This document shows, piece by piece, positions 1-64,000 of a stretch of DNA of 64,000 nucleotides; position 1 is the stretch's first letter, and each line of letters starts with the position of its first letter. Origin of the DNA: Leucosporidium creatinivorum (taxonomy: Eukaryota > Basidiomycota > Microbotryomycetes > Leucosporidiales > Leucosporidiaceae). Below the pieces are notes generated by a model. That model ran no database searches. It saw nothing but the letters and a program-made list of their open reading frames with translations, and was not told the origin of the DNA. A program made the position numbers and the translations under genes. Location of the stretch: positions 87,681-151,680 of the forward strand of contig BCKL01000040.1 in NCBI GenBank assembly GCA_001600635.1, in the 5' to 3' direction.

Positions 1-824
1 ATTGGGAGGTGTAGAGAGCGGGTTTGGAGATGGATTTGAGGAGGCCTCTGTGGGTCAGGAGGGCGAGCATGTGAGCTGAGAGCCTCAGAGACGAGCGCCG
101 AACGGAGATCGTACTTCTTGCCTCGGCCGCAGAGGGTCGCTACGAGTTGGTAGGAGACTCCGTTGGACTTCGAGTCGACCTCGGTAGTAGGAGGAAGTCC
201 CTCGGGGAGAGGGATGCTGAAAACGTAGTTGCCCTGCTCATCTCAAGGTCAGCTCGGCGTTCGCACTTCCTGCTCGCCCTGCCGACTCACCTCGGGAATA
301 CTCTCCCAGCCATCCTCCTCCTCCTCTTCAGCCGCGTTACTTCCCTTCTTCCCAACAATGCTCTTGAACCTGCCGGCTGCGCCCTTTCTCGGGCTATCCT
401 TGATCATCTCCTCCTGCGCCTCCCCATCGCCGTCGCCCGTCTTGACCATCATCCCCTTCCCTTTGCCCGCCTCCCAAAGTGTTCCCGGCCCACTCCCGAT
501 CAACTCAACATATTTCGCTTCCTTTTTCTTTCCTCCCTCCCCTTCCTGCCCACCACTGCTCGAAAGAGGGACGCTCTCAATCTTCTCCAACTCGACCCTC
601 AACCACCGAGCCTTGGTGCCGGCTTTAGTGGGAGGCAGTCGGACTTCCACTATACCAGAGAGGCATGCTGCTGGTCGATGGACGATGGGGAGGCTGAGGA
701 GCGGGTCGCTTTGAGAGGACGCTGATGGAGAGGAAGGGGAAGAGGCGCCGATGCCGGGGTAGCCGCTCAGGAAGGAGCGGTGCGGTGGAGGTCGGAGCGT
801 GATTCGAGGGATGTTGGTTGACAT
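1..824 (-). CDS. Arrestin-like (ART/Ldb19-type) protein, 3' part missing
   Basis: The coding region starts at 824 (MSTNIPRITL) and runs off the left edge, so only the N-terminal half is present. Exon 1 ends near 291 at a GTGAGT donor. Exon 2 runs from about 235 to 115, and exon 3 resumes at 47. The arrestin-N fold is suggested by YVELIGSGPGTLW, followed after the first intron by YVFSIPLPEGLPPTTE, then GVSYQLVATLCGRGKK and GLLKSISKPALYTSQ. These resemble fungal alpha-arrestins of the Ldb19/Art1 group. Known members recruit Rsp5-type ubiquitin ligases to plasma-membrane transporters for endocytosis; PPxY motifs, if any, would lie beyond the window. An acidic, Ser-rich insert sits between the first strands. 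Arrestin family is fairly sure; the precise subgroup is inference. Confidence 0.75.
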
Positions 825-1150
825 GCTGCTGGCTCGTGGAGGGGAGTGTCGTGGCGAGAAGCAGGGATTAATCGACGCCCGAATTGAGGCGGAAGGCGAA
901 CGCGGCCCGAGCTCGGTCAGGAGTCCGCGGAGGCGTGTGCTTTGCCACGTTTCTGTAGTTCGTTACAGCGTGAGAGAGAGTCGGAACAGCGCGAGTCGGA
1001 AAGCGAGAGACGAAGAAGCGAAGTGAGAGAGGCAGATGAGAGAACCTACGCCGAGCATCGACTGTAAAGCCGCTCGAGCCCGAGTGCACTCATGTCACTG
1101 CATTTCGTTGTCTCTGAAACCCTTCTGTACGCCGAACAGTTCCCATCACT

Positions 1151-2987
1151 TCACTCCTCCCCACCAGTAGCCGACACGAGGATCTTGACGTCTGTTCGGC
1201 CCGTCTCATCAGCTCGACGCCGACCTTCCCTCGGCACAGAGAAAAAAGACGACTCACGCTGCTCATTATTGTTGATCAACTCGTGGAAGCCCTTCTCAAC
1301 GACATCAACGAGCGCCGTAGTGCCGGTGACGAAGCCTATGCAACCAGACGGGCGGGAGGAGAGCGAAGGAAGGTCAGCGCCGAGCAGCGAAGAGGAGGGA
1401 GAGAGAGAGGGCGAACCATCGAGATTGATCTCCCCGCTAGCGAGGTAGGAGAGGGCGGCCTCGTGGTTGTTCTTGTAGCAGATGACGCCTTTTGCGAAGT
1501 GGGAGAGTAAGAGAGGGAGGTTCGGCGCCGAGTCGGGGAGACAGAGGAGGTGAGGGGAGCAAGAGGGGACATACCCTTGAGAGTTTTCTCCTGTAGCACG
1601 AGAGCGTTCATGTCGATCTGTTCACCACGCGCCTCGTCAGCTACCTCTACTCATGCTCGGCGCCTCAAAGCTCACCTTGGGCTGGATACTCCAAATCGCG
1701 ACATTCACACAAGTTCCCTTCGGCCTCAACGCCTGAATTCCCGTATTAATCGTCGCCTGTACTCCCGCACACTCAAAGCTGACATCCACCCCATTGCCGT
1801 TGGTCAAGGATTTGACTTCGGCGATGATGGTGCCGTCCCCAGGAGGAGGGGTCAGGACGTGCGTCGCTCCTGCGTGGAGAGCCATTGCTCGACGAGAGGA
1901 GGAGGGCTCGGAACAGATTACGGTGCTGCTTGCGGAGGAGGTTAGGGAGGCAGAAGACGAAGGGGAGGAGAGGGAGAGGACCGACGAAGCGCCTTTGGCG
2001 ATGAGGGTCTTGATGACGAAGCAGCCGATGGGGCCGGCGCCTGTGTAAACCAGAGTTGAAAAAGTCAGCCTCGAGCTCTAGGAGACAGACGGGAAGAGCT
2101 CGTAAAAGGCAGGAAGAGGCTCACCGAGAACCAAAGCCGTATCCCCCTTCTTCATCCCGCTCTGCTCGACCGCATGCATAGCCACAGCCAGGGGCTCGAC
2201 CATCGCTCCATCTTGCACTGTGTACTCTCAATCAAGGTCAGCTCTTCCCTCACTCTCCCTCAGCCGTCGACCAAACTCACGCGAAACCCCCTCCGGCAAC
2301 TTATGCAAGTACTGCTCATCCGTCGCGATGAACTCTGCTAATCCACCACCATACCCACTCAGACCGATAAAGCCGAGAGACGTGCAAGCGTTATTATACC
2401 CATGCTCGCAGGCATAGCAGGAGTGACAAGAGATGACGGGCTCGACTACGACTCGGTCGCCGATTGCCCAGGAGCCTTTGAGGGAGGGGCCGAGCTCGGT
2501 GATGGTGCCGGAGAATTCTGGAGGGGATAAAGTGAGTAGGGAGCAGAAGGAGAGGAGGGAAGGCGAGAAATGTACCGTGACCGAGGCAGATGGGCAGCTT
2601 TTCCCCCGTGATGGAGTGGGCTACGGAGGCTGAGGGGCAGAGGATGGGACCGGCTGTGTCGAACTCGGGTTAGCTGAATGTAGGAGAGCAGTGAGAGGAA
2701 CGAGCGGACCTTCGTACTCGTGCAGATCGGTTCTGGGGACAACAGGCGACGGTCAGCGAACTCGCCTTTCGTTTGAAGCGGCGGGGAGGCTCACCCACAG
2801 ATGCCGCACCTGTAGCGAAGCAGGCGTAGGTGATCAGCTGTAGTTCACACCCCTCCGAACAGCGCAAAACGCACCAAGCGACCTTAATCTTGCACTGCCC
2901 CGCCAGAGGCTTCGGAATCGGAACGTCTTCGATCCTAATGTCGTGTACGCCGTAGTAGCGAGCTGCTTTCATTGTCGTAGCGGTCAT
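1151..2987 (-). CDS. Zinc-dependent alcohol dehydrogenase, (R,R)-butanediol dehydrogenase type
   Basis: Medium-chain dehydrogenase with a GroES-like domain and a Rossmann domain, likely NAD-dependent oxidation of a diol or secondary alcohol in the cytosol. Zinc-site motifs are present: GICGTDLHEYE (catalytic Cys), LGHEFSG (His-Glu), and the Cys cluster CHSCYACEHGYNNAC. The nucleotide-binding motif is VLGAGPIGCFVIK. The C-terminus reads GFVTGTTALVDVVEKGF and ends at the stop 1151-1153. The Cys cluster followed by GFIGLSGYGGGLAEF matches the BDH1 subgroup better than classical ADH. Start chosen at 2987; the Met at 2972 (MKAARYYG) is an alternative matching the family N-terminus. About nine short introns. 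Two very small exons, 2795-2809 (15 nt) and 2710-2732 (23 nt), encode the catalytic-Cys loop. A Ser-rich insert follows the Rossmann motif. Family sure, substrate inferred. Confidence 0.9.
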
Positions 2988-3657
2988 GTTGAGCTGTAGC
3001 AAGGTAAGAGGTGAGAGCAGTGAGAAGTAGGAGCGAAAGAGCCGGAGAGGCGAAATGTGGGGCTCTTGAAGTGCGAAGTGCTAAGGTTCGGCGGCGGGGA
3101 AGGCTTGGGAGGCTGCCGGCGGGGCTGATTGAAGGCTGTAGGGCAGTATAAAGAGAGAGCGCGTCAGAGGGACACCCTGCTTGCGCCTGAGGCAAGTACT
3201 AAGTCCGAAGGAGGTGGGCTGCGCATGCGAGGCGAGTTGCTCTAGGTCTGTAGCGAGCTCGGCGATTCGCTGAAAGGGCGGCGGCATTTTTACTGACGAT
3301 TTGAGAGCTATAGAGCTACATATCAGAACTGCGAAGGATAGGAGGCACACGACTTAGGCCTCTCGCTCGCCTGTGGACTGTGGCTCTCTCCCTCAGGCCT
3401 CTCTCGCTGTCTCCTTCGTCTCTTGCTTTACGCCCGCGTTAACGACCTGGTATCTCGGATTAACGAACGACGATAATCACGCCTACATAACGACCTCATA
3501 CTCTGCACCTCATCAGCATACCTCTCACCTTCGTTCTTTCCCTCAACTTGGACCTCGTCTCCTCCCTTTCTCTTCTTTTTCACCCTTTCTTACGCCTTCT
3601 TTAGACGCCCTAGACTTTCTCACGACACACGCCTAACACCCCTCTTAAGCCATCACC
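2988..3657. promoter_or_regulatory. Divergent intergenic region between dehydrogenase and PIN4-like gene
   Basis: About 670 bases between two divergent start codons. The 3380-3650 part on the + strand is rich in CT tracts typical of leaders in GC-rich basidiomycete yeasts and probably holds the PIN4-like 5'UTR. No convincing coding frame: several open frames exist but none has recognisable protein content. No TATA box was recognised. Confidence 0.5.
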
Positions 3658-6600
3658 ATGTCGCTCGACCTACAGCAGCAATTGGACCACCTTCAACTGA
3701 GCGGCAGCGACGCGTCAGGTGGCAGCCTCGGAGGAGGGCTGGAAGTACCTCAAGTTCGCAAGGTGAGTAATAGCAGAGGGGACTGCGGTACAGAGGGATC
3801 TACTGTGCTACAGCTGGGAGGGGAAGCGCGTCGGGGAGAGCCGCAGCCAGCGAGGGTAGACGAGTGTTTGGCTCAGAACGGTTTGCGCGTTTGGGTAGAG
3901 GCTGATGGGCTACAGCGGGAGGGAGCGAGGCGTTGAGGTGTTAGGTGCTGCTGTCAAGTGATGGCGGCGCCGAGCCTCTGTATCAATCGCTTGATCTCGC
4001 CGTCGCCGTCGAGCCTTTGCGGAGGGTTGAGCGCGGAGGAGAGCGCGTAGGATACTCGATCCTGCTGCAGGCATCTCCTGGAGCACAGAAGGAGTCTGTA
4101 CAGGTAGAAACAGCCGACAGCCCTCGCACGCTCTCATCACCAGGAATGGGCCTGTTCCCTCAACGCGTCCGAGCTCTCAGCCCAACACGTCTCTCGGAGC
4201 ACCTCACTAACGCCCTACAACACTCCAACAGCAACGCTCCCAACGCTTCACCATCCCCACCTCCCCTCCTCAACATTCCAAACCCCGTTCTCCAGCCCCT
4301 CCCATCCCCTCCCTCCCTTATCAACCTCCTCCCCCTCCCGTCCAATCCCAATCCATCGGCTCGGAGCCTTACTACTCCTTCAACCGAAACCCTCCCATCG
4401 AACGATCAGCTTCTACCGAGATTCCTACCCCCGTCAGCGGCCCGCCCTACTTGGCGCCCGGTCAGGCGGAGGAGCAATACGGCTCGCATCTCACCGCTTT
4501 CAACCTCCCGCCGAACCAACAGCAGCAGCAACATTACCAGCCTTATCACCCCCAGCCCATCTCTCAGCACTCTTACGCCCCTCAGCAGCAGAGTCCTAGC
4601 TCGTACGGACAGAATTACGTTCCTGCGCCGAGCTACGGCGGAGGAGGGGGAGGGGGAGGCGGGTATCAGAGAGGAGGAGGGAGGCAGGAGCAGAGTAACG
4701 GTGGCGGTGGAGGGGGAGGAGCGAGGTCGGGACTACCTACCGAGTGGATGAGGCCTCAGCAGCAGGGACAGGCACAGCAGTACGAGCAGCCAGCTCCGAG
4801 CTACCAGACGGGTTATGCCGCGTTGATGGGCAGGCCGTTGCCTGAGGATGAGGTGTGAGTTCGCGATTCTCGCTTCTTGTCGTCGAGCTGGAGCTGACTG
4901 CCCCTTGCATCACTCACAGCATCCCCACCGCCATCGTCATCAAGGTTCTCTTCTCTCCCTCCCCTCCTACCTTCTCTCGCTAACCCCGCTCGTATGCAAC
5001 AGAACATCCCCTTCCAAGTGCCCAAAGAGCACCTCCTCGGCGTGATGGAGGACCTGCGCCTCCCCCCTCCCTTCGCCTTCAACTACCACTTTGATAACGG
5101 CCAATTCCGAGGCCTCGCTTTCGCCAACTTTCGCGCTGCGGGGGACGCGGCATTGACGGTGTCGGCGTTGAATGGGTTTGATCTTCAGGTATGCCGGTTC
5201 TTCCCCCCTTCGAGCTATCGCGGATGGGAGCTGATGAGAGGGTTTAACGATGGACAGGGCCGCAAGCTGCGCACCGAGTTCAAGAAGGTCCTCAAGGAAG
5301 GCGAGAAGGAGCGGATCGAAAGGGACAAGGCGATCAAGCGGATGCGCTCTACGAGGGAGCTCTCGAGCCTCGACCCAGTGGGCCCTCCGCCGGGATGGAA
5401 TCGCAGGGAGGCGTCCGCGCCGGGGGGTTATCCGATGAGCCATTCGAGCTCGGCGCCCGTCGGCGGTGGCGGAGGAGGAGGAGGGCAGGCGGACGATGAG
5501 GATTATGGGAGGTTGGTGCAGGGGCAGTTCTCCACATTCGGCTCGGCGAGCGCAGGAGGAGGAGCAGGAGCAGTGGGGAGCGCGAAGAGTTTCGGCGCGA
5601 GGGAGTATGTGCCCGCGCCGGTGCAGGATGTGTATGCGCAGGGAGGGAATGGATATAGCGCGAGTCCGCCGAGTGATGTGGGGACTAGTATTAGTGCTAG
5701 GATGGCGAATAGCGCGAGTGGGAGCGGGAGCGAGGCGAGTGGGAGTGGCAAGTCGGGTTCGTCTTTTTTCTCCTTCTCCTGCTCTCTTCCTCTCGATGGG
5801 AGCTGACCCTCGATGACGTTGGACCAGATCTCGACCTGAATGACCCCCAATCCCTCACCATCTACACCTCGATCGCCCAGTTCAAGTCGGACCCCCTCCG
5901 AGACGAATTCGCCTTCTCCAAGTCCCTTTCGGCGGCCTTGAGGAGGACCGTGCATCAAAGTGCTAAGATGTTGGAGTTGGGACATCGCTCGGTCGGGAGT
6001 GAGGAGGAGAGGCATGTGGTCGTGTTCAAGAAGGGCACGACGAGCGCGGAGCCGGCTCAGAAGGTGTGTCGCTCGAGTCGTTTCGTCGAGGTGAGGAGCT
6101 GTAGCTGACCTTTTCCCCTCTCCATGACTACCCAACAGCCCCTCCGCCACTCGGCCTCGACAGTCGGCCGTTCCTCATCCCGCGACCTTCTCTCCTCCTA
6201 CCTCTCCCCTCCCGACTCCTACTCCTCTCCCTCCTCGAACGCCGGCCTCCGAGGCAAGAAATCCATGCCAGACATCCGCTACCACTCCTCCTCCTCTCCT
6301 CACTCCCACTCCCACTCCAACGGTCTCTCCCCCTCCTACGCCTCCTACCCCTCTCACCACCACCAACCTCCGCCTCCTCCTCCTCACCACGCCGCCAACC
6401 AACGGAGGAGCAACATGAACCTCCGCGAGGGGTACGCTACCGTCGGGACGGCCGCTCGTTCTCGCCCTTCAGTACAAGGAATCTTCCAAGCCTCCAACTT
6501 CTTCGAATCGTCCACCTCGGCCGCCCAGCAACCCCCAGCTTCAGCAACGCAGTACTACTCCTCCGACGCGTCTTCCTCGCCTTCCCTCTCCCTCAGTCTC

Positions 6601-6783
6601 AGCGGCGGAGCAGCAGCAGAGTCAAGCAGTACGAGCGAGGAGGGGTCTCTCGGCGCCGGCGCGGGAGGACAGACGTTCGCGGTCAGACAGCCGAGGGGGC
6701 CGAGTGAGGAGCAGCAGAGGGGGTTTGTGGCTAGTGGTGGAGCGGGGAGTTGGAGGGGTGGGAGTCCTGCTGAGGGGAGGTAG
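3658..6783 (+). CDS. PIN4: PIN4/Cip-like RNA-binding protein with RRM and R3H-like domains
   Basis: Predicted about 783 residues in eight exons. An N-terminal Ser/Pro/Gln-rich region with glycine runs precedes the RRM, about residues 254-330: IVIKNIPFQVPKEHLLGVM, then FNYHFDNGQFRGLAFANF. This is the signature of budding-yeast Pin4/Mdt1 and fission-yeast Cip1/Cip2. An R3H-like segment follows at about 490-570 (DEFAFSKSLSAALRRTVHQ, then LGHRSVG and VVVFKKG). A long Ser/His/Pro-rich tail ends at 6783. Known relatives act post-transcriptionally in stress and cell-cycle or DNA-damage responses. The model uses exons 3658-3762, 4071-4103, 4232-4854, 4920-4944 (25 nt), 5003-5188, 5258-5756, 5828-6063 and 6139-6783. 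The first two introns (308 and 128 nt) were chosen because they alone keep the Gln-rich frame open. They are the least certain part. Confidence 0.88.
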
Positions 6784-6914
6784 AGCGATAGAGTGATGGG
6801 AGCTTAGGGAGGAGCCAGGAGGTTGATGACATATGCACGCATTTCTTGTTCCATCTCAGATCGCCCTGCTCCTGCTGGTAGACCGCGAGAGGGTGAGAGC
6901 GAGAACAAGTCGAG

Positions 6915-6956
6915 CTCGGCGATGGCTTGTCGAGCGCCAAGGTAGAGCTGTAGGCG
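6915..6956 (+). promoter_or_regulatory. Family upstream element, copy A
   Basis: A 42-bp block whose end lies 231 bases before the ATG of member A. It follows the pattern CTCGGCGATGGC, a variable middle, then AGCTGTAGGCG. The same block precedes six other family members at 210-225 bases. The rest of 6784-7186 holds the CT-rich shared leader and no gene. Confidence 0.6.
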
Positions 6957-7186
6957 AGCTGGGCAGCCTACAGCAGCTCGTGAAGGTTCTTGTATCACTT
7001 CACTTTACTCTCGAGCTCTGCAGCACTCCATCACCCTCAACAAACCCCTCTCTTCTCTCAGCCGCTCGAACCCCTTCTCGCTCACGGCCTCCTCCGTCTG
7101 TTGTCCTCTTCCCTCATCTTGCTCGTCTCGTCTCGTCTCGCTCTCGCTCTCGTTGCTCTCAGCTCCAACAAACATACTCGTACAGG

Positions 7187-8359
7187 ATGGAAGCTCAGCA
7201 ACAACCTACAGCTCACTGCAAGCGCTCTGGTGCAGCGAGGAGGAAGCTCAAGAAGGAGAAGCAAGCGCTGCTCGACGCTCAATTCGAGGGACTCGAGATC
7301 GACCCGACCAAAGGATAGAAGCTGCCGCCAGAGCTCGTGTACCACATCATTCGCATCTCTGCTCCGGCCCCCGAGGTCCTCTACGCAAGCGATGCCGCTC
7401 GCGAGCATCGCCGCTTTCTCTCACGCCTTTCCCTCGTCTGCTCGCTCTGGAGGAGGGAAGCACAGTGCTTACTCTGGACAAGGATTACTTTACGTACAAC
7501 CCACGCCATCCAAAGCTTCCTTTCAGGTGGACACAGGGCTCAGTCAACGCAAAAGCTGGACCTGGTCAGCGCCGAAACCCCGCCCATCGACGGCCAGCTC
7601 GTTCGTCAAGTCCTGGGAGCTACGCACTCACTCAAGTGTCTCAGTATCAGCGGCGTAGTCGGCCTAGATCCTGCGGCTCTCACTGGTCCTAGTTTGGCGG
7701 GTAGGTCTTTCGCCGTCGTCCTGCTCCTCGCCGAGCATGCTCACCTAACTTGCCATGGCAGACCTCCGCCAGCTTCTGCTTTACTCCAGCATCACCTACA
7801 CTCGCCCTTCCTCCGTCAACTGGCTCCGCCCCCACTTCCGCCTCGAGGACCTGGATTGTCGGTCGCTCGCCTGGACCCAAGCCGAGTTCCCCAGCCGACT
7901 CTTGGTCGCCCTTCTTCAAGCTACGACAAGATCGGTGAACTTGGCGCTTGCGACATCTCTAAGCCTACGGCTATCCAACAAATCACCCGCTCTCCATTTC
8001 GACGCCTCGCCCCACTCACTCCAAAGGCTCACTCTCCTTCACCTCCGACCCGATTTCTACTCCTACTTCCTTCCCTTCATCGACACGCTGCATTCTCTTA
8101 CATCCCTCACGCTTGACCACACCAATCCCTTGCTCTTGCAGACCCTCCTTCTCCACTCGCCGAGCTCAACATCGCAATCTCACCGAGGGAGGATTTCGCA
8201 CTCGAGAACTTCGCCATTGGAGCTGGCTTTACCAGCCTCTCCAAATTGAAAAGGTGGTGGATTATCGGTGCAGAGGTCAGGTCTGGGGGTGCTACAAAGT
8301 TCGGCGATGAGTGCCAGAAGCGGGGAGTTAAGCTTGTGTGGGGGCAGAAGAGCGACTGA
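7187..8359 (+). pseudogene. F-box-like family member A, disrupted
   Basis: Starts with the constant family N-terminus (MEAQQQPTAH, then basic RKLKKEKQALLDAQFEGLE) but codon 44 is TAG at 7316-7318 where other copies have TGG for Trp. Past the stop the frame stays open and keeps the F-box-like segment: KLPPELVYHIIR, then LSLVCSLWRREAQCLLW. The phase-1 donor follows at 7700/7701, with exon 2 from 7762. A second lesion lies near 8150-8160: the frame shifts by one before AELNIAISP, and the correct C-terminus (GFTSLSKLKRWW, ending GVKLVWGQKSD) is read to the stop at 8357-8359. Two independent lesions make a pseudogene likely, though a downstream Met could give a shortened product. It keeps the family leader and upstream element. 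Confidence 0.8.
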
Positions 8360-8468
8360 GCAAGCAGAGGCAGCGTCCTGGAAGGAGAAGTCACCTTTGA
8401 CAAGTGTGTGCAGTCTGAAGGCCGAATGAAAGACGCTCACTCGACAGCACGCCCTCCCTCCTGCGAGG

Positions 8469-8510
8469 TTCGGCGATGGCATCTCGAGCGCTGAGCTCGA
8501 GCTTTAGGCG
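8469..8510 (+). promoter_or_regulatory. Family upstream element, copy B
   Basis: Matches the 42-bp family block with few changes (TTCGGCGATGGC at the start, GAGCTTTAGGCG at the end). It ends 210 bases before the ATG of member B, although B lacks the constant coding N-terminus. It is the main feature of the 360-base gap 8360-8719. Confidence 0.55.
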
Positions 8511-8719
8511 ACCTGGAGCGCCGAGAACACCCTGAGAAGACATTTACATTATGATCGGCTTGGCTCGATGCTCCATAAGCAACCTTGATACCCTCTCTTC
8601 CCGCCTCAGGCTGACGCTCGACCGCTTGCGCTCTCAACTTCCAGGTTTTCCTATCAGCGTTGCCCAACCTCTTCGAGCTTTCGACAAATTCGGTGGAAGA
8701 CTGCTCGTCAACTACAGCT

Positions 8720-9999
8720 ATGCCCGACATTCAGCCGCCATCGTCCTTTACCCACCAGCTCGACCACCTATCCCTCCAACCCGGCTCCGAGAGCCCACGT
8801 CTCTGCGTCGACGTCGTGCATCTGGTCCTGCAAGCTGCCTGCCCTGCTGTCAAGAAGCAGGAAAAGTACATCATTGCCGCCCAGGAGGCTTATCGACTGC
8901 TCTGCTCCACCGCCCTCGTCTGCTCGGCGTGGAGACGACCAGCGCAATCGCTTCTCTGGCGTCACGCATACTTGCAGTCGGCCGGTCGAGCCGCCGCCTT
9001 CAAGCGAGTTGTTCATCTGTATCCGACCGTCTCTATGCGCTCTGAGGACTGGCCGGAGCGGCCGGGACCGGTGATCGGGGGCTTCGAAGGGAGGCTGGTG
9101 CAGGAAGTGCTGGACTCCAGCTTAGATGGATGTTTGAGGTCGCTAGCGCTGGTGGGAGTGAGCGGCTTGGATCTCCAAGCCTTGATCGACTCGCCAAAGC
9201 TACATGGTGCGTTGGTTAATGCCCGTAACGGCCAGACGGAAGCTGACCACTTCGCCGAGCAGGGTTCAAGAGGCTGTCGCTGGATTACGAGATCGGCTAC
9301 AAACCTGCGTCACCTCTGGCAGCTAGCTATACCACACCGACATTCACCCTCGACTATCTATACCTTCGCCACCCAATGAGCCGCGCTCGATTTTCGGCGC
9401 CGATTCCTGGCCCCCAACTCGCCGCCCTTCTCTCCGCCGTCACCAATCGACTGGTGCTCTCCAGGTCGGTGTTCAGTCATCTTGACACTACAGCCTCACA
9501 TGAGCTCCCCATCTGCCCACTCCCACCCCTCCGCTCCCTGCGAGTGATTAAGGTAAAGTGGCCCTCGGCACTCGATCCTCTTGTGCCCCTCCTCGCCCGA
9601 GGCGCTTCTCTCCCCCGTCTCGAGATCCCATACCTTCCGTCAAAGCTTCTAGAGCGATATCCACTCCCTATAACGCACCTCAAGGTGTTTAACGGATACT
9701 CATCGGCGGTCTTCGACGTTGAGATCTTCATCGAGCTGCGCCGAGGCGGCGTGAAGGCTATGGACGGGCTTGAGACGGTTGAGATAACGATGAATGAAGG
9801 AGAAGACGAGAGGCGGGACTTCTTGTTGTGTGAGTTGGAGAGAGTAGGGATCGCCATGCAGGTCACTTGGCAAAAGGTAAGCCTTCGCCGAGCCCCTCCG
9901 AACATGCGCCTCGAGCTGATCGCTGGCTCTCCTTGCCAGCCTCGTCAGCTACCAAAAGGGTTAGTGCTGTATAGCTCAGATGAAGATGATGATTACTAG
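8720..9999 (+). CDS. F-box-like family member B, divergent
   Basis: Predicted 407 residues from exons 8720-9206 and 9263-9999, joined in phase 1 like the rest of the family. The N-terminus (MPDIQPPSSFTHQLDHLSLQ) is unrelated to the constant head. The following part keeps the F-box-like signature CVDVVHLVLQ, then LVCSAWRRPAQSLLW. The second half has spaced leucines (LPPLRSLRVIKVKW, SLPRLEIPYLPSKLLERYPL) suggesting irregular LRR-like repeats. The C-terminus is an acidic DEDDDY tail. The in-frame TTG further upstream is not used as start. F-box proteins usually present substrates to SCF ubiquitin ligases; that role is inferred. The gene ends 73 bases from the convergent decarboxylase. Intact by eye. 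Confidence 0.7.
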
Positions 10000-10072
10000 T
10001 GCCTTGAAAATGCCACGCCTGCTTATTACGTTCAGCTTCCTATCGCCGAACCGCCTCGTTCCGGCATCTAGC

Positions 10073-12712
10073 TCACTCCCTCATGACCCCCTCCAACACC
10101 TCCTTGACTACCCGCCAATCCCTGTCCCCGTACCCCTCTCCGCCCTCACCCGGCACCTCAGTCCTCCAATTACTCACCGCCAACCTCACCGCTCCTCTCC
10201 CCCTCCAAACCGTACCCGTGACGAACATCTTCCTACTGCCATTGATCTCTTTGACCAGCTGCTTTGATCCATCGGCGCCTTGGAACCGAGAAGGAGAGGA
10301 GGAGGAAGGAGCGAAGAGGACAATGTTCATTTGGCGGTAGGAAGGGGCTTCGGCGGCCGAGGGGAGGAGGACGTCGTAGGAGGGGTGGGAGCGGAGGAAG
10401 GAGGAGATATGCGAGGCGAAAGCAACGTTGCGGGAGAAGAGGTCGATGTAGCCTGCTCGTCCGAGTTGTAGGAGAGAAGCGAGAAGTGGAAGGGCTCGGC
10501 TGTGGTTTGATGGCGGGCGGTCAGCTCGGCGCGAGGAGGCGAGGAAGAGGGCAGCAAGTAACGTACAAGCGAGAGGAGTTTTCAATTCCCATGAATAGAG
10601 GGCTTGGGATGTTGCGATACTCCTCCAGCGCAGGGAACTGTGCGGTGCCCTCACTCGCCGAAGCGGTGAGGTAGGCGGGCGCCTGACCACCGGGACCGCA
10701 GAGCGAGTAGAGACCGCTACCGCGCGAGAAGAAGAGACCACAGTCGTAGGGAACATTTCTGTTGGAGCGTTGAAGGCGTCAGTCGGAGCTCCAGTGCGCG
10801 GCGCGGTGGAGAGGGGGAAAGATAAGACCCACAGCCCTGCGGAGCCAAGAGGAAGGTCAGCTACAGCTCGGACACTTGTGAGCAATATTCGAGAGCAAGG
10901 ACGAACACTTGTGAGCATCCGACGTGATGCTATCACCGAGCGCAAGATCGCCGGCGAGGTGCGCGAACTCGGGAAGGAGGGTAGCGAAGGCGCCGAAGGC
11001 TGTCAGTCGTGGTAGATTGATCGTGCGTAGTAGGCGAGAAAGGTGCAAGGCGTATGCAGAGTCGTGGAGAGCGAGAGGGGGACATGGTCAGCTTCCTCTC
11101 GCTGGAGACGGCGAGTTAGAGAGCGAGAGGACCAACCGCCGTCAATGTGCAGCCAGGCTCCGTATTGGTCACAGAGCTCGCGGATACGAGAGTGGTTGGA
11201 GGTCCAGCCGCTGTTGAGGTTGGGGTAGTCGGCGAAGAAGGAGGGAAGGGAACGGATCAGCTCGGCGCGGCGATGATGTACGGCTCCCTCGGCTGAGAAA
11301 TGTAGCAGAATCGAGCACAGCGCGTCGATGAGAGCACCATAACGTACCCAGTATTAACTTCCCCCGCACTAGTAACCACGGCACTCCCCCTCCCCTCCCC
11401 CCAATTCGTCTTCAACCTGCTCTCCAACTCCTGCATCCTGAAATCGCACGGCATGGCACTCTCCACATCCCCCAAATCAACCACACCCTTCCTCCCAATC
11501 CCCACTATAGCAGCCGCTTTCTTCACACTAGCATGGGGGACAGCACACAGTACTTGCACCTCTACGCCGCCGAGCCCATCTTCGGGGACGGACCAGCCTT
11601 CGTGCCCCTGGGTGGACTTGATCCGGGAGACGACAAAATCGCGACCGAGGGATAGACCGAGGATGTTGGAGGCTGTGGCGCCTGTTGTTAGGGTGTTTTG
11701 GGTGAAGATGGTGGGCGGGAGGGAGAGGAGGGAGAGCAGGTGGGTGAGGACGAGGGGCGTGAGCGAGGAGGTGAGGGTGTCTTCCTGTTGTCGTGAGGAA
11801 GCGAGAGGATGATTGTCAGCGCTCGGATCTCTGTCGAGTGAGAGAACGAAGGAGTGACTAGCGAGCAGACCTCGGCGCTCTTCCTTCCTTCCACCTCGAG
11901 CTCTGAGAGAGACGACCGAAGCTCACCAAATTATGCACTTGAACGTTCGGGTCGTAGCTCGTGACTAGCTGATCCGCCAGCTGAGCGGCGGGAAGCACTC
12001 CGCCTGTGACGAGACCGTACCAGCGAGGACCTGCGCCGAGCAGATGGCAGCGCCGAGCGGGAGTTCGGGCGAAAGTTGAAGGTGGGAGAGGCGCGGGGAT
12101 GAGGACAGGGTTTGACGGTCAAAAAAGTAAAACAGGTCAGCTTGTTTTCAGCGCGAGAAGGGCACGACTGAAGCCCAGGAAGCGGAGAGGAAGCAGCGCC
12201 GCAAGGGGCGCCGAGCAGACTCACCTGCTTGTCCACCAGCTAGAGCAGGCGCGATGGTGTTGAGTAGTAGGTCGGTGACGGCTGCGATGTATCAGATCAT
12301 GGTGGGAATGGTGGAGAGGGAAGGAGAGATCAAGTTAGCCCGCCGGCTCGGAGCGATTTGGCCGCCGAGTCGAGGGCCGAGCTGGCGCCCGACCTGCTGG
12401 ACGATAGCTTCTCGTACAGCAGGAGCTGAGAGAGGTATAATGTACGCACCTTCCACGCCCATTCCCTCCTCCAGCAACTCCTTGGGAATAGTCTCAAACG
12501 CGCGATTAACCAACTCGGCCGTCGAAGTCGTCTCGAGCTCCGTCGGGTCGGCTACATGGAGAGCTGTAGCGCGAGCAGAGATGTGCTCGTTGATTTTGGT
12601 GAGCGATGCCAGGAAGGCGGCGTGAGAAGCTGTTGTAGAGCAGCAGAGATTAGCGAGCGGGACGAGAAGCGGAGCGCGGGCACGTACCTTCTGAGCTGCG
12701 GGAGGGCGGCAT
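10073..12712 (-). CDS. PLP-dependent group II (tyrosine/glutamate-type) decarboxylase-like protein
   Basis: Fold-type I PLP enzyme that likely decarboxylates an amino acid or related substrate in the cytosol. Landmarks in order: GPRWYGLVTGGVLPAAQ, TTGATASNILGLSLGRDF (phosphate-binding region), the cofactor-site LHIDGAFGAFATL, and SITSDAHK with the likely Schiff-base Lys at 10908-10910. The last is completed by WLNVPYDCGLFFSRG. The product ends at 10073. Exon 1 (12688-12712) encodes only MPPSRSSE. The family motif DAHKWLNVPYDCG can only be assembled if a 4-nt exon, 10833-10836, is spliced between introns of 70 and 74 nt. Both introns carry good branch sites. Its promoter is shared with the divergent SCY1-like gene 217 bases away. 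Substrate not determinable from sequence; family call strong. Confidence 0.85.
10833..10836 (-). other. 4-nt microexon in the decarboxylase
   Basis: Bases GGCT lie between a CAG acceptor (10837-10839) and a GTGGGT donor (from 10832 down). Splicing AAG-T, GGCT and A-AAT yields Lys-Trp-Leu-Asn, exactly the family's invariant HKWLNVPYDCG. Skipping the exon leaves the frame but loses Trp-Leu and breaks the motif. Upstream intron 10837-10906 contains GCTGACC; downstream intron 10759-10832 contains GACTGAC. Confidence 0.7.
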
Positions 12713-12929
12713 GTAGGGCGGTAGGGCGGTAGCTTGAAGCGCTGTAGCCGATTCGATTATCGAGGCAAGTCCAGGCAGGAAGGCAACCCTTCAAATTCGA
12801 CTTCTCGGCCTTTACAGCTCCAAAGCGGCCCGCTGCTCTCTCGCTCCTTCGCTCATCTCGCTGTTGCCTACGGACCTACATCGCCTCGCTCGGAAACTGT
12901 AGCCGATCAGATCCGGCTATTGTCTAGCC
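12713..12929. promoter_or_regulatory. Short bidirectional promoter region
   Basis: Only 217 bases separate the divergent start codons of the decarboxylase and the SCY1-like gene, so the two probably share promoter DNA. The decarboxylase side has a short CCCTAC repeat (12714-12731); the other side is CT-rich. No gene seen. Confidence 0.45.
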
Positions 12930-15900
12930 ATGTACGTGTCGCTCCCAGCTCGGATCTGTACCTTAAACTCACTCTTAACTGCTCGCTCAACAGGGAGTAT
13001 CTAAGCAGCGCCCTCTCTACCGCCGCTTCCCTCGCTTCTCGTTCCGCTTTATCATCGTCCTACACAGCAGCACCTAGCTCTCAACATGCTCCCCTACAGA
13101 TTGGGGTCTGGCGCGTAGAGCGAGCGACGCACAACTCGAATGGCAAGCAGGTGTCGATTTGGTCCGCCGAGAAGGCTGGTTTGGTACAGAATTCGAGCAG
13201 TGGGAGTAGAGGGAGGGATAATGGTGCTAGTAAGAGGTTGGACAAGGCGGTAGAAGTGCTCAAGAAGGAGGTGAGTTCAAGCGCTTCAAGCTGGGGCTGG
13301 GATCGGATGAGCTGGCTGTTGATGGAGCAGCGGCGGTGGTGAAGGGCTACAGATGAGCTACGGAGCAGGTGGAGCTTGCGCTGTAGCTGCCTGTGCTGCT
13401 CGCTCTTCCGAGTGCTGCTAGCTCGCAGGCGAACCCGGCGCGACACGCGACCGAGCAGGGGGCTTCGCCTGGCTCTCTACGGGGTGGTCTGTACTCGAGC
13501 AGAGGACCGGCTACACTCAGTTGATAAGCGTGTCGCAACGCTGCTGCTCTGTACCTTCTAGCGCTCCTCTCGCAACCCTGGCCGCCCCGCCCGACCGCCG
13601 ACCGCCGACCCCTCACTCAACTCACCCGCTTCATGTCACTACAGGCCTCCTCCCTCTCCCGACTACGGCATCCCTGCATCCTCGAAATGGCAGAACCAAT
13701 GGAGGAGACTCGGTATCTCCCCCTCGCTTCTCTCCCGCCTCACCCGTCTTCGCCGAGCCTCGCTAATCACTTTGCCACCCCAGATCCACCATCACATTCG
13801 CCACCGAACCCATCACCTCCTCCCTCCGCTCCGCCATCAACGCTTCGGCTTCTTCATCCCGCAACGGACGACGACCAAGTGGAGTGGAGGCGGAGAATGA
13901 CCTCGAGCTGGACGAGGTGGAGATTCAGAAGGGGTTGAGTCAGTTGGCCAAGGGATTGCAGTTCTTGCACGAGAGCGCCAAGCTTGTGCATGGGAATTTG
14001 ACGCCCGAGGCGGTGGTCATCAACGCCAAGGTAAGTCTCTCGCTCTCACCTCCTCGCCCTCCCTCCTCTCTCCTTCTCTCGCTCGGACTCGCCTTCGTCT
14101 CGGAGCTCCCTTCCAACTCGTCGAGCCTTGACTGACACGCAACTGCAAACAGGGCGACTGGAAGCTCTCCGCTTTCGGCCTCTCGACCTACCTCTTTGAC
14201 CCCGTCACCGGCGTGCCCGCCAAATGGCACTTCTTAGAGTACGATCATAGCTTACCGAGTAGCCTGCAGAGGGATTTGGATTATGTCGGTGAGTTCTCCT
14301 TCTCGCTTTGACTGCCATCCTCAATTCTCGGCTGAGGAGCCTTGTGCGAGCGATAGTGCAGCAGCTAACGTGTCTCTCCCACCGCAATAGCCCCCGAATA
14401 CCTCCTCGACGAATCCGCCCCCTCCCCCTCAAACGACATGTACTCCCTAGGCCTCCTGCTCCACTCCCTTCACCTCCCTCCCTCCCCTCCATTCACGCAC
14501 CACAACTCGCTCTCCTCCGCTCGGCAGACACTCGAATCCTCCCTCGGCCGGCCGCTGCCCCAATGGCGAAAACTACCTACAGAAACGCAGGAGGTGCTCA
14601 GTGGCTTGGTGAATAGGTTCCCGAGTCGGAGGTTGAGCGCGAGGGAGTTTGAAGGGCATGCGTACTTTCAGAGTGTGCTGGTGGGGACGTTGAATTTTCT
14701 GAGTAGGGAGAGCTTTAATGCGCAGACGGTGGAGGCGCAGACGGGGTTTTTGAAGGGGCTGCTGCAGGTGAGTCGGTTCTCCGCCCTCTTCCCTCGGCGC
14801 TGAGCTGACCATCGTCTCTTCTCCTTTCCCCCTCTTCGCGCATCCCTTGCTTTCGCCTCAATCTCGCTGTCTTCACCGCATCGCCGATCTCTCTTGCCTC
14901 TCTCATCACCACGCTTGCACAGGTCCTCCCTCGCTTCTCGACGAAAGTCAACCGCCGAAAAGTCCTTCCCTCCCTACTCGAAGAGACGCGGAAGCCCGGC
15001 TTGGTCCCCTTCCTACTACCCAATATCCTCTACATCGCCGGCGGAATGGACGCTGTCAGTTGTCCATGCTTTTCCTGCGCCAGCATAGCAGCTAATTCTC
15101 AACGCCCTCGCGCCGAGCAGGACTCGTTCCGCACCCAAGTCTTGCCGTCTCTCAAGCCTCTGTTCACGATCAAGGAGCCGCCACAAGCCGTCATCTCGCT
15201 GCTGGACAATTTGAAGCTCTTTGTCGAGAAGTGCGAGCCGGGCGTGTTTAGGGAAGGTGAGTTTCGGCGTTCGCTTGCTCCTTGAGAAGGCGAGGGTCTA
15301 GGGATGAGCGATGGATGACGAAGGGCAAGCGAAAGCTGACTCCCTGCTCGACTGTTCAAACAGAGGTCATGCCCCTCATCTACGCCGCTCTTGAATCTGA
15401 CAATCCAGTCGTCCTGGAACGGGCGTTGAAGGTCGTTCCGGGCCTCAGCGAGACGCTGGACTACACGGTACGTCTATTATGCTCGCATTCAGATAGCTGA
15501 AGACGATGAGGTGGCACGAGAGGAACCAGGGCAATAATTGATCTCCTCCGTCCTCGGCGCCGAGCAGACTGTCAAGCAGACCCTCTTCCCCAAAATCACC
15601 ACCGTTTTCACCAAGACGACGATGCTGAGCGTAAAGGTCAAGTGAGTGGCTCACTGCACTCCTCGCTTTGTCTGGCCGCTGATCCTCCCTCCCTTTCCCT
15701 CTTCGCATCTTCGCCCCTTCGCCCCATACCCCTTGCAGCACCCTCATCTGCTTCCACTCGATGATCACCACCCTCGACAAGTTCACCCTCACCGAGAAGC
15801 TGGTCCCGCTGCTTGCTAAGATCAAGACCAAGGAGCCTTCGGTCATGATTGCTACTTTGGCGTGAGTCGTGTGGCTTCGAATCGGCGCCGAGTCGCGAAT

Positions 15901-17187
15901 CGTCGTTCACGTTCAGAGAGCACGCGCTGACGATTAGTGGATCTTGTGCAGTGTGCACGAGGCGATGGGAGGTAAGGTCGAGATTGAGGCTAGTGAGTTC
16001 ATCATCTCTTCGCCGTCTTTCGCTCTCGTCGAGCAGCTCGCTAATATCTCCTCTCCGCTTATAACAGTCGCCACGCTCATCCTCCCGCAACTGTGGGCCA
16101 TGTCGATGGGTCCTCTTCTGAACGCCGGTCAATTCGCCAAGGTCCGCCATTCCCTCGTCTCACCCCGTCCCTCTCCCTCGCTGACCTCGCCTTCAAACAG
16201 TTCATGTCCGTCATCAAGCGCCTCGGCACTCGCGTCGAAGAGGAGCACTCTCGCCAACTCGGCGAGCTGCGACGGCTGGAGGAGAGCTCGGCGGGTAATG
16301 GAGCGAACGGAGGAGAGGTGATGGACTTTGAGAGTCTGGTTCGAGGAGGCGGGTTGGGGTTGAATGGTGCGGGTGCTAAGAAGGTGCCGAATGATATGTG
16401 GGGGGATGAAAGTCCGAGGGTGAGTCTCGAGCATCTTTCCGCGCGAGGAGAAACCGAGGGGCTGACCTTCCTCGCCGAGTAGTCCCTCACGCCCAACGCG
16501 GCCTTCTCACCGCCCATCACTCCTTCACTCTCGCCGAACCCTCCTTCCACCTTCTCCCCTTCTCCAGCTTTCCACAACCCACCACTACAGCGACCCAACC
16601 CTTCATCTCGCCTCTCTACTTCCACCTCCTCCGCACGCCAGCTCGGTGCTCGAACAGTCCCCTCGACCGCCTTCAACTCGACCGCCTTTTCCCTACCGAC
16701 GCCGGTATCACCACCACTACCAGCTCTCCCACCACCAGGCCAACAATCGCCTTCCTTCCCCTCCTCATTCCCCGTCGCGGTCGCCTCACCTCCTCCACCA
16801 CCAGCATCAACAGCAGGCCTGCGGAACTTCGCTGCGCTCCAGCCTTCGCGACCAGCGCTTGGCTCGCCGGTGCAGAGCTCGGCGTCGGTGGCGAGCGCCC
16901 CTGCAAGCAGCAGCAGCTACAACACCGGCCGACCGAACTACGATCTAGGCTCTTCCTCCGCCGCTCCTTCATCCATCTTCACCTCCCCTCCCCCATCCCA
17001 AGCGCAAGCAGCACGGCCAGCACAGCCGAGCTGGAACGTCCTCCCTCCCGTGTCGTCGCCCGCTCCCTCGCCCTCAATGCCACCGGGCTTCGCGGCGGGA
17101 GGAGTGCTGCAGCCGAAGGTCTTGGCGCCGAAAAAGGTCGAGGGACAGAATTTTGGGGCGTGGAAGGATTTTGATCCGCTCGGCTGA
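12930..17187 (+). CDS. SCY1-like pseudokinase (SCYL2/Ppk32 group)
   Basis: N-terminal kinase-like domain: IGVWRVERATHN, LKKEASSLSRLRHPCILEM, LAKGLQFLHESAKLVHGNL, and GDWKLSAFGLSTYLF where DFG is replaced by AFG. The HRD-like site reads VHGN. The catalytic residues are therefore lost, as in SCY1-like proteins. HEAT-type helices follow (LLDNLKLFVEKCEPGVF, VNTLICFHSMITTLDKF), then a long Ser/Pro-rich tail ending in NFGAWKDFDPLG. Relatives act in clathrin-dependent Golgi/endosome trafficking. Many introns of about 60 nt. The reading frame in the first coding exon has no ATG upstream. Splicing AT (12930-12931) to G (12994) creates the start codon and gives MEYLSSALSTAASL, matching the usual family N-terminus. 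End of gene convergent with the P450. Confidence 0.9.
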
Positions 17188-17491
17188 GGAGGCGGGGCCG
17201 AAAGAGATGGAGAGGTCGGCAAGGCAGAGAAGCGGATGGGTGTCGGGCAAGTCTTGAGTATAGAATTGAAAGGAGATGTTCGACCTTTCTACCTACTCGC
17301 TAAGAGACCAGTGCGAGAGCTTCGCAAAGCGAGCAAACGCCGAGTCCGAGCCAGGCCAGCTTGCCGCTCGCTGCTGGCGCCGCTCGCTTCTCGCTTCTGA
17401 GACAAGACAGCGGCCAGCCGTGGAAGATAGCTATGAGTCTGGTATAACATGCGAACGGTATCTAAAGACTTCGTGCCCTCTAATGTCAAGC

Positions 17492-19414
17492 TCACGCGCT
17501 GCCGGTCCTCCTCGCAACCGTGTAGGGCGCCTTCATCGCCACCTGTCGGACTCCCATACCGGCTGTGGACAGCGATCATACGTTAACAAGTCCTTAGAGC
17601 ATCTAGAAGATCGTTAAGACTCACCTCGGCCCAACAGCGTCTTCGGCGACACTCCCTTCTTGCCGCCTTTGAAGCGCAGCTCCCGAGTCTCCTTCGGGTT
17701 GTAGCGAGTTAAGATCGGCGAAAATGAGAAGCTGGTGAGAAGCATGATGCTGACGGCCTTGAGCTTGGCCATTGCGAGTTGTCGGCCTTCGCACTGAGCA
17801 AAGAGGGAAGAATCGAAGGCGAGAAGTCAGCGAGTTGTAAGCGAGCAGATCAGCTTTCGAAAGTCAGAGACACACCACCGAGATCCCTCCTCCGAATGCG
17901 CGAACCTCTTTCAGCGCCTTTCTCCTTCCCTCCTCGCCGTCGAACCTCTCTCCATCCCACTCGGCGCTGTCCTCATCCTCCTCGACATCCAGCAGCCTAG
18001 TCGCACAGCAGATGATCCTCGAGTGGTATGGGATAGGAGGGATGGCGTGAGGAGTGTTGTTGAAGACGTAGCCTTCTCGGTCTTTGACCAGGCGGATGGA
18101 GAAGGAGGAAGCCGAAAGGCGAAGAGTTTCGTAGAGGGTGGAGGTGAGGAGGGGGAGAGCGGTCGAAGAGGAGAGGGTGGCGAAGGAGTAGGGCTCGGAA
18201 GTGGTGGAGAGGTGGTCGTCCATCTCTTTGAGGATGGAGGGGAGACGGGGAGTCTGAGTGAGGTAGAGGAGGTGGTGGACGGCGGCGAAGGGAGCGTTCG
18301 CTTGCAGTGCCCTGTGGGGGAAACAAGAGAGTGTTGCAAAGTCAGCTCGGAGCGAGAAGAGGGTCGTCAGCTGCCTGGGGAGGCATATCCGACTCACCAG
18401 AACGAGCCGAGCAAAATCTTGCCCATCTCCTCATCTCCAACCTGAGCGTTCATGCCGATCTCCACGATATCCTTCGTCACTCCCTCTTCGAGTCCCGGAA
18501 GTCCAGCTTTGGCCCACTTGGCGAAATGCTTGATGAGCACGCCCCGAGCCTTTACTCCCTTGTCGAGCTTCGGCCAGAACCTGTGCAGCGAGGCAGGGAG
18601 GAGACCGGCGGCGAGTCCAGAGGCGAGGAGTGGGAAGGAAGCGTCAAAGTCGATGAAGGCCTCCCGAAGCTGAGCGCGAGTGAGGTCCGAGTGGGAGGGA
18701 GAGCAGAGCTCGGTGCCGAACAGGGCGTCCGAGGCGCCTTCGAAGACCATCTCGTTGACGACGTCTACGAGCTCAATCTCGGCTGAGATTCCCGCCTTGT
18801 CCACTCTTTCGGCGAGAGATGCTACGCGACCCTCTACGCTGGTAACGAAGCGCTCGAGGGGAGTCGCAAGCTGACCTCGGGCGAGTCCTTTGGCGTGGGC
18901 GGGGAAGATCCGCTCTTCGACGAAACGAGATGAAAAGATGGCGGGAGAGGTGTTGAAGACGGTGTAGTTCATGTCGTTGCGGATGGGGGACTGTTGTGTC
19001 AGAAGCCGGTCAGCGAGTGCAAACGCCGAGAAGCAACCGAGCGTACAAAAACGAGCGATTTGCTCGGCGTGTTGTAGATGCTCTGGATGGCGGCGCTGTC
19101 GGTGACGAGATATTGGCACAGTGGCCATGGGAGGTAAGTGATGGGGCCATAGCGAGTATGGCAGTCAAGCAGGAAGTTCTCCTCGTCCGTTCCGAGCCTG
19201 AGGAGGTACAGTGAGTGGCGTTCGAGGTGTGATGGGTAGGAGCGACATACCTGTAAGCTGCCAGCATGCTTCCAACGAATGAGGGAAGATATCGAGGGCC
19301 GTATGAAGGAACAGCGCTGCTCGGCGCGCTCGACTTTGAGCGAAGGCTGAGCCAGACTGCAAAAGCCAGGAGAGCCGATCCGATGTACAGAAGTTCTTGC
19401 TGAGACCAAGCCAT
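17492..19414 (-). CDS. Cytochrome P450 monooxygenase
   Basis: An N-terminal membrane anchor (LLYIGSALLAFAVWLSL, residues about 8-24) places it on the ER membrane. It oxidises a small lipophilic substrate using a P450 reductase. The ExxR motif is ETLRLS. The heme loop is FGGGISVCEGRQLAMAK, with the Cys ligand just after a splice junction. The I-helix region reads LLGSFWALQANAPFAAV and lacks the usual AGxxT threonine. It instead resembles the CYP7/CYP8-like pattern with FWA and AN. The C-terminal exon gives GMGVRQVAMKAPYTVARR and stops at 17492-17494. Start chosen at 19414, just before the anchor. Five or more short introns. Family sure; CYP family and substrate unknown. Confidence 0.88.
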
Positions 19415-19775
19415 AGTTTTGAAGAGAGTGAGCAGACGAGAGAAGGAAAGAGGAAGAGAGGAGGAGGAGGGAAAGGGAGGGAAAGGAGAACAAAGGCAAG
19501 GGAGCGAGACAAAGAGCGAGACATGCGAGTGTCTTCGAGCTCGGCGAGAAGCTGCTGAAAAGGTGCAGGAAGTTGAAGTGAGTAGGGGTGATACTCTGTC
19601 GGGGTCGATTCGCTACAGAAACCGCTTTGCAAAGGCAATCCGGCTCTGATGAGATGATGAGGTGCATATCGAGCACTGAAAGTGGCAGGGCGCATCGACT
19701 ATATCTCATCTTGACGGGCAGAGCTTCAGCTGATGGCGAACGTCCTCTGCTCGGCTGCGAACTCGAGTGCCGATG
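19415..19775. other. Intergenic region upstream of P450 and F-box-like C
   Basis: Divergent gap. The part near 19420-19510 is purine-rich on the + strand, that is CT-rich on the P450 coding strand, and probably forms the P450 leader. Nothing else recognised before the family element at 19776. Confidence 0.4.
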
Positions 19776-19817
19776 CTCGGCGACGGCAAGTTGGGCGCCG
19801 AGTTCGAGCTGTAGGCG
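19776..19817 (+). promoter_or_regulatory. Family upstream element, copy C
   Basis: A 42-bp block (CTCGGCGACGGCAAG at the start, GAGCTGTAGGCG at the end) finishing 222 bases before the ATG of member C. Between it and the ATG lies the shared CT-rich leader containing GTCTGTTGTCCTCC. Confidence 0.6.
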
Positions 19818-20038
19818 AGTCGAAGGGCCAAAGGGACCGTGAAACGATCCTGTATGGGAGTCGATCAATGTAAAGCTTTACCACACTTCATCACCTTCAA
19901 CACCTCCTCTCCTCCCTCGTCGCTCGAACCTCTTCCCGCTCGAGCCCTCTCTCGTCTGTTGTCCTCCTCCCACATCTTGCTCGTCTCGCTCTCGCTTACG
20001 CCGCTCTCAGCTACAACAAGCTCACTCGCACTACTAGG

Positions 20039-21269
20039 ATGGAAGCTCAACAACAACCTACAGCTCACGGCAAGCGCTCCGGCGCAGCGAGGAGGATGCT
20101 CAAGAAGGAAAAGCAGGCGTTGCTCGACGCTCAATTCGAGGGACTCGAGATCGACCCGACCAAAGGATGGAAGCTTCCGCCGGAGCTCGTGTACCACATC
20201 ATGGACCTTGTGGCCCCCACTCCTGAGATTAGCCTCTACAGCAACGCCGCTGGAGAGTACCGGCTCCTCCTTTGCCGATTGTCGCTAGTTTGCTCGCTCT
20301 GGAGGGAAGCCGCCCAAGGACGCCTATGGCGCAACAGTGTGCTGAAGACGGAACATGCCGCCCGGTGCTTACTCCTCGGAGGTACCAAGCTTTGCCGTCA
20401 AACGCAGGTCCTCACCGTCGAAGGCGGCAGCCTCGGCGAAGGCAGGCCTATCGCTGGCTCCATCGTCCACCAGATCATCGCGGAAACACAGGATTTGAGC
20501 TTCCTCGGTCTCAGAGGCGTTGTCGATCTCGACATGGACGCTCTCACCGGGCCAAATTTGGAGCGTGAGTATCGGCTCAATCTCGGCGAGCCTGAGCTGA
20601 CTCGCTTCTCTAGACATCAAGGATCTGTACATCAGCGAGACGGTCGAGTTCAGTCTTACAAAAACGTACGAACCGCTGAAAGCGCCGTTCACCCTGCAAA
20701 GGCTCGAGTTCACCTCCTTCTGCTGGACCGAGCCTAACTTCCCGAGCGCTCTCTTGGTCGCCCTCCTCGAAGTCACCATCTACCGCGCCTCAGTCCAGGT
20801 TATCTCGCCAGTCCTATCGGCACAGCAAACCACTGGACCGGAGTCGAATACGTTTGCGACGATCGCCNGAGCCGCCAGCCTTCCCAACCGAAGTGCACTC
20901 CCTCGTTTCTCCCCGATACCCCTTCCCATGGAATGGCTCTACTTCAACGGTGTCGAGCCTTCAACAATAAGCGCTTTCCGTCCTTTCTTTGCCCAAACCA
21001 CCTCCCTCGTTCGACTCGATTTGGACATCACGCTCCCCTTCCTTCTCCAGACGCTCCCCCACCCGCTGCAGGAGCTCCGCATCTGTGAGATCACCTTTGG
21101 CACCTTTGAAGTCGAGCTCCGCGTGCTTTGCGCCGGTCCAGTCAGCCTCTCACAGCTGCAGACCTGGTACTTTTGCTTTCCGGACCCGAAGTCGGAGGGC
21201 TCCCTCAAATTCGGGGAGGAAGCCGGGAAGAGAAGGGTCGAGGTGGTATGGGACGGAGACCTGGAGTAG
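20039..21269 (+). CDS. F-box-like family member C
   Basis: Predicted 393 residues from exons 20039-20564 and 20614-21269, phase-1 intron. Head MEAQQQPTAHGKRSGAARR, then LKKEKQALLDAQFEGLEIDP, then F-box-like WKLPPELVYHIMDL and LSLVCSLWREAAQGRLW. The second exon has LRR-like strings (LVRLDLDITLPFLLQTLPH, LQELRICEITFG) and ends VEVVWDGDLE. It is a near-identical twin of member D on the other strand (about 94% in exon 1 protein by eye, higher in exon 2). It is followed by a fragment of gene X in antisense, showing it arose by duplication from the D locus. Contains one ambiguous base at 20868. SCF-adaptor function is inferred from the F-box-like motif only. Confidence 0.75.
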
Positions 21270-21417
21270 AGACCTCCCTTTACGATTGTAACACCGCTCA
21301 GACCAACTGAAGACCCACGAGAGCCTTGCTCTCTCCCGTCTTTGACCGCGCACTTTCGGCGGTCGAGTTCGCGCCACTTTCTCTTCTCAACCGAGTGCAT
21401 GGATTTCGGCGTGACTC

Positions 21418-21630
21418 TTATACATGCTCAACATCAAGTCCATATGCGCCGCTCACCCGCCAACCCACTACTCGGCCCATCCTCGCCCTTGCGCTCCTCC
21501 CCCTACTATCCTCACCCTTGGCGCTCTCCTCACCAATCCCCTCCCTCGCCAAAGCTACAAACCTCGTCAACCTGGGCAAGCAAGTCCAATGCTCTCTCAA
21601 CCAGTAGCTACCTCGTTGCTGAGAAGGGAC
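21418..21630 (-). pseudogene. Truncated 3' tail of gene X
   Basis: On the minus strand this reads YWLREHWTCLPRLTRFVAL and continues parallel to the last exon of gene X (31390-31548) at roughly 90% identity. Homology stops at 21630, inside an exon, and nothing of the rest of gene X is present, so this is a passenger of the C/D duplication. Here the codon matching the gene X stop is CGA rather than TGA, so the frame stays open for about 17 more codons. Confidence 0.75.
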
Positions 21631-21811
21631 GGCGCGGTCGGCCTCGAGTGAGGGAAAGAGGCAGATTCGGCGCCGAGGGAGCGCCGAGGGATCGCCTTCG
21701 CTACTTTGCTCCCTTTCTCAGTCCTCGCTTGGCTCGCCAAGTGCTTGAAGTCCCTCATATAGCTTCCTTTTCCGTGTCTATTGCGCTGTCAACAAGCTCT
21801 ACTATCGCCTT

Positions 21812-24800
21812 CTAGCCGACTGCTCCACCGCCGCTGTCTCCGCCGAGCCAATGCAGCGCGAGCTCGAAGGTGGCTAAATGTAGAGGGAGAGAGAATGCAA
21901 AGGCGAAGGAGGGCGAATGAGGGTGAGATGGTCGAAAGAGCGGAGGGAGAAGAAGAGAGCAGAGTGAGAGGTCAGCGAGCCGTTCGGCGACGGAGAGTAA
22001 GAGCCGAAAGGCGAGCGAGCGCGACAGAGAACTCACTAATCGTCACCGCACTGCCCACAAAGCTACTAATCACCGTCGGCCTGATCCCCCTCGTAAAGCC
22101 CTTCAATCCCAACACCCTCAACGCCCACTTCTCAGCCCTCGGATTCGGCACCGGCAGCCCATCGACGATCTTGCTTCCCGCTCCTCGCTTCGGCTTGAAG
22201 ATGTTGTTCGACAGGAACGAGTAGACGAGAGTCGAACGGTAGCGATAGCGGTAGGAGGTGGCGCCGTCGGTGTGGATGCCGAGGGCGACGGCGCGGATGG
22301 AGAGAGGGTTCGAGGAGGCAACAGCGGAGGGTGGGAGAGTGATGGACGGCTTGGGAGGTATTGGCGGTGGTTTGGTGGGCTGGGTGGAGGTAGAGGAGGA
22401 AGTGGGAGGTGGCGGTGCGTGGGCTTTGGCCTCAAAGTTGGAGGTTTGGAGCCGAGTCTTGATGATGTCGAAGCTGCGAACGATGCAGCGAGGTCAGCTA
22501 TGATTCGAGGTCGACAGGAGAAAGAGAGCGAGCTCACGGATAAGGCACGATTGCGCTCAGCGCTCCCGCCAGGCCGCCAGCGAGCAGAATCCGACCCACC
22601 TCGCCCTTGTTCATCTTGCCGTCCACGAACGTCTTGCCCGCCGGCGAGGGTGGTGGTGCGTCCGGCATGGCTTTTGATGTTGATGTTGGTGCTACTTGAG
22701 AGCTAGTAGCGACGAAGGGCTGCTCTCCTCGAAGTAGTCGGCGGAAGACGAAGTCTGCGAGTCGGTCGCGGTCAGGGTCAGCTCCAACTCGTCGACAGCT
22801 GAAGGAAAAAGATAGCACTCACAACCCCAGAAGAAGATGCCCGAACTGATGCTATCGTGTATCGCCGTCATCAGTCCTCCGACATAGAAGCCTCGCAGTC
22901 CTTCCTTCTTGGCGATCATCTGCGCAATCTTGAACGAGCCGAGCTTGGCGCCTGTACCCGACTCGACTTGCGCTCGACATTTGACGACCTCAATCTGTGC
23001 TTGCGAAGAGTGAGCGATGGTGCGGGAGATGAGAGGTCGAAGGACGAACCGGCGTTTCGAGCATCGCGCAGAGACCTCCAGCTGTTGCGCCGGCGAGGAA
23101 GACTCGTGAAAGGCCTGAAGGGTCTTGTCGATCTTGGTCCAGCTGTTGCCTGTTGCAGCGAAGCGAGTGAGGGTCAGATCAGGGACGTGTCTCTCTGAGG
23201 CGCGAGGACTGCTTGACGAGCACCGAGCTCCTTTGAGTGCGAAGGGGCGAGCGCGCGCTTGTCTCCAAGCGCTTGAGGGCAGCCAGCGAGCCCGTAAACA
23301 TAATCAGCAGGGACTAAAGTCAGAGCGAGAGACTCTGGATACCCCTCGTACACAGCCCCGCCGCTCAGCACCCTGTGCGAAGCAACCGCGACTGTAGGGC
23401 GAGGTCTCGCTCCCGAGCTTCAGCGCCGACCTGCCCAGCTCGGCTGCGAAAAGACGCAGAGGAAGCTACTTCGGCAGCAGGAATCGAGTGAGCCGCGAGC
23501 GCTTTGGGGCGCGCAGAGTCGCCTCGAACTCGGTCGAAAGCCGCTCCTTCCGAGTCACTCGCCGGGCTGCTAGCGCTCGTCTGCACGCAACAGCGCCGAT
23601 TTAGTGCTGTCGATCCGCTTCAAAGAAAATGTGTCATTTGCTCTGCACGTAACCGCCCGACCGGCGTCGCTCAGCAACGCCGCTCGGCTGGCTCGGCGGC
23701 GCCTGTCGCCCGTCTTCGTACAGGAAGGAACAGCAGACCGCTGCCACTCGTGTCCGAGCTAGACAGCGTATTCTGGCAGGCGTCAGGACGCTGAGCCTAT
23801 CGCAGCCCGCCTCTCATAGCGCGTGCGAAGGGATGAACAGCGAAGTGGCCAAGCTGAGCCACTGCTGAGCCTTGTGGCTCGGGCAGCTAGCGAAACGACT
23901 CCGCTGGCGCGAGGGAAGGGACCTTCTCGAACCGACCACATGAGGAGGCGACCGAAGGCCAAGGAGGCCTTCAGCAATTTGCTCAAGGAGCGCGCAGTCC
24001 CCTCGCCAACTCGTGCGCCTCGACAGCGACACCCGTGCACGATCTGAGCACCAGCCTGAGGTGGGAGTACACCATGTTCTATATAGCTCTACCATTCAGC
24101 CGATGAGGCAAAGTAGCGGCAGCTGAACGAGTGGCCGCGCCGCCCTGCTCGGCGGCGCCGAGCTCCTGAAGCTCTCCAGAGGGAGCAGGCAGGATGAGCG
24201 ACAATGACTAGGGACAGCCCAGCCAGCTCTTCTGAGACGCCGGACTCATCTCAAGCCTCGATCGGCCCTGCCGCGCCCAGCGCGAGGCTCCCTCGCTACT
24301 TTGTCCGCGCCAAGAGCGTCAACATTGACAGCAGAAGCGAAGTCACGGTCGTCAGAAGATAGAGAATGTATCACCGATGCTCGAGCACCAGTGAGACCGT
24401 CCTCAGCTCGGAAACATGCCCGCTCCTCCCTCGAGCGGTCACCATTGGCGCTTTCTCGCCGAGACGCGACTCGCACGCATGGAACCCTGGGCGAAGTATA
24501 AGCAGCATAGAAGCTAGTCCACCAACGCTCGCGCGCTGGTAAGGTCGTCTCAGCTCCTGTCACCTCAGCCTAGCAACCTCGAGACGCTTGCTCGCGTTCT
24601 CGCCGCCGAGCGTCTCAGATGCTCAGCCTCGCAAGACGAGAAGCGACGACAAGCTGGAAGGCCAGTAGAGGCAGTCTCACCAGCTCCACAGAGCCAGCGA
24701 CCCCACCTCGAGCCCTGCATGGCTGCTCCACTCGGCTCGGCGTCCTTGACGGCTCGTTTCGGCGCTAGAACACCATAGGGAGGAAGAAGAGCGACGAGAT

Positions 24801-26341
24801 TCGCTAGAGAAGGCTCACGAGCACCTCGGTGCTAGCAAGACCCCTTCAAGCTCGATCAGCCTGCTCCTCCTCAATGCTCGGCGCCGGACTCTTGCGCTCA
24901 TGCACAGCCCGAGCGCAGATGGAGCCGCCTTCGCACAGCTACAGCGAATCGCTTGACTGACGCTGCAACGCCAGCACAGCGAAGTCGGTAGCGTCCCCAG
25001 CTAGCTCCGTCCTGCTCCTCCTCGCTGCTCGGCCGACTCTGCACCGAGCAGTCAGCTTGCGAGAGAGCACGCCGTGATCGAGACGGAGAGGCAACATCGC
25101 CAGTGCTCTCGCGCCAGCCATCTGGCCTCAGTCTCGTCCGGCGATGCTCCTCGCCGTCTTCGCCTCGTGATGCTCTACGCCGAGGGCGAGCTCAACCGAG
25201 AAGGAAGCAAGCAAGATTCGCTACGACAGAGATGCCTACAGCAGCACCTTAGCGCTCATGAAAGACTCTCAAGCCCTGCGCGTCGCCAGCTCCTTCCTCT
25301 GGCGCGCCCAACAGTGTTTGAGCTTTGCGCAGAGCCTGCGCCACTCCGAGCAGAGTAGCAGGTCCAGAAGATGAGGGAACAGAGCGGAGCCTTTCAGCGC
25401 ACTGGCGCCGAAGAACACCGCTCGACAACCCAGTCTAGCCTGCTCGAATGCCTCGGTCTGCTCATCGCCGAGCGGCAAGCTGGTCCGGAAGCGAAGTAGA
25501 CCGGCTACGATGGTGACGAGAGACGGAATCGCTAGCACTACAACGCGAAGCGCCAGCGAATCCGTCTCAAGTCCTGTAGCTTGCCCGCTCCTCTCCGGCT
25601 GCCTGCAGCACCAGCTCGGCGCTCTCCCTTGTCCTCCTTCTCCTCTCCCTCCCAGCCCTGTCATGAGCCCACACCCTGACAGCGCACTCGCAACAGCAAA
25701 CATCCCATCCAGAAGCACTCTCAACTCACATGACCCTCCCATACAACCCAAAAAACGCCGAATCAATGAAGGCCAATCCGAGGATCGGGCCGGCGGCACC
25801 AGCAAACAGGAAGCGGATGCCCTCTGCTCGCCAGAGAGCGGCGAGATTTGCTGGTGGTGGCTGTTTCGAGGTGCTGGAGGAAGAGGAAGGAGAAGAGGTG
25901 GAAGCGGGAGGGGAGGACCGGCCGACGCGGTTGGAAGGGACTCGGGCGGGTTGGGTTTGGAGGCGGACTTTGAGTACTTCGAGGCTGTTGCCGAGCGTTA
26001 GCGAGGTGAGCTTGGGTGCAGCAGGAGAGAGTAGGAAGGGGAAGTAGCGAGGAGAGAGCAGGAGCAAGGGGACGAACGGGTTGGAGACGAGGATACCGAC
26101 TGTAGGGGAGCAGCAGGAAATTAGTGAGCTGTTACAGACTGAAGAGAAGGCCCCTGCGCTATGGCCCCGAGCTGTAGGGCATTGCTTGACCGGCTTCTCC
26201 CTAAGAAAAGACGCGGCTGCTCGGCTTCTCTGTTGAAGACTCACCTGCTCCTCCCAACCAGCCTGCAATCAAGTCCGAAGTGGTATCCGCTTCATGCTGC
26301 TGTTGCTGCTGTACAGCTACAGATGACTGCCGGTCCTCCAT
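21812..26341 (-). CDS. Mitochondrial carrier family (SLC25-type) transporter
   Basis: Three carrier repeats with their signatures: SNPLEVLKVRLQTQP, ETPIEVVKCRAQVESG and PYPFDIIKTRLQ, plus helix glycine motifs such as RIRFLFAGAAGPILGLAF-like and GLMTAIHDSISSGIFFWG. The protein is expected in the inner mitochondrial membrane, exchanging a metabolite; substrate not assignable. Start at 26341 (MEDRQSSVAVQQQ). The stop is at 21812 after a final exon TFELALHWLGG. The N-terminal and central loops hold Pro/Ser-rich inserts. Exons on both sides of a 2,580-nt intron (23150-25729) join in phase to give GRVMQQLDQDRQD. That intron is about 40 times longer than its neighbours. Family sure; start and the small exon joins moderately sure. 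Confidence 0.85.
23150..25729 (-). other. Giant 2.58-kb intron in the carrier gene
   Basis: Flanked by a good GTGAGT donor (25729 down) and a CAACAG acceptor (23152-23150), and in phase. Both strands were read: no frame longer than about 180 codons and none with recognisable protein content, no tRNA or terminal repeats recognised. Sequence is GC-rich with many GCTCG words. It may be a degenerate insertion or host an unrecognised noncoding RNA. Confidence 0.6.
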
Positions 26342-26625
26342 GGCCCGCTAAAGGGCGGGAAAGCGAGCAGAGTCGCGTGGAGAGGTGAGAGAGCTTGGAG
26401 AGAGGGAGGGCTGCTGTAGGATGGTAGAGTAGCCGAGTAGTGAAGAGGTACAGCTGCTCCCTTTGAAAGCTGAGAGATACAAGATACGAGCAGGACGAGG
26501 TCAGAAGCCAAGAGGGGTCGGCTGCTTTCGCTTTGATTTCTTCTAAGTCCTCAGACTGTCCTCAGCCAGCGAAGGGCCGACTCACTCTGCTCTCTCCCTT
26601 TTACCTCTTCCCGACTTTGACAACT

Positions 26626-29381
26626 ATGCCTCGTAAAGGATCTAAACGCAGAAAGACTCGCACTCATGTACGCTCCAGTCTGTAGCTCTTTAGCCCCGCC
26701 TTCTGAGCCGCTCAAAATCTCTAAACTTGCGTCCTCTCTTCGAAACAGGTCAAACCGGCGGAATCAGTCGATCCCAACTTGCCCAAGACGCCCAAATCCT
26801 TTGTAGTCAAATCGGGCACTGTAGGAACCTCAGTAGCAGCTTTAACCAAGGATGTACGAAAGGTGTTGGAGCCCAACACGGGTTCAAGGTTGAGGGTAAG
26901 AAGCCGCTTTTTGCCTTTCAAGCTGTCTTTGGCGCTGTAGCCTTCTAATCGGAGTGTAAGACCTAACCCACCACACGACGTTACACAGGAACGGAAAGCC
27001 AACCGCCTGCGCGACTACGTCTCCATGTCTGGCCCTCTCGGCGTCACCCACCTGCTCGTCTTCTCCCAGCCCCCAAACGCCGACATCACCGCCCTACCCA
27101 AGCTACACAAATCGGGTCGACAGGAGAATGAGGAGGAGCGTGCGGATCGCTCGCTCGTAGAGGGCACCACGACGTTGAACCTCAGGCTCATTAGGCTGCC
27201 CAGGGGACCGACCCTCAGCTTCAAGGTGTTGAGGTACTCGTTGGCGGCCGATGTGTTGAGGATGGCTAGGAGGCCGAGGAGTATTGGGAGGGAGTTTGCC
27301 GAGGGTCCTTTGGTGAGTAGTCTTCGCTTTATCTCAGCTGGCCGTGTCTTCTCTCAAGTCTCAGCGCCGAGCAGAAGAGCTGACCCTTCTCTCACTTCCC
27401 CGCTCCAACAGCTCATCCTCTCGGGATTCGGAGGCGAGGACAAGCAACTCAAGCTTATGACTACCGTCTTCCAGAACCTTTTCCCCCCCATTCACGTCCA
27501 GTCGGTTCGTCGCGCTCCTTCCTTTCTCTCGGCGCTGGTCGTTCCAGCTCGGCCGCTAATGCGCTCCCTTTTCTTCTGTTCTCTTCTCCCCTCCTTCTTC
27601 TTCTTTCCTCTCCTCTCTATCTCTCCTCTTCGTCCCGCTCTTCCTCGCCCTCCTCCACTCGCCTCCCGCTACTCCTCCAACAGATGCCCCTCTCCTCGGC
27701 CCGCCGCGTCGTCCTCCTCTCCTACAACCCCGTCACCCGCACCATCGACTTCCGTCACTACGTCATCTCTGTCCGCCCCGTCGGCGTCTCGCGCCCCATC
27801 CGGAAAATCATCGGCGGCTCGACCAACAACAAGGCGCCTGCTGTCCCTCTTTCCCGGAAGCGCCTTGCTGCGCAGAGTGGAAGCGAGGAGGAGAGTGAGG
27901 AGGAGGAGGGATACAGTGTGAAGAGTGTGGGAGGGGGGAGGGCCAAGGGCATTTTGGATTTGAGCCGAGCGGACGATATCTCGGATTACATCCTCCGGCA
28001 TGAGGGCATGGGGTTCATCACTTCTGATTCGGAGATGTCGGATCAGTCGGACGTCGGATCGCAATCCGGCGCGTCGAGCGGGAGTGAGGAGGATGAGAAG
28101 AGGGGGAAGGTTAGGTTGGCGGGGGATTATGTGGGGAGGGGGAATAGGGGAAGGGGGGTGAAGGGGGAGAAGAGGGCGGTTAGGCTCGTGGAGTTGGGCC
28201 CGAGGTTGGAGTTGGGTCTCGTCAAGGTCGAGGAGGGGGTGGGAGAGGGAGAGGTCATGTTCCACGAGATGGGTGAGTTCGGTCGGGTGGAAAAGCTCAG
28301 TGGAGAGGAGGGGTCGCTGATCTTCTCTCTTGTTCTCTCTTGTTCTCTCCCTCACTACTTGCCGCCCTTCTCACCTTCTCGCTTCAACTTCGCCACTCGC
28401 CTCGCTGCTGTCCTTCCCACTCCCTCCTCGCCCTCCCCTACTCTCCGCCCGCCCCATCTCACCACCCCTCCCCTACGACACACCACAGTCCACAAATCCG
28501 TCACCGAAGCCGCCCAACTGGCCAAAGCGCACGCCGCCAAGCGCAAGCTCGCAGCCGAACGTCGCGCCGAGCAAGCCGCCAACGTCGCCGCCAAGAAGGC
28601 CGCCAAGAAGGCTGCGAAGAAGGCTGCTGGGGAGGAGGTTTCCGGCGATGAGGATGAGGATGAGGATGATGTGGCGGAGGAGGACAAGATCGACTCGGAT
28701 ATTGAGTTTGATTATGAGGAGGAGCATGGGCTTAACGTGCCCGGCGCGGCGAGTGATGAGGAGTTGGATGGGGGAGGATCGAGCGACGAGGATGAGGAGG
28801 AGGAGGATCAGATGGCCGTGGATTCCTCGGCCGACGACGACGAGTTCGACGAGGAGGAGGAGGCCATCATCGACCCCGACGAGGCCTACTCCGACTCCGA
28901 GGGATCCGACATGTCTCCCATTCCCTACCACTCTGGCGACGAGTCGGCCGATGAGGAGCCCGAGGACGAGGAGAAGTATGGCGGTCAAGAGGACTACATC
29001 GACTCTGCGCCTCCCCTCAAGAAGATTGCTCGGTCCAACTCGCACTCGTCCCGGCCCGGAGGAGGAGCCACCTCGTTCAAGCACAAGCCTTTCACCAAGC
29101 AGGAGCGCGCGCCGGCCAAGAGGGCGATTGGAATCGCCCTTCCTAAGGGACCTAGTAAGAAGGAGGTCAAGAGGCAGCAGGAGACGGAGAGGAAGGAGGG
29201 CAAGCCCAAGGGGAATGCGGAGGATCGGAAGGAGGAACAGAAGGAGAAGGAGGGCAAGTATGGAAGGGGTGGAGGAAGGGGGGGAAGTAGGGGCGGAAGG
29301 GGAGGCGATCGCGGCAGCTCGAGGGGTGGTGGAAGGGGTGCTAGTAGGGGTGCTAGTAGGGGTGGTAGGGGTAGGAAGTAG
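26626..29381 (+). CDS. SSF1: Brix-domain ribosome biogenesis factor SSF1/Peter Pan
   Basis: Nucleolar 60S assembly factor. N-terminus MPRKGSKRRKTRTHVK and ESVDPNLPKTPKSFVVKSG match SSF1/PPAN. The Brix domain includes VSMSGPLGVTHLLVFSQ, LRLIRLPRGPTLSFKV, LILSGFGGEDKQLKLM and LFPPIHVQSM, then RRVVLLSYNP and DFRHYVISV. After the intron near 28270-28490 the C-terminal half has an Ala/Lys helix (QAANVAAKKAAKKAAKKAA), long Asp/Glu runs and a Gly/Arg-rich tail (RGGSRGG repeats). These are typical of nucleolar proteins binding rRNA. Known partners are Rpf2/Rrp15-type factors in 27S pre-rRNA processing. Start fixed by the conserved basic N-terminus; stop at 29381. Several introns of 60-180 nt. Confidence 0.93.
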
Positions 29382-29671
29382 GGGCATGGTGAATAACAGC
29401 GCTTGTATCATCTTACTCTCGGCGCGAGAGAGCAGCGATTGGGTTCGGCTGAGCTTCGGTGAAGAGCTGCAGGCGTACAAGAGCGGCGCGATCTTCGGCA
29501 CAGGCTCTTTACTAGCTCTAACAAGCTCTCCGACCACCCTGCAGTCTTTCTCGACCGACTCGCGAACCCCGAGCGAGACGGAAGACCGCCGCGAGTGTGT
29601 TTGAGCTTCACTCGCTCCTGCCACAGCTCTTGGTCTCGCTCCCATCTTCTATAGAGTACCAAAAGGCGCCC

Positions 29672-31548
29672 ATGTCGACCTCGCCGACTCAAGGTAAGCC
29701 CCTCCCCACTATGCTGCACCTCATCATCGCCCCTTGTTCTCACGCCGAGCGCTTCTTGAGCAAAAGCTGACTCGCTTTCTCTCGCTCTCATGCAGACGCC
29801 GCCGCTCGAGCAGCCCGTCGAATTACATTACCTCCTAGCGCTCAAGGGTTGAGGCAGTACACCCCCTTCGAGGAGGATAGGACTTCGGCACCGAGCACGC
29901 CTGTCGATCCGAGGTGGAGGGAGGGGGCTACGAGGGTGGCTGTTGAAGGAGCGGGATTGGAGAGCAGGAGGGGTAGTAGGGAGTTGAAGAGGGAAGGTAT
30001 GTGCTCTGTACTGCGATCTTTAGGAGAGGGAAGGTGAGCTGACCTACAGAACCCACGACCGAGCAGGTTCAGCTCCGGGCCTTCGCATGGGTCGGCCCTC
30101 GCCTCTCCTCGGTCCAGCGCCTCAGCACCTCCCCATCCGATTCCTCACCGGTAACTCGAACTACAGCTCCGTCACTCCCTCGCCCATGAGCACACCTTTC
30201 CGCTCCCGCTCGGCTTCCCCCGAGTTCGAGCGCCGTCAAGCTTCGGCCACTTCCACCCTCAGCGACGGAAGGGAGTTGCTCGCTCATGCGGATTCCTTCC
30301 CTTCCTTCCATCTCTCCCACATCGAACGGCAAGAAGGAGGAGCAATCAATAGCGCCGAGCCTTTCCCGCTTCATTCGCCTCCCCTCAACTCGCCGAACGG
30401 TCAAGGCTCGTCTTCTCGCTCGCCCTCGCCCCTCCCTTCGCCGGACTACACCTTTCCCGCTCGTCCTCCTCCCATCTCCATCGCACCTGCTCCACCCTCC
30501 CCCCCTCAACTGAAGCGCAAGCCGAGCCTGCAACCCACCGATCCGGATCCTCTCATCTCCGTCTCGCCTCTCGCGGGAATGGCGCCCCTCGACAAGGATC
30601 AGTGGAGCAGGTTGACGGTATCTGCTCCTCCGAGCTTGGTGAGGGAGGGTGGAAGCAGCGAGAGTAGCGGTCAGAAGTCGGACGTCGAGGATAATGGAGG
30701 CGATAGCTCGGCGTCGAGGCAGCCTCCCATGCTGAAGGAGGCGAGAGAGAAGGTCCTCTCTGTCTCTGCGGAAGCGGTCCCTACGACCTCGTCGAGGAGG
30801 GGTAGCTTTGTAGAAGATAGTACAGAGACCAAGAGCGTCAGCCCGACGGACTATTTCTTCCCTCTTCCTCCCACTTCGGACTCGTCGCCCTTCGCCGGCA
30901 CTCTTCCTCTTCACCTTTCCGTCCCTCGTGTGCGGTCTCTGGGCTCCCTCCCCCGCTCCTCCCCTCCCTACAACCTCCCTCTCACCGGCTCGCCCTCCTC
31001 CCCTCCCTCGCCCAAGCCGAAGATCAAAACTCCCCTCTCTCCTCGCCGAGCGCTCTCCCTCGAGCAACGACAAGCGCAGAGGATCGCTGAATTGGAGAGT
31101 GAGGTGGATATGCTGAGGGATAGGGAGGATGACTGGGAGGTGCAGGCGGAGGAGTTGGTGCAGAGGGTGGAGGAGATGGAGAGGGTCGCGAGAGGAGGGA
31201 TTGAGGGCGTGTTAAGCGAGTTGGGGGTCGATTTGGTGCGTTGTGGTTGCTCTTCCTCTCTGCGGTTGTTCTCTTACTGATGGAGAACGACAGACCTGAC
31301 CTCCTGCATCTCAACAGGCGACCACCACCCCTATCATCCTCTCGCCCTCCTTCGCCTGCCTCGCTTCCTGCCCCGTCTGCTCGCGCGAGGTCCCTTCCCA
31401 GCACCGAGGTAGGTACTGGTTGAGGGAGCATTGGATCTGCTTGCCTAGGTTGACGAGGCTCGTAGCTGTGGCGATGGAGGAGATTGGGGAGGAGAGCGCC
31501 GAGGGTGAGGACAGTAGGGAAAGGAGCGCGAGGGCGAGGATGGGCTGA
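29672..31548 (+). CDS. Gene X: Ser/Pro-rich coiled-coil protein with C-terminal Cys/His cluster
   Basis: Not recognised. Exon 1 (29672-29693) encodes MSTSPTQ. Later exons give a low-complexity Ser/Pro-rich body (SSSRSPSPLPSPDYTFP). A coiled-coil segment follows (RQAQRIAELESEVDMLRD and VQAEELVQRVEEMERV). After an intron near 31236-31318 comes a short tail: CLASCPVCSREVPSQHRG and YWLREHWICLPRLTRLV. The CxxC plus His and Cys residues could bind one zinc but fit no family I can name. The stop TGA at 31546-31548 is CGA in the duplicated tail at the C locus. The last exon lies inside the duplicated block and is convergent with member D. Function unknown. Confidence 0.65.
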
Positions 31549-33030
31549 GTAGTGGGTTGGCGGGTGAGCGGCGGATATGGACTTGATGTTGATAATGTTT
31601 AAGAGTCACGCCGAAATCCTTGCACTCGGTTGAGAAGAGAAAGTGGCGCGAACTCGACCGCCGAAAGTGCGCGGTCAAAAACGGGAGAGAGCGAGGCTCT
31701 CGTGGGTCTTCAGTTGGTCTGAGCGGTGTTACAATCGTAAAGAGAGGTCTCTACTCCAGGTCTCCGTCCCATACCACCTCGACCCTTCTCTTCCTGGCTT
31801 CCTCGCCGAATTTGAGGGAGCCCTCCGACTTCGGGTTCGGAAAGCAAAAGTACCAGGTCTGCAGCTGTGAGAGGCTGACTGAACCGGCGCAAAGCACGCG
31901 GAGCTCGACTTCAAAGGTGCCAAAGGTGATCTCACAGATGCGGAGCTCCTGCAGCGGGTGGGGGAGCGTCTGGAGAAGGTAGGGAAGTGTGGTGTCCAAA
32001 TCGAGTCGAACGAGGGAGGTGGTTTGGGCAAAGAAAGGACGNAAAGCGCTTATTGTTGAAGGCTCGACACCGTTGAAGTAGAGCCATTCCATGGGAAGGG
32101 GTATCGGGGAGAAACGAGGGAGTGCACTTCGGTTGGGAAGGCTGGCGGCTCNGGCGATCGTCGCAAACGTATTCGACTCCGGTCCAGTGGTTTGCTGTGC
32201 CGATAGGACTGGCGAGATAACCTGGACTGAGGCGCGGTAGATGGTGACTTCGAGGAGGGCGACCAAGAGAGCGCTCGGGAAGTTAGGCTCGGTCCAGCAG
32301 AAGGAGGTGAACTCGAGCCTTTGCAGGGTGAACGGCGCTTTCAGCGGTTCGTACGTTTTTGTAAGACTGAACTCGACCGTCTCGCTGATGTACAGATCCT
32401 TGATGTCTAGAGAAGCGAGTCAGCTCAGGCTCGCCGAGATTGAGCCGATACTCACGCTCCAAATTTGGCCCGGTGAGAGCGTCCATGTCGAGATCGACAA
32501 CGCCTCTGAGACCGAGGAAGCTCAAATCCTGTGTTTCCGCGATGATCTGGTGGACGATGGAGCCAGCGATAGGCTTGCCTTCACCGAGGCTGCCGCCTTC
32601 GACGATGAGGACCTGCGTTCGACGGCAAAGCTTAGAACCTCCGAGGAGGAAGCACCGGGCGGCGTGTTCCGTCTTCAACACACTCTTGCGCCATAGGCGT
32701 CCCTGAGCGGCCTCCCTCCAGAGCGAGCAAACGAGCGACAGTCGGCAAAGGAGGAGCCGGTACTCTCTAGCGGCGTTGCTGTAGAGGCTAATCTCAGAAG
32801 TGGGGGCCACAAGGTCCATGATGTGGCACAGGAGCTCCGGCGGCAGCTCCCATGCTTTGGTCGGGTCGATCTCGAGTCCCTCGAACTGAGCGTCGAGCAA
32901 CGCCTGCTTTTCCTTCTTGAGCTTCCTCCTCGCTGCGCCGGAGCGCTTGCCGTGAGCTGTAGGTTGTTGTTGAGCTTCCATCCTAGTAGTGCGAGTGTGC
33001 TTGTTGGGGCTGAGAGCTGCGAGAGCGAGA
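31390..33030 (-). repeat. Inverted duplication block, right arm (gene X tail plus F-box D)
   Basis: Partner of 19990-21630. Because the gene X tail here completes an intact gene, this locus is the probable donor. Distal to the ATG the leader of D resembles members A and E more than C, so the duplicated unit is mosaic. Confidence 0.75.
31751..32981 (-). CDS. F-box-like family member D
   Basis: Predicted 393 residues, exons 32456-32981 and 31751-32406, same length and phase as C. Head MEAQQQPTAHGKRSGAARRK, F-box-like WELPPELLCHIMDLVAP and LSLVCSLWREAAQGRLW, LRR-like second exon ending VEVVWDGDLE. Differences from C cluster in exon 1 (for instance GW to AW before the F-box-like motif). Two ambiguous bases, 32042 and 32152. 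Convergent with gene X. Function as a ubiquitin-ligase adaptor is inferred. Confidence 0.75.
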
Positions 33031-33199
33031 CGAGCAAGATGTGGGAGGAGGACAACGGACGGGAGAGGGCTCGAGCGAGAAGGGGTTCGAGCGGCTGGAG
33101 AGGGAGAGGAGATGTCGAGGCCGCTGAGGTGCTACAGAGCTCGAGAGCGAGCTGATTATGATATAAGAGCTTTCTCGAGCTGCTGTCGGCTGCCCAGTC

Positions 33200-33242
33200 C
33201 GCCTACAGTTCGAGCTCGGTGCTCGCCCTAGCCATCGCCGAA
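33200..33242 (-). promoter_or_regulatory. Family upstream element, copy D
   Basis: Read on the minus strand: TTCGGCGATGGCTAG at the start and GAACTGTAGGCG at the end. Its proximal edge is 219 bases upstream of the ATG of D. The middle is the most changed of all copies. Confidence 0.5.
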
Positions 33243-34064
33243 GCCTGCACGGCCCGAAAGCACCAGCTGTGGCCATTATTCTGAGCACAGAGCCGTACAC
33301 GCTTCCGATCGGATATCTAGTGCTTCTGTTCACCCGTCAGAGCTCGCTGTACTCGCCTACAGCGCGCCTCTGATACTCGACTGCTCTTCGCCGAAGGAGA
33401 TTCGATGTTCGGCTGACTCGCTCGCCGTGAGGTGTTGTGCGAGACATTTCTTGAAGCTCCCGCGTTATACCAAAAACCTTTGCTAAGCACGTAGTCCAGC
33501 TCCAAGCGGCGGTTTGCAGCTTCTCGAGAGAGGGAGTCGAATCTGAAGGGCTCCTCAGCGCCGAAGCAAGCTCTCGGGGTCAGCAAGGACTTTGTGAGGC
33601 CGGGTTGAGGGCTGATAGCAGACAAGATATACGCTCAGATCGCTGCGCATACCCAGCGTACCATCCTTCTGAGCAAAACAGCCGCTGAGCGAGGATGAAA
33701 GAGGTCGGAGCAGCCGCTGCTCGCAAGGGGCGATGAGTCTGCTGGAGAGCAGTCGGAAAGCGTCAAAGACCTTTATTCATCATTTGAAGCCCGTCTGCTC
33801 TACCCCAGCACCTCCCGCCGACTTCAACTACACGTTGGCGAGACCAACCCGCGCCGGCTCGCCCAAGTTCAGCTCTCCCTCCTCCACATTCGCTTCGCCC
33901 GTCGTCAACTTGGGCCAGCACATTTACTACAGCTTTCAAGCTTTACCGTCCTATAGCTGCTTTAGCTCAGCTCTGCCCCCTTCTATCAGCCCTCCGTTTC
34001 CTCCAACTCGCGACTCATCTCTCCTCAGCCTCGACTCGCCCACTTCCAGACGCTGTAGTGGACC
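33243..34064. other. Intergenic region upstream of SPT6
   Basis: About 820 bases between divergent D and SPT6. The last 330 bases are CT-rich and probably form the SPT6 leader. Open frames at 33317-33625 (-) and 33733-34083 (+) have no recognisable content. Nothing else seen. Confidence 0.4.
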
Positions 34065-37000
34065 ATGTCGCTCGCCGACTTGATCTCTGGTGCTCCCATC
34101 GCCGACGACTCGGATGACGGGGATGCTCCCATGGGGTCTGTATCAGGTCGAGGCGCTTCAGACGACGAGGAGAGCAACAAGGGCGTCGACTTGATGGGAG
34201 ATGGTACTGGGGATGAGGACTCTAGTGAGGAGGGAGAGGATGATAGTGAGGAAGAGAGGGAGGTCAGGAAAGGTGCGTCATAGTCTCGGGAAGCTGTAGG
34301 ACATTAGAGCGGGAGCAGAGGCAGCGCAGGCAAGGTGGCAGCTGGCTGGGCGTGCCTCGGGCCGAAGGAGAGCTACAGAACGGAGGCAGGTCGGCCGCAC
34401 TGGCTAGCGACCGGCTGTAGGGCGCTACAGCTGGCAGCTAACCTGTCTTGGGCAGCCGTGTTCGCCGCTCGAGGAGCAGCTCACCTTGTTTGAGCATAAC
34501 AACGGCGGCGACGGCGGCGAGGCTTGTCTTGTGGTGCAGCGCATCGTGTGGTACATTGCTTACTCGACTAAAGTCGACACCGAGACCGCTTCACGTCTTG
34601 CAGCTCTTTCATCCGTTTGGAATCTGTCGCTAACCCTCATCTCGCCCGCCCTCTCCAGGCTTCATCGTCGACGAGGAGGAATCGTCTGCGCGCAAGAAGA
34701 AGAAGAAACGAAGAAAGCAGCGCGGCCCCGACGATGGCGAGTCCTCTAGGAAGCGCCGCAAGGATAGCGACGATGGTGCGTTGCGGCCCTCCGGCCCTCG
34801 GTCGATTTATCGCTCGAGCACAGCTAACGAGCTCCATGCCATGCTACAGACGCTGGAGACCTCGATGAGGACGATCTCGCTCTGCTCGAGGAGAACACTG
34901 GAGTCAAGCTCACTGGTCGTAGCAAGGCGCGTCTTGCTCATCCCTCGAGCTCGCTCACTAGCTGACCTCACCCTTGCATCTCAGGGCCACAAGCTCAAGC
35001 GCCTCCGACGTCGCCGTTCCGCTTCCAACGCTTCCGACGCCTCGGGCCCCATCGGTAACCTCAACAACATCTTCGACGACGACGACGAGCGAGGAGGCAA
35101 CGAGGACCGCTACGGAGGCCAAGAGCTCTTTGACGCCGACGAGATGGCTGGGTTCATCGAGGATGATACCCAGTCGGAGAGCTCGGGTCGCCATGGGAGT
35201 GGTTCGGAGGATGACGATGATCGTGCGGCGAGGAAGGCGCTCAAGAAGAAGCAGCGGCAGAAGGACAAGACCAAGGGCAGGGGAAGGAGGGCCGGCTTCG
35301 GAGCGGGATTTGTCGAGGGCATTACCGCCGAGGCCTGGCAGGAGGTTACCGACGTCTTTGGCAACGGCGCGGACTACGCCTACGCCCTCGAGGACGACGC
35401 CGAGAACCAAGGGGAGAAGGAGCTCAAGGATGTGCGTTGGACCCTTCTTCCTCTTCTGCTCGACTCTGAACTTACCCACCAACCCCCACCACAGATCTTC
35501 GAACCCTCTGAGATCGCCTCGCGCATGCTCACCGTCGAGGACGACCGCATTCGCACCCTCGACATCCCCGAGCGCATGCAACTCACCTCGGTCGGCCTCG
35601 CGGCTCCCATCAACTCGGTCGACGATATCGACGATGCCACTCGCCCTTTCATCCCCGAGGACGAGCTCACCGACGCAGCCAACTGGATGGCCAACCAGAT
35701 CTCGGCGACAGCGACCGAGCACTTCGCCCTTCAGGACGTCAATGGCAACCTTCCCGAGTTGCACGAGCAGTTCCTCAAGGCCGTCGCGGACGTCATACGC
35801 TTCATCAACATCGAGTTCCTCGAGGTGCCATTCATTTGGGCGCACCGAGGCGACTTCCTCGTCCATCGCGCGGCGGCGGAGAGCGGGCAGCAGGACACGG
35901 CCTTCCTCGACCAGGACGACTGCTGGAGGATCGCCCATCTCTCGATCAAGTACCGCGCGCTCGCTCAGCGCAAGGCCGAGCTCAGGAAGACGTTCAACAG
36001 CCTCGAGGCGGAGGATGAGTACTTTGAGGATGTTTTCGATCGGGTCAAGAGCGTCGAGGATGTGTCGGATTTGAGCGAGTGGGTCGGGATGAAGTACTCG
36101 AGGAAGTTGGCCGAGATCAAGGAGGAGAAGATGAGGGAGGAGGCGCAGGGGGAGGATGGGGACCAGCCGAAGAGGCAGAAGAGGGCGACGAGGGAGAGCG
36201 CTTACGACAACGCTAAGAGGAACGTCGTCTCCGAGCTGGCAGAGGTGAGTCCTGTTTCCTCCTTCTCCACCTCCCCCCCCCCCTTCGCTCCTCGCTGATC
36301 TCCCCTTCCCTCTCCCGCACTCCACAGGCCATCGGACTTTCCGCCACCGAGCTCTCCAAGGCCTACTTCTCGACTATCAAGGGCGAGACCATCGACGACC
36401 CTCCTACCGAGCCTCTCGTCCTCGCCGAGGGCTACTGCGGAGGAGGCAGCGAGTACCCCGGCCCCGAAGCTGCTCTCAGCGGTGCGTCTCTACTTCCTCG
36501 CTGGCCTACGCCGTGGTAGCTGATCCCTCTTCACTACACAGCCGCCAAGATGATCGCCGTCCACGAGATCTCGCGCGACCCTCAGCTCAAGGGAGAGGCG
36601 AGGCGCTTCTTTAGGGATTACGCCGTCGTCTCGGTCACTCCTACCGAGAAAGGACAGTCCAAAATCGACGAGATGCACTCGTTCTACGTACGTCGATGTC
36701 CATCTCTCGCTCGCGACCTCGACTCGGCGCTGACTTTCGCCCTCCTCCCCTCCCTGGCTCTGGCTTCACACTCGAATAGGCCTTCAAGTACCTCCGCAAC
36801 AAGCCCCTCAGCCTCTTCCTTCGCTCGCCCCAGTTCCTCCAAATCCTCACCGCCGAGAAGGAGGACCTCGTCGAAGCGCGCATCGAGCTCCCCGAGGCCG
36901 CGATCGACAAGTTTTACGAGGACCTGCACCAGTACTACACCACCGACTTGAGCTCGTCGGTCGCCGAGGCGTGGAACGAGGTCAGGCGCGAGATCCTCCA

Positions 37001-40000
37001 TACGGCGGTGCATAGCCATCTCGTCCCTTCCGCGCAGACTTGGGCGCGCAACTACCTGCAGGAGGAGGAGGAGGAGTTCGTCGGCAACATTTGCAGGATG
37101 AAGCTCGGACAGGTGCGTTCGAGCGACTGTACTAATGAGAACGCCGCTGACCTTACCTCCCGCTCGCAGAGGATCAACGTTGCTCCTTACCGCCGTCAAG
37201 ATGGCACGATGGAGAAGGGCGACATCCCTTCCGTCCTCGCCCTCTCGCACGGTCGTGGAGACCCTCAGCGCGACGACGTCACCTACTGCTTCATCGACTC
37301 GGACGGCCACTTCCGCGAGAACGGCACCATCTCCAACCTCTTCGCTCCCAGCGAGACCGAGCGGGAGCAGTTCGTCGACCTCCTCAAGCGTCGTAGGCCT
37401 CAAGTCGTCGTCATTGGAGGATTTTCGCCCGCTACCAAGCGCCTCATGGCCGACTTCCGCTCGTTCGCCCAAGGAGTGACCGACTCGATCGTCACCGAGG
37501 AGGAGGCTGATCCGCCAACAGAGGAGGAGGAGAACCTCTCGCCCGACGACCGTCATCGCCGCGCCGTCTTCGACGCTACCTACGTCTACGACGACGTCGC
37601 CAAGATCTACATGAACTCGCAGCGCGCCCAGCTCGAGTTCCCCGACCTCACCAAGATCGGCAAGTACTGCATTGGCCTCGCTCGCTACGCCCAGTCGCCC
37701 ATCAACGAGTACGCCGCCCTCGGACCCGACCTCACCGCCCTCGCCTACGATCCCAACCAGAAGTTCGTGAGTCGGTTAGGCTCTGCTTGAACGCCGCCGA
37801 GCATCCAGCTGACCTGGCTCTTCGCCGCCCAACAGCTCCCCACCCAAAAGCTCGTTCCCCATCTCGAGAAGGCTCTCATCGAGGTCGTCAACCGCCTCGG
37901 CGTCGACATCAACAAAGCCATTCGCAACGCCTACTACTACAACCTCCTTCCCTACGTCGCTGGTCTCGGTCCTCGCAAGGCCGACGGCCTCGTCAAGAAG
38001 ATCAACTCTGTCGTCGTGAGTAGATCTCCGCCTCCTGCTCGATATCTCAAGCTGACTCCCCCCTCTCGCAGAGCGGAACCCTCACGACTCGTCACGGTCT
38101 CGTCACCCACGACATCATGACCAAGAACGTCTTCATGAACGCCGCCGGATTCCTTCGCATCCCTCAAGACGACCTACGTGCCGACTTCGGTCGCCGTTCT
38201 GACGACGAGGAGCAGCCCGAGGTACTGGACGACACGAGGATCCATCCCGAGGAGTACGAAATCACGCGCAAGATGGCCGCCGATGCCATGGAGATCGACG
38301 AGGAGGAGACTTCTCGCTACAAGACCGCCTCGCAGGCCGTCATCGACCTCATGGACGTAGACGCCACCAAGTTGGACGACCTTTCGCTCGACGATTTCGC
38401 CGTCGAGTTGCAGAAGCTCCTCCACGTTCCCAAGCGTCTCGCCCTCTACGCCATTCGCGACGAGCTGCAGAGCCCCTACGCCGAGCCTCGCCCCGTCTTC
38501 CACCCGCCCTCCGCCGTCGAGGTCTTCACCATGCTCTCGGGAGAGACTCAGGCCACCCTCGACCGTGGTCTCATCATCCCCGTTCGCTACCTCAAGATGA
38601 CCCCCGATGGAGTTGTGCGCGTTCGCCTCGATTCGGGACTCGAAGGATCCGTACAGGTCGGATACCGCGCTGATGAGGATGGAGAGGGTCGTTACCGCCC
38701 TCCACCACAAGGCAGCACGCTCCAAGCCCTCGTCGTCGAGCTTCGCCACGAGACGTTCGAGGTCGAGCTCTCGACGCAGGAGTCGGCCATCTCGCACGGC
38801 GACCGCGATCGTCGTCGAACGATCCCCGACTACGCCTACTGGGATCAGAACCTCGCCGACGCCGAGAAGGAGGCGCAGGCGGCTGTTGAGCAGAAGGCGA
38901 CGGGCAGGCAGAAGCGCGTGCTCAAGCACCCCAGCTTCCAGAACGTCGACAGTGGAAAGGCCGAGGAGTTCCTCTCGCACATGCAGCGCGGTGACTGTGT
39001 CATTCGCCCTTCGTCCAAAGAGGATCATCTCGCCGTCACTTGGAAGGTCGGAGAGGGCATCTACCAGCATGTCGGTGAGTCGCAGAGATAGCCGAGACAC
39101 TTCCCAGCTCTATACTGATCTATCCTCCTCATTCACAGCCGTCCACGAGCTCAACAAGGCCAACCCGTGGTCCCTCGGCTCGACCCTTCGCATCGCCGGC
39201 GCTGGAACCAAGGAGTACACCTACAGCGATCTCGACGAGCTCATCGTATCGCACATCAAGCAGATGGCGCTCAAGGTCAACGAAATGACGGCTCACGAGA
39301 AGTTCAAGGGCTCCAAGACCGACCTCGGTGCGCTCACTCGATTCTTTCTCCTGCGCCGAGCCACTTGACTGACCCGCATTTCTTCGCACAGACACTTGGA
39401 TCAACAACGCTTCGATGGCCAACCCCGAGCGCTCTTTCTACGGCTTTGCCTTTGACCCCGACCGCAGGAAAGCTGGACAGTTCGTGCTCGGCTTCCGCGC
39501 CAATCGGGACACCCCCTCGGAACACTGGGTGCGTCGCTCGCTCCCTGGCTTCTCTTGTCACACTCACTTATGCCTCTTCTCATCTCATAGCCCATCAAGG
39601 TCGTTCCCGGCGCCTTCGTCCTCATGAACCAGGAGCACGGCAGCGTCCTCGCTCTCGTGCGTTGTACTTCTTCGCTTCAGCCCCAACTCCCCGCTGACTC
39701 TTCTTTGCAGTGCAACGCCTTCAAGCACGCCTACACCGCTCGCACGTCGAGCAACCCCGCTCGCCTGCCCGGCAAGACGCCCATGCATCTCGGAGGGCGA
39801 ACGCCGATGCCAGGAGGAGGACGAACGCCGATGCCAGGAGTCCCAGGCAGCGCGATGGGAGCTGGAGCTGCTCGTACACCGAACCCTTATCGCATGGGAG
39901 GTGCTACACCAAACCCTCAACGAGGAGGCGCTCCACCAAACCCTCGAGGAGAAGCGACGCCGAATCCGTGAGTCGGTGACGACCATGCGAGCTCGGGGAG

Positions 40001-40327
40001 CTAGAGCTGACTTTTCTCTCCACCACAGCTACCGACCACAAGGAGGCGCTACTCCGATGCACCCCGGTGGCGGAGCCGAGTACGTTCTGCCGACTTGCGC
40101 GCTCGCCTGCTTCTCGCTGACCTCGACTCCTTCACAGCCCTCGCGGTCAGCCTCCCATCTCTCAATACGGCCAAGGTGGACCTGGACAGTACGGCGCGCC
40201 AAATCAACAGCAGCAGCAGCAGCAGTGGCAGCCGCATCAGAACCAGCCGTGGGGCCAGCAGCAGCAACAGAATCAGGGAGGGCAGGGCGGCAACTACGGC
40301 CAGCAGCAATGGGGCAACGGTCGCTGA
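34065..40327 (+). CDS. SPT6: Transcription elongation factor SPT6
   Basis: Histone chaperone and elongation factor travelling with RNA polymerase II. Acidic N-terminus (MSLADLISGAPIADDSDDGD) with basic patch KKKKKRRKQR. Then the helix-rich core (EDDRIRTLDIPERMQ, FIWAHRGDFLVH) and the YqgF-like fold (VLALSHGRGDPQRDDV, VVVIGGFSPATKRLMADF). The helix-hairpin-helix is NLLPYVAGLGPRKADGL, the S1 domain GVVRVRLDSGLEGSVQVG. Tandem SH2 begins at GDCVIRPSSKEDHLAVTW and continues with NPERSFYGFAFD. The tail carries TPMP/TPNP-type repeats and Gln/Gly-rich sequence ending at 40327. Start at 34065 opens the conserved acidic N-terminus. Intron 1 (about 34272-34660) is about 390 nt, long for this window; others are about 60 nt. 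Essential in most fungi. Confidence 0.96.
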
Positions 40328-40504
40328 GCGAGGCAAGAGTAGCTTTGTAGTAGTGTGTGTGTGTAGCTTGGATCGTTCGAAAAATAGGGTCACCTGTACC
40401 TTTTCCCACTCAGTCTCGGTCGACTTTTGCGCGAAGGTTGAGATGAGAGCTCCCAATTGAGCCGGCGCGTGACTTGGCTCTCTCTGCTTCCTCCCACTCG
40501 CTCG

Positions 40505-42009
40505 ATGGCGCTCACTCGTCTCGTACCGCGGTCCGACTACTGGCAGCTCGCGCTACTACGCCTCGGCTATCCCTCCGTCATCGCCTTCCACGCTTCTCTT
40601 CCTCCAAGCTCGCCGAACCTCACTCAAGCCAACGTCGAACGAGCAGCTTCCCATCTTCTCAGAAAGTACCCGCTGCTCCGATGTGGTCTCAGTAGACCCT
40701 CAGAGTCGCGATCTTCGCTCCGCATGCGACAAGACGTTCTTCCTGCCGAGGTCGTCGAGGTGGAGATGGGAAGGAAAGAGCTCGCCAAGTCGTCGACCGA
40801 GCTACTTTCGGAGGCGCTGGAGAGGGAGGGAGGGTTCAAGTGGGAGGACGGACCACTGTGGCGGGTGAAGATGCTCAGCGGAGGAGCAGATCGAGCTTCG
40901 CCAACGAGACTACTCCTTTCCATCGCCCATCTCATCTCGGACGGCATTGGGGCTCGAAGACTCTTCGCCGAGCTCCTCAGCTTACTCAAAAACAATACCA
41001 AAACCCCGCCGAGCATCAACAGTACCTTCCCGCCGAGCCGGGAGGACACGGATCGCTTTACCCCTCCCTCGGCTTTCGTCGAACTCGGAAACGCCCTCAC
41101 CGCCGACGCTGCCTACCCCTTCCACTCCCTTCCCCCAGTCCTTCCATATTCATCTCTTCCTCCTGCCCACCCCTCTCACACCGTCGTGCAGAAGCTGGCG
41201 ACCCTCTCTCCCGCCATCATCGCCGCGCTCAAGGCTCAAGCCCTAGCGAACGGCATCCACACTCTCCAACCCCTCCTCCATGGCGCAGCTCTCGCCGCCC
41301 TTTCGATCGCCTTCACCTCCCGCTCACCAGACGAAACCTTCACCCTCAAATCCTTTACCGACGTCAACTTTCGCGACGAGCGACTCGGTCATCCGTCGGC
41401 GACAGGCTCCTACGCCTACAGCATCCCGACACATCGTTGGAGATGCTACACTCGATTCCCAATCTGGATGCTCTGTCGCTGGTACCAGCAAGAGCTGTCA
41501 GATACGTCGTTGAGGGAGGGAGCGAAGTGGGAGGCGGGGTACGATTGGGGCAAGGGCGAGGGGAACCGGTTTGTGTACCGCGTTGATCAGATGGTGGAGC
41601 GTGCGAAGAGAGATATGGAACGAGCTGGAGGCTGGTGCTGGTCGACTACGGCGGCGACTTCGAACCTTGGCGTGATGGATGAGACGGGCTGGGAGGGCGA
41701 GCTCGGCGATGTCTGCTGGGCGCAAACGGCGGTTCCAGGCTGCTCTGCGATACTGTTGAACGTGAGGCGACCGTTGGGAGTAGCTTTGGGTCATTCAGAA
41801 GCGTCCTGGAGGAGTCTGCTGACTCTCATCGCAATTCGCAGGCGCTCTCGGCGAAGGGAGGCGAACTCACCATTACCGCTGTTTGGCGTGCTGGCACCCT
41901 CGAGGCTGATCGAATGGACCAATTATATTCTCATTTCAGCTCGATACTAGCAGCTGTAGCTCGAGGTGCGGTGGGAGCAATGACTGAAATGGAAGAGCTT
42001 CGACGCTGA
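40505..42009 (+). CDS. Alcohol acyltransferase/condensation-type protein, possible frameshift
   Basis: Resembles the ATF/AATase-condensation superfamily that moves acyl groups from CoA to alcohols. N-terminus RLVPRSDYWQLALLRLGYPS, then the active-site HLISDGIG (HxxxDG), GHPSATGSYAYSIPTHR, and STTAATSNLGVMDETG. Start at 40505; a TTG start further upstream was rejected. The direct frame stops at 41950 with an unconvincing end. The +1 frame gives a family-like C-terminus: GGELTITAVWRAGTLEADR, ending at TGA 42007-42009. The switch can be explained by one missing T in the TTT at 41785-41787. A 44-nt intron 41755-41798 is the alternative, but it has a weak donor and no branch site. Whether the gene is active is open. 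Confidence 0.65.
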
Positions 42010-42119
42010 TTTCGAGCTGCTCGGCCTAGTCCTGCGCGCACGTAGGGACCGCACGACGCTGTCAGACACAAGTGGCGGGACTACTATATATATGTACAAA
42101 GCTACGCCGGTACATGTTG

Positions 42120-43291
42120 CTATGTTGACTGCTTGCCCCACAGCACCCTGACTCCCCTCGCCTCGCACTCGCCCACAAACACGCGAGCTGTCTCCGGCTT
42201 TGCCTCCGTCCTCTCAAACACCCACGCCACCAACTTTGATACTGAATGACAGTTAACGTGCAGGACCAACAGCTCGGAGTAAAAGCTTGGGTCGGGCTCC
42301 TCGGTGATGGTGAGTTCGATGAGTTGAGCGGGGAGGATGCCGAGGATGGCGGAGTCGGTGAAGCATAGAGTGAGGCTCAGCAGGTGATCGAGCTTTCTGA
42401 AGAATGGTAGGAACGCCTCGGTAGCCGCCATACTGCCAGAGAGGAATTCGAGAGTGGTGATGGAAAGGGCCGAGGAGGGGAGGAGAGGTAGAACTCGGTT
42501 GATACTGAAGTCGCGGGAAGGTAGAATTCGGACCGTTGCATGAGAGTCGACAGATTCTAGGAGAGTGGTGAGAAAGCGCAGAGGGATATTTGGCTCGGTC
42601 CAGGACAGCGTGACCTCGAGGATGCGGAGGCGGAATGGGACGGTAATTGGCTTCAGTGGCGCCTCGTCTCTGATCCTTGCCTTCCGGGACATGGTCAGAG
42701 TGATGAGCTCTGCAATGGGGGTCAGCAACGTCCTCTGCCTCGGCTTGAATGACAAAAGAGCTCACTCGCCATGTTCTCGCGGAGCAGCGCTCCCGCGTCC
42801 AAACTGAGGACCTTCCCAAGACTGAGATAGCGTAGATGCTGGGTTGCGTTCACAGCCTGCCTTACGAGGCTACCGTCGAGATATCGACGACGATCGCTTC
42901 CGGTCTCTCCAACGTGCAGACTTCGGGTGAAGCGAATCTTGTCTCCGCCCAACAGAAAACTCCGGATGGCTTGCGGGGTATCGAGTATGGCGCTGTTCCA
43001 CAGCAGCTTTTGCGACTCCTCCTTCCAGAGCGAGCAGACGAGCGAGGCGGTGAGGAGGGCAGTCTGAGCTTGTCGGTAGGCAGCCTCCTTGCCGCGCTGC
43101 TCCTGGGCGGAGGGTATTGAGGGATTGATGATGTGGTACATGAGCTCCGGTGGTAGCTTCCATCCTTTGGTCGGGTCAATTTCGAGTCCCTCGAAGTGAG
43201 CGTCGAGCAACGCCTGCTTTTCCCTCTTGAGCTTCCTCCTCGCTGCACCGGAGCGCTTGCCGTGAGCTGTAGGTTGTTGCTGAGCTTCCAT
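42120..43291 (-). CDS. F-box-like family member E
   Basis: Predicted 371 residues, exons 42766-43291 and 42120-42709, phase-1 intron; exon 1 is 526 nt, as in C and D. Constant head MEAQQQPTAHGKRSGAARRK with QALLDAHFEGLEIDPTKG, F-box-like WKLPPELMYHIINP, a short insert (EQRGKEAAYRQAQ), then LTASLVCSLWKEESQKLLW. The second exon is the most diverged body of the family: LRILEVTLSWTEPNIPLRFL and HLLSLTLCFTDSAILGILP, ending VRVLWGKQST. Convergent with the acyltransferase, 110 bases from its inferred stop. Intact by eye. Confidence 0.75.
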
Positions 43292-43514
43292 CCTTGTAGT
43301 GCGGGTGCTTGTTGTAGCTGAGAGCGACGAGAGCGAGATCGAGACGAGCAAGTTGTGGGAGGAGGACAACAGACGAGAGAGGGCTCGAGCGAGGAAAAGG
43401 GCTCGAGCGGTTGAGGGAGGAGAGGGGGTGTTGGGAGTGGGAAAGTGCTACAGAGCTCGAAGTGATCTGGGTGTGATACGAAAACTTTCTCGAGCTGCTG
43501 TCGGCTCCCCAGTC

Positions 43515-43556
43515 CGCCAACAGCTCGAGCTCGGCGCTCGACCTCCCATCGCCGAG
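43515..43556 (-). promoter_or_regulatory. Family upstream element, copy E
   Basis: On the minus strand CTCGGCGATGGGAGG, then TCGAGCGCCGAGCTCGAG, then CTGTTGGCG, ending 224 bases before the ATG of E. The rest of 43292-43767 is the shared CT-rich leader plus unremarkable sequence. Confidence 0.6.
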
Positions 43557-43767
43557 CTGATCTCGCTCGCCAGCTAGTGCTCCGCTCGCAGCCTACAACC
43601 TGCCTGCGATAAGGGTACATTTCCAACCGACGATATGGTACTTGTATAAGAAGCTAGAAATTTAGGTGATGCTAAGAACGAGATGTGAGCGAGCGAGATC
43701 CGACAGCTAAGGCTAAGAAACGATAGAACGAGAGTGAGTCGCGATGTATGTACATGGTCATGAGCGC

Positions 43768-46700
43768 TCAGAAGACTGCAAGCGTTAAGAAAGGGTCAGC
43801 GCCAAGCTCAGCAGTCCCAAGCCTAACACCAAAACTCACCCATCCTCATCCCCTGCTCGGCCCTCAAGAACCTCACCCCCGTCCTCCTCCCCTCCTCAAT
43901 CTCATTCAACTCCCTCTCAATCCTCTCGTGCACCGTCTCCTCCTCCGTCTCCCCTTCCTCTGCGATCGACTCGGAGTCGAGGCTGAGCACCGACATTCGA
44001 TCCGTCGCTCCTGCTCCTCCTTCCAGCGTACGAGGCGACACTCCGCCGGCTTCCATGTAGCATGATGAAGGAGGAAGAGGGGAGGGCGAGAGTGACAGCG
44101 GCGAGCCCAGCCTCCTGGTCGGCGACCCAGCGGGAGGGGAGAAAGCTCCTTGCCCTCCAGGCGAAACCGCGCCAAACGGTCCCGCCCCCGCCCCGAGCTG
44201 GATATTCCACGGCACTGACGCTCTCCTGCCCGCATCCCCCGCAAGACTGGAAACATCCATGCTCTTCCGCCTAGCCCACATGTTCGCTCCTCCGGCGATT
44301 CCACTCCCACTCGCTCGGCGGAGGGGGATCGAGGGTTGGGGAGGGGACATGGTGAGGGGTGAGTTGGGGAGAGTGGTGCGACGGGAGGTGGAGGATGAGG
44401 AGGGTGGAGGTCCGTTCGAGTTGGAGGAGGTTCGGCGAGGGGAGTTGGAGCCTGTGCGAGTTGGGGAGGCGGGAGGGGAGGAGTGACGAGAGGAGGAGGC
44501 GGTGGGTGTGTGTGAGGGGGAGGGGAGGGAGAGAATGTCGTCTTTGATGTGGATGATGACGACTGTTGGGCGTGGGATATGTGAGCGATGTAAGAAGTGA
44601 GACGGGAGAAAGGGAGCTCACTAGTGACGCCGGCGAGCGGTAGCTTCCTCGCGTCGATAGGACTCCATCCAGCCGAGATCCGAACGTCTTCCACCAGCTT
44701 GGCGAGTACTAGCAGCTCTTCGAACATGTACGGCGGCGAGAGGTGGCCCCAGAGCTTGTCGCTCGGTTGCGAAGTCTGCTCAATCGCAGGGGTCGGTTTC
44801 TCATTTCTGGAGAACGGAGAAAGAGAAACGTACAGGGTATGAGCATTCGAGGAAGATGACGTTGAGCTTCTTTTCGACAATCTTGGGCGCCGCCTCTTGC
44901 CAAATGATGTGATTGAGCGGCCGTTTCGAGATGGAGTCTGTTCGGTCGGAGCTGGGTCAGCTCATAGCTCTCTCTCGATCAACGCAAGCGTAAACCTACC
45001 CGGCTCCACGTCCCCAAAGAACAAGAACTCCCTTCCCCTCCCACTCACGCTCTCCCGCACGAAGAAAGCCGTCGAATCGTAGCACTCTGGTTTGGGCGTT
45101 GGAGCCCTCTCTCCATTCGGAAGGGTGGCAGGTGATTCCGCGGGGGGTGGTGGGGGGAGAGAAGGAGGTTTCCGGTGGAAGAAGGAGGGGTCCATGCCGT
45201 GCGAGAGGGGGAAGGCGTGGAAGGAAAGGGAGGGGGAAAGGGGGAGCGGTTCGTGCGTCGGGGCGGGAACGCTGTAGTAGTAGAGAGAACGGCGAGGGGG
45301 GGAGGAGGTGACAGAGAGCGCAAGAGAAGAGGTCAGCTCGACTATTCTCGGCGCTACTCCGAGTCCGACTCACTCCCGATAAAGGTAAGCCCTCCCAGCC
45401 GTGACTCCGTCATTCTCATACCCCGCCAACTTGGGCCAGACTCCACCATCAAAAATTCGTTCAATGTTATCGAGGGTGCGATGAGTGCCGTAGAGCGGGC
45501 GAGGTTGGAGGGAGGCGCCCGAGGAGATGATGAGGCCTTGGATGTGGTCGAGGTGGGCATGGGTGATGGCGAAGCATCTGGGTGGAGTATTAAGTGATGT
45601 CAGAAGCGATTTCGACAAACGAGGATACACAGAAGGCGAGACTGAGAAGAAACTGGAGGACGGAGTCGGCGCAGCGCGAGCAACACCGACGACCGCTCAA
45701 AGCCCCCCTGTCAGCTTCAGCGACTACGCAAGACAGGGTACGCGCCTACTTTGCTGGGCGAATGCCGCCATTTAGCGGTCTCAGAACCCACTACTGTAAT
45801 TCCAACGCCCCAGCTCGGCGAGTCGCGCGACTCGCCAAACCGACGGCGCTGGCTCGAGGAGAGGGCTGCGATCCCCAAGAGCGGCTGAGAGAGAAGCACA
45901 CCATCACTCTGTGACATCGAGCTCCTCCTACCTGCCTTCCTCCATCCTCAATCGCCCTGGGCGCTCCCATTTCCCATCTCGGCGCTCCTTCCAAACTCAC
46001 CTAATCATCTCCCAAATCCTGCCCGCCGCTCTACCACCTCCTTCTCTCCCTACCCCAACTCTTGCCGGCTCAACACTAGCCCCCTTCCCACTCTTCAACA
46101 TCCTCTCCACCCTCCTCTCCTCCTGATCCTGCTCGGCCAAATCGACCCCAATGCCCAAATTGAACCCAGCGAAGGAGAGGGGGTTGGCTTCGATCAAAGT
46201 GGAGAGGGCGCCGAGGGTTGAGCCGCCTGTAGCATAGCGCCGAGAAGTCAGCGTGGGTAGGAGACGGGAGAGCATGAGTGGAGCGCACCTTCGAGTAAAG
46301 TACAGCCGTCTGACCACCGGAGAGGGTAGGGTTTGCAGAGGTAGGAGGAGAGGTTGGTTTCCAGTGGTCCGCCGCCGCAGCCCTGTGTAGCAGAGTCAAG
46401 AGCGGGTTAGCGCTCGGAGCCGAAGCGGGAGGTGGCAGGACAACAGCGGGAGAGGTGATCTCTCCGCCGAGGTGGTTCGGAGTTGTAGCGGAATAGGAGA
46501 GGATAGTAGAGAGAGAGAGTAGTACACACCAGCACCAACATCTCGAACGCTGGTTGCGAGTCCTCCCCTTGCAAATGATCCAACCTCAACACCCCACACT
46601 TGTCCTCATGCGCTCTTGTAGCGTTGTACATCTGTCCTCCTCCCGCTGGGCTGCCCGTAGAGGGAGTCCTGGGTGTAGCTCCTCCTTCCTCATGTAGCAA

Positions 46701-47060
46701 TACTCGTACCGCCGGTGTTGAAGTCGACGAGGGCGGTTGAAGCGGCGAGGGGTGGCTGGATGAGCGAGGGGAAGTTGTAGTCGACGATGAGGTGGTGGGT
46801 TGAGGTGGTAATGATTTGTTGGTAGAAAAGGATAAAGGGGAAGGTACTCGGTTACGTTGAATTGACGAGGCCATTCCCTCAGCACCACGACGAGGCAGGA
46901 GGGAGACCTGCTGGACGACTTGGCCGCGAGCGCTCGAGTCGGCAAGGGGGGGGCGAGAGGCTCTGTGGGGTAGATTTCGGTAAAGTCTGTACCTCGTTAC
47001 TATTGGAGCAGTAGGTTCAACTTCACGAGACCTTGCCTGATCGTTTTGTTTTGCGTACAT
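43768..47060 (-). CDS. PDE1: Class II cyclic-nucleotide phosphodiesterase (PDE1-like)
   Basis: Metallo-hydrolase of the class II PDE family, low-affinity cAMP hydrolysis in the cytosol. Metal motif THAHLDHIQGLIISSG, then RPLYGTHRTLDNIERIFD and VWPKLAGYENDGV. Further conserved parts: FFVRESVSGRGREFLFFGD, RPLNHIIWQEAAPKIVEKK and LWGHLSPPYMFEELL. An unusually long Ser/Pro-rich insert (around 43850-44560) separates the strand VVIIHIKDDILSLP from the C-terminal helix HERIERELNEIEEGRRTGV. It ends in a two-residue last exon, stop 43768-43770. Start uncertain: Met at 47060 opens the frame; Met at 46874 (MASSIQRNRVPSPL) is equally possible. Eight or so introns. Family sure. Confidence 0.88.
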
Positions 47061-47103
47061 GAGACTCTACTACAGTTTTCGACTCAGCGCCGAGCTTGAG
47101 CTG

Positions 47104-47345
47104 AATCGCCGAGCCAGTTGCAGGTTGATGAGGGCATAACTTCATAGCCCAAATTCGCGCTTCTCATAATTTCGAGCCAATACTATCTATCCAGGCTCGG
47201 AAAAAGCTCACTGCGGCCCATCACGACGTCTCAGCTCTCGTTCTGGTGCTCGGCAGAGGCTCAACGAGCAGCGGAGGGCTCGACGGGGCTCTTCCTCGCT
47301 GGTGAGCACCTGAGACTGATATGCAGCAGGAAGTTAAGATTCTAT
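47104..47345. repeat. Diverged tandem duplication, unit 1
   Basis: Shares ordered blocks with 47409-47650: GTTGATGAGG, CCCAAATTCGCG, AAAGCTCACT, GTGCTCGGC, GAGCAGCGGA and GGGGCTCTTC. The offset is about 305-320 bases. No coding frame. Confidence 0.5.
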
Positions 47346-47408
47346 GTAGCCGTGCTCACCTCATTCGTCTGGCGAGACTGCATCCTGGCTACAGCTCTCT
47401 GGCCCAAG

Positions 47409-47650
47409 CCGAGCTTCACAGCCGTCGCCACGCTAGCTGTAGGTCGATGAGGACGTATATTCATGGCCCAAATTCGCGAATTGTGTAGAGTATAGTGAGC
47501 TTTATCAGCTCAGCTACACGAAGAGCTCACTACCGCTCGCTCTGACGTTCCAGCCCCCATTTTGCTGCTCGGCGAAGAGTCCGCGAGCAGCGGAAGGGTC
47601 TGCGGGGCCCCTTCTTGCTACGAAGTAGCTGAAGCATAGACTCCAAGTGT
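47409..47650. repeat. Diverged tandem duplication, unit 2
   Basis: Second unit: GTCGATGAGG, CCCAAATTCGCG, AGAGCTCACT, CTGCTCGGC, GAGCAGCGGA, GGGCCCCTTC. Lies in the 1.5-kb gene-poor gap 47061-48564. The remainder of that gap is rich in AGCTGTAG words around 48130-48420 and has an open stretch near 47949-48075 (MQVTTLRNAVASCSATS) that I do not accept as a gene. Confidence 0.5.
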
Positions 47651-48564
47651 ATAAAGTTCTTGCAAACCGCTCGACGTACTTCATTTGCCCATACTTTCGA
47701 CCGAGAAAGCTGGCAGCAGGCAGCGCCGAGCAGTTCGTCGGCTGAGCGCCGAGATGAGTTGACAAGCTGGATTTGCAGGAGAGTACAGCTTTTTGAACTC
47801 TCGCTCTAATACAGAGCACTCTGCCCTCTATTCTGATGCTCAACATCTCACCTTCGCGACGCCAACCGGCCCAAGTCGCGTTTCCAACTTTCCACTACCT
47901 CCTTCGCTTCCGCTCACCTCGTCTCTCGCTTCAGCAAGACCGCGATGCAAGTCACTACACTGCGCAACGCAGTCGCCTCGTGCTCCGCTACATCTACCAG
48001 CCGAGCGGCGACCAGCTCAGCAGTCAAGCAGGGCAAATTTGCCCAGCTAAAGCAGAAGTGTAGCAACGCTGGATCGAGTGGTGAGTTCTATAGTACAAGG
48101 CGCTGGAGCTCGTAGAAGTGCTGCTGCTGGTGGGAGAGCTGTAGGGCATCAGCTAGAGTCAGGGCCAGGCCAGAGCTGATGAGCCCAGACGAGGAGGGGC
48201 AGCTCAGCCGACTTGGCTTGGAAGCAACTGAGCTCGCTGTAGGGCAGCTGGAGGCTGTAGAGGAGACTCAGTGGGTACTCTGTAGCTCGGTAGAGCTGCA
48301 GGGCGCCACTGTGCTTCCTTCGTCGCCCTTGAGCTCTCCGTCTGAGCAGCGGCACGCGAGTTTCTCGAAGGCAGCTCGCTCTCTCTGGCTTCGGCGTAGG
48401 GACTGAGCTGTAGCGGGGCCGTCGGTTCGGGAGCAGAGCATTTCACTCTGGTAGGCTCTACGAGCAGTAGCAGCGCCGAGGGCATGGGCTTCCTCCCAAT
48501 CGTCGCATCGGGTTGGAGCTGCTCATCAGTGTTCAAAGCAGCTGGAGCTGTACCGGAGCCTTCG

Positions 48565-50203
48565 ATGCGGACGAGTACGAGCCTGTTTGAGCTCGTACTC
48601 GACATCGATTCGCATCCCGGGATCAAGCTACAGCGCTAACCTATTTCCGCCGATCTCAACAGCCCGCTCCTTCTCCTGCTCAGCTTCCACCTCGGCCGCT
48701 CCTCAACTCGCCTATAATCACCTCATCTCCCCTCGACCACCCATCCCTACCGAGATCAAATCAGCACGGAAAGGACCCGCTCCCGTAGCAGCCGACGCTC
48801 TCGATGCCTCGGAGGAATCCCCGGCAGTGGAGGACGATGGCTACGTCCCTCCACCACTGACCAACCAGTCCCTGTCGCTACTCTACTCTTTCACCACCCC
48901 TCCGCCAACATCCTCCCTCTCGGCTTTCGCCAGTCGTTTGGCCCTGTCGACCAGCTCGGCGCCGGCTTCGCACTCCCTCGCGGCCCATCTCCCCCTCCTG
49001 GAACAATGCCTCATTCACCCTTCCTTCTGGACCGGAGTTTCCGCTCTTCCTCCCACGGCAGCTCCTCACCGCTACACCAACTTCCACGACTCCCCTCTCA
49101 ACCCTTCCTCCCCCACCGCCCTCCGAGCGCACAACTCCCCCCTCGCAACCCTGGGGAACGCCCTCCTCGGTACCCTCACCTCCGAGCTCCTCTTGACCTC
49201 TTTTCCCAACCTCCCGACGAAAGTGACAAAGGCGGCGCTGACGATGTATTGTGGACCTAAATCTCTCGCTGCCGTAGCTGGAGCATGGGGTGTTGGACCG
49301 AGTAGGCTGGATAGGCGGGAGGTGGGAAAGGCGGATGAGGGCAAGGTGACGAGGAAGGAGAGGGCTTATGGACATTTGGTGGGCGGTGTTGGGGGAGCGA
49401 GGAAGAAGGATTCGGCGGTGGAGGGTGCTGCTGGTGCCGGACTCGTGAGGTGGAACAGGACTGTGAGTGCAGTTCAGGTTGAAGGATTGAGAAGTGATCA
49501 CTGACCTTCCGTTCACCACGACAGTCCTCATCACCAGCAACCGACGCCGTCTTGTTCGAGGATGCCCTCGCCTCGGTGTCTCGCGCCGTCGTAGGAGCCA
49601 TCTACCAAACTCACGTCCGTCCCTCTCATGTCCTCTCTCCTTCTTCTCTCACTGAACCTCTCTCTCCTCCGGAACAGGGCTTTGCCGCCACCCGTACCTT
49701 CGTCCACTCGCACTTCCTCTCTCGCCTTCTCCCCCCCGCCTCATCCCCCTTCGCCTCCCCCACCGCCACCTCGGACATCCTCCCCCTCCTCAAATTCACC
49801 AACCCCACCCGCGTCCTCACCCTCACTCTCCAACAACAATCCCGCCCTTCCGCTTCCCACCGTCTTCTCAAAGAATCTGGGCGATTGACCGCCCACTCGA
49901 CCTTCGTCTCCGGTGTTTACTCGGGGGAGGAGAAGTTGGGAGAGGGCTTTGGAAGTAGTTTGAAGATGAGTGAGTGGAGGGCGAGTGAGGATGCGTTGAG
50001 GAGGATGTACCTGGGGGGCAGGAGTACGGGGGAGCTGCCGAGTGAGCCGTGGATGGAGGAGGCTGGAAAGGCGTTCGAGGGGGTCAAGTTGGGAGAGGTT
50101 GAGGGTGAGTTTGTTTCTTGAGCTTGAACGTTGGTGGAGAACCGTGGAGCAGAGAGCTGACCTTCGCTTCGCTTTCGCAGTCGAGCACGAGTCTCGGAGG
50201 TAG
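48565..50203 (+). CDS. MRPL3: Mitochondrial large-subunit ribosomal protein mL44 (MrpL3)
   Basis: RNase III-like fold followed by a dsRNA-binding domain, a structural protein of the mitoribosome. RNase III-like core: LPLLEQCLIHPSFW, SPLATLGNALLGTLTSELL and FPNLPTKVTKAALTMYC. After an intron: LFEDALASVSRAVVGAIYQ and TRTFVHSHFLSRLL. The dsRBD region is RVLTLTLQQQSRPSASHRL and ends SEDALRRMYLGG. The basic, Ser-rich N-terminus (ARSFSCSASTSAA) suits a mitochondrial presequence. The frame has no upstream ATG. A 10-nt first exon (48565-48574) spliced to 48663 supplies MRTT in phase; this start is tentative. The stop is at 50201-50203 after a short last exon. Confidence 0.85.
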
Positions 50204-50316
50204 AGATCGGAGGTGTAGCTCATTTTGACGAAGTAGTAAAATCATCCCCGCCCATCATTTGACGGTACCGAGCCTGCTCTTCGCTGCGAGAGAGGCGCGA
50301 CGTGGAGTGGGATGGC

Positions 50317-50358
50317 CTCGGCGATGGCAAGTCGAGCGCCGAGCTCGAGCTGTAGGCG
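50317..50358 (+). promoter_or_regulatory. Family upstream element, copy F
   Basis: CTCGGCGATGGCAAG, then TCGAGCGCCGAGCTCGAG, then CTGTAGGCG: the apparent consensus form. Ends 225 bases before the ATG of F. The gap 50204-50582 otherwise holds the shared leader. Confidence 0.65.
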
Positions 50359-50582
50359 AGTCGTAGAGCTGAAGCGAGCCGAGAATGAGCTTCGAATGCT
50401 CACAATACGGCAGAAAGCTCTACCACCCGTCGTCATCCTCGACACCCCCTCTCCTCCCTCGACCGCTCGAACCCCTTCTCGCTCGAGCCCTCTCCCGTCT
50501 GTTGTCCTCCTCCACATCTTGCTCATCTCGCTCTCGCTTTTCGTCGCTCTCAGTTCCAACAAGCACTCGCTTACTACAAAGG

Positions 50583-51792
50583 ATGGAAGCTCAGCAACAA
50601 CCTACAGCTCACGGCAAGCGCTCCGGTGCAGCGAGGAGGAAGCTCAAGAAGGAGAAGCAGGCGATGCTCGACGCTCAATTCGAGGGACTCGAAATCGACC
50701 CGACCAAAGGATGGAAGCTGCCGCCGGAGCTCGTCTACTACATCATGCACATCTCCGCACCTCCACCCGGCACCCTCTACACCAGCGACGCCGTTCGCGA
50801 GCATCGACGTTTCCTTTGCCGACTCTCACTCGTCTGCACGGCGTGGAAAGACGAGGCCCAGAGCCTGCTTTGGAACAGCGCGGTGCTCAAGACCAACCAA
50901 CACGTCCAAAGCTTCCTGCTGGGGGGGCCAAAGCTGCGCCTCACGAAGTCCCTTGACATCGACGGGCCAGAGAGGGCAAAGGACGCCCAGCAGAACGACG
51001 ACCGCATTGACGGCGCCTTGGTCGACCAAGTCCTAGCGAAGACCGACTCTCTGTGCACGATGTCTTTAGCGGGAGTCGACAAGTTGGCCATGGAGACGCT
51101 GTCTAAGCAGACGCTGAAAGGTGAGCTCGGCGCTCCTCGTTATGGTCACGCGAGCGTCGCGCTGACCGTTTCGAGCAGGACTCTTGACGCTCGACATCGC
51201 TTGTGACGTCGACTTCATCACCTCGCTTCGACACCGCCCTTTGAGCGTACCCTACTGCCTTCACACCCTCCTCTTCTCCTCCGTCTGCTGGACCGAGCGC
51301 CGCTTCCCCAGCGCTCTCCTCGTCTCCCTCCTCGAATGCACCGTCACGGCTACGAATCTCACGATTATCCCGTCGCGTCACGACTACAGCCCTCGAGATC
51401 TCAATCGCACTGCTTCGCTTCGCTTCACTTCCTCCCGGTCCAGCCTTCGCAAACTTGTTCTTGGGCATCTCTATCCTTCCGCCCACGCCGCCCTCCTCCC
51501 TTATCTTAAGACACTCCACAGTCTTCGAGCGTTGGCCCTCGACTGGGCGACCCCCTCGATCCTCGAGGCTCTTCCGTCTCCCCTCGACGACCTCGTCCTT
51601 CCCTACTTGCCGAAGCACAATTTCGGTCACGAGCTCTCCGCTCTGCGTGCCGGCTACACGTCGCTCTCCAAGCTGAAACGGCTCATATTCACGGGGGACG
51701 TTGAGCGAGTAAGGCCTAGCCGAGACTTGGTGCGGGAGTGCAAGGCCAGGGGGATTACCATCGGTTGGCAGAGTGGGCGCGTGACGCTGTAG
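50583..51792 (+). CDS. F-box-like family member F
   Basis: Predicted 383 residues, exons 50583-51120 and 51179-51792, phase 1. Constant head, then WKLPPELVYYIMHISAP and LSLVCTAWKDEAQSLLW. The second exon has clear repeated leucine patterns: LRKLVLGHLYPSAHAALLP, LKTLHSLRALALDWATPS and ILEALPSPLDDLVLPYLP, ending KARGITIGWQSGRVTL. Closest to member G (about 60% in the body by eye), 380 bases downstream in the same orientation, so F and G are a tandem pair. Intact. Confidence 0.78.
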
Positions 51793-51908
51793 GGAAACAG
51801 GACGAGAAGACTGCCATAGGATGTACAGTGCGCTGCATCGAGACTGCTTTTGCACAGATGTTTATGAGCGTAGGGAAGGTGCGAAGCCTCGGTGTCGGCG
51901 AAGGGACA

Positions 51909-51950
51909 CTCGGCGATGGCAAGTCGGGCGCCGAGCTCGAGCTGTAGGCG
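51909..51950 (+). promoter_or_regulatory. Family upstream element, copy G
   Basis: Identical to the F element except one base (GGGCGCC for GAGCGCC) and ends 221 bases before the ATG of G. The DNA between element and leader differs completely from F. Confidence 0.65.
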
Positions 51951-52170
51951 GAATGGGGAGCCGAGAGCACTCTGAACAGTATCATCGGCCAAACCTGATT
52001 AGCTGTAGAGGTCTACAGCACTTCATCACCCTCAACACCCCCTCTCCTCCCTCAACCGCTCGAACCCTTTCCTCGCTCGGGCCCTCTCCCGTCTGTTGTC
52101 CTCCTCCCACAACTTACTCGTCTCGCTTCTCGTCGCTCTCAGCTCCAACAAGCACTCGCGTACTACTAGG

Positions 52171-53400
52171 ATGGAAGCACAGCAACAACCTACAGCTCAC
52201 GGCAAGCGCTCCGGTGCAGCGAGGAGGAAGCTCAAGAAGGAGAAGCAGGCGTTGCTCGACGCTCAGTTCGAGGGACTCGAAATCGACCCGACGAAAGGAT
52301 GGAAGCTGCCGCCGGAGCTCGTGTACCATATGATACGCATCTCGACTCCTCCTCACGGCACCCCCTTCCATAGCGACGCGGCTCGCGAGCATCGACGCTT
52401 CCTTTCCCGACTCTCCCTCGTTTGCTCGTCATGGCGAGCAGAGGCGCAAAACTTGCTATGGATCAGTGTAGTCCTTAAATCGGACCGGCACGCTCAAAGC
52501 TTCCTGTCGGGAGGTTCAAAAGCGCGCCTCACCAAGGTTCTCGACATCGCCGGATCCAACGAGGCGGAAGGCCAGAAGAACGGGCGCATCAACGGCGCGT
52601 TAGTCGACCAAGTCATGGCAAAGACCCGATCTCTGATCGTGGTGTCGCTGGCGGGTATAGATAAGCTGGCGATGGAGACGCTGACGAGGCCTGCGCTGAA
52701 AGGTGAGCTCGGCGGGCCACGATTACCGCAGTTGAGCAGGGAGCTGACACCTCCAGTAGGGCTCGCTAAGCTCGAAATCATACACAACGTTGACTTCGAC
52801 GCTTCTCAACGAGACCGCCCTCTCAGCCTCCCCTTCCGCCTGCATACCCTACTTTTCGCCTCGACTTGCTGGAGCGAGAAGCGATTCCCCAGCCGTCTCC
52901 TTGTTTCCCTCCTCGAGTGCACCACCACGGCTGTGGACCTCCGACTGGTTTCCTCGCGCCACGGCGGCAACCGCCGGGTGGCAATGCGCGCCGCACCCCT
53001 TCGCTTCAACTCCTCGCCGTCCGGACTGCGCTCACTGTCGCTACGCTATGTCGACACTTCCGCCCATGCCGCCTTGCTTCCGTTCTTGAAGACCCTTCGC
53101 AATCTACGAACACTCGGCCTCGACTGGGCGACTCCTTCCATCCTCCAAGCCCTTCCTTTCCCCCTGGACGACCTCGTCGTCTGCTACTCGACCAAGCACA
53201 AGTTCGCCGGCGAGCTTGTTGCGCTTCGGGCCGGCTACAGGTCACTCTCGGAATTGAAGCAGCTGGTCTATGTCGGGGGTGGAGACGAGCCAGAGGTCGA
53301 CCGTGGCTTCGAGGACGAATGTCAGGCCAGGGGGATTCGAATCATCTGGCAAGGGGTGGAGGTGGTTGCTGCGAGACTGAGTCGGGAGGAAGATGCTTGA
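52171..53400 (+). CDS. F-box-like family member G
   Basis: Predicted 391 residues, exons 52171-52702 and 52757-53400. The 54-nt intron has no stop and is a multiple of three, so unspliced transcript would still be translatable. It is called an intron because of its donor, GCTGAC branch site, acceptor and match to the family position. Constant head, WKLPPELVYHMIRISTP, LSLVCSSWRAEAQNLLW, then a body close to F: LRSLSLRYVDTSAHAALLP, LKTLRNLRTLGLDWATPS, ILQALPFPLDDLVV. The C-terminus is longer than F (VEVVAARLSREEDA). Intact. Confidence 0.78.
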   Translation: MEAQQQPTAHGKRSGAARRKLKKEKQALLDAQFEGLEIDPTKGWKLPPELVYHMIRISTPPHGTPFHSDAAREHRRFLSRLSLVCSSWRAEAQNLLWISVVLKSDRHAQSFLSGGSKARLTKVLDIAGSNEAEGQKNGRINGALVDQVMAKTRSLIVVSLAGIDKLAMETLTRPALKGELGGPRLPQLSRELTPPVGLAKLEIIHNVDFDASQRDRPLSLPFRLHTLLFASTCWSEKRFPSRLLVSLLECTTTAVDLRLVSSRHGGNRRVAMRAAPLRFNSSPSGLRSLSLRYVDTSAHAALLPFLKTLRNLRTLGLDWATPSILQALPFPLDDLVVCYSTKHKFAGELVALRAGYRSLSELKQLVYVGGGDEPEVDRGFEDECQARGIRIIWQGVEVVAARLSREEDA

Positions 53401-53733
53401 GTCAGTTTACCGTGTCTGAAAGCTACAATATGCGGCCACTAATGATATGTGCAGTGAGAGAGCAGTGAGAGAGCTGCGAAGCCTGAGCGAAGGATTCGGC
53501 GGACGGGTGCTTCCAACGGATAGCTGCTTTGATGTAAGAAGGAGCATGCAGACTCCTCGAGCTGTCTGGAAATACTCGGCGAGAGCTCAGTACATCTCCG
53601 AGCCATCTGTGCCAGCTCTCTGGCTACCCGAGGACCGACCTCTGCTTCGACCTCTCAATTGGACTTCTTCTTCTCCTTCTCCAAATCGCTCGAGCTTCGA
53701 GTCGCTTCACTTCTCGTCATCCCCAGCGCCAAA

Positions 53734-55162
53734 ATGCCGATTCGCAAGGCCAAGAAAGGATCGGGCTATCGTGGAACAGGCGGCCGAGGTGCCCAGGCGA
53801 CTTCTCGCCTCGAAAGCGAGATGAAGCAGCTCTCCATCTCCTCGTCCACGAATTGCCCGCCTCTTCCCTCGGACGTCGTCTACCTCATCCTCCGACACGG
53901 TGCACCAGTCAAAGACGGCCCCTACGAGCTCACCTACGAAGCGAGGCAGCGCCTGGCCTTCCTCTGACGCGCCTCTCTCGTCAACTCGGTTTGGAGGCAG
54001 GAAGCTCAGACGCTCTTGTGGGAGCATGTGGTGCTGTGTTCAGATAAGCAGATGGATAGCTTCCTTCTCAGCGTCGACAACGACCGACATACCAGCACGC
54101 TTCGCCTCGGCGCCGAGCAGCCCTCCTCGCTTAGGCTTCTCGACGGTCGTCTCGCACAAGAGGTCCTCGCTGGATGTCGTGGAGTGGAATCGGTGGAGCT
54201 TCGCTGTATTGTCAAGCTTCCCGTCAACAGCTTCTTGCCGGCCTCTTTGGAAGGTGAGCGACGGGCTTTCTTGCGCCGAGCCTGAGCTGACTGAACTTGC
54301 TGTCGGCCCAGATCTGAAGTCGCTCACGATCCACGACAGCGTCGAGCTCGCCCCCAGATCTCAGTCGGATAGCGCAGCTCTCGATGTCCCTTTCACCCTC
54401 ACCCACCTCCTCTACGTCTTATCTCGAAGCTGGACCAATATGTCGTTCTTCCTGCTCGGCGCCCTCTTGCACTCTGTGGACGGCCAAGCTTCGATCTCCC
54501 TTCAGATGTACAACAAGCTCTCCAAATCGAATAGCATCCCCTGCCGCGAGCTCGACCACGGTCTCACTCACCTCACGCTCAGATCCTTTGACCAAAGTCA
54601 CATCGCCTCTCTCCTACCCTTCCTTCGCCGTTGTCCTCGACTCGAGACGCTTGAGGTCGACACGCACCCCACCTTCCTTTTCGAAGCCATCTCGCATCCT
54701 CTGTCGACCCTCAAGATCCTCGAGCCCGTCAATCTCAACTTTGGCTCGGTCGTCGAGCTGCTCAAGCAGGGATTCCACTCGCTCTCGAAGCTCAAGCGTT
54801 TGGCGGTCGAGTCTGAGACGAGTACTGCTGCTGTTCGCTCGAGTACGCTGCAGACTCTGTGCACGAAGCAGGACGTGATGTTGGACGTGACCGTACTCGA
54901 CGTGAACCGCTTCTTCGCACCTCGAGTCATCGCCGAGCAGCGCCGGGACAGCTTGCTAATCTACCTACGGATCTTTCGATGGCTCTTTCATAGCCTCCAC
55001 CTCCCAGAGACCGCTTCGGCTACTACCGCTACCACTCGGATGGGGACGACTACTAGTGATGAGGTACAAGTAGGGGAGCGCCGAAGTCGGTTCGAATCGT
55101 TTGAAGACGGCGGGCAGAGCAGAAGCTTGACTTTTGTAGCTTGGAGTACTCGTGACAGATAG
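53734..55162 (+). pseudogene. F-box-like family member H, one in-frame TGA
   Basis: Exons 53734-54253 and 54312-55162, phase 1, 456 residues if the stop is ignored. The head differs from the constant one (MPIRKAKKGSGYRGTGGRG). F-box-like part: PPLPSDVVYLILRHGAP, then a TGA at 53965-53967 inside the second half of the motif, then RASLVNSVWRQEAQTLLW. The rest is undamaged: LRSFDQSHIASLLPFLRRC, RLETLEVDTHPTFLFEAI, and a long Thr-rich C-terminus. TGA probably replaced CGA (Arg). With a single lesion this could be a young pseudogene, a sequencing or strain polymorphism, or a readthrough gene. It lacks the upstream element. Confidence 0.7.
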
Positions 55163-55466
55163 TGGAAGCTCTCAACGCGTCTGACGAGCTGTAGACTCGG
55201 AGCGAGCCAGATCTTGAGAAGTCGACCGAGAGAAAGGAGTCGAGCAGCTCGGCGATACCAGCCGCCGTTTCAGGCTTCTCTCACTGATCAACGTCACAGA
55301 CGAAGCTTTTCTGTAACGTCTCACATCTTGACAGGCTCACTGAAGATCCGAGCGGCGGAGCGGCCGCCGGTGCGAAAGTGAAGCCGCCTGCCGGAACGAG
55401 CTGAGCTGGAGGCGAGAGCTCGGGCTTAGACTTGAACCACAACGTTCAACAGAGCAAGAACTCGAC

Positions 55467-58400
55467 ATGGTCACTTCCATCAACCCATTCCCGGTCCCTG
55501 TACCTGCTGGACTCGACCTCAAGAAGCAGGGAATTGTGAGTGCTCTCATTCGAAAGGCTGAGCGCGACGTGCTCGCTGTCTTCGGGAGGCAAGGGAGCAG
55601 CAGCGAGCCTGTAGAGCCGCACTGACCTGTATTGCTCAACAGCCCGTCCCTGGTAGCGAGCAACCCGGCTTTTCCGCAACCTACATCTCTGCCGCCTTCC
55701 CTGAGATCAAGCCCGACCCTCGCTTCCCCAAGACGAGCTACGACTGCTTCGAGCTGGGCTTGAAGACCAATCCTGACGCCGACTGCTTGGGAGAGCGCCC
55801 CTGGAACGCCGAGAAGAGCGACTGGGACCCTTCGTATGTCTGGAGCAGCTTCGCGACGGTCGCTGAGCAGCGGACGAAGGTTGGAGCCGGGTTGGTCAAG
55901 CTGAGGCAGCAGGGCGCACTCGGAAATGATGCTGCAGAGAAGCACGCCGTCGGCATTTGGTGCCCGAACCGACCTGGTGAGCTGAAAGTGTTCTTCTCGT
56001 CGCCGGGGAGACACCGAGCTGAACCTTGTCGTTTCATTCTCGCAGCCTGGCAGGTCGTCTCGCAGGCTACCGCCGCCTACTCACTCACTCTCGTCTCCCT
56101 CTACGACACCCTCGGCCCCAACGTCGTCGAGTACTGCATCAACCACTCGGACACTCGGATCGCTTTCGCCGCTCCTTCCCACATCCCTCAGCTTCTGTCG
56201 CTCGCCAAGGCGTGTCCCAAGCTGAAGGTGTTGGTCTCGGTCGACAGCTGGGCTAGCTTGAAGGCGAAGGGAGCCCGCCCTGGGTCCTCCAGCGAGCAGG
56301 CGCTCAAGGCATGGGGTGCCGAGGTCGGAGTTCAGGTTCTCGACATCGCCGAGAGTGAGTTCGAAAGCTGATTTAGGTCGCAAAACTGTGGCTGACGACT
56401 CTGCATCCACAGTCGAAGCCCTTGGGGCCGCCAACCCCATCCCTCACCGCGTACCCAAGCCTTCGGACGTCGCCTCGATTTGCTACACCTCGGGCGTGAG
56501 TGCTTTCGAGTGCACAGATTGAGCTTGAGCTAATCTCCATCTTTTTACAGACGACCGGCAACCCCAAGGGAGCTGTTTTGCTCCACTCCTCGCTCGCTGG
56601 AGCCACTGTCGTGCGTTGGCTCGGCCCAAACTTTGCCGAGCGCCGCTGATCCCTCGCTCCTCGCAGACCAACCTGCACGGCAGTCAGATGAACCAGGGCG
56701 ACACCTACTTCTCTTATCTTCCTGTGCGTACCTCACTACCACTTTGTAGAGCTCTCGGCTGACCTTCCTTTGCCTTGTAGCTCTCTCACATCGTACGCCG
56801 AGCTTGCTCCCTCGCTGAGAATTCCTCTGACATCCGTTCCACAGTACGAGCGATTCGTCGAGGATCTCGCGCTCGCCGCTGGCTGCAGGATCGGCTACTC
56901 GTGCGGCGACAACTTGCGCCTGCTCGAGGACATGGGCATCTTAAAGCCGACCGTGAGTTGCGCTCCTCGGCTCGGTGGAGCCGTGCTGACCCTGTCTCGT
57001 CTATCCAGCTCTTCGCCTCCGTCCCTCGCGTCCTCAACCGAGTCTACCAGTCGATCAAGGCGGCGACGGTGGACGCTCCTGGTCTCAAGGGCAAGATGGC
57101 TCGCAAGGCCTTCGCCGACAAGGTCTACAACCTCAAGCACCACGGCACCTACAAGCATGCCTTCTGTGAGTTCAAGTCTTCACCTCTTCCACTGGGACGC
57201 TATCGCTGACCTCCTTTTACTCTCACAGGGGACCGCATCATCTTCAACAAGGTTCGCTTCCACCCTCGCCGAGCCCCAGAGCGCCGAGCTCACCTCTTCT
57301 CCTTTTACAGGTTCGCATGGCTCTCGGAGGTCAAGTCAAATGGATCGGCACGGGCTCTGCACCCATCAACCCAGACGTCCTCGCATTCCTCAAGGTAGCC
57401 CTCTGCTGCGACGTCTCCGAGGGGTCAGTTCGGTGGTCGAGGGCGCTATTTCCTCCCTGGGCTACACGCTGAACCTGTCCTACTCGAACAGATACGGCCA
57501 GACCGAGAACTGTGGAACCGCCACTCGCTGCCACGAAGGCGACCACCACCCTGACGGCACCGTCGGCCCTCCCTCGGCGGGCATGGAGATCCGCCTTCGC
57601 GACGTGCCCGACATGGGCTACTTCTCTACCGACAAGCCTTACCCTCGTGGAGAGATCCTCACTCGTGGAGCGCCCGTCATCCCCGAGTATCTGCATGATG
57701 CGGAGAAGACCAAGGAGACGATTGATGCCGATGGGTGGCTTTACACGGGGGATATTGGGCTTATTGACGCTGTTGGTCGCCTGAAGATTATCGATAGGAT
57801 CAAGAACTTGGTAAGTGGGTGAAGGTCGAGGGTAGCTGAGCTCGGCTGACTCTTCGCTTTCGTCGCGCTCGCAGGTCAAGCTCAGTCAGGGAGAGTATGT
57901 AGCGTTGGAGAAGGTGAGCTCGGTCCATCTTGTCTCCTCCGATTCAGTGAGCTAACCATACTCCCTGTAGATCGAGAACATCTACAGTCTCTCGCCTCTG
58001 TTTGTCTTACTTCAGGTTCCCATCATCGCCCTCGGCCCCTGTCTGACCCTCCTCCTTCTACAGCATCGCCCAGATCTACGTCCACGGCGACTCACTCGAG
58101 GACCATGTCGTCGCCATCATCGTCCCCGACCCCGAGAAGCTCGCCGCTCTCGCTTCCAGGGCTCTCGGCAAGCACATCGTCGCAAGCGATGCTAAGGCTC
58201 TCGCCGCTGCCGCCAAGGAGAGGAAGGTCGTTGAGGCTGTTGGTGCCGAGCTCGCACCTTACGCTAAGGATGCTCGGTTGCTCAAGTGAGTTGATGCTCG
58301 GCTCGCGCTTGCAAGTCCGAGCTGGGCTGACCTTCTCGCTTGCTTCCGCTCTCCCTCCGCAGATACGAAGCAATCAACAACGACATCTATATTCACCTTG

Positions 58401-58597
58401 ATCCCTTCACTGCCGACAACGATCTTCTTACGCCTACTTTGTGCGTTCCCAGCTCTCTCCTCTCTCCGCTTGGCGCTGACGCCTTCTCTCTCCACTCTCA
58501 CAGCAAGACGAAGCGTAACGTCGCTGCCAAGGTCTTCAAGGAGCAGCTCAGTGCTCTCTATTCTGCTAGGCCCAAGAAGGCTGCTCCCAAGCTTTGA
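55467..58597 (+). CDS. Long-chain acyl-CoA synthetase (FAA2-like)
   Basis: Adenylate-forming enzyme that activates fatty acids to acyl-CoA. N-terminus MVTSINPFPVPVPAGLDLKK. Motifs: the AMP-binding P-loop CYTSGTTGNPKGAVLLHSS across two exons, SYLPLSHIYERF, WIGTGSAPINPDVLAFLK, YGQTENCGTATRCHEGDHH, and DGWLYTGDIG with LKIIDRIKNLVKLSQGEYV. C-terminal lobe: PLIAQIYVHGDSLEDHVV. More than a dozen short introns, several flanking small exons. The order and motifs match the Faa2/peroxisomal LACS group. The C-terminus is PKL, only a weak peroxisomal-signal candidate, so location is uncertain. Start at 55467; stop at 58597. Confidence 0.92.
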
Positions 58598-58755
58598 GAG
58601 GGAATCAAGGGAGCTCATTATCTTTCAGTGCTGTAACTCATTCAGTTGTACCCGGTTTAGCTCGCTCGCGAGGTCTCCTAAAGACAGACGGCGAGCACAT
58701 CACATATTTCACGGCGCTCCAGAAAAGCTGTCACTAAGCAAGAAAAGAAAGTCGA

Positions 58756-60556
58756 CTACTCGCTGTCCTCCTCGAGAGCTCGGTGGGTCTTCAAAGTGCC
58801 CTTCCTCTGCCTCAAAGCCTCATCGGCAATCTCCACATCCGCCTCGATAACAGCGACGACCTCGGTCCCCCCCTCCCCCGTCTCATCAACGACGACAATG
58901 TCCACATGCTGGATCCGACGAGACTCCCTCAACTCCTCGAGCACCCAGGCGACGATGCCGGCCATGACGGCTGCGCGGAGGGCGAGGAAGCAACCAGTGC
59001 CGAGGGCGCCGAGTGGGGTGACGGGGAGGACGTCCCAGAAGAGGAGGGAGGAGGAGGGGAAGACGAGGAGGAAGACGGTGAGGGCGATGCGCAGGGGGGT
59101 GAGAGTGGGGAGGATCGAGACGAGGGGGATGGTGGTCAGGGCGATGCCGAGCGAGTGGGAGAGGTGGCGCGGCATCGAGAGAGGCGAGAGGAAGGAGCGC
59201 AGGGCGGGGACGGTCACGGTGGGGTGCTGCGAGAGTGGGAGGGTCAACCTTTCGATGCTCGGTGAAGGCAGAGGGGCCGAGACTCACCGTCATCATCTCG
59301 GCAGTAGTCATGGTATCCGAAGCGTAGACAGCGGGAACTTGGAGGTCGAACACGTTGGCCTTGACGAAAGCCTGTCCTCCGATGCGCTCGGTGATGTAGG
59401 CTCCAGTCGCGCCGACGAGGGTAGCGAGTCCGAGGGAGAGGACCAAGTTGATAACCAGCTCGGGATTCTGGTGCAGGCGCTTCCAGGCCGAGAAGGTGGG
59501 ACGGCTGTCGATCGAGTGAGGAAGGAGGATGGGGAGGAGGGTGAAGGCCGAGGCGAGCGAGATGATGTCGATGAGGAAGACCGTGTAGACTGTCTCGGTC
59601 TTGAGGAGGAAATACGAGTGCTCGAAGAAGTAGAGGGAACTCCTCGAGACGGCGGCGATGAGGGCGCCGAAGAGGGCTGCGAAGGGGTGAAAGAGAGAGG
59701 TCAGCTCGGTGATCTGGTGAGAAGGGGGCTGGACGCTCGCTGTCTCGCCTGAAGCGACACTGCAGCTTGGCATTACTGCTAAGCAGCTTGTCCCCAGCTC
59801 TGCAGCCCTGCAACTCTGACTGCCAGCTCGGTCAACTTCCCCACCTGGCCTGCTCCGCCTTCGAACGCCTGCATGCAGACGTCTTATCGAACAGAAGCAG
59901 ACCCGAGAGACTCACCTCCATCCTTCCGAGCGAATCCCTCGACCTTCTTCCAGACGTAAGCTCCCAAGGCCAAATCGAGTCCTCTAACGGCGAGAATCCA
60001 TCCCCAGCGGACGCTCTCGCGCTCGACGGGTCCCAGTTCTTTGATGAGGTACGCGCCAAAGAGTCTGTTCAATTGTAGCGTAGCGCAGGTCAGCTCGAGT
60101 GCTCTGGCCGAGCTCGAGAGTGAGCAGAAAGAGACAAGTGAGAGAGAAGGTGACGCACAAGGGATGGAAGAGAGCTACTCGTACAGAGGTGGCGATGAGC
60201 CAGCCCAAGGCGTAGTAGGTGATAGTACGCCTCACACTGCCGTCTGTACCTGCTACAATCTCTTTAAAACTCGGCGCGAGCGATTCGAAAGTGGAGAGGG
60301 TCGAGCTGGGCGAGGTAGAGTCGAGCTGGTCGAGCTCTTGTCCTCCTGCAGCGACTTGAGCGATGGGGTCGGTATCGAGAGGGTTCATCGCGTCTGCTAA
60401 AGCGATGGCTGGAGCGCTCAGTGGGGTGGACAGCGACAGTTCGAGAGAGCGAGAAGAGTTTGAGAGGAGCGAAAGCCGGTCGGAGGCTCGCTGAGTGACG
60501 TTTCGTAGAGTCGAGTGCAACTCGTCAAGTCGAGCTGTAGCGCAGTAGGAAACCAT
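58756..60556 (-). CDS. Multi-pass membrane protein of unknown function
   Basis: Not recognised. A soluble N-terminus (MVSYCATARLDELHSTLRN) with Ser/Leu-rich sequence is followed by about seven to eight hydrophobic stretches. Examples: YALGWLIATSVRVALF, WILAVRGLDLALGAYVW, FLIDIISLASAFTLLPILL, VINLVLSLGLATLVGATGAY, LRIALTVFLLVFP and LALRAAVMAGIVAWVL. The soluble C-terminus is acidic (EADVEIADEALRQRKG). Four or five short introns. Start at 60556 is the first in-frame ATG. Tail-to-tail with the acyl-CoA synthetase. Likely an internal-membrane protein; no transporter signature seen. Confidence 0.7.
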
Positions 60557-60641
60557 TCGCTTCACTCATTGATATGACCATTATCTCCTAGCAACTCCCT
60601 CAAATTGCAAGAAACTCAAGTTCGGCGCACACCTCCTCTTC

Positions 60642-63334
60642 CTAAGGATCCAGCTCGCTGAGCACAAACGTCTGCGCTCCAATCCTCATCTCCGCCACCG
60701 TAAGCGCCTCCATCACCTTGTCCAACTCTGCAATTGCCGCGACATCCCTCTTGCCCAACAAGCTCGGATCGGCCCTCACGTCGGTCCTCTCGCGCTTCTC
60801 GACCAGAGCCTTGCGCTGCGACAGTTGGTAGTCCTTTTGCGCTTGGAGGTTGGCCAGGGCTTTGTATTGGTGGCCCAGGAGCGAGAGGAGGACCTTGTGG
60901 AAGTCGACGTACCACAGGAAGAAGGTGCGCGAGGGGGCCCGGTCGGCCGAACGGGGCACTTCTTGAGGCTCGATGAGGTCGGCGGCGGAGAGGCGGCCGA
61001 TGACTTCGCGGGCCTCCTTGACCGAGAGGAAGGCGAGGCGGGCGAGCTGTGGTAAGACAGAGTCGGTCAGCTCCAGCCGAGGTGGGCTCAGTCCGGCGAA
61101 TCATCAACTCACATGCTTCTCGTCGAGCTTGCCCTTGGCCTCGAGAATCCTCCAGCAGCGAATGGCGACCTCCCCCAGCTTCTCCTTGATGATGGCCTCC
61201 ACGAGCGACCTCTTCATCCACCCGCCGAGCACGTCGTAGTGCACCGACCACCTCGCCCCCGGTCCTTCTCCTTGCTGCACGAGGAAAGTCCCGCTACCGC
61301 TCATGCCCTGGTGGTCCGCACCAGCGAGGACAAACGCAATCTCGGTGATGAGGTCGCCGTCCTTCTTCTCGGAGAGATGCCAACTCGGGTCGGGCCCGCC
61401 GTCGCCGAAGCAGTCCCTGAGTTTCGGTCGAGTGCCCGAAGGGAGGTTCTCCCACGCCGATTGGATCTCTTGACGAGAGATGGTCTCTTTTGTGGGGTGA
61501 GAGAGGTCAGCTATATGACGCTGGACGTTCACAGACGCGAGGACTCACTCGAGCTCGTGTCCTCCATCGTATCGCAGGACTTGTCGGCAATCTTGAGGAT
61601 GAGACCAAACACTTTGGCGACTCCCTCGTTGTAGTAGTCGTGTGCGAACTGTTGCATGACCTGTGGTAAGGGGGAGAGAAGGTCAGATTCGGTCGCTCGA
61701 GTTGCGAGTCGCTGTTCGAGCTCACCTCTCCTCGCCAGCGAATGTGGAAGCGCTCAGCGTTGATGCGGAAGAAGGCTTTGGGCTGTGCAGGCGAGAGTCA
61801 GCGATTGAAGACGGAGCTGTAGCTTCGACGACGAGAGACGAGACTAACCGGCAGATCGGGGTAGTCGTCCATGCCCTCGACGAACTTCTTGCGCTTGCCA
61901 CTGTCGAGGGACTGTAGAGGAAGCAAGGAAGGGTCAGCTCTGAGCGTCAACTACCTCGTATATCATAGCGAGCAAGACTCACCCCTCCCTTGGCGCGCTC
62001 AATCTCCTCCTCGGCCCACTCCTCCTTCTTCGAGCGCAGGTCGACCTTGAGCTGCTTCATGTCCTTGGCGGAGGGGATACCTGTGTAGCGCGAAAATCGT
62101 GAGATTCGTCTCGTCTTCTCCTCACGCACAACCAGCTCAAAGCTCACCCTTGATGCCGAGTCGAAGCTCCTCCTCCCACTTGATCTCGAGCGAACTGGGC
62201 GACAACTGCGAACCTGGCGTGACGATCGAGATGTAGCCTTCCGAAAACGCTTTACGAAGCATCTTCTTGGCGGCCTTGCGGGCTGCGGTGAAGGTGAGGC
62301 TGATATGAGCAAACGCCGAGCGAGCACGCCCTCCGACAGCTCACCATCCTCGAAGCTGTGCAGTCGGATTTTCTTGCCCTTAAACTTGAGCCTTTCGGGA
62401 ATCTCCTCCCCTCGGTTCTCGTACCCCTCCCGCTCGGCATCACTATCCTTCTGCCTCTTGATCATCGCCCTCGCCGCTACCTCGGCCATGGAATCTCCCT
62501 TCTGCATCCCCTCCATCCACAGACTCTCAATCACGGCGTCCAAGCACGCTGACTCGTTCCACTCCCTCGCCATCTCAACATACCACCCGCCGCGCATGCG
62601 CCGTTCGATCCCGACTTCGTTCATCTCGTAGAGCTCGACTAGGCGGCCGTTGACTTCGGATTCGGAGTGGAAGAGGAGCGAGTGGAGGGAGAGGATCAGG
62701 AGGCAGGAGTAGATGGTGGTGGGTGGTAGGGCCGAGAGGCGAGTGAGTTGAGGGAAGGCGAGCGAGCCTCGGGTGAGCAGAATCGAGGCGACTTCCTGTT
62801 GGAGTGGGAAAAGCGAGGGTCAGTTCGTGGTTCTAGAGCAAAGTTATACGACATTGAGTGGGCAAGAACCACGGTGCAGAGCGTGTACAGCTGCCGGACG
62901 AGCTCCCGCAAAGAAGCTCACGTCCCGGCGACCGCTACAGCAACTCGGAGGCCAAAGGGCAGAGCCAAGAGTCACGACGCTAGATCATAGATGCGCAGCA
63001 GAGCGTACAAACGACCTGGCGAGCTCCACAGCCGCCCCGCAAGCTGCGAGCAGGCTCCGCTCCCTTCGCGTCCGAGCTCGACACTGACTCCGAAGAAGCC
63101 CCGAAGGCAGAGGACTACCGAGTAGCGCGCAGAGTACAGCTCACGCAAGCGTTTGACCGCCTACATGAGCTGCACAGCGCTCCTCACCCTCCGCTCCCCC
63201 TTTCCCTCCAACAAACACTGGCGCTCAAAGCGCTCCCTGTGGCCCCAAACAGCTAGGACCTTTGTACTCACTCCTACAGCGCTTCCAAACGACCTATGCA
63301 CCACATGCTGCAGCAGCCTAATCCGATCCGACAT
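60642..63334 (-). CDS. RPC82: RNA polymerase III subunit C82 (RPC3/POLR3C)
   Basis: Subunit of the Pol III initiation sub-complex with stacked winged helices. N-terminus MSDRIRLLQHVVHRSFG in exon 1 (63272-63334) joins in phase to EVASILLTRGSLAFPQLTRL at 62795. Middle: GWYVEMAREWNESACLDAV, RINAERFHIRWRGEVMQQF, and DDYPDLP. The C-terminal winged helix is LARLAFLSVKEAREVIGRL, LIEPQEVPRSADRAPSRTF and FLWYVDFHKVLLSLL, diagnostic for the family. Exon 1 was found by extending past a 476-nt intron (62796-63271), long for this window; the direct extension at 62860-62911 does not stay in frame. Essential gene, yet its start is about 620 bases from the telomere repeats. Confidence 0.93.
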
Positions 63335-63644
63335 CCTTCAAGTTTCTGAGCTCGCGACTTGGGTGAGAAAACAGGCGGTGTGGGCGAGGTGTAGTCGAGT
63401 GAGTGTAAGAGGGGGAGAGACGGGCTGAGCTGCAGCAGATGCGCTCTTGTTGGCGTCGCCGGTGTCGAGATGCGAAAACGAGGTAATGCGGAGGAAAGAG
63501 AGCGGCAGCTGAACTTCGCGGCGAGCTTGAGGCGCGGGCGAGAGGGAAGAGATACAGAGTTTGGGAGCTATCCTCGCGGGGCAAGGGGTGTAGGATTGAT
63601 AGTGATGGCCTCACCGCTGCTTTACCACAGGCTCCGGTGCGCAG
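63335..63644. other. Subtelomeric upstream region of RPC82
   Basis: About 310 bases with no convincing gene. The minus-strand side next to RPC82 is CT-rich and fits its leader. No helicase-type subtelomeric element is present. Confidence 0.4.
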
Positions 63645-63764
63645 ATGACAAGGAGTCGCTCCGCAACACGAGATCGCCGAGCTCAGGCGCCAGCAAGGAG
63701 GGACAAGAGACCGTCGGACAGGTCGGTGAGACACTCTGATCGTCCCAAGAAACATAAAGTGACT
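63645..63764 (+). pseudogene. Possible first exon of a gene cut off by the telomere
   Basis: A 120-nt ATG-started stretch encodes a very basic peptide (MTRSRSATRDRRAQAPARRD, ending KKHKVT) and ends exactly at a GTGAGT donor in phase 0. Telomere repeats begin about 195 bases later, leaving little room for the rest. It may be the stub of a gene lost when the chromosome end formed, or chance. Weak. Confidence 0.3.
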
Positions 63765-63958
63765 GTGAGTCCTCCCGGCTCTCAAGATGTCACGCAGCCC
63801 AACTCAGTGAGCTCGTCGATCGCTGCTCGGCGAAGAGCTTGGGGAGATAAGGAGTGCGCTGGGCACCCCGGAGAGGCCGTGCAAAGAGTTTCGAGGAATA
63901 AAGCAATTTTTGGGAGGCGATAATGTAGCAAAACTGCACCCGCGCACTTGGTCGAACC

Positions 63959-64000
63959 AGGGTTAGGGTTGGGTTAGGGTTGGGTTGGGTTAGGGTTGGG
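63959..64000 (+). repeat. Telomere, mixed TTAGGG/TTGGG repeats
   Basis: G-rich strand runs 5' to 3' toward the window end, as at a right chromosome end. Units in order: TTAGGG, TTGGG, TTAGGG, TTGGG, TTGGG, TTAGGG, TTGGG. The array is cut by the window edge. Confidence 0.95.

What the first reader, a model, noticed from the sequence alone, without database searches (positions are those of the whole stretch)
6915..55162. F-box-like family with a constant 5' cassette and variable bodies
Seen directly: six members (A, C, D, E, F, G) start with almost the same 43 codons, alike even at synonymous positions, and share a CT-rich leader. Their second exons diverge to a small fraction of identity (C/D and F/G pairs excepted). 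B and H share the phase-1 intron and F-box-like motif but have other heads. Identity that drops from 5' to 3', including silent sites, suggests repeated 5' gene conversion or DNA-level constraint on the head with diversification of the LRR-like body. A constant SCF-docking half with changing substrate-binding halves would resemble a recognition repertoire near a chromosome end. Function is inference.
Basis: partly seen in the sequence, partly recalled or inferred. Interest (0 to 1): 0.82.

Follow-up and report, generated by a model that had tools for sequence, protein, structure and literature searches.

The report
Shared promoter-and-start, divergent F-box genes
In a Leucosporidium-like yeast, a large family of genes that look like protein-degradation adaptors seems to keep evening out its promoters and first ~45 codons while the recognition part of each gene has drifted far apart, so that control DNA is better preserved than the gene it controls.

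Summary
Six genes (A, C, D, E, F, G) share leader and head; all eight share a phase-1 intron. The genome (nearest named hits Leucosporidium creatinivorum) has at least 35 genes with this head, on five contigs. Among 19 of them (C40, C35, C14_715), four-fold silent sites match 84% in codons 1-43, 43% in the F-box, 32-35% beyond (saturation 31%). The cassette runs about -280 to +170 and ends inside the F-box, so the constant part is promoter plus N-terminus, not the SCF-docking half. Recombination explains it better than constraint alone: head and body trees conflict (5 of 8 AU tests), and sisters C/D have 98-100% identical 3' bodies but different leaders. On C14 six divergent pairs share a 760-769 bp promoter between diverged bodies. 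Samples of three other F-box families show upstream DNA better conserved than coding DNA; one control pair does not. AlphaFold gives an LRR-like fold; one Skp1 locus exists; SCF function is untested. Exon 2 dN/dS is 0.27-0.35 in five pairs, so positive selection is not shown. Telomere repeats end the window, but the pattern also occurs deep inside other contigs.

The parts
6915..7186 (+). leader of A (upstream element 6915-6975, CT-rich leader from 7045)
   Evidence: repeat families D2 and D4; alignment
7187..8249 (+). member A: exon 1 7187-7700, intron 7701-7761, exon 2 from 7762; in-frame TAG at codon 44; frame closes at 8249; probably a pseudogene
8469..8529 (+). diverged copy of the upstream leader element in front of B
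   Evidence: D2 copy, 69% to reference
8720..9999 (+). member B: other head; exon 1 8720-9206, phase-1 intron 9207-9262, exon 2 9263-9999
   Evidence: F-box-like E=4.7e-4, below Pfam cut-off
19776..20038 (+). leader of C, closest to the leader of F (0.85)
20039..21269 (+). member C: exon 1 of 526 nt from 20039, 49-nt phase-1 intron, exon 2 to 21269
   Evidence: model; end of frame
31751..32981 (-). member D, inverted near-copy of C in the body: exon 1 of 526 nt from 32981, 49-nt phase-1 intron, exon 2 to 31751
32982..33230 (-). leader of D, closest to the leader of E (0.835), not C
42120..43291 (-). member E: exon 1 43291-42766, intron 42765-42710, exon 2 42709-42120
43292..43556 (-). leader of E
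50317..50582 (+). leader of F (upstream element 50317-50377, CT-rich leader 50446-50513, CGTCTGTTGTCCTC motif)
50583..51792 (+). member F: exon 1 50583-51120, intron 51121-51178, exon 2 51179-51792, 383 aa
51909..52170 (+). leader of G
52171..53400 (+). member G: exon 1 52171-52702, intron 52703-52759, exon 2 52760-53400, 390 aa; structure predicted from the unspliced open frame
53734..55162 (+). member H: other head, phase-1 intron 54254-54311, in-frame TGA in exon 1
63960..64000 (+). telomere-like repeat at the end of the contig

Best explanation
These are F-box/leucine-rich-repeat genes, probably substrate adaptors of an SCF ubiquitin ligase, in an expanded family of a Leucosporidium-like yeast. 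Old paralogs with diverged bodies are repeatedly overwritten at their 5' ends by ectopic recombination (gene conversion, or exchange within the shared head and leader). Tracts centre on promoter, leader and the first 40-55 codons. This evens out promoter and N-terminal head and re-pairs bodies with other 5' ends, while F-box and LRR body evolve apart. The likely cause is that recombination starts in open promoter chromatin and tracts fade into the gene, with selection removing tracts that would overwrite a distinct body. Shown by sequence analysis: silent-site contrast, tract limits, tree conflict, mosaics. Inferred: promoter-started breaks, Skp1 binding, substrate recognition by the LRR, the basic head helix as a targeting signal.
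For: 4D identity 0.841 head, 0.428 F-box, 0.324 and 0.354 beyond, saturation 0.309. Conserved tract about -280 to +170. Head silent divergence (0.161) about equals noncoding leader divergence (0.170). Body data reject the head clade of eight C40 genes (pAU 6.6e-45), p4+75 (1.1e-6) and C35_128+58 (1.7e-5); head data reject the body clade of ten genes (0.0031) and five C35 genes (0.048). C35_68 has a C35-type leader at 21 of 23 informative sites (0 C40-type) but 12 C40-type against 5 C35-type sites after the ATG; C40_75 has a local-type leader at 24 of 31 sites (2 C1-type) while its body groups with the C1 genes in the protein tree. C/D are 0.98-1.00 alike from +430 on, but 0.62-0.69 at -300..-130, and each leader is closest to a different neighbour's. 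F/p5 dS runs 0.165, 0.80, 0.53, 0.255 along the gene; mosaic run reached in 0 of 10000 permutations. C14: six divergent pairs, ATG-ATG 760-769 bp, intergenic bins 0.70-0.92; in one comparison about 1.2 kb (one gene's first 700 nt and ~500 nt of promoter) is 0.97-1.00 identical, then 0.75-0.84 and 0.63-0.74. Other F-box families. LRR-like fold; one Skp1 locus.
Against: Three of eight AU tests did not reject: C40_75 with the C1 pair in the head (0.072), F+p5 as head sisters (0.276), the two C14 MAD bodies (0.292). The C40 head clade has only 87/94 support in the careful tree. After +129, C40_75 matches C1 at 36 and the local type at 29 informative sites, and local 6:2 at 129-170, so its body placement rests on the protein tree, with a dubious gene model. 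Head silent distance follows body distance (r 0.33, p 0.0006) and not physical distance (r 0.10, p 0.06); only the -280..-130 leader clearly follows distance (r 0.27). p5's nearest leader is still F's (0.756), so F/p5 is not a clean swap; C/D could also be one copying event that began near -50. Silent identity rises again to 0.48 at codons 76-90. Some leader conservation looks functional. GC at 4D sites is lower in the head (0.516 against 0.65-0.67), no sign of GC-biased conversion. Control pair L072/L075 shows the pattern weakly or not. Of the 35 head genes only C and D pass the PF12937 cut-off (150 of 330 candidates scored).
Confidence: 0.75

Rival explanations
1. DNA- or RNA-level constraint: promoter, 5' UTR and the first codons carry regulatory elements under strong purifying selection, so they stay alike without recombination while bodies age.
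For: Family-associated leader motif: of 18 distinct sites, 14 precede head genes, 1 a broken head gene, 1 a headless leader, 2 lie elsewhere. A leader-like stretch is read into an L. creatinivorum protein (protein level only). The tract is patchy, with a dip at -210..-150. Head silent distance tracks body distance.
Against: Sisters C/D and F/p5 differ more in the leader than in exon 2. Leader type follows location while body type does not in C35_68 and C40_75. Trees conflict in 5 of 8 tests. Two MEA head groups differ at silent sites (0.598 between, 0.841 and 0.805 within).
Confidence: 0.17
2. Recent duplication plus body-specific acceleration: genes are young and the body mutates unusually fast (targeted hypermutation) or is under strong diversifying selection, with a border near +170.
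For: The 3' border lies at about the same place in four gene groups.
Against: Exon 2 dN/dS is 0.27-0.35 in five of six pairs; silent as well as replacement sites are near saturation; C/D bodies stay 98-100% identical while leaders differ; one non-F-box duplicate in the region shows no fall along its gene.
Confidence: 0.05
3. Mobile cassette: a transposable promoter-head unit inserted upstream of many bodies.
For: One leader without head or body at C40:70966-71185; the upstream element also occurs at C35:57744, near an H-like gene, and at C22:30997.
Against: Other F-box families show the pattern with other leaders. Head, F-box and body occur together in L. creatinivorum proteins. The lone leader abuts a duplicated segment. 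Terminal repeats or target-site duplications were not searched for.
Confidence: 0.03

Closest known systems
Protocadherin variable-exon clusters (Noonan et al., as told in Ohta's review PMC3966226, section 7 read)
   Same: One segment of each tandem paralog is homogenised by gene conversion while the recognition segment stays diverse.
   Different: There it is an ectodomain of variable exons; here it is promoter, leader and N-terminus of separate genes, including a shared divergent promoter.
C. elegans F-box paralogs fog-2 and ftr-1 (same section of the review)
   Same: F-box genes with patchwork divergence ascribed to interlocus conversion.
   Different: Two genes; the review tells of no promoter-centred cassette across dozens of genes.
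Promoter-start recombination hotspots and 5' polarity in yeast (PMC6215864 and PMC13186367, passages seen)
   Same: Breaks near transcription starts give exchange that is highest at the 5' end; hotspots of this kind are told for fungi and plants.
   Different: Allelic meiotic recombination; here the signal is between paralogs over evolutionary time, and initiation was not measured.
FBXL proteins (SKP2, FBXL2)
   Different: Identity 12-15%; a 43-residue head precedes the F-box; non-F-box LRR proteins score as high.
Caenorhabditis F-box A2 genes with a transposase HTH (PMC12062965, abstract and outline seen)
   Same: Multicopy F-box genes with an added conserved domain.
   Different: Pfam scans of F and G gave only a weak F-box-like hit.

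Membership tests
F-box proteins (PF12937/PF00646) | F-box motif over the curated cut-off | tested here: inconclusive
   C and D exceed the PF12937 cut-off (34.7 and 38.4 bits), the only 2 of the 35 head genes listed (150 of 330 candidates scored); F, G and B fall below it; the H fragment gave no hit. Relatives P0002 and P0004 carry PF12937 in the database.
F-box proteins (PF12937/PF00646) | Binding to Skp1 and assembly into an SCF ligase | not testable with these tools
   Only a Skp1 locus was found (two neighbouring matches on C30).
FBXL (F-box plus LRR) | LRR solenoid C-terminal to the F-box | tested here: met
Concerted evolution by interlocus gene conversion | Silent similarity higher within a neighbourhood group than between groups | tested here: met
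   0.841 and 0.805 within, 0.598 between the MEA groups. Two limits: the two C1 genes match the C40/C35 set as well as its members match each other (0.856), and head silent sites do not follow distance within C35/C40.
Concerted evolution by interlocus gene conversion | Tree conflict between converted and unconverted segments | tested here: met
   5 of 8 AU tests under 0.05, one of them at 0.048.
Concerted evolution by interlocus gene conversion | Shared polymorphism between loci within one species | not testable with these tools
   One genome only; no relatives are held for G000 (note).
Positively selected recognition repertoire | dN/dS above 1 in the recognition part | tested here: not met
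   Exon 2 dN/dS: F/p5 0.089/0.255, F/G 0.341/1.008, p5/G 0.313/1.017, C1 pair 0.433/1.567, C35_176/129 0.554/2.051, C/D 0.010/0.019; dS above 1 is rough. Site-wise tests were not run.

The most novel reading that the evidence does not exclude
The shared promoter-head works as a recombination port: across many F-box/LRR families of this fungus, ectopic exchange in the promoter and first codons keeps a hundred or more substrate-recognition bodies under a few interchangeable control cassettes. It would be a standing shuffling system for a degradation repertoire, in which regulatory DNA evolves more slowly than the coding sequence it drives.
Probability: 0.2. Interest if true: 0.85.

Novelty: new variant of a known kind. 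Interest (0 to 1): 0.58.

Why it matters
Promoters are usually expected to diverge faster than coding sequence (recalled, general knowledge). Here, in samples of five F-box clusters of one genome (C35/C40, C14, C8, C22, C26), upstream DNA is more alike than the coding bodies at the nucleotide level; silent sites were measured in the first two and in one C8 pair. It gives a natural test of whether promoter-started recombination leaves a 5' homogenisation footprint on gene families, and of how diverged recognition domains survive conversion. It also warns that trees built on the conserved N-terminus of such families would mislead.

Tried and rejected
Tried without result: a PDB sequence search with G gave no relative (best E 0.048). 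Two protein searches found 7 and 6 proteins: five named L. creatinivorum and two unnamed ones (P0003, P0007) in all (about 8000 candidates sharing most words were scored, so absence elsewhere is not proved). Literature: the listings show no title or abstract on this family, and PMC10662464, the one paper holding both F-box and Leucosporidium, does not treat it in the passages seen; some searches looked for the mechanism. This is not proof that nothing is in print.

Considered and rejected: codon-usage bias as the cause of silent identity (MAD-type heads have the same core protein and 0.291 silent identity to the C40/C35 set); GC-biased conversion (GC at 4D sites lower in the head); simple subtelomeric homogenisation (sampled clusters on C14, C8, C22 and C26 lie inside contigs). 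Whether the head is a transposase-like domain was not tested beyond Pfam.

Gene models: the automatic intron finder placed a phase-1 donor at 505-568 nt in 20 of 35 genes; the rest (among them A, E, C40_75, C35_109, C1_474, C1_449) got dubious or unlike donors, and the acceptors of F and G were 3 nt off. A and E were re-read by hand. Trees, silent counts and dS used the models. Four C14 genes had exon 1 only and C14_149p is a near-copy, so these five were left out of the trees. Close pairs C/D, F/p5, F/G and p5/G were left out of the pooled silent counts of the C40/C35 set. On checking I lowered the main confidence from 0.78 to 0.75 because of the C40_75 site counts, and set the F-box cut-off row to inconclusive.
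Full report
WHAT IS THERE. The window is the last 64 kb of contig C40 (87681-151680 of 151680) of a 27.7 Mb genome in 63 contigs; the window is 56-62% GC. Its right edge is telomere-like repeat, TTAGGG mixed with TTGGG; a 22-nt word of it gives 15 matches on 11 contigs, at the visible end of six of them. Homology points to a Leucosporidium-like fungus: of 7 proteins found with G as query, 5 are named Leucosporidium creatinivorum, the best at 46% identity. Six genes (A, C, D, E, F, G) have the same leader and head; B and H have other heads. All eight have a phase-1 intron of 49-61 nt. A and H carry in-frame stops. Other genes lie between, for example SPT6 at about 34.6-39.1 kb.

THE FAMILY IS LARGER. 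A DNA search with the F leader and head gave 40 matches on C40, C35, C14 and C1. A protein search with exon 1 of F gave 66 matches, adding C16, C3 and weaker ones. The last 19 kb of C35 and the start of C40 appear to be one stretch (5115 of 5115 compared bases identical), so the two contigs probably form one region of about 375 kb. Of 41 hits read, two are overlap duplicates; of the 39 distinct ones, 35 have the head core, one is a broken head gene (C40:40572), and three are B, H and an H-like gene. The other matches were not read. The head core TAHGKRSGAARRKLKKE recurs, with at most a few changes, in 6 of the 7 relatives aligned (P0004 lacks it), so it is older than the species split and constrained as protein.

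SILENT-SITE CONTRAST. For 19 genes (C40, C35 and C14_715; 167 pairs, four close pairs left out), 4D third-base identity at same-amino-acid sites is 0.841 (2309/2744) in codons 1-43, 0.428 in the F-box, 0.324 in the rest of exon 1 and 0.354 in exon 2; saturation from codon use is 0.309. Bodies are therefore old, heads are not. The fall lies at codons 44-52 (0.51) and 53-75 (0.34), with a rise to 0.48 at codons 76-90. The nucleotide profile shows conservation from about -280 to +170 with a dip near -200, then the roughly 0.65 that this aligner gives along the bodies. Head silent divergence, 0.161, about equals noncoding leader divergence, 0.170. The conserved piece thus ends inside exon 1 and inside the F-box; most of the F-box goes with the variable part.

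RECOMBINATION OR CONSTRAINT. Four lines favour recombination. (1) Trees: in the body tree C40_75 sits with the two C1 genes and C35_68 and C14_715 with C40 genes (SH-aLRT 99), while in the head-plus-leader tree C40_75 sits with seven other C40 genes (99 in the quick tree, 87/94 in the careful one) and C35_68 outside them. AU tests: body data reject the C40 head clade (6.6e-45), p4+75 (1.1e-6) and C35_128+58 (1.7e-5); head data reject the body clade of ten (0.0031) and the five C35 genes (0.048); three tests were not significant (0.072, 0.276, 0.292). Most groups were taken from the other data set's tree. (2) Informative sites: C35_68 has 21 C35-type and no C40-type leader sites among 23, then 12 C40-type and 5 C35-type sites after the ATG. 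C40_75 has 24 local and 2 C1-type leader sites among 31; after +129 it has 36 C1-type and 29 local ones, only a lean. (3) Young sisters: C and D are 0.98-1.00 alike from +430 on, 0.89-0.93 at -130..-1, but 0.62-0.69 at -300..-130; C's leader is closest to F's, D's to E's. The copied stretch starts at about -50, so this may be one body copied behind another gene's 5' end. F and p5 are 0.83-0.94 alike over +600..+1280 but 0.57 at -200..-130, with dS 0.165, 0.80, 0.53, 0.255 along the gene and a mosaic run not matched in 10000 permutations; p5's nearest leader is still F's (0.756). Constraint alone should not make the constrained part the most different one. (4) Contig C14: six divergent pairs, each with one MEA-type and one MAD-type head, ATG to ATG 760, 767, 764, 764, 767 and 769 bp; intergenic identity 0.70-0.92 in 16 bins, falling to 0.63-0.72 some 150-300 nt into both genes. 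In one comparison about 1.2 kb (700 nt of the MEA gene and some 500 nt of promoter) is 0.97-1.00 identical; then identity is 0.75-0.84 and further on 0.63-0.74. Against: head silent distance tracks body distance and not location, and only the far leader clearly tracks location; the leader motif is family-associated and a leader-like stretch is seen in L. creatinivorum; GC at 4D sites is lower in heads. I expect both processes, with recombination doing most of the homogenising.

CONTROLS. Other F-box clusters were sampled by small fetches, 11 genes chosen from the hit list. C8 pair L073/L074: leader bins 0.82-0.98, head 0.81-0.95, later bins 0.53-0.75; C8 pair L072/L075: upstream 0.65-0.81, gene 0.55-0.75, weak or absent. 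C22, three genes, zero set at the F-box match: upstream bins 0.69-0.97, coding 0.51-0.82 with most at 0.5-0.7. C26, four genes: upstream 0.62-0.97, coding 0.52-0.82; in two of its six pairs only the first 120 nt of the coding part aligned. In the frame printed the upstream DNA has stops. One non-F-box duplicate in the same region (a condensation-domain gene, window 39900-41767 against C40:69046-70919) has 0.78-0.98 throughout, without a 5'-to-3' fall. This is no genome-wide scan.

COMPARISON. The process is of a known kind: partial concerted evolution in which conversion homogenises one part while another stays diverse, as told for protocadherins and RH genes, and F-box patchworks are told for fog-2/ftr-1 (PMC3966226, section 7 read). 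Recombination starting near transcription starts with 5' polarity is told for yeast (PMC6215864, PMC13186367, passages). What looks unusual is a promoter-centred footprint over dozens of F-box/LRR genes, including a near-fixed-length divergent promoter flanked by two variable genes.

Noticed in passing
C14 of G000, pairs at about 140, 148, 182, 240, 257 and 406 kb (L033-L038, L058, L059, L065-L068): Six divergent F-box gene pairs with 760-769 bp between ATGs; in all six one partner is MEA-type, the other MAD-type; the shared promoter is conserved and both bodies diverged.
   Followed up: partly
L072-L082 (C8, C26, C22): Other F-box families sampled there also have upstream DNA more alike than the coding sequence, except the pair L072/L075.
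   Followed up: partly
window 39900-41767 and C40:69046-70919 (L083, L069): Segmental duplication of a stretch with a condensation-domain gene; the copy abuts a lone F-box leader (C40:70966-71185) without head or body.
   Followed up: partly
window 63960-64000: Telomere-like repeat mixing TTAGGG and TTGGG; a word of it lies at the visible end of six contigs.
   Followed up: partly
C35 end (from about 222970) and C40 start: Identical in all 5115 bases compared; the two contigs probably join.
   Followed up: partly
P0002 (L. creatinivorum): The annotated protein starts upstream of the head and reads a leader-like stretch (PSVCCPPPH), hinting that the leader is older than the species split and that the start is misannotated.
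   Followed up: no
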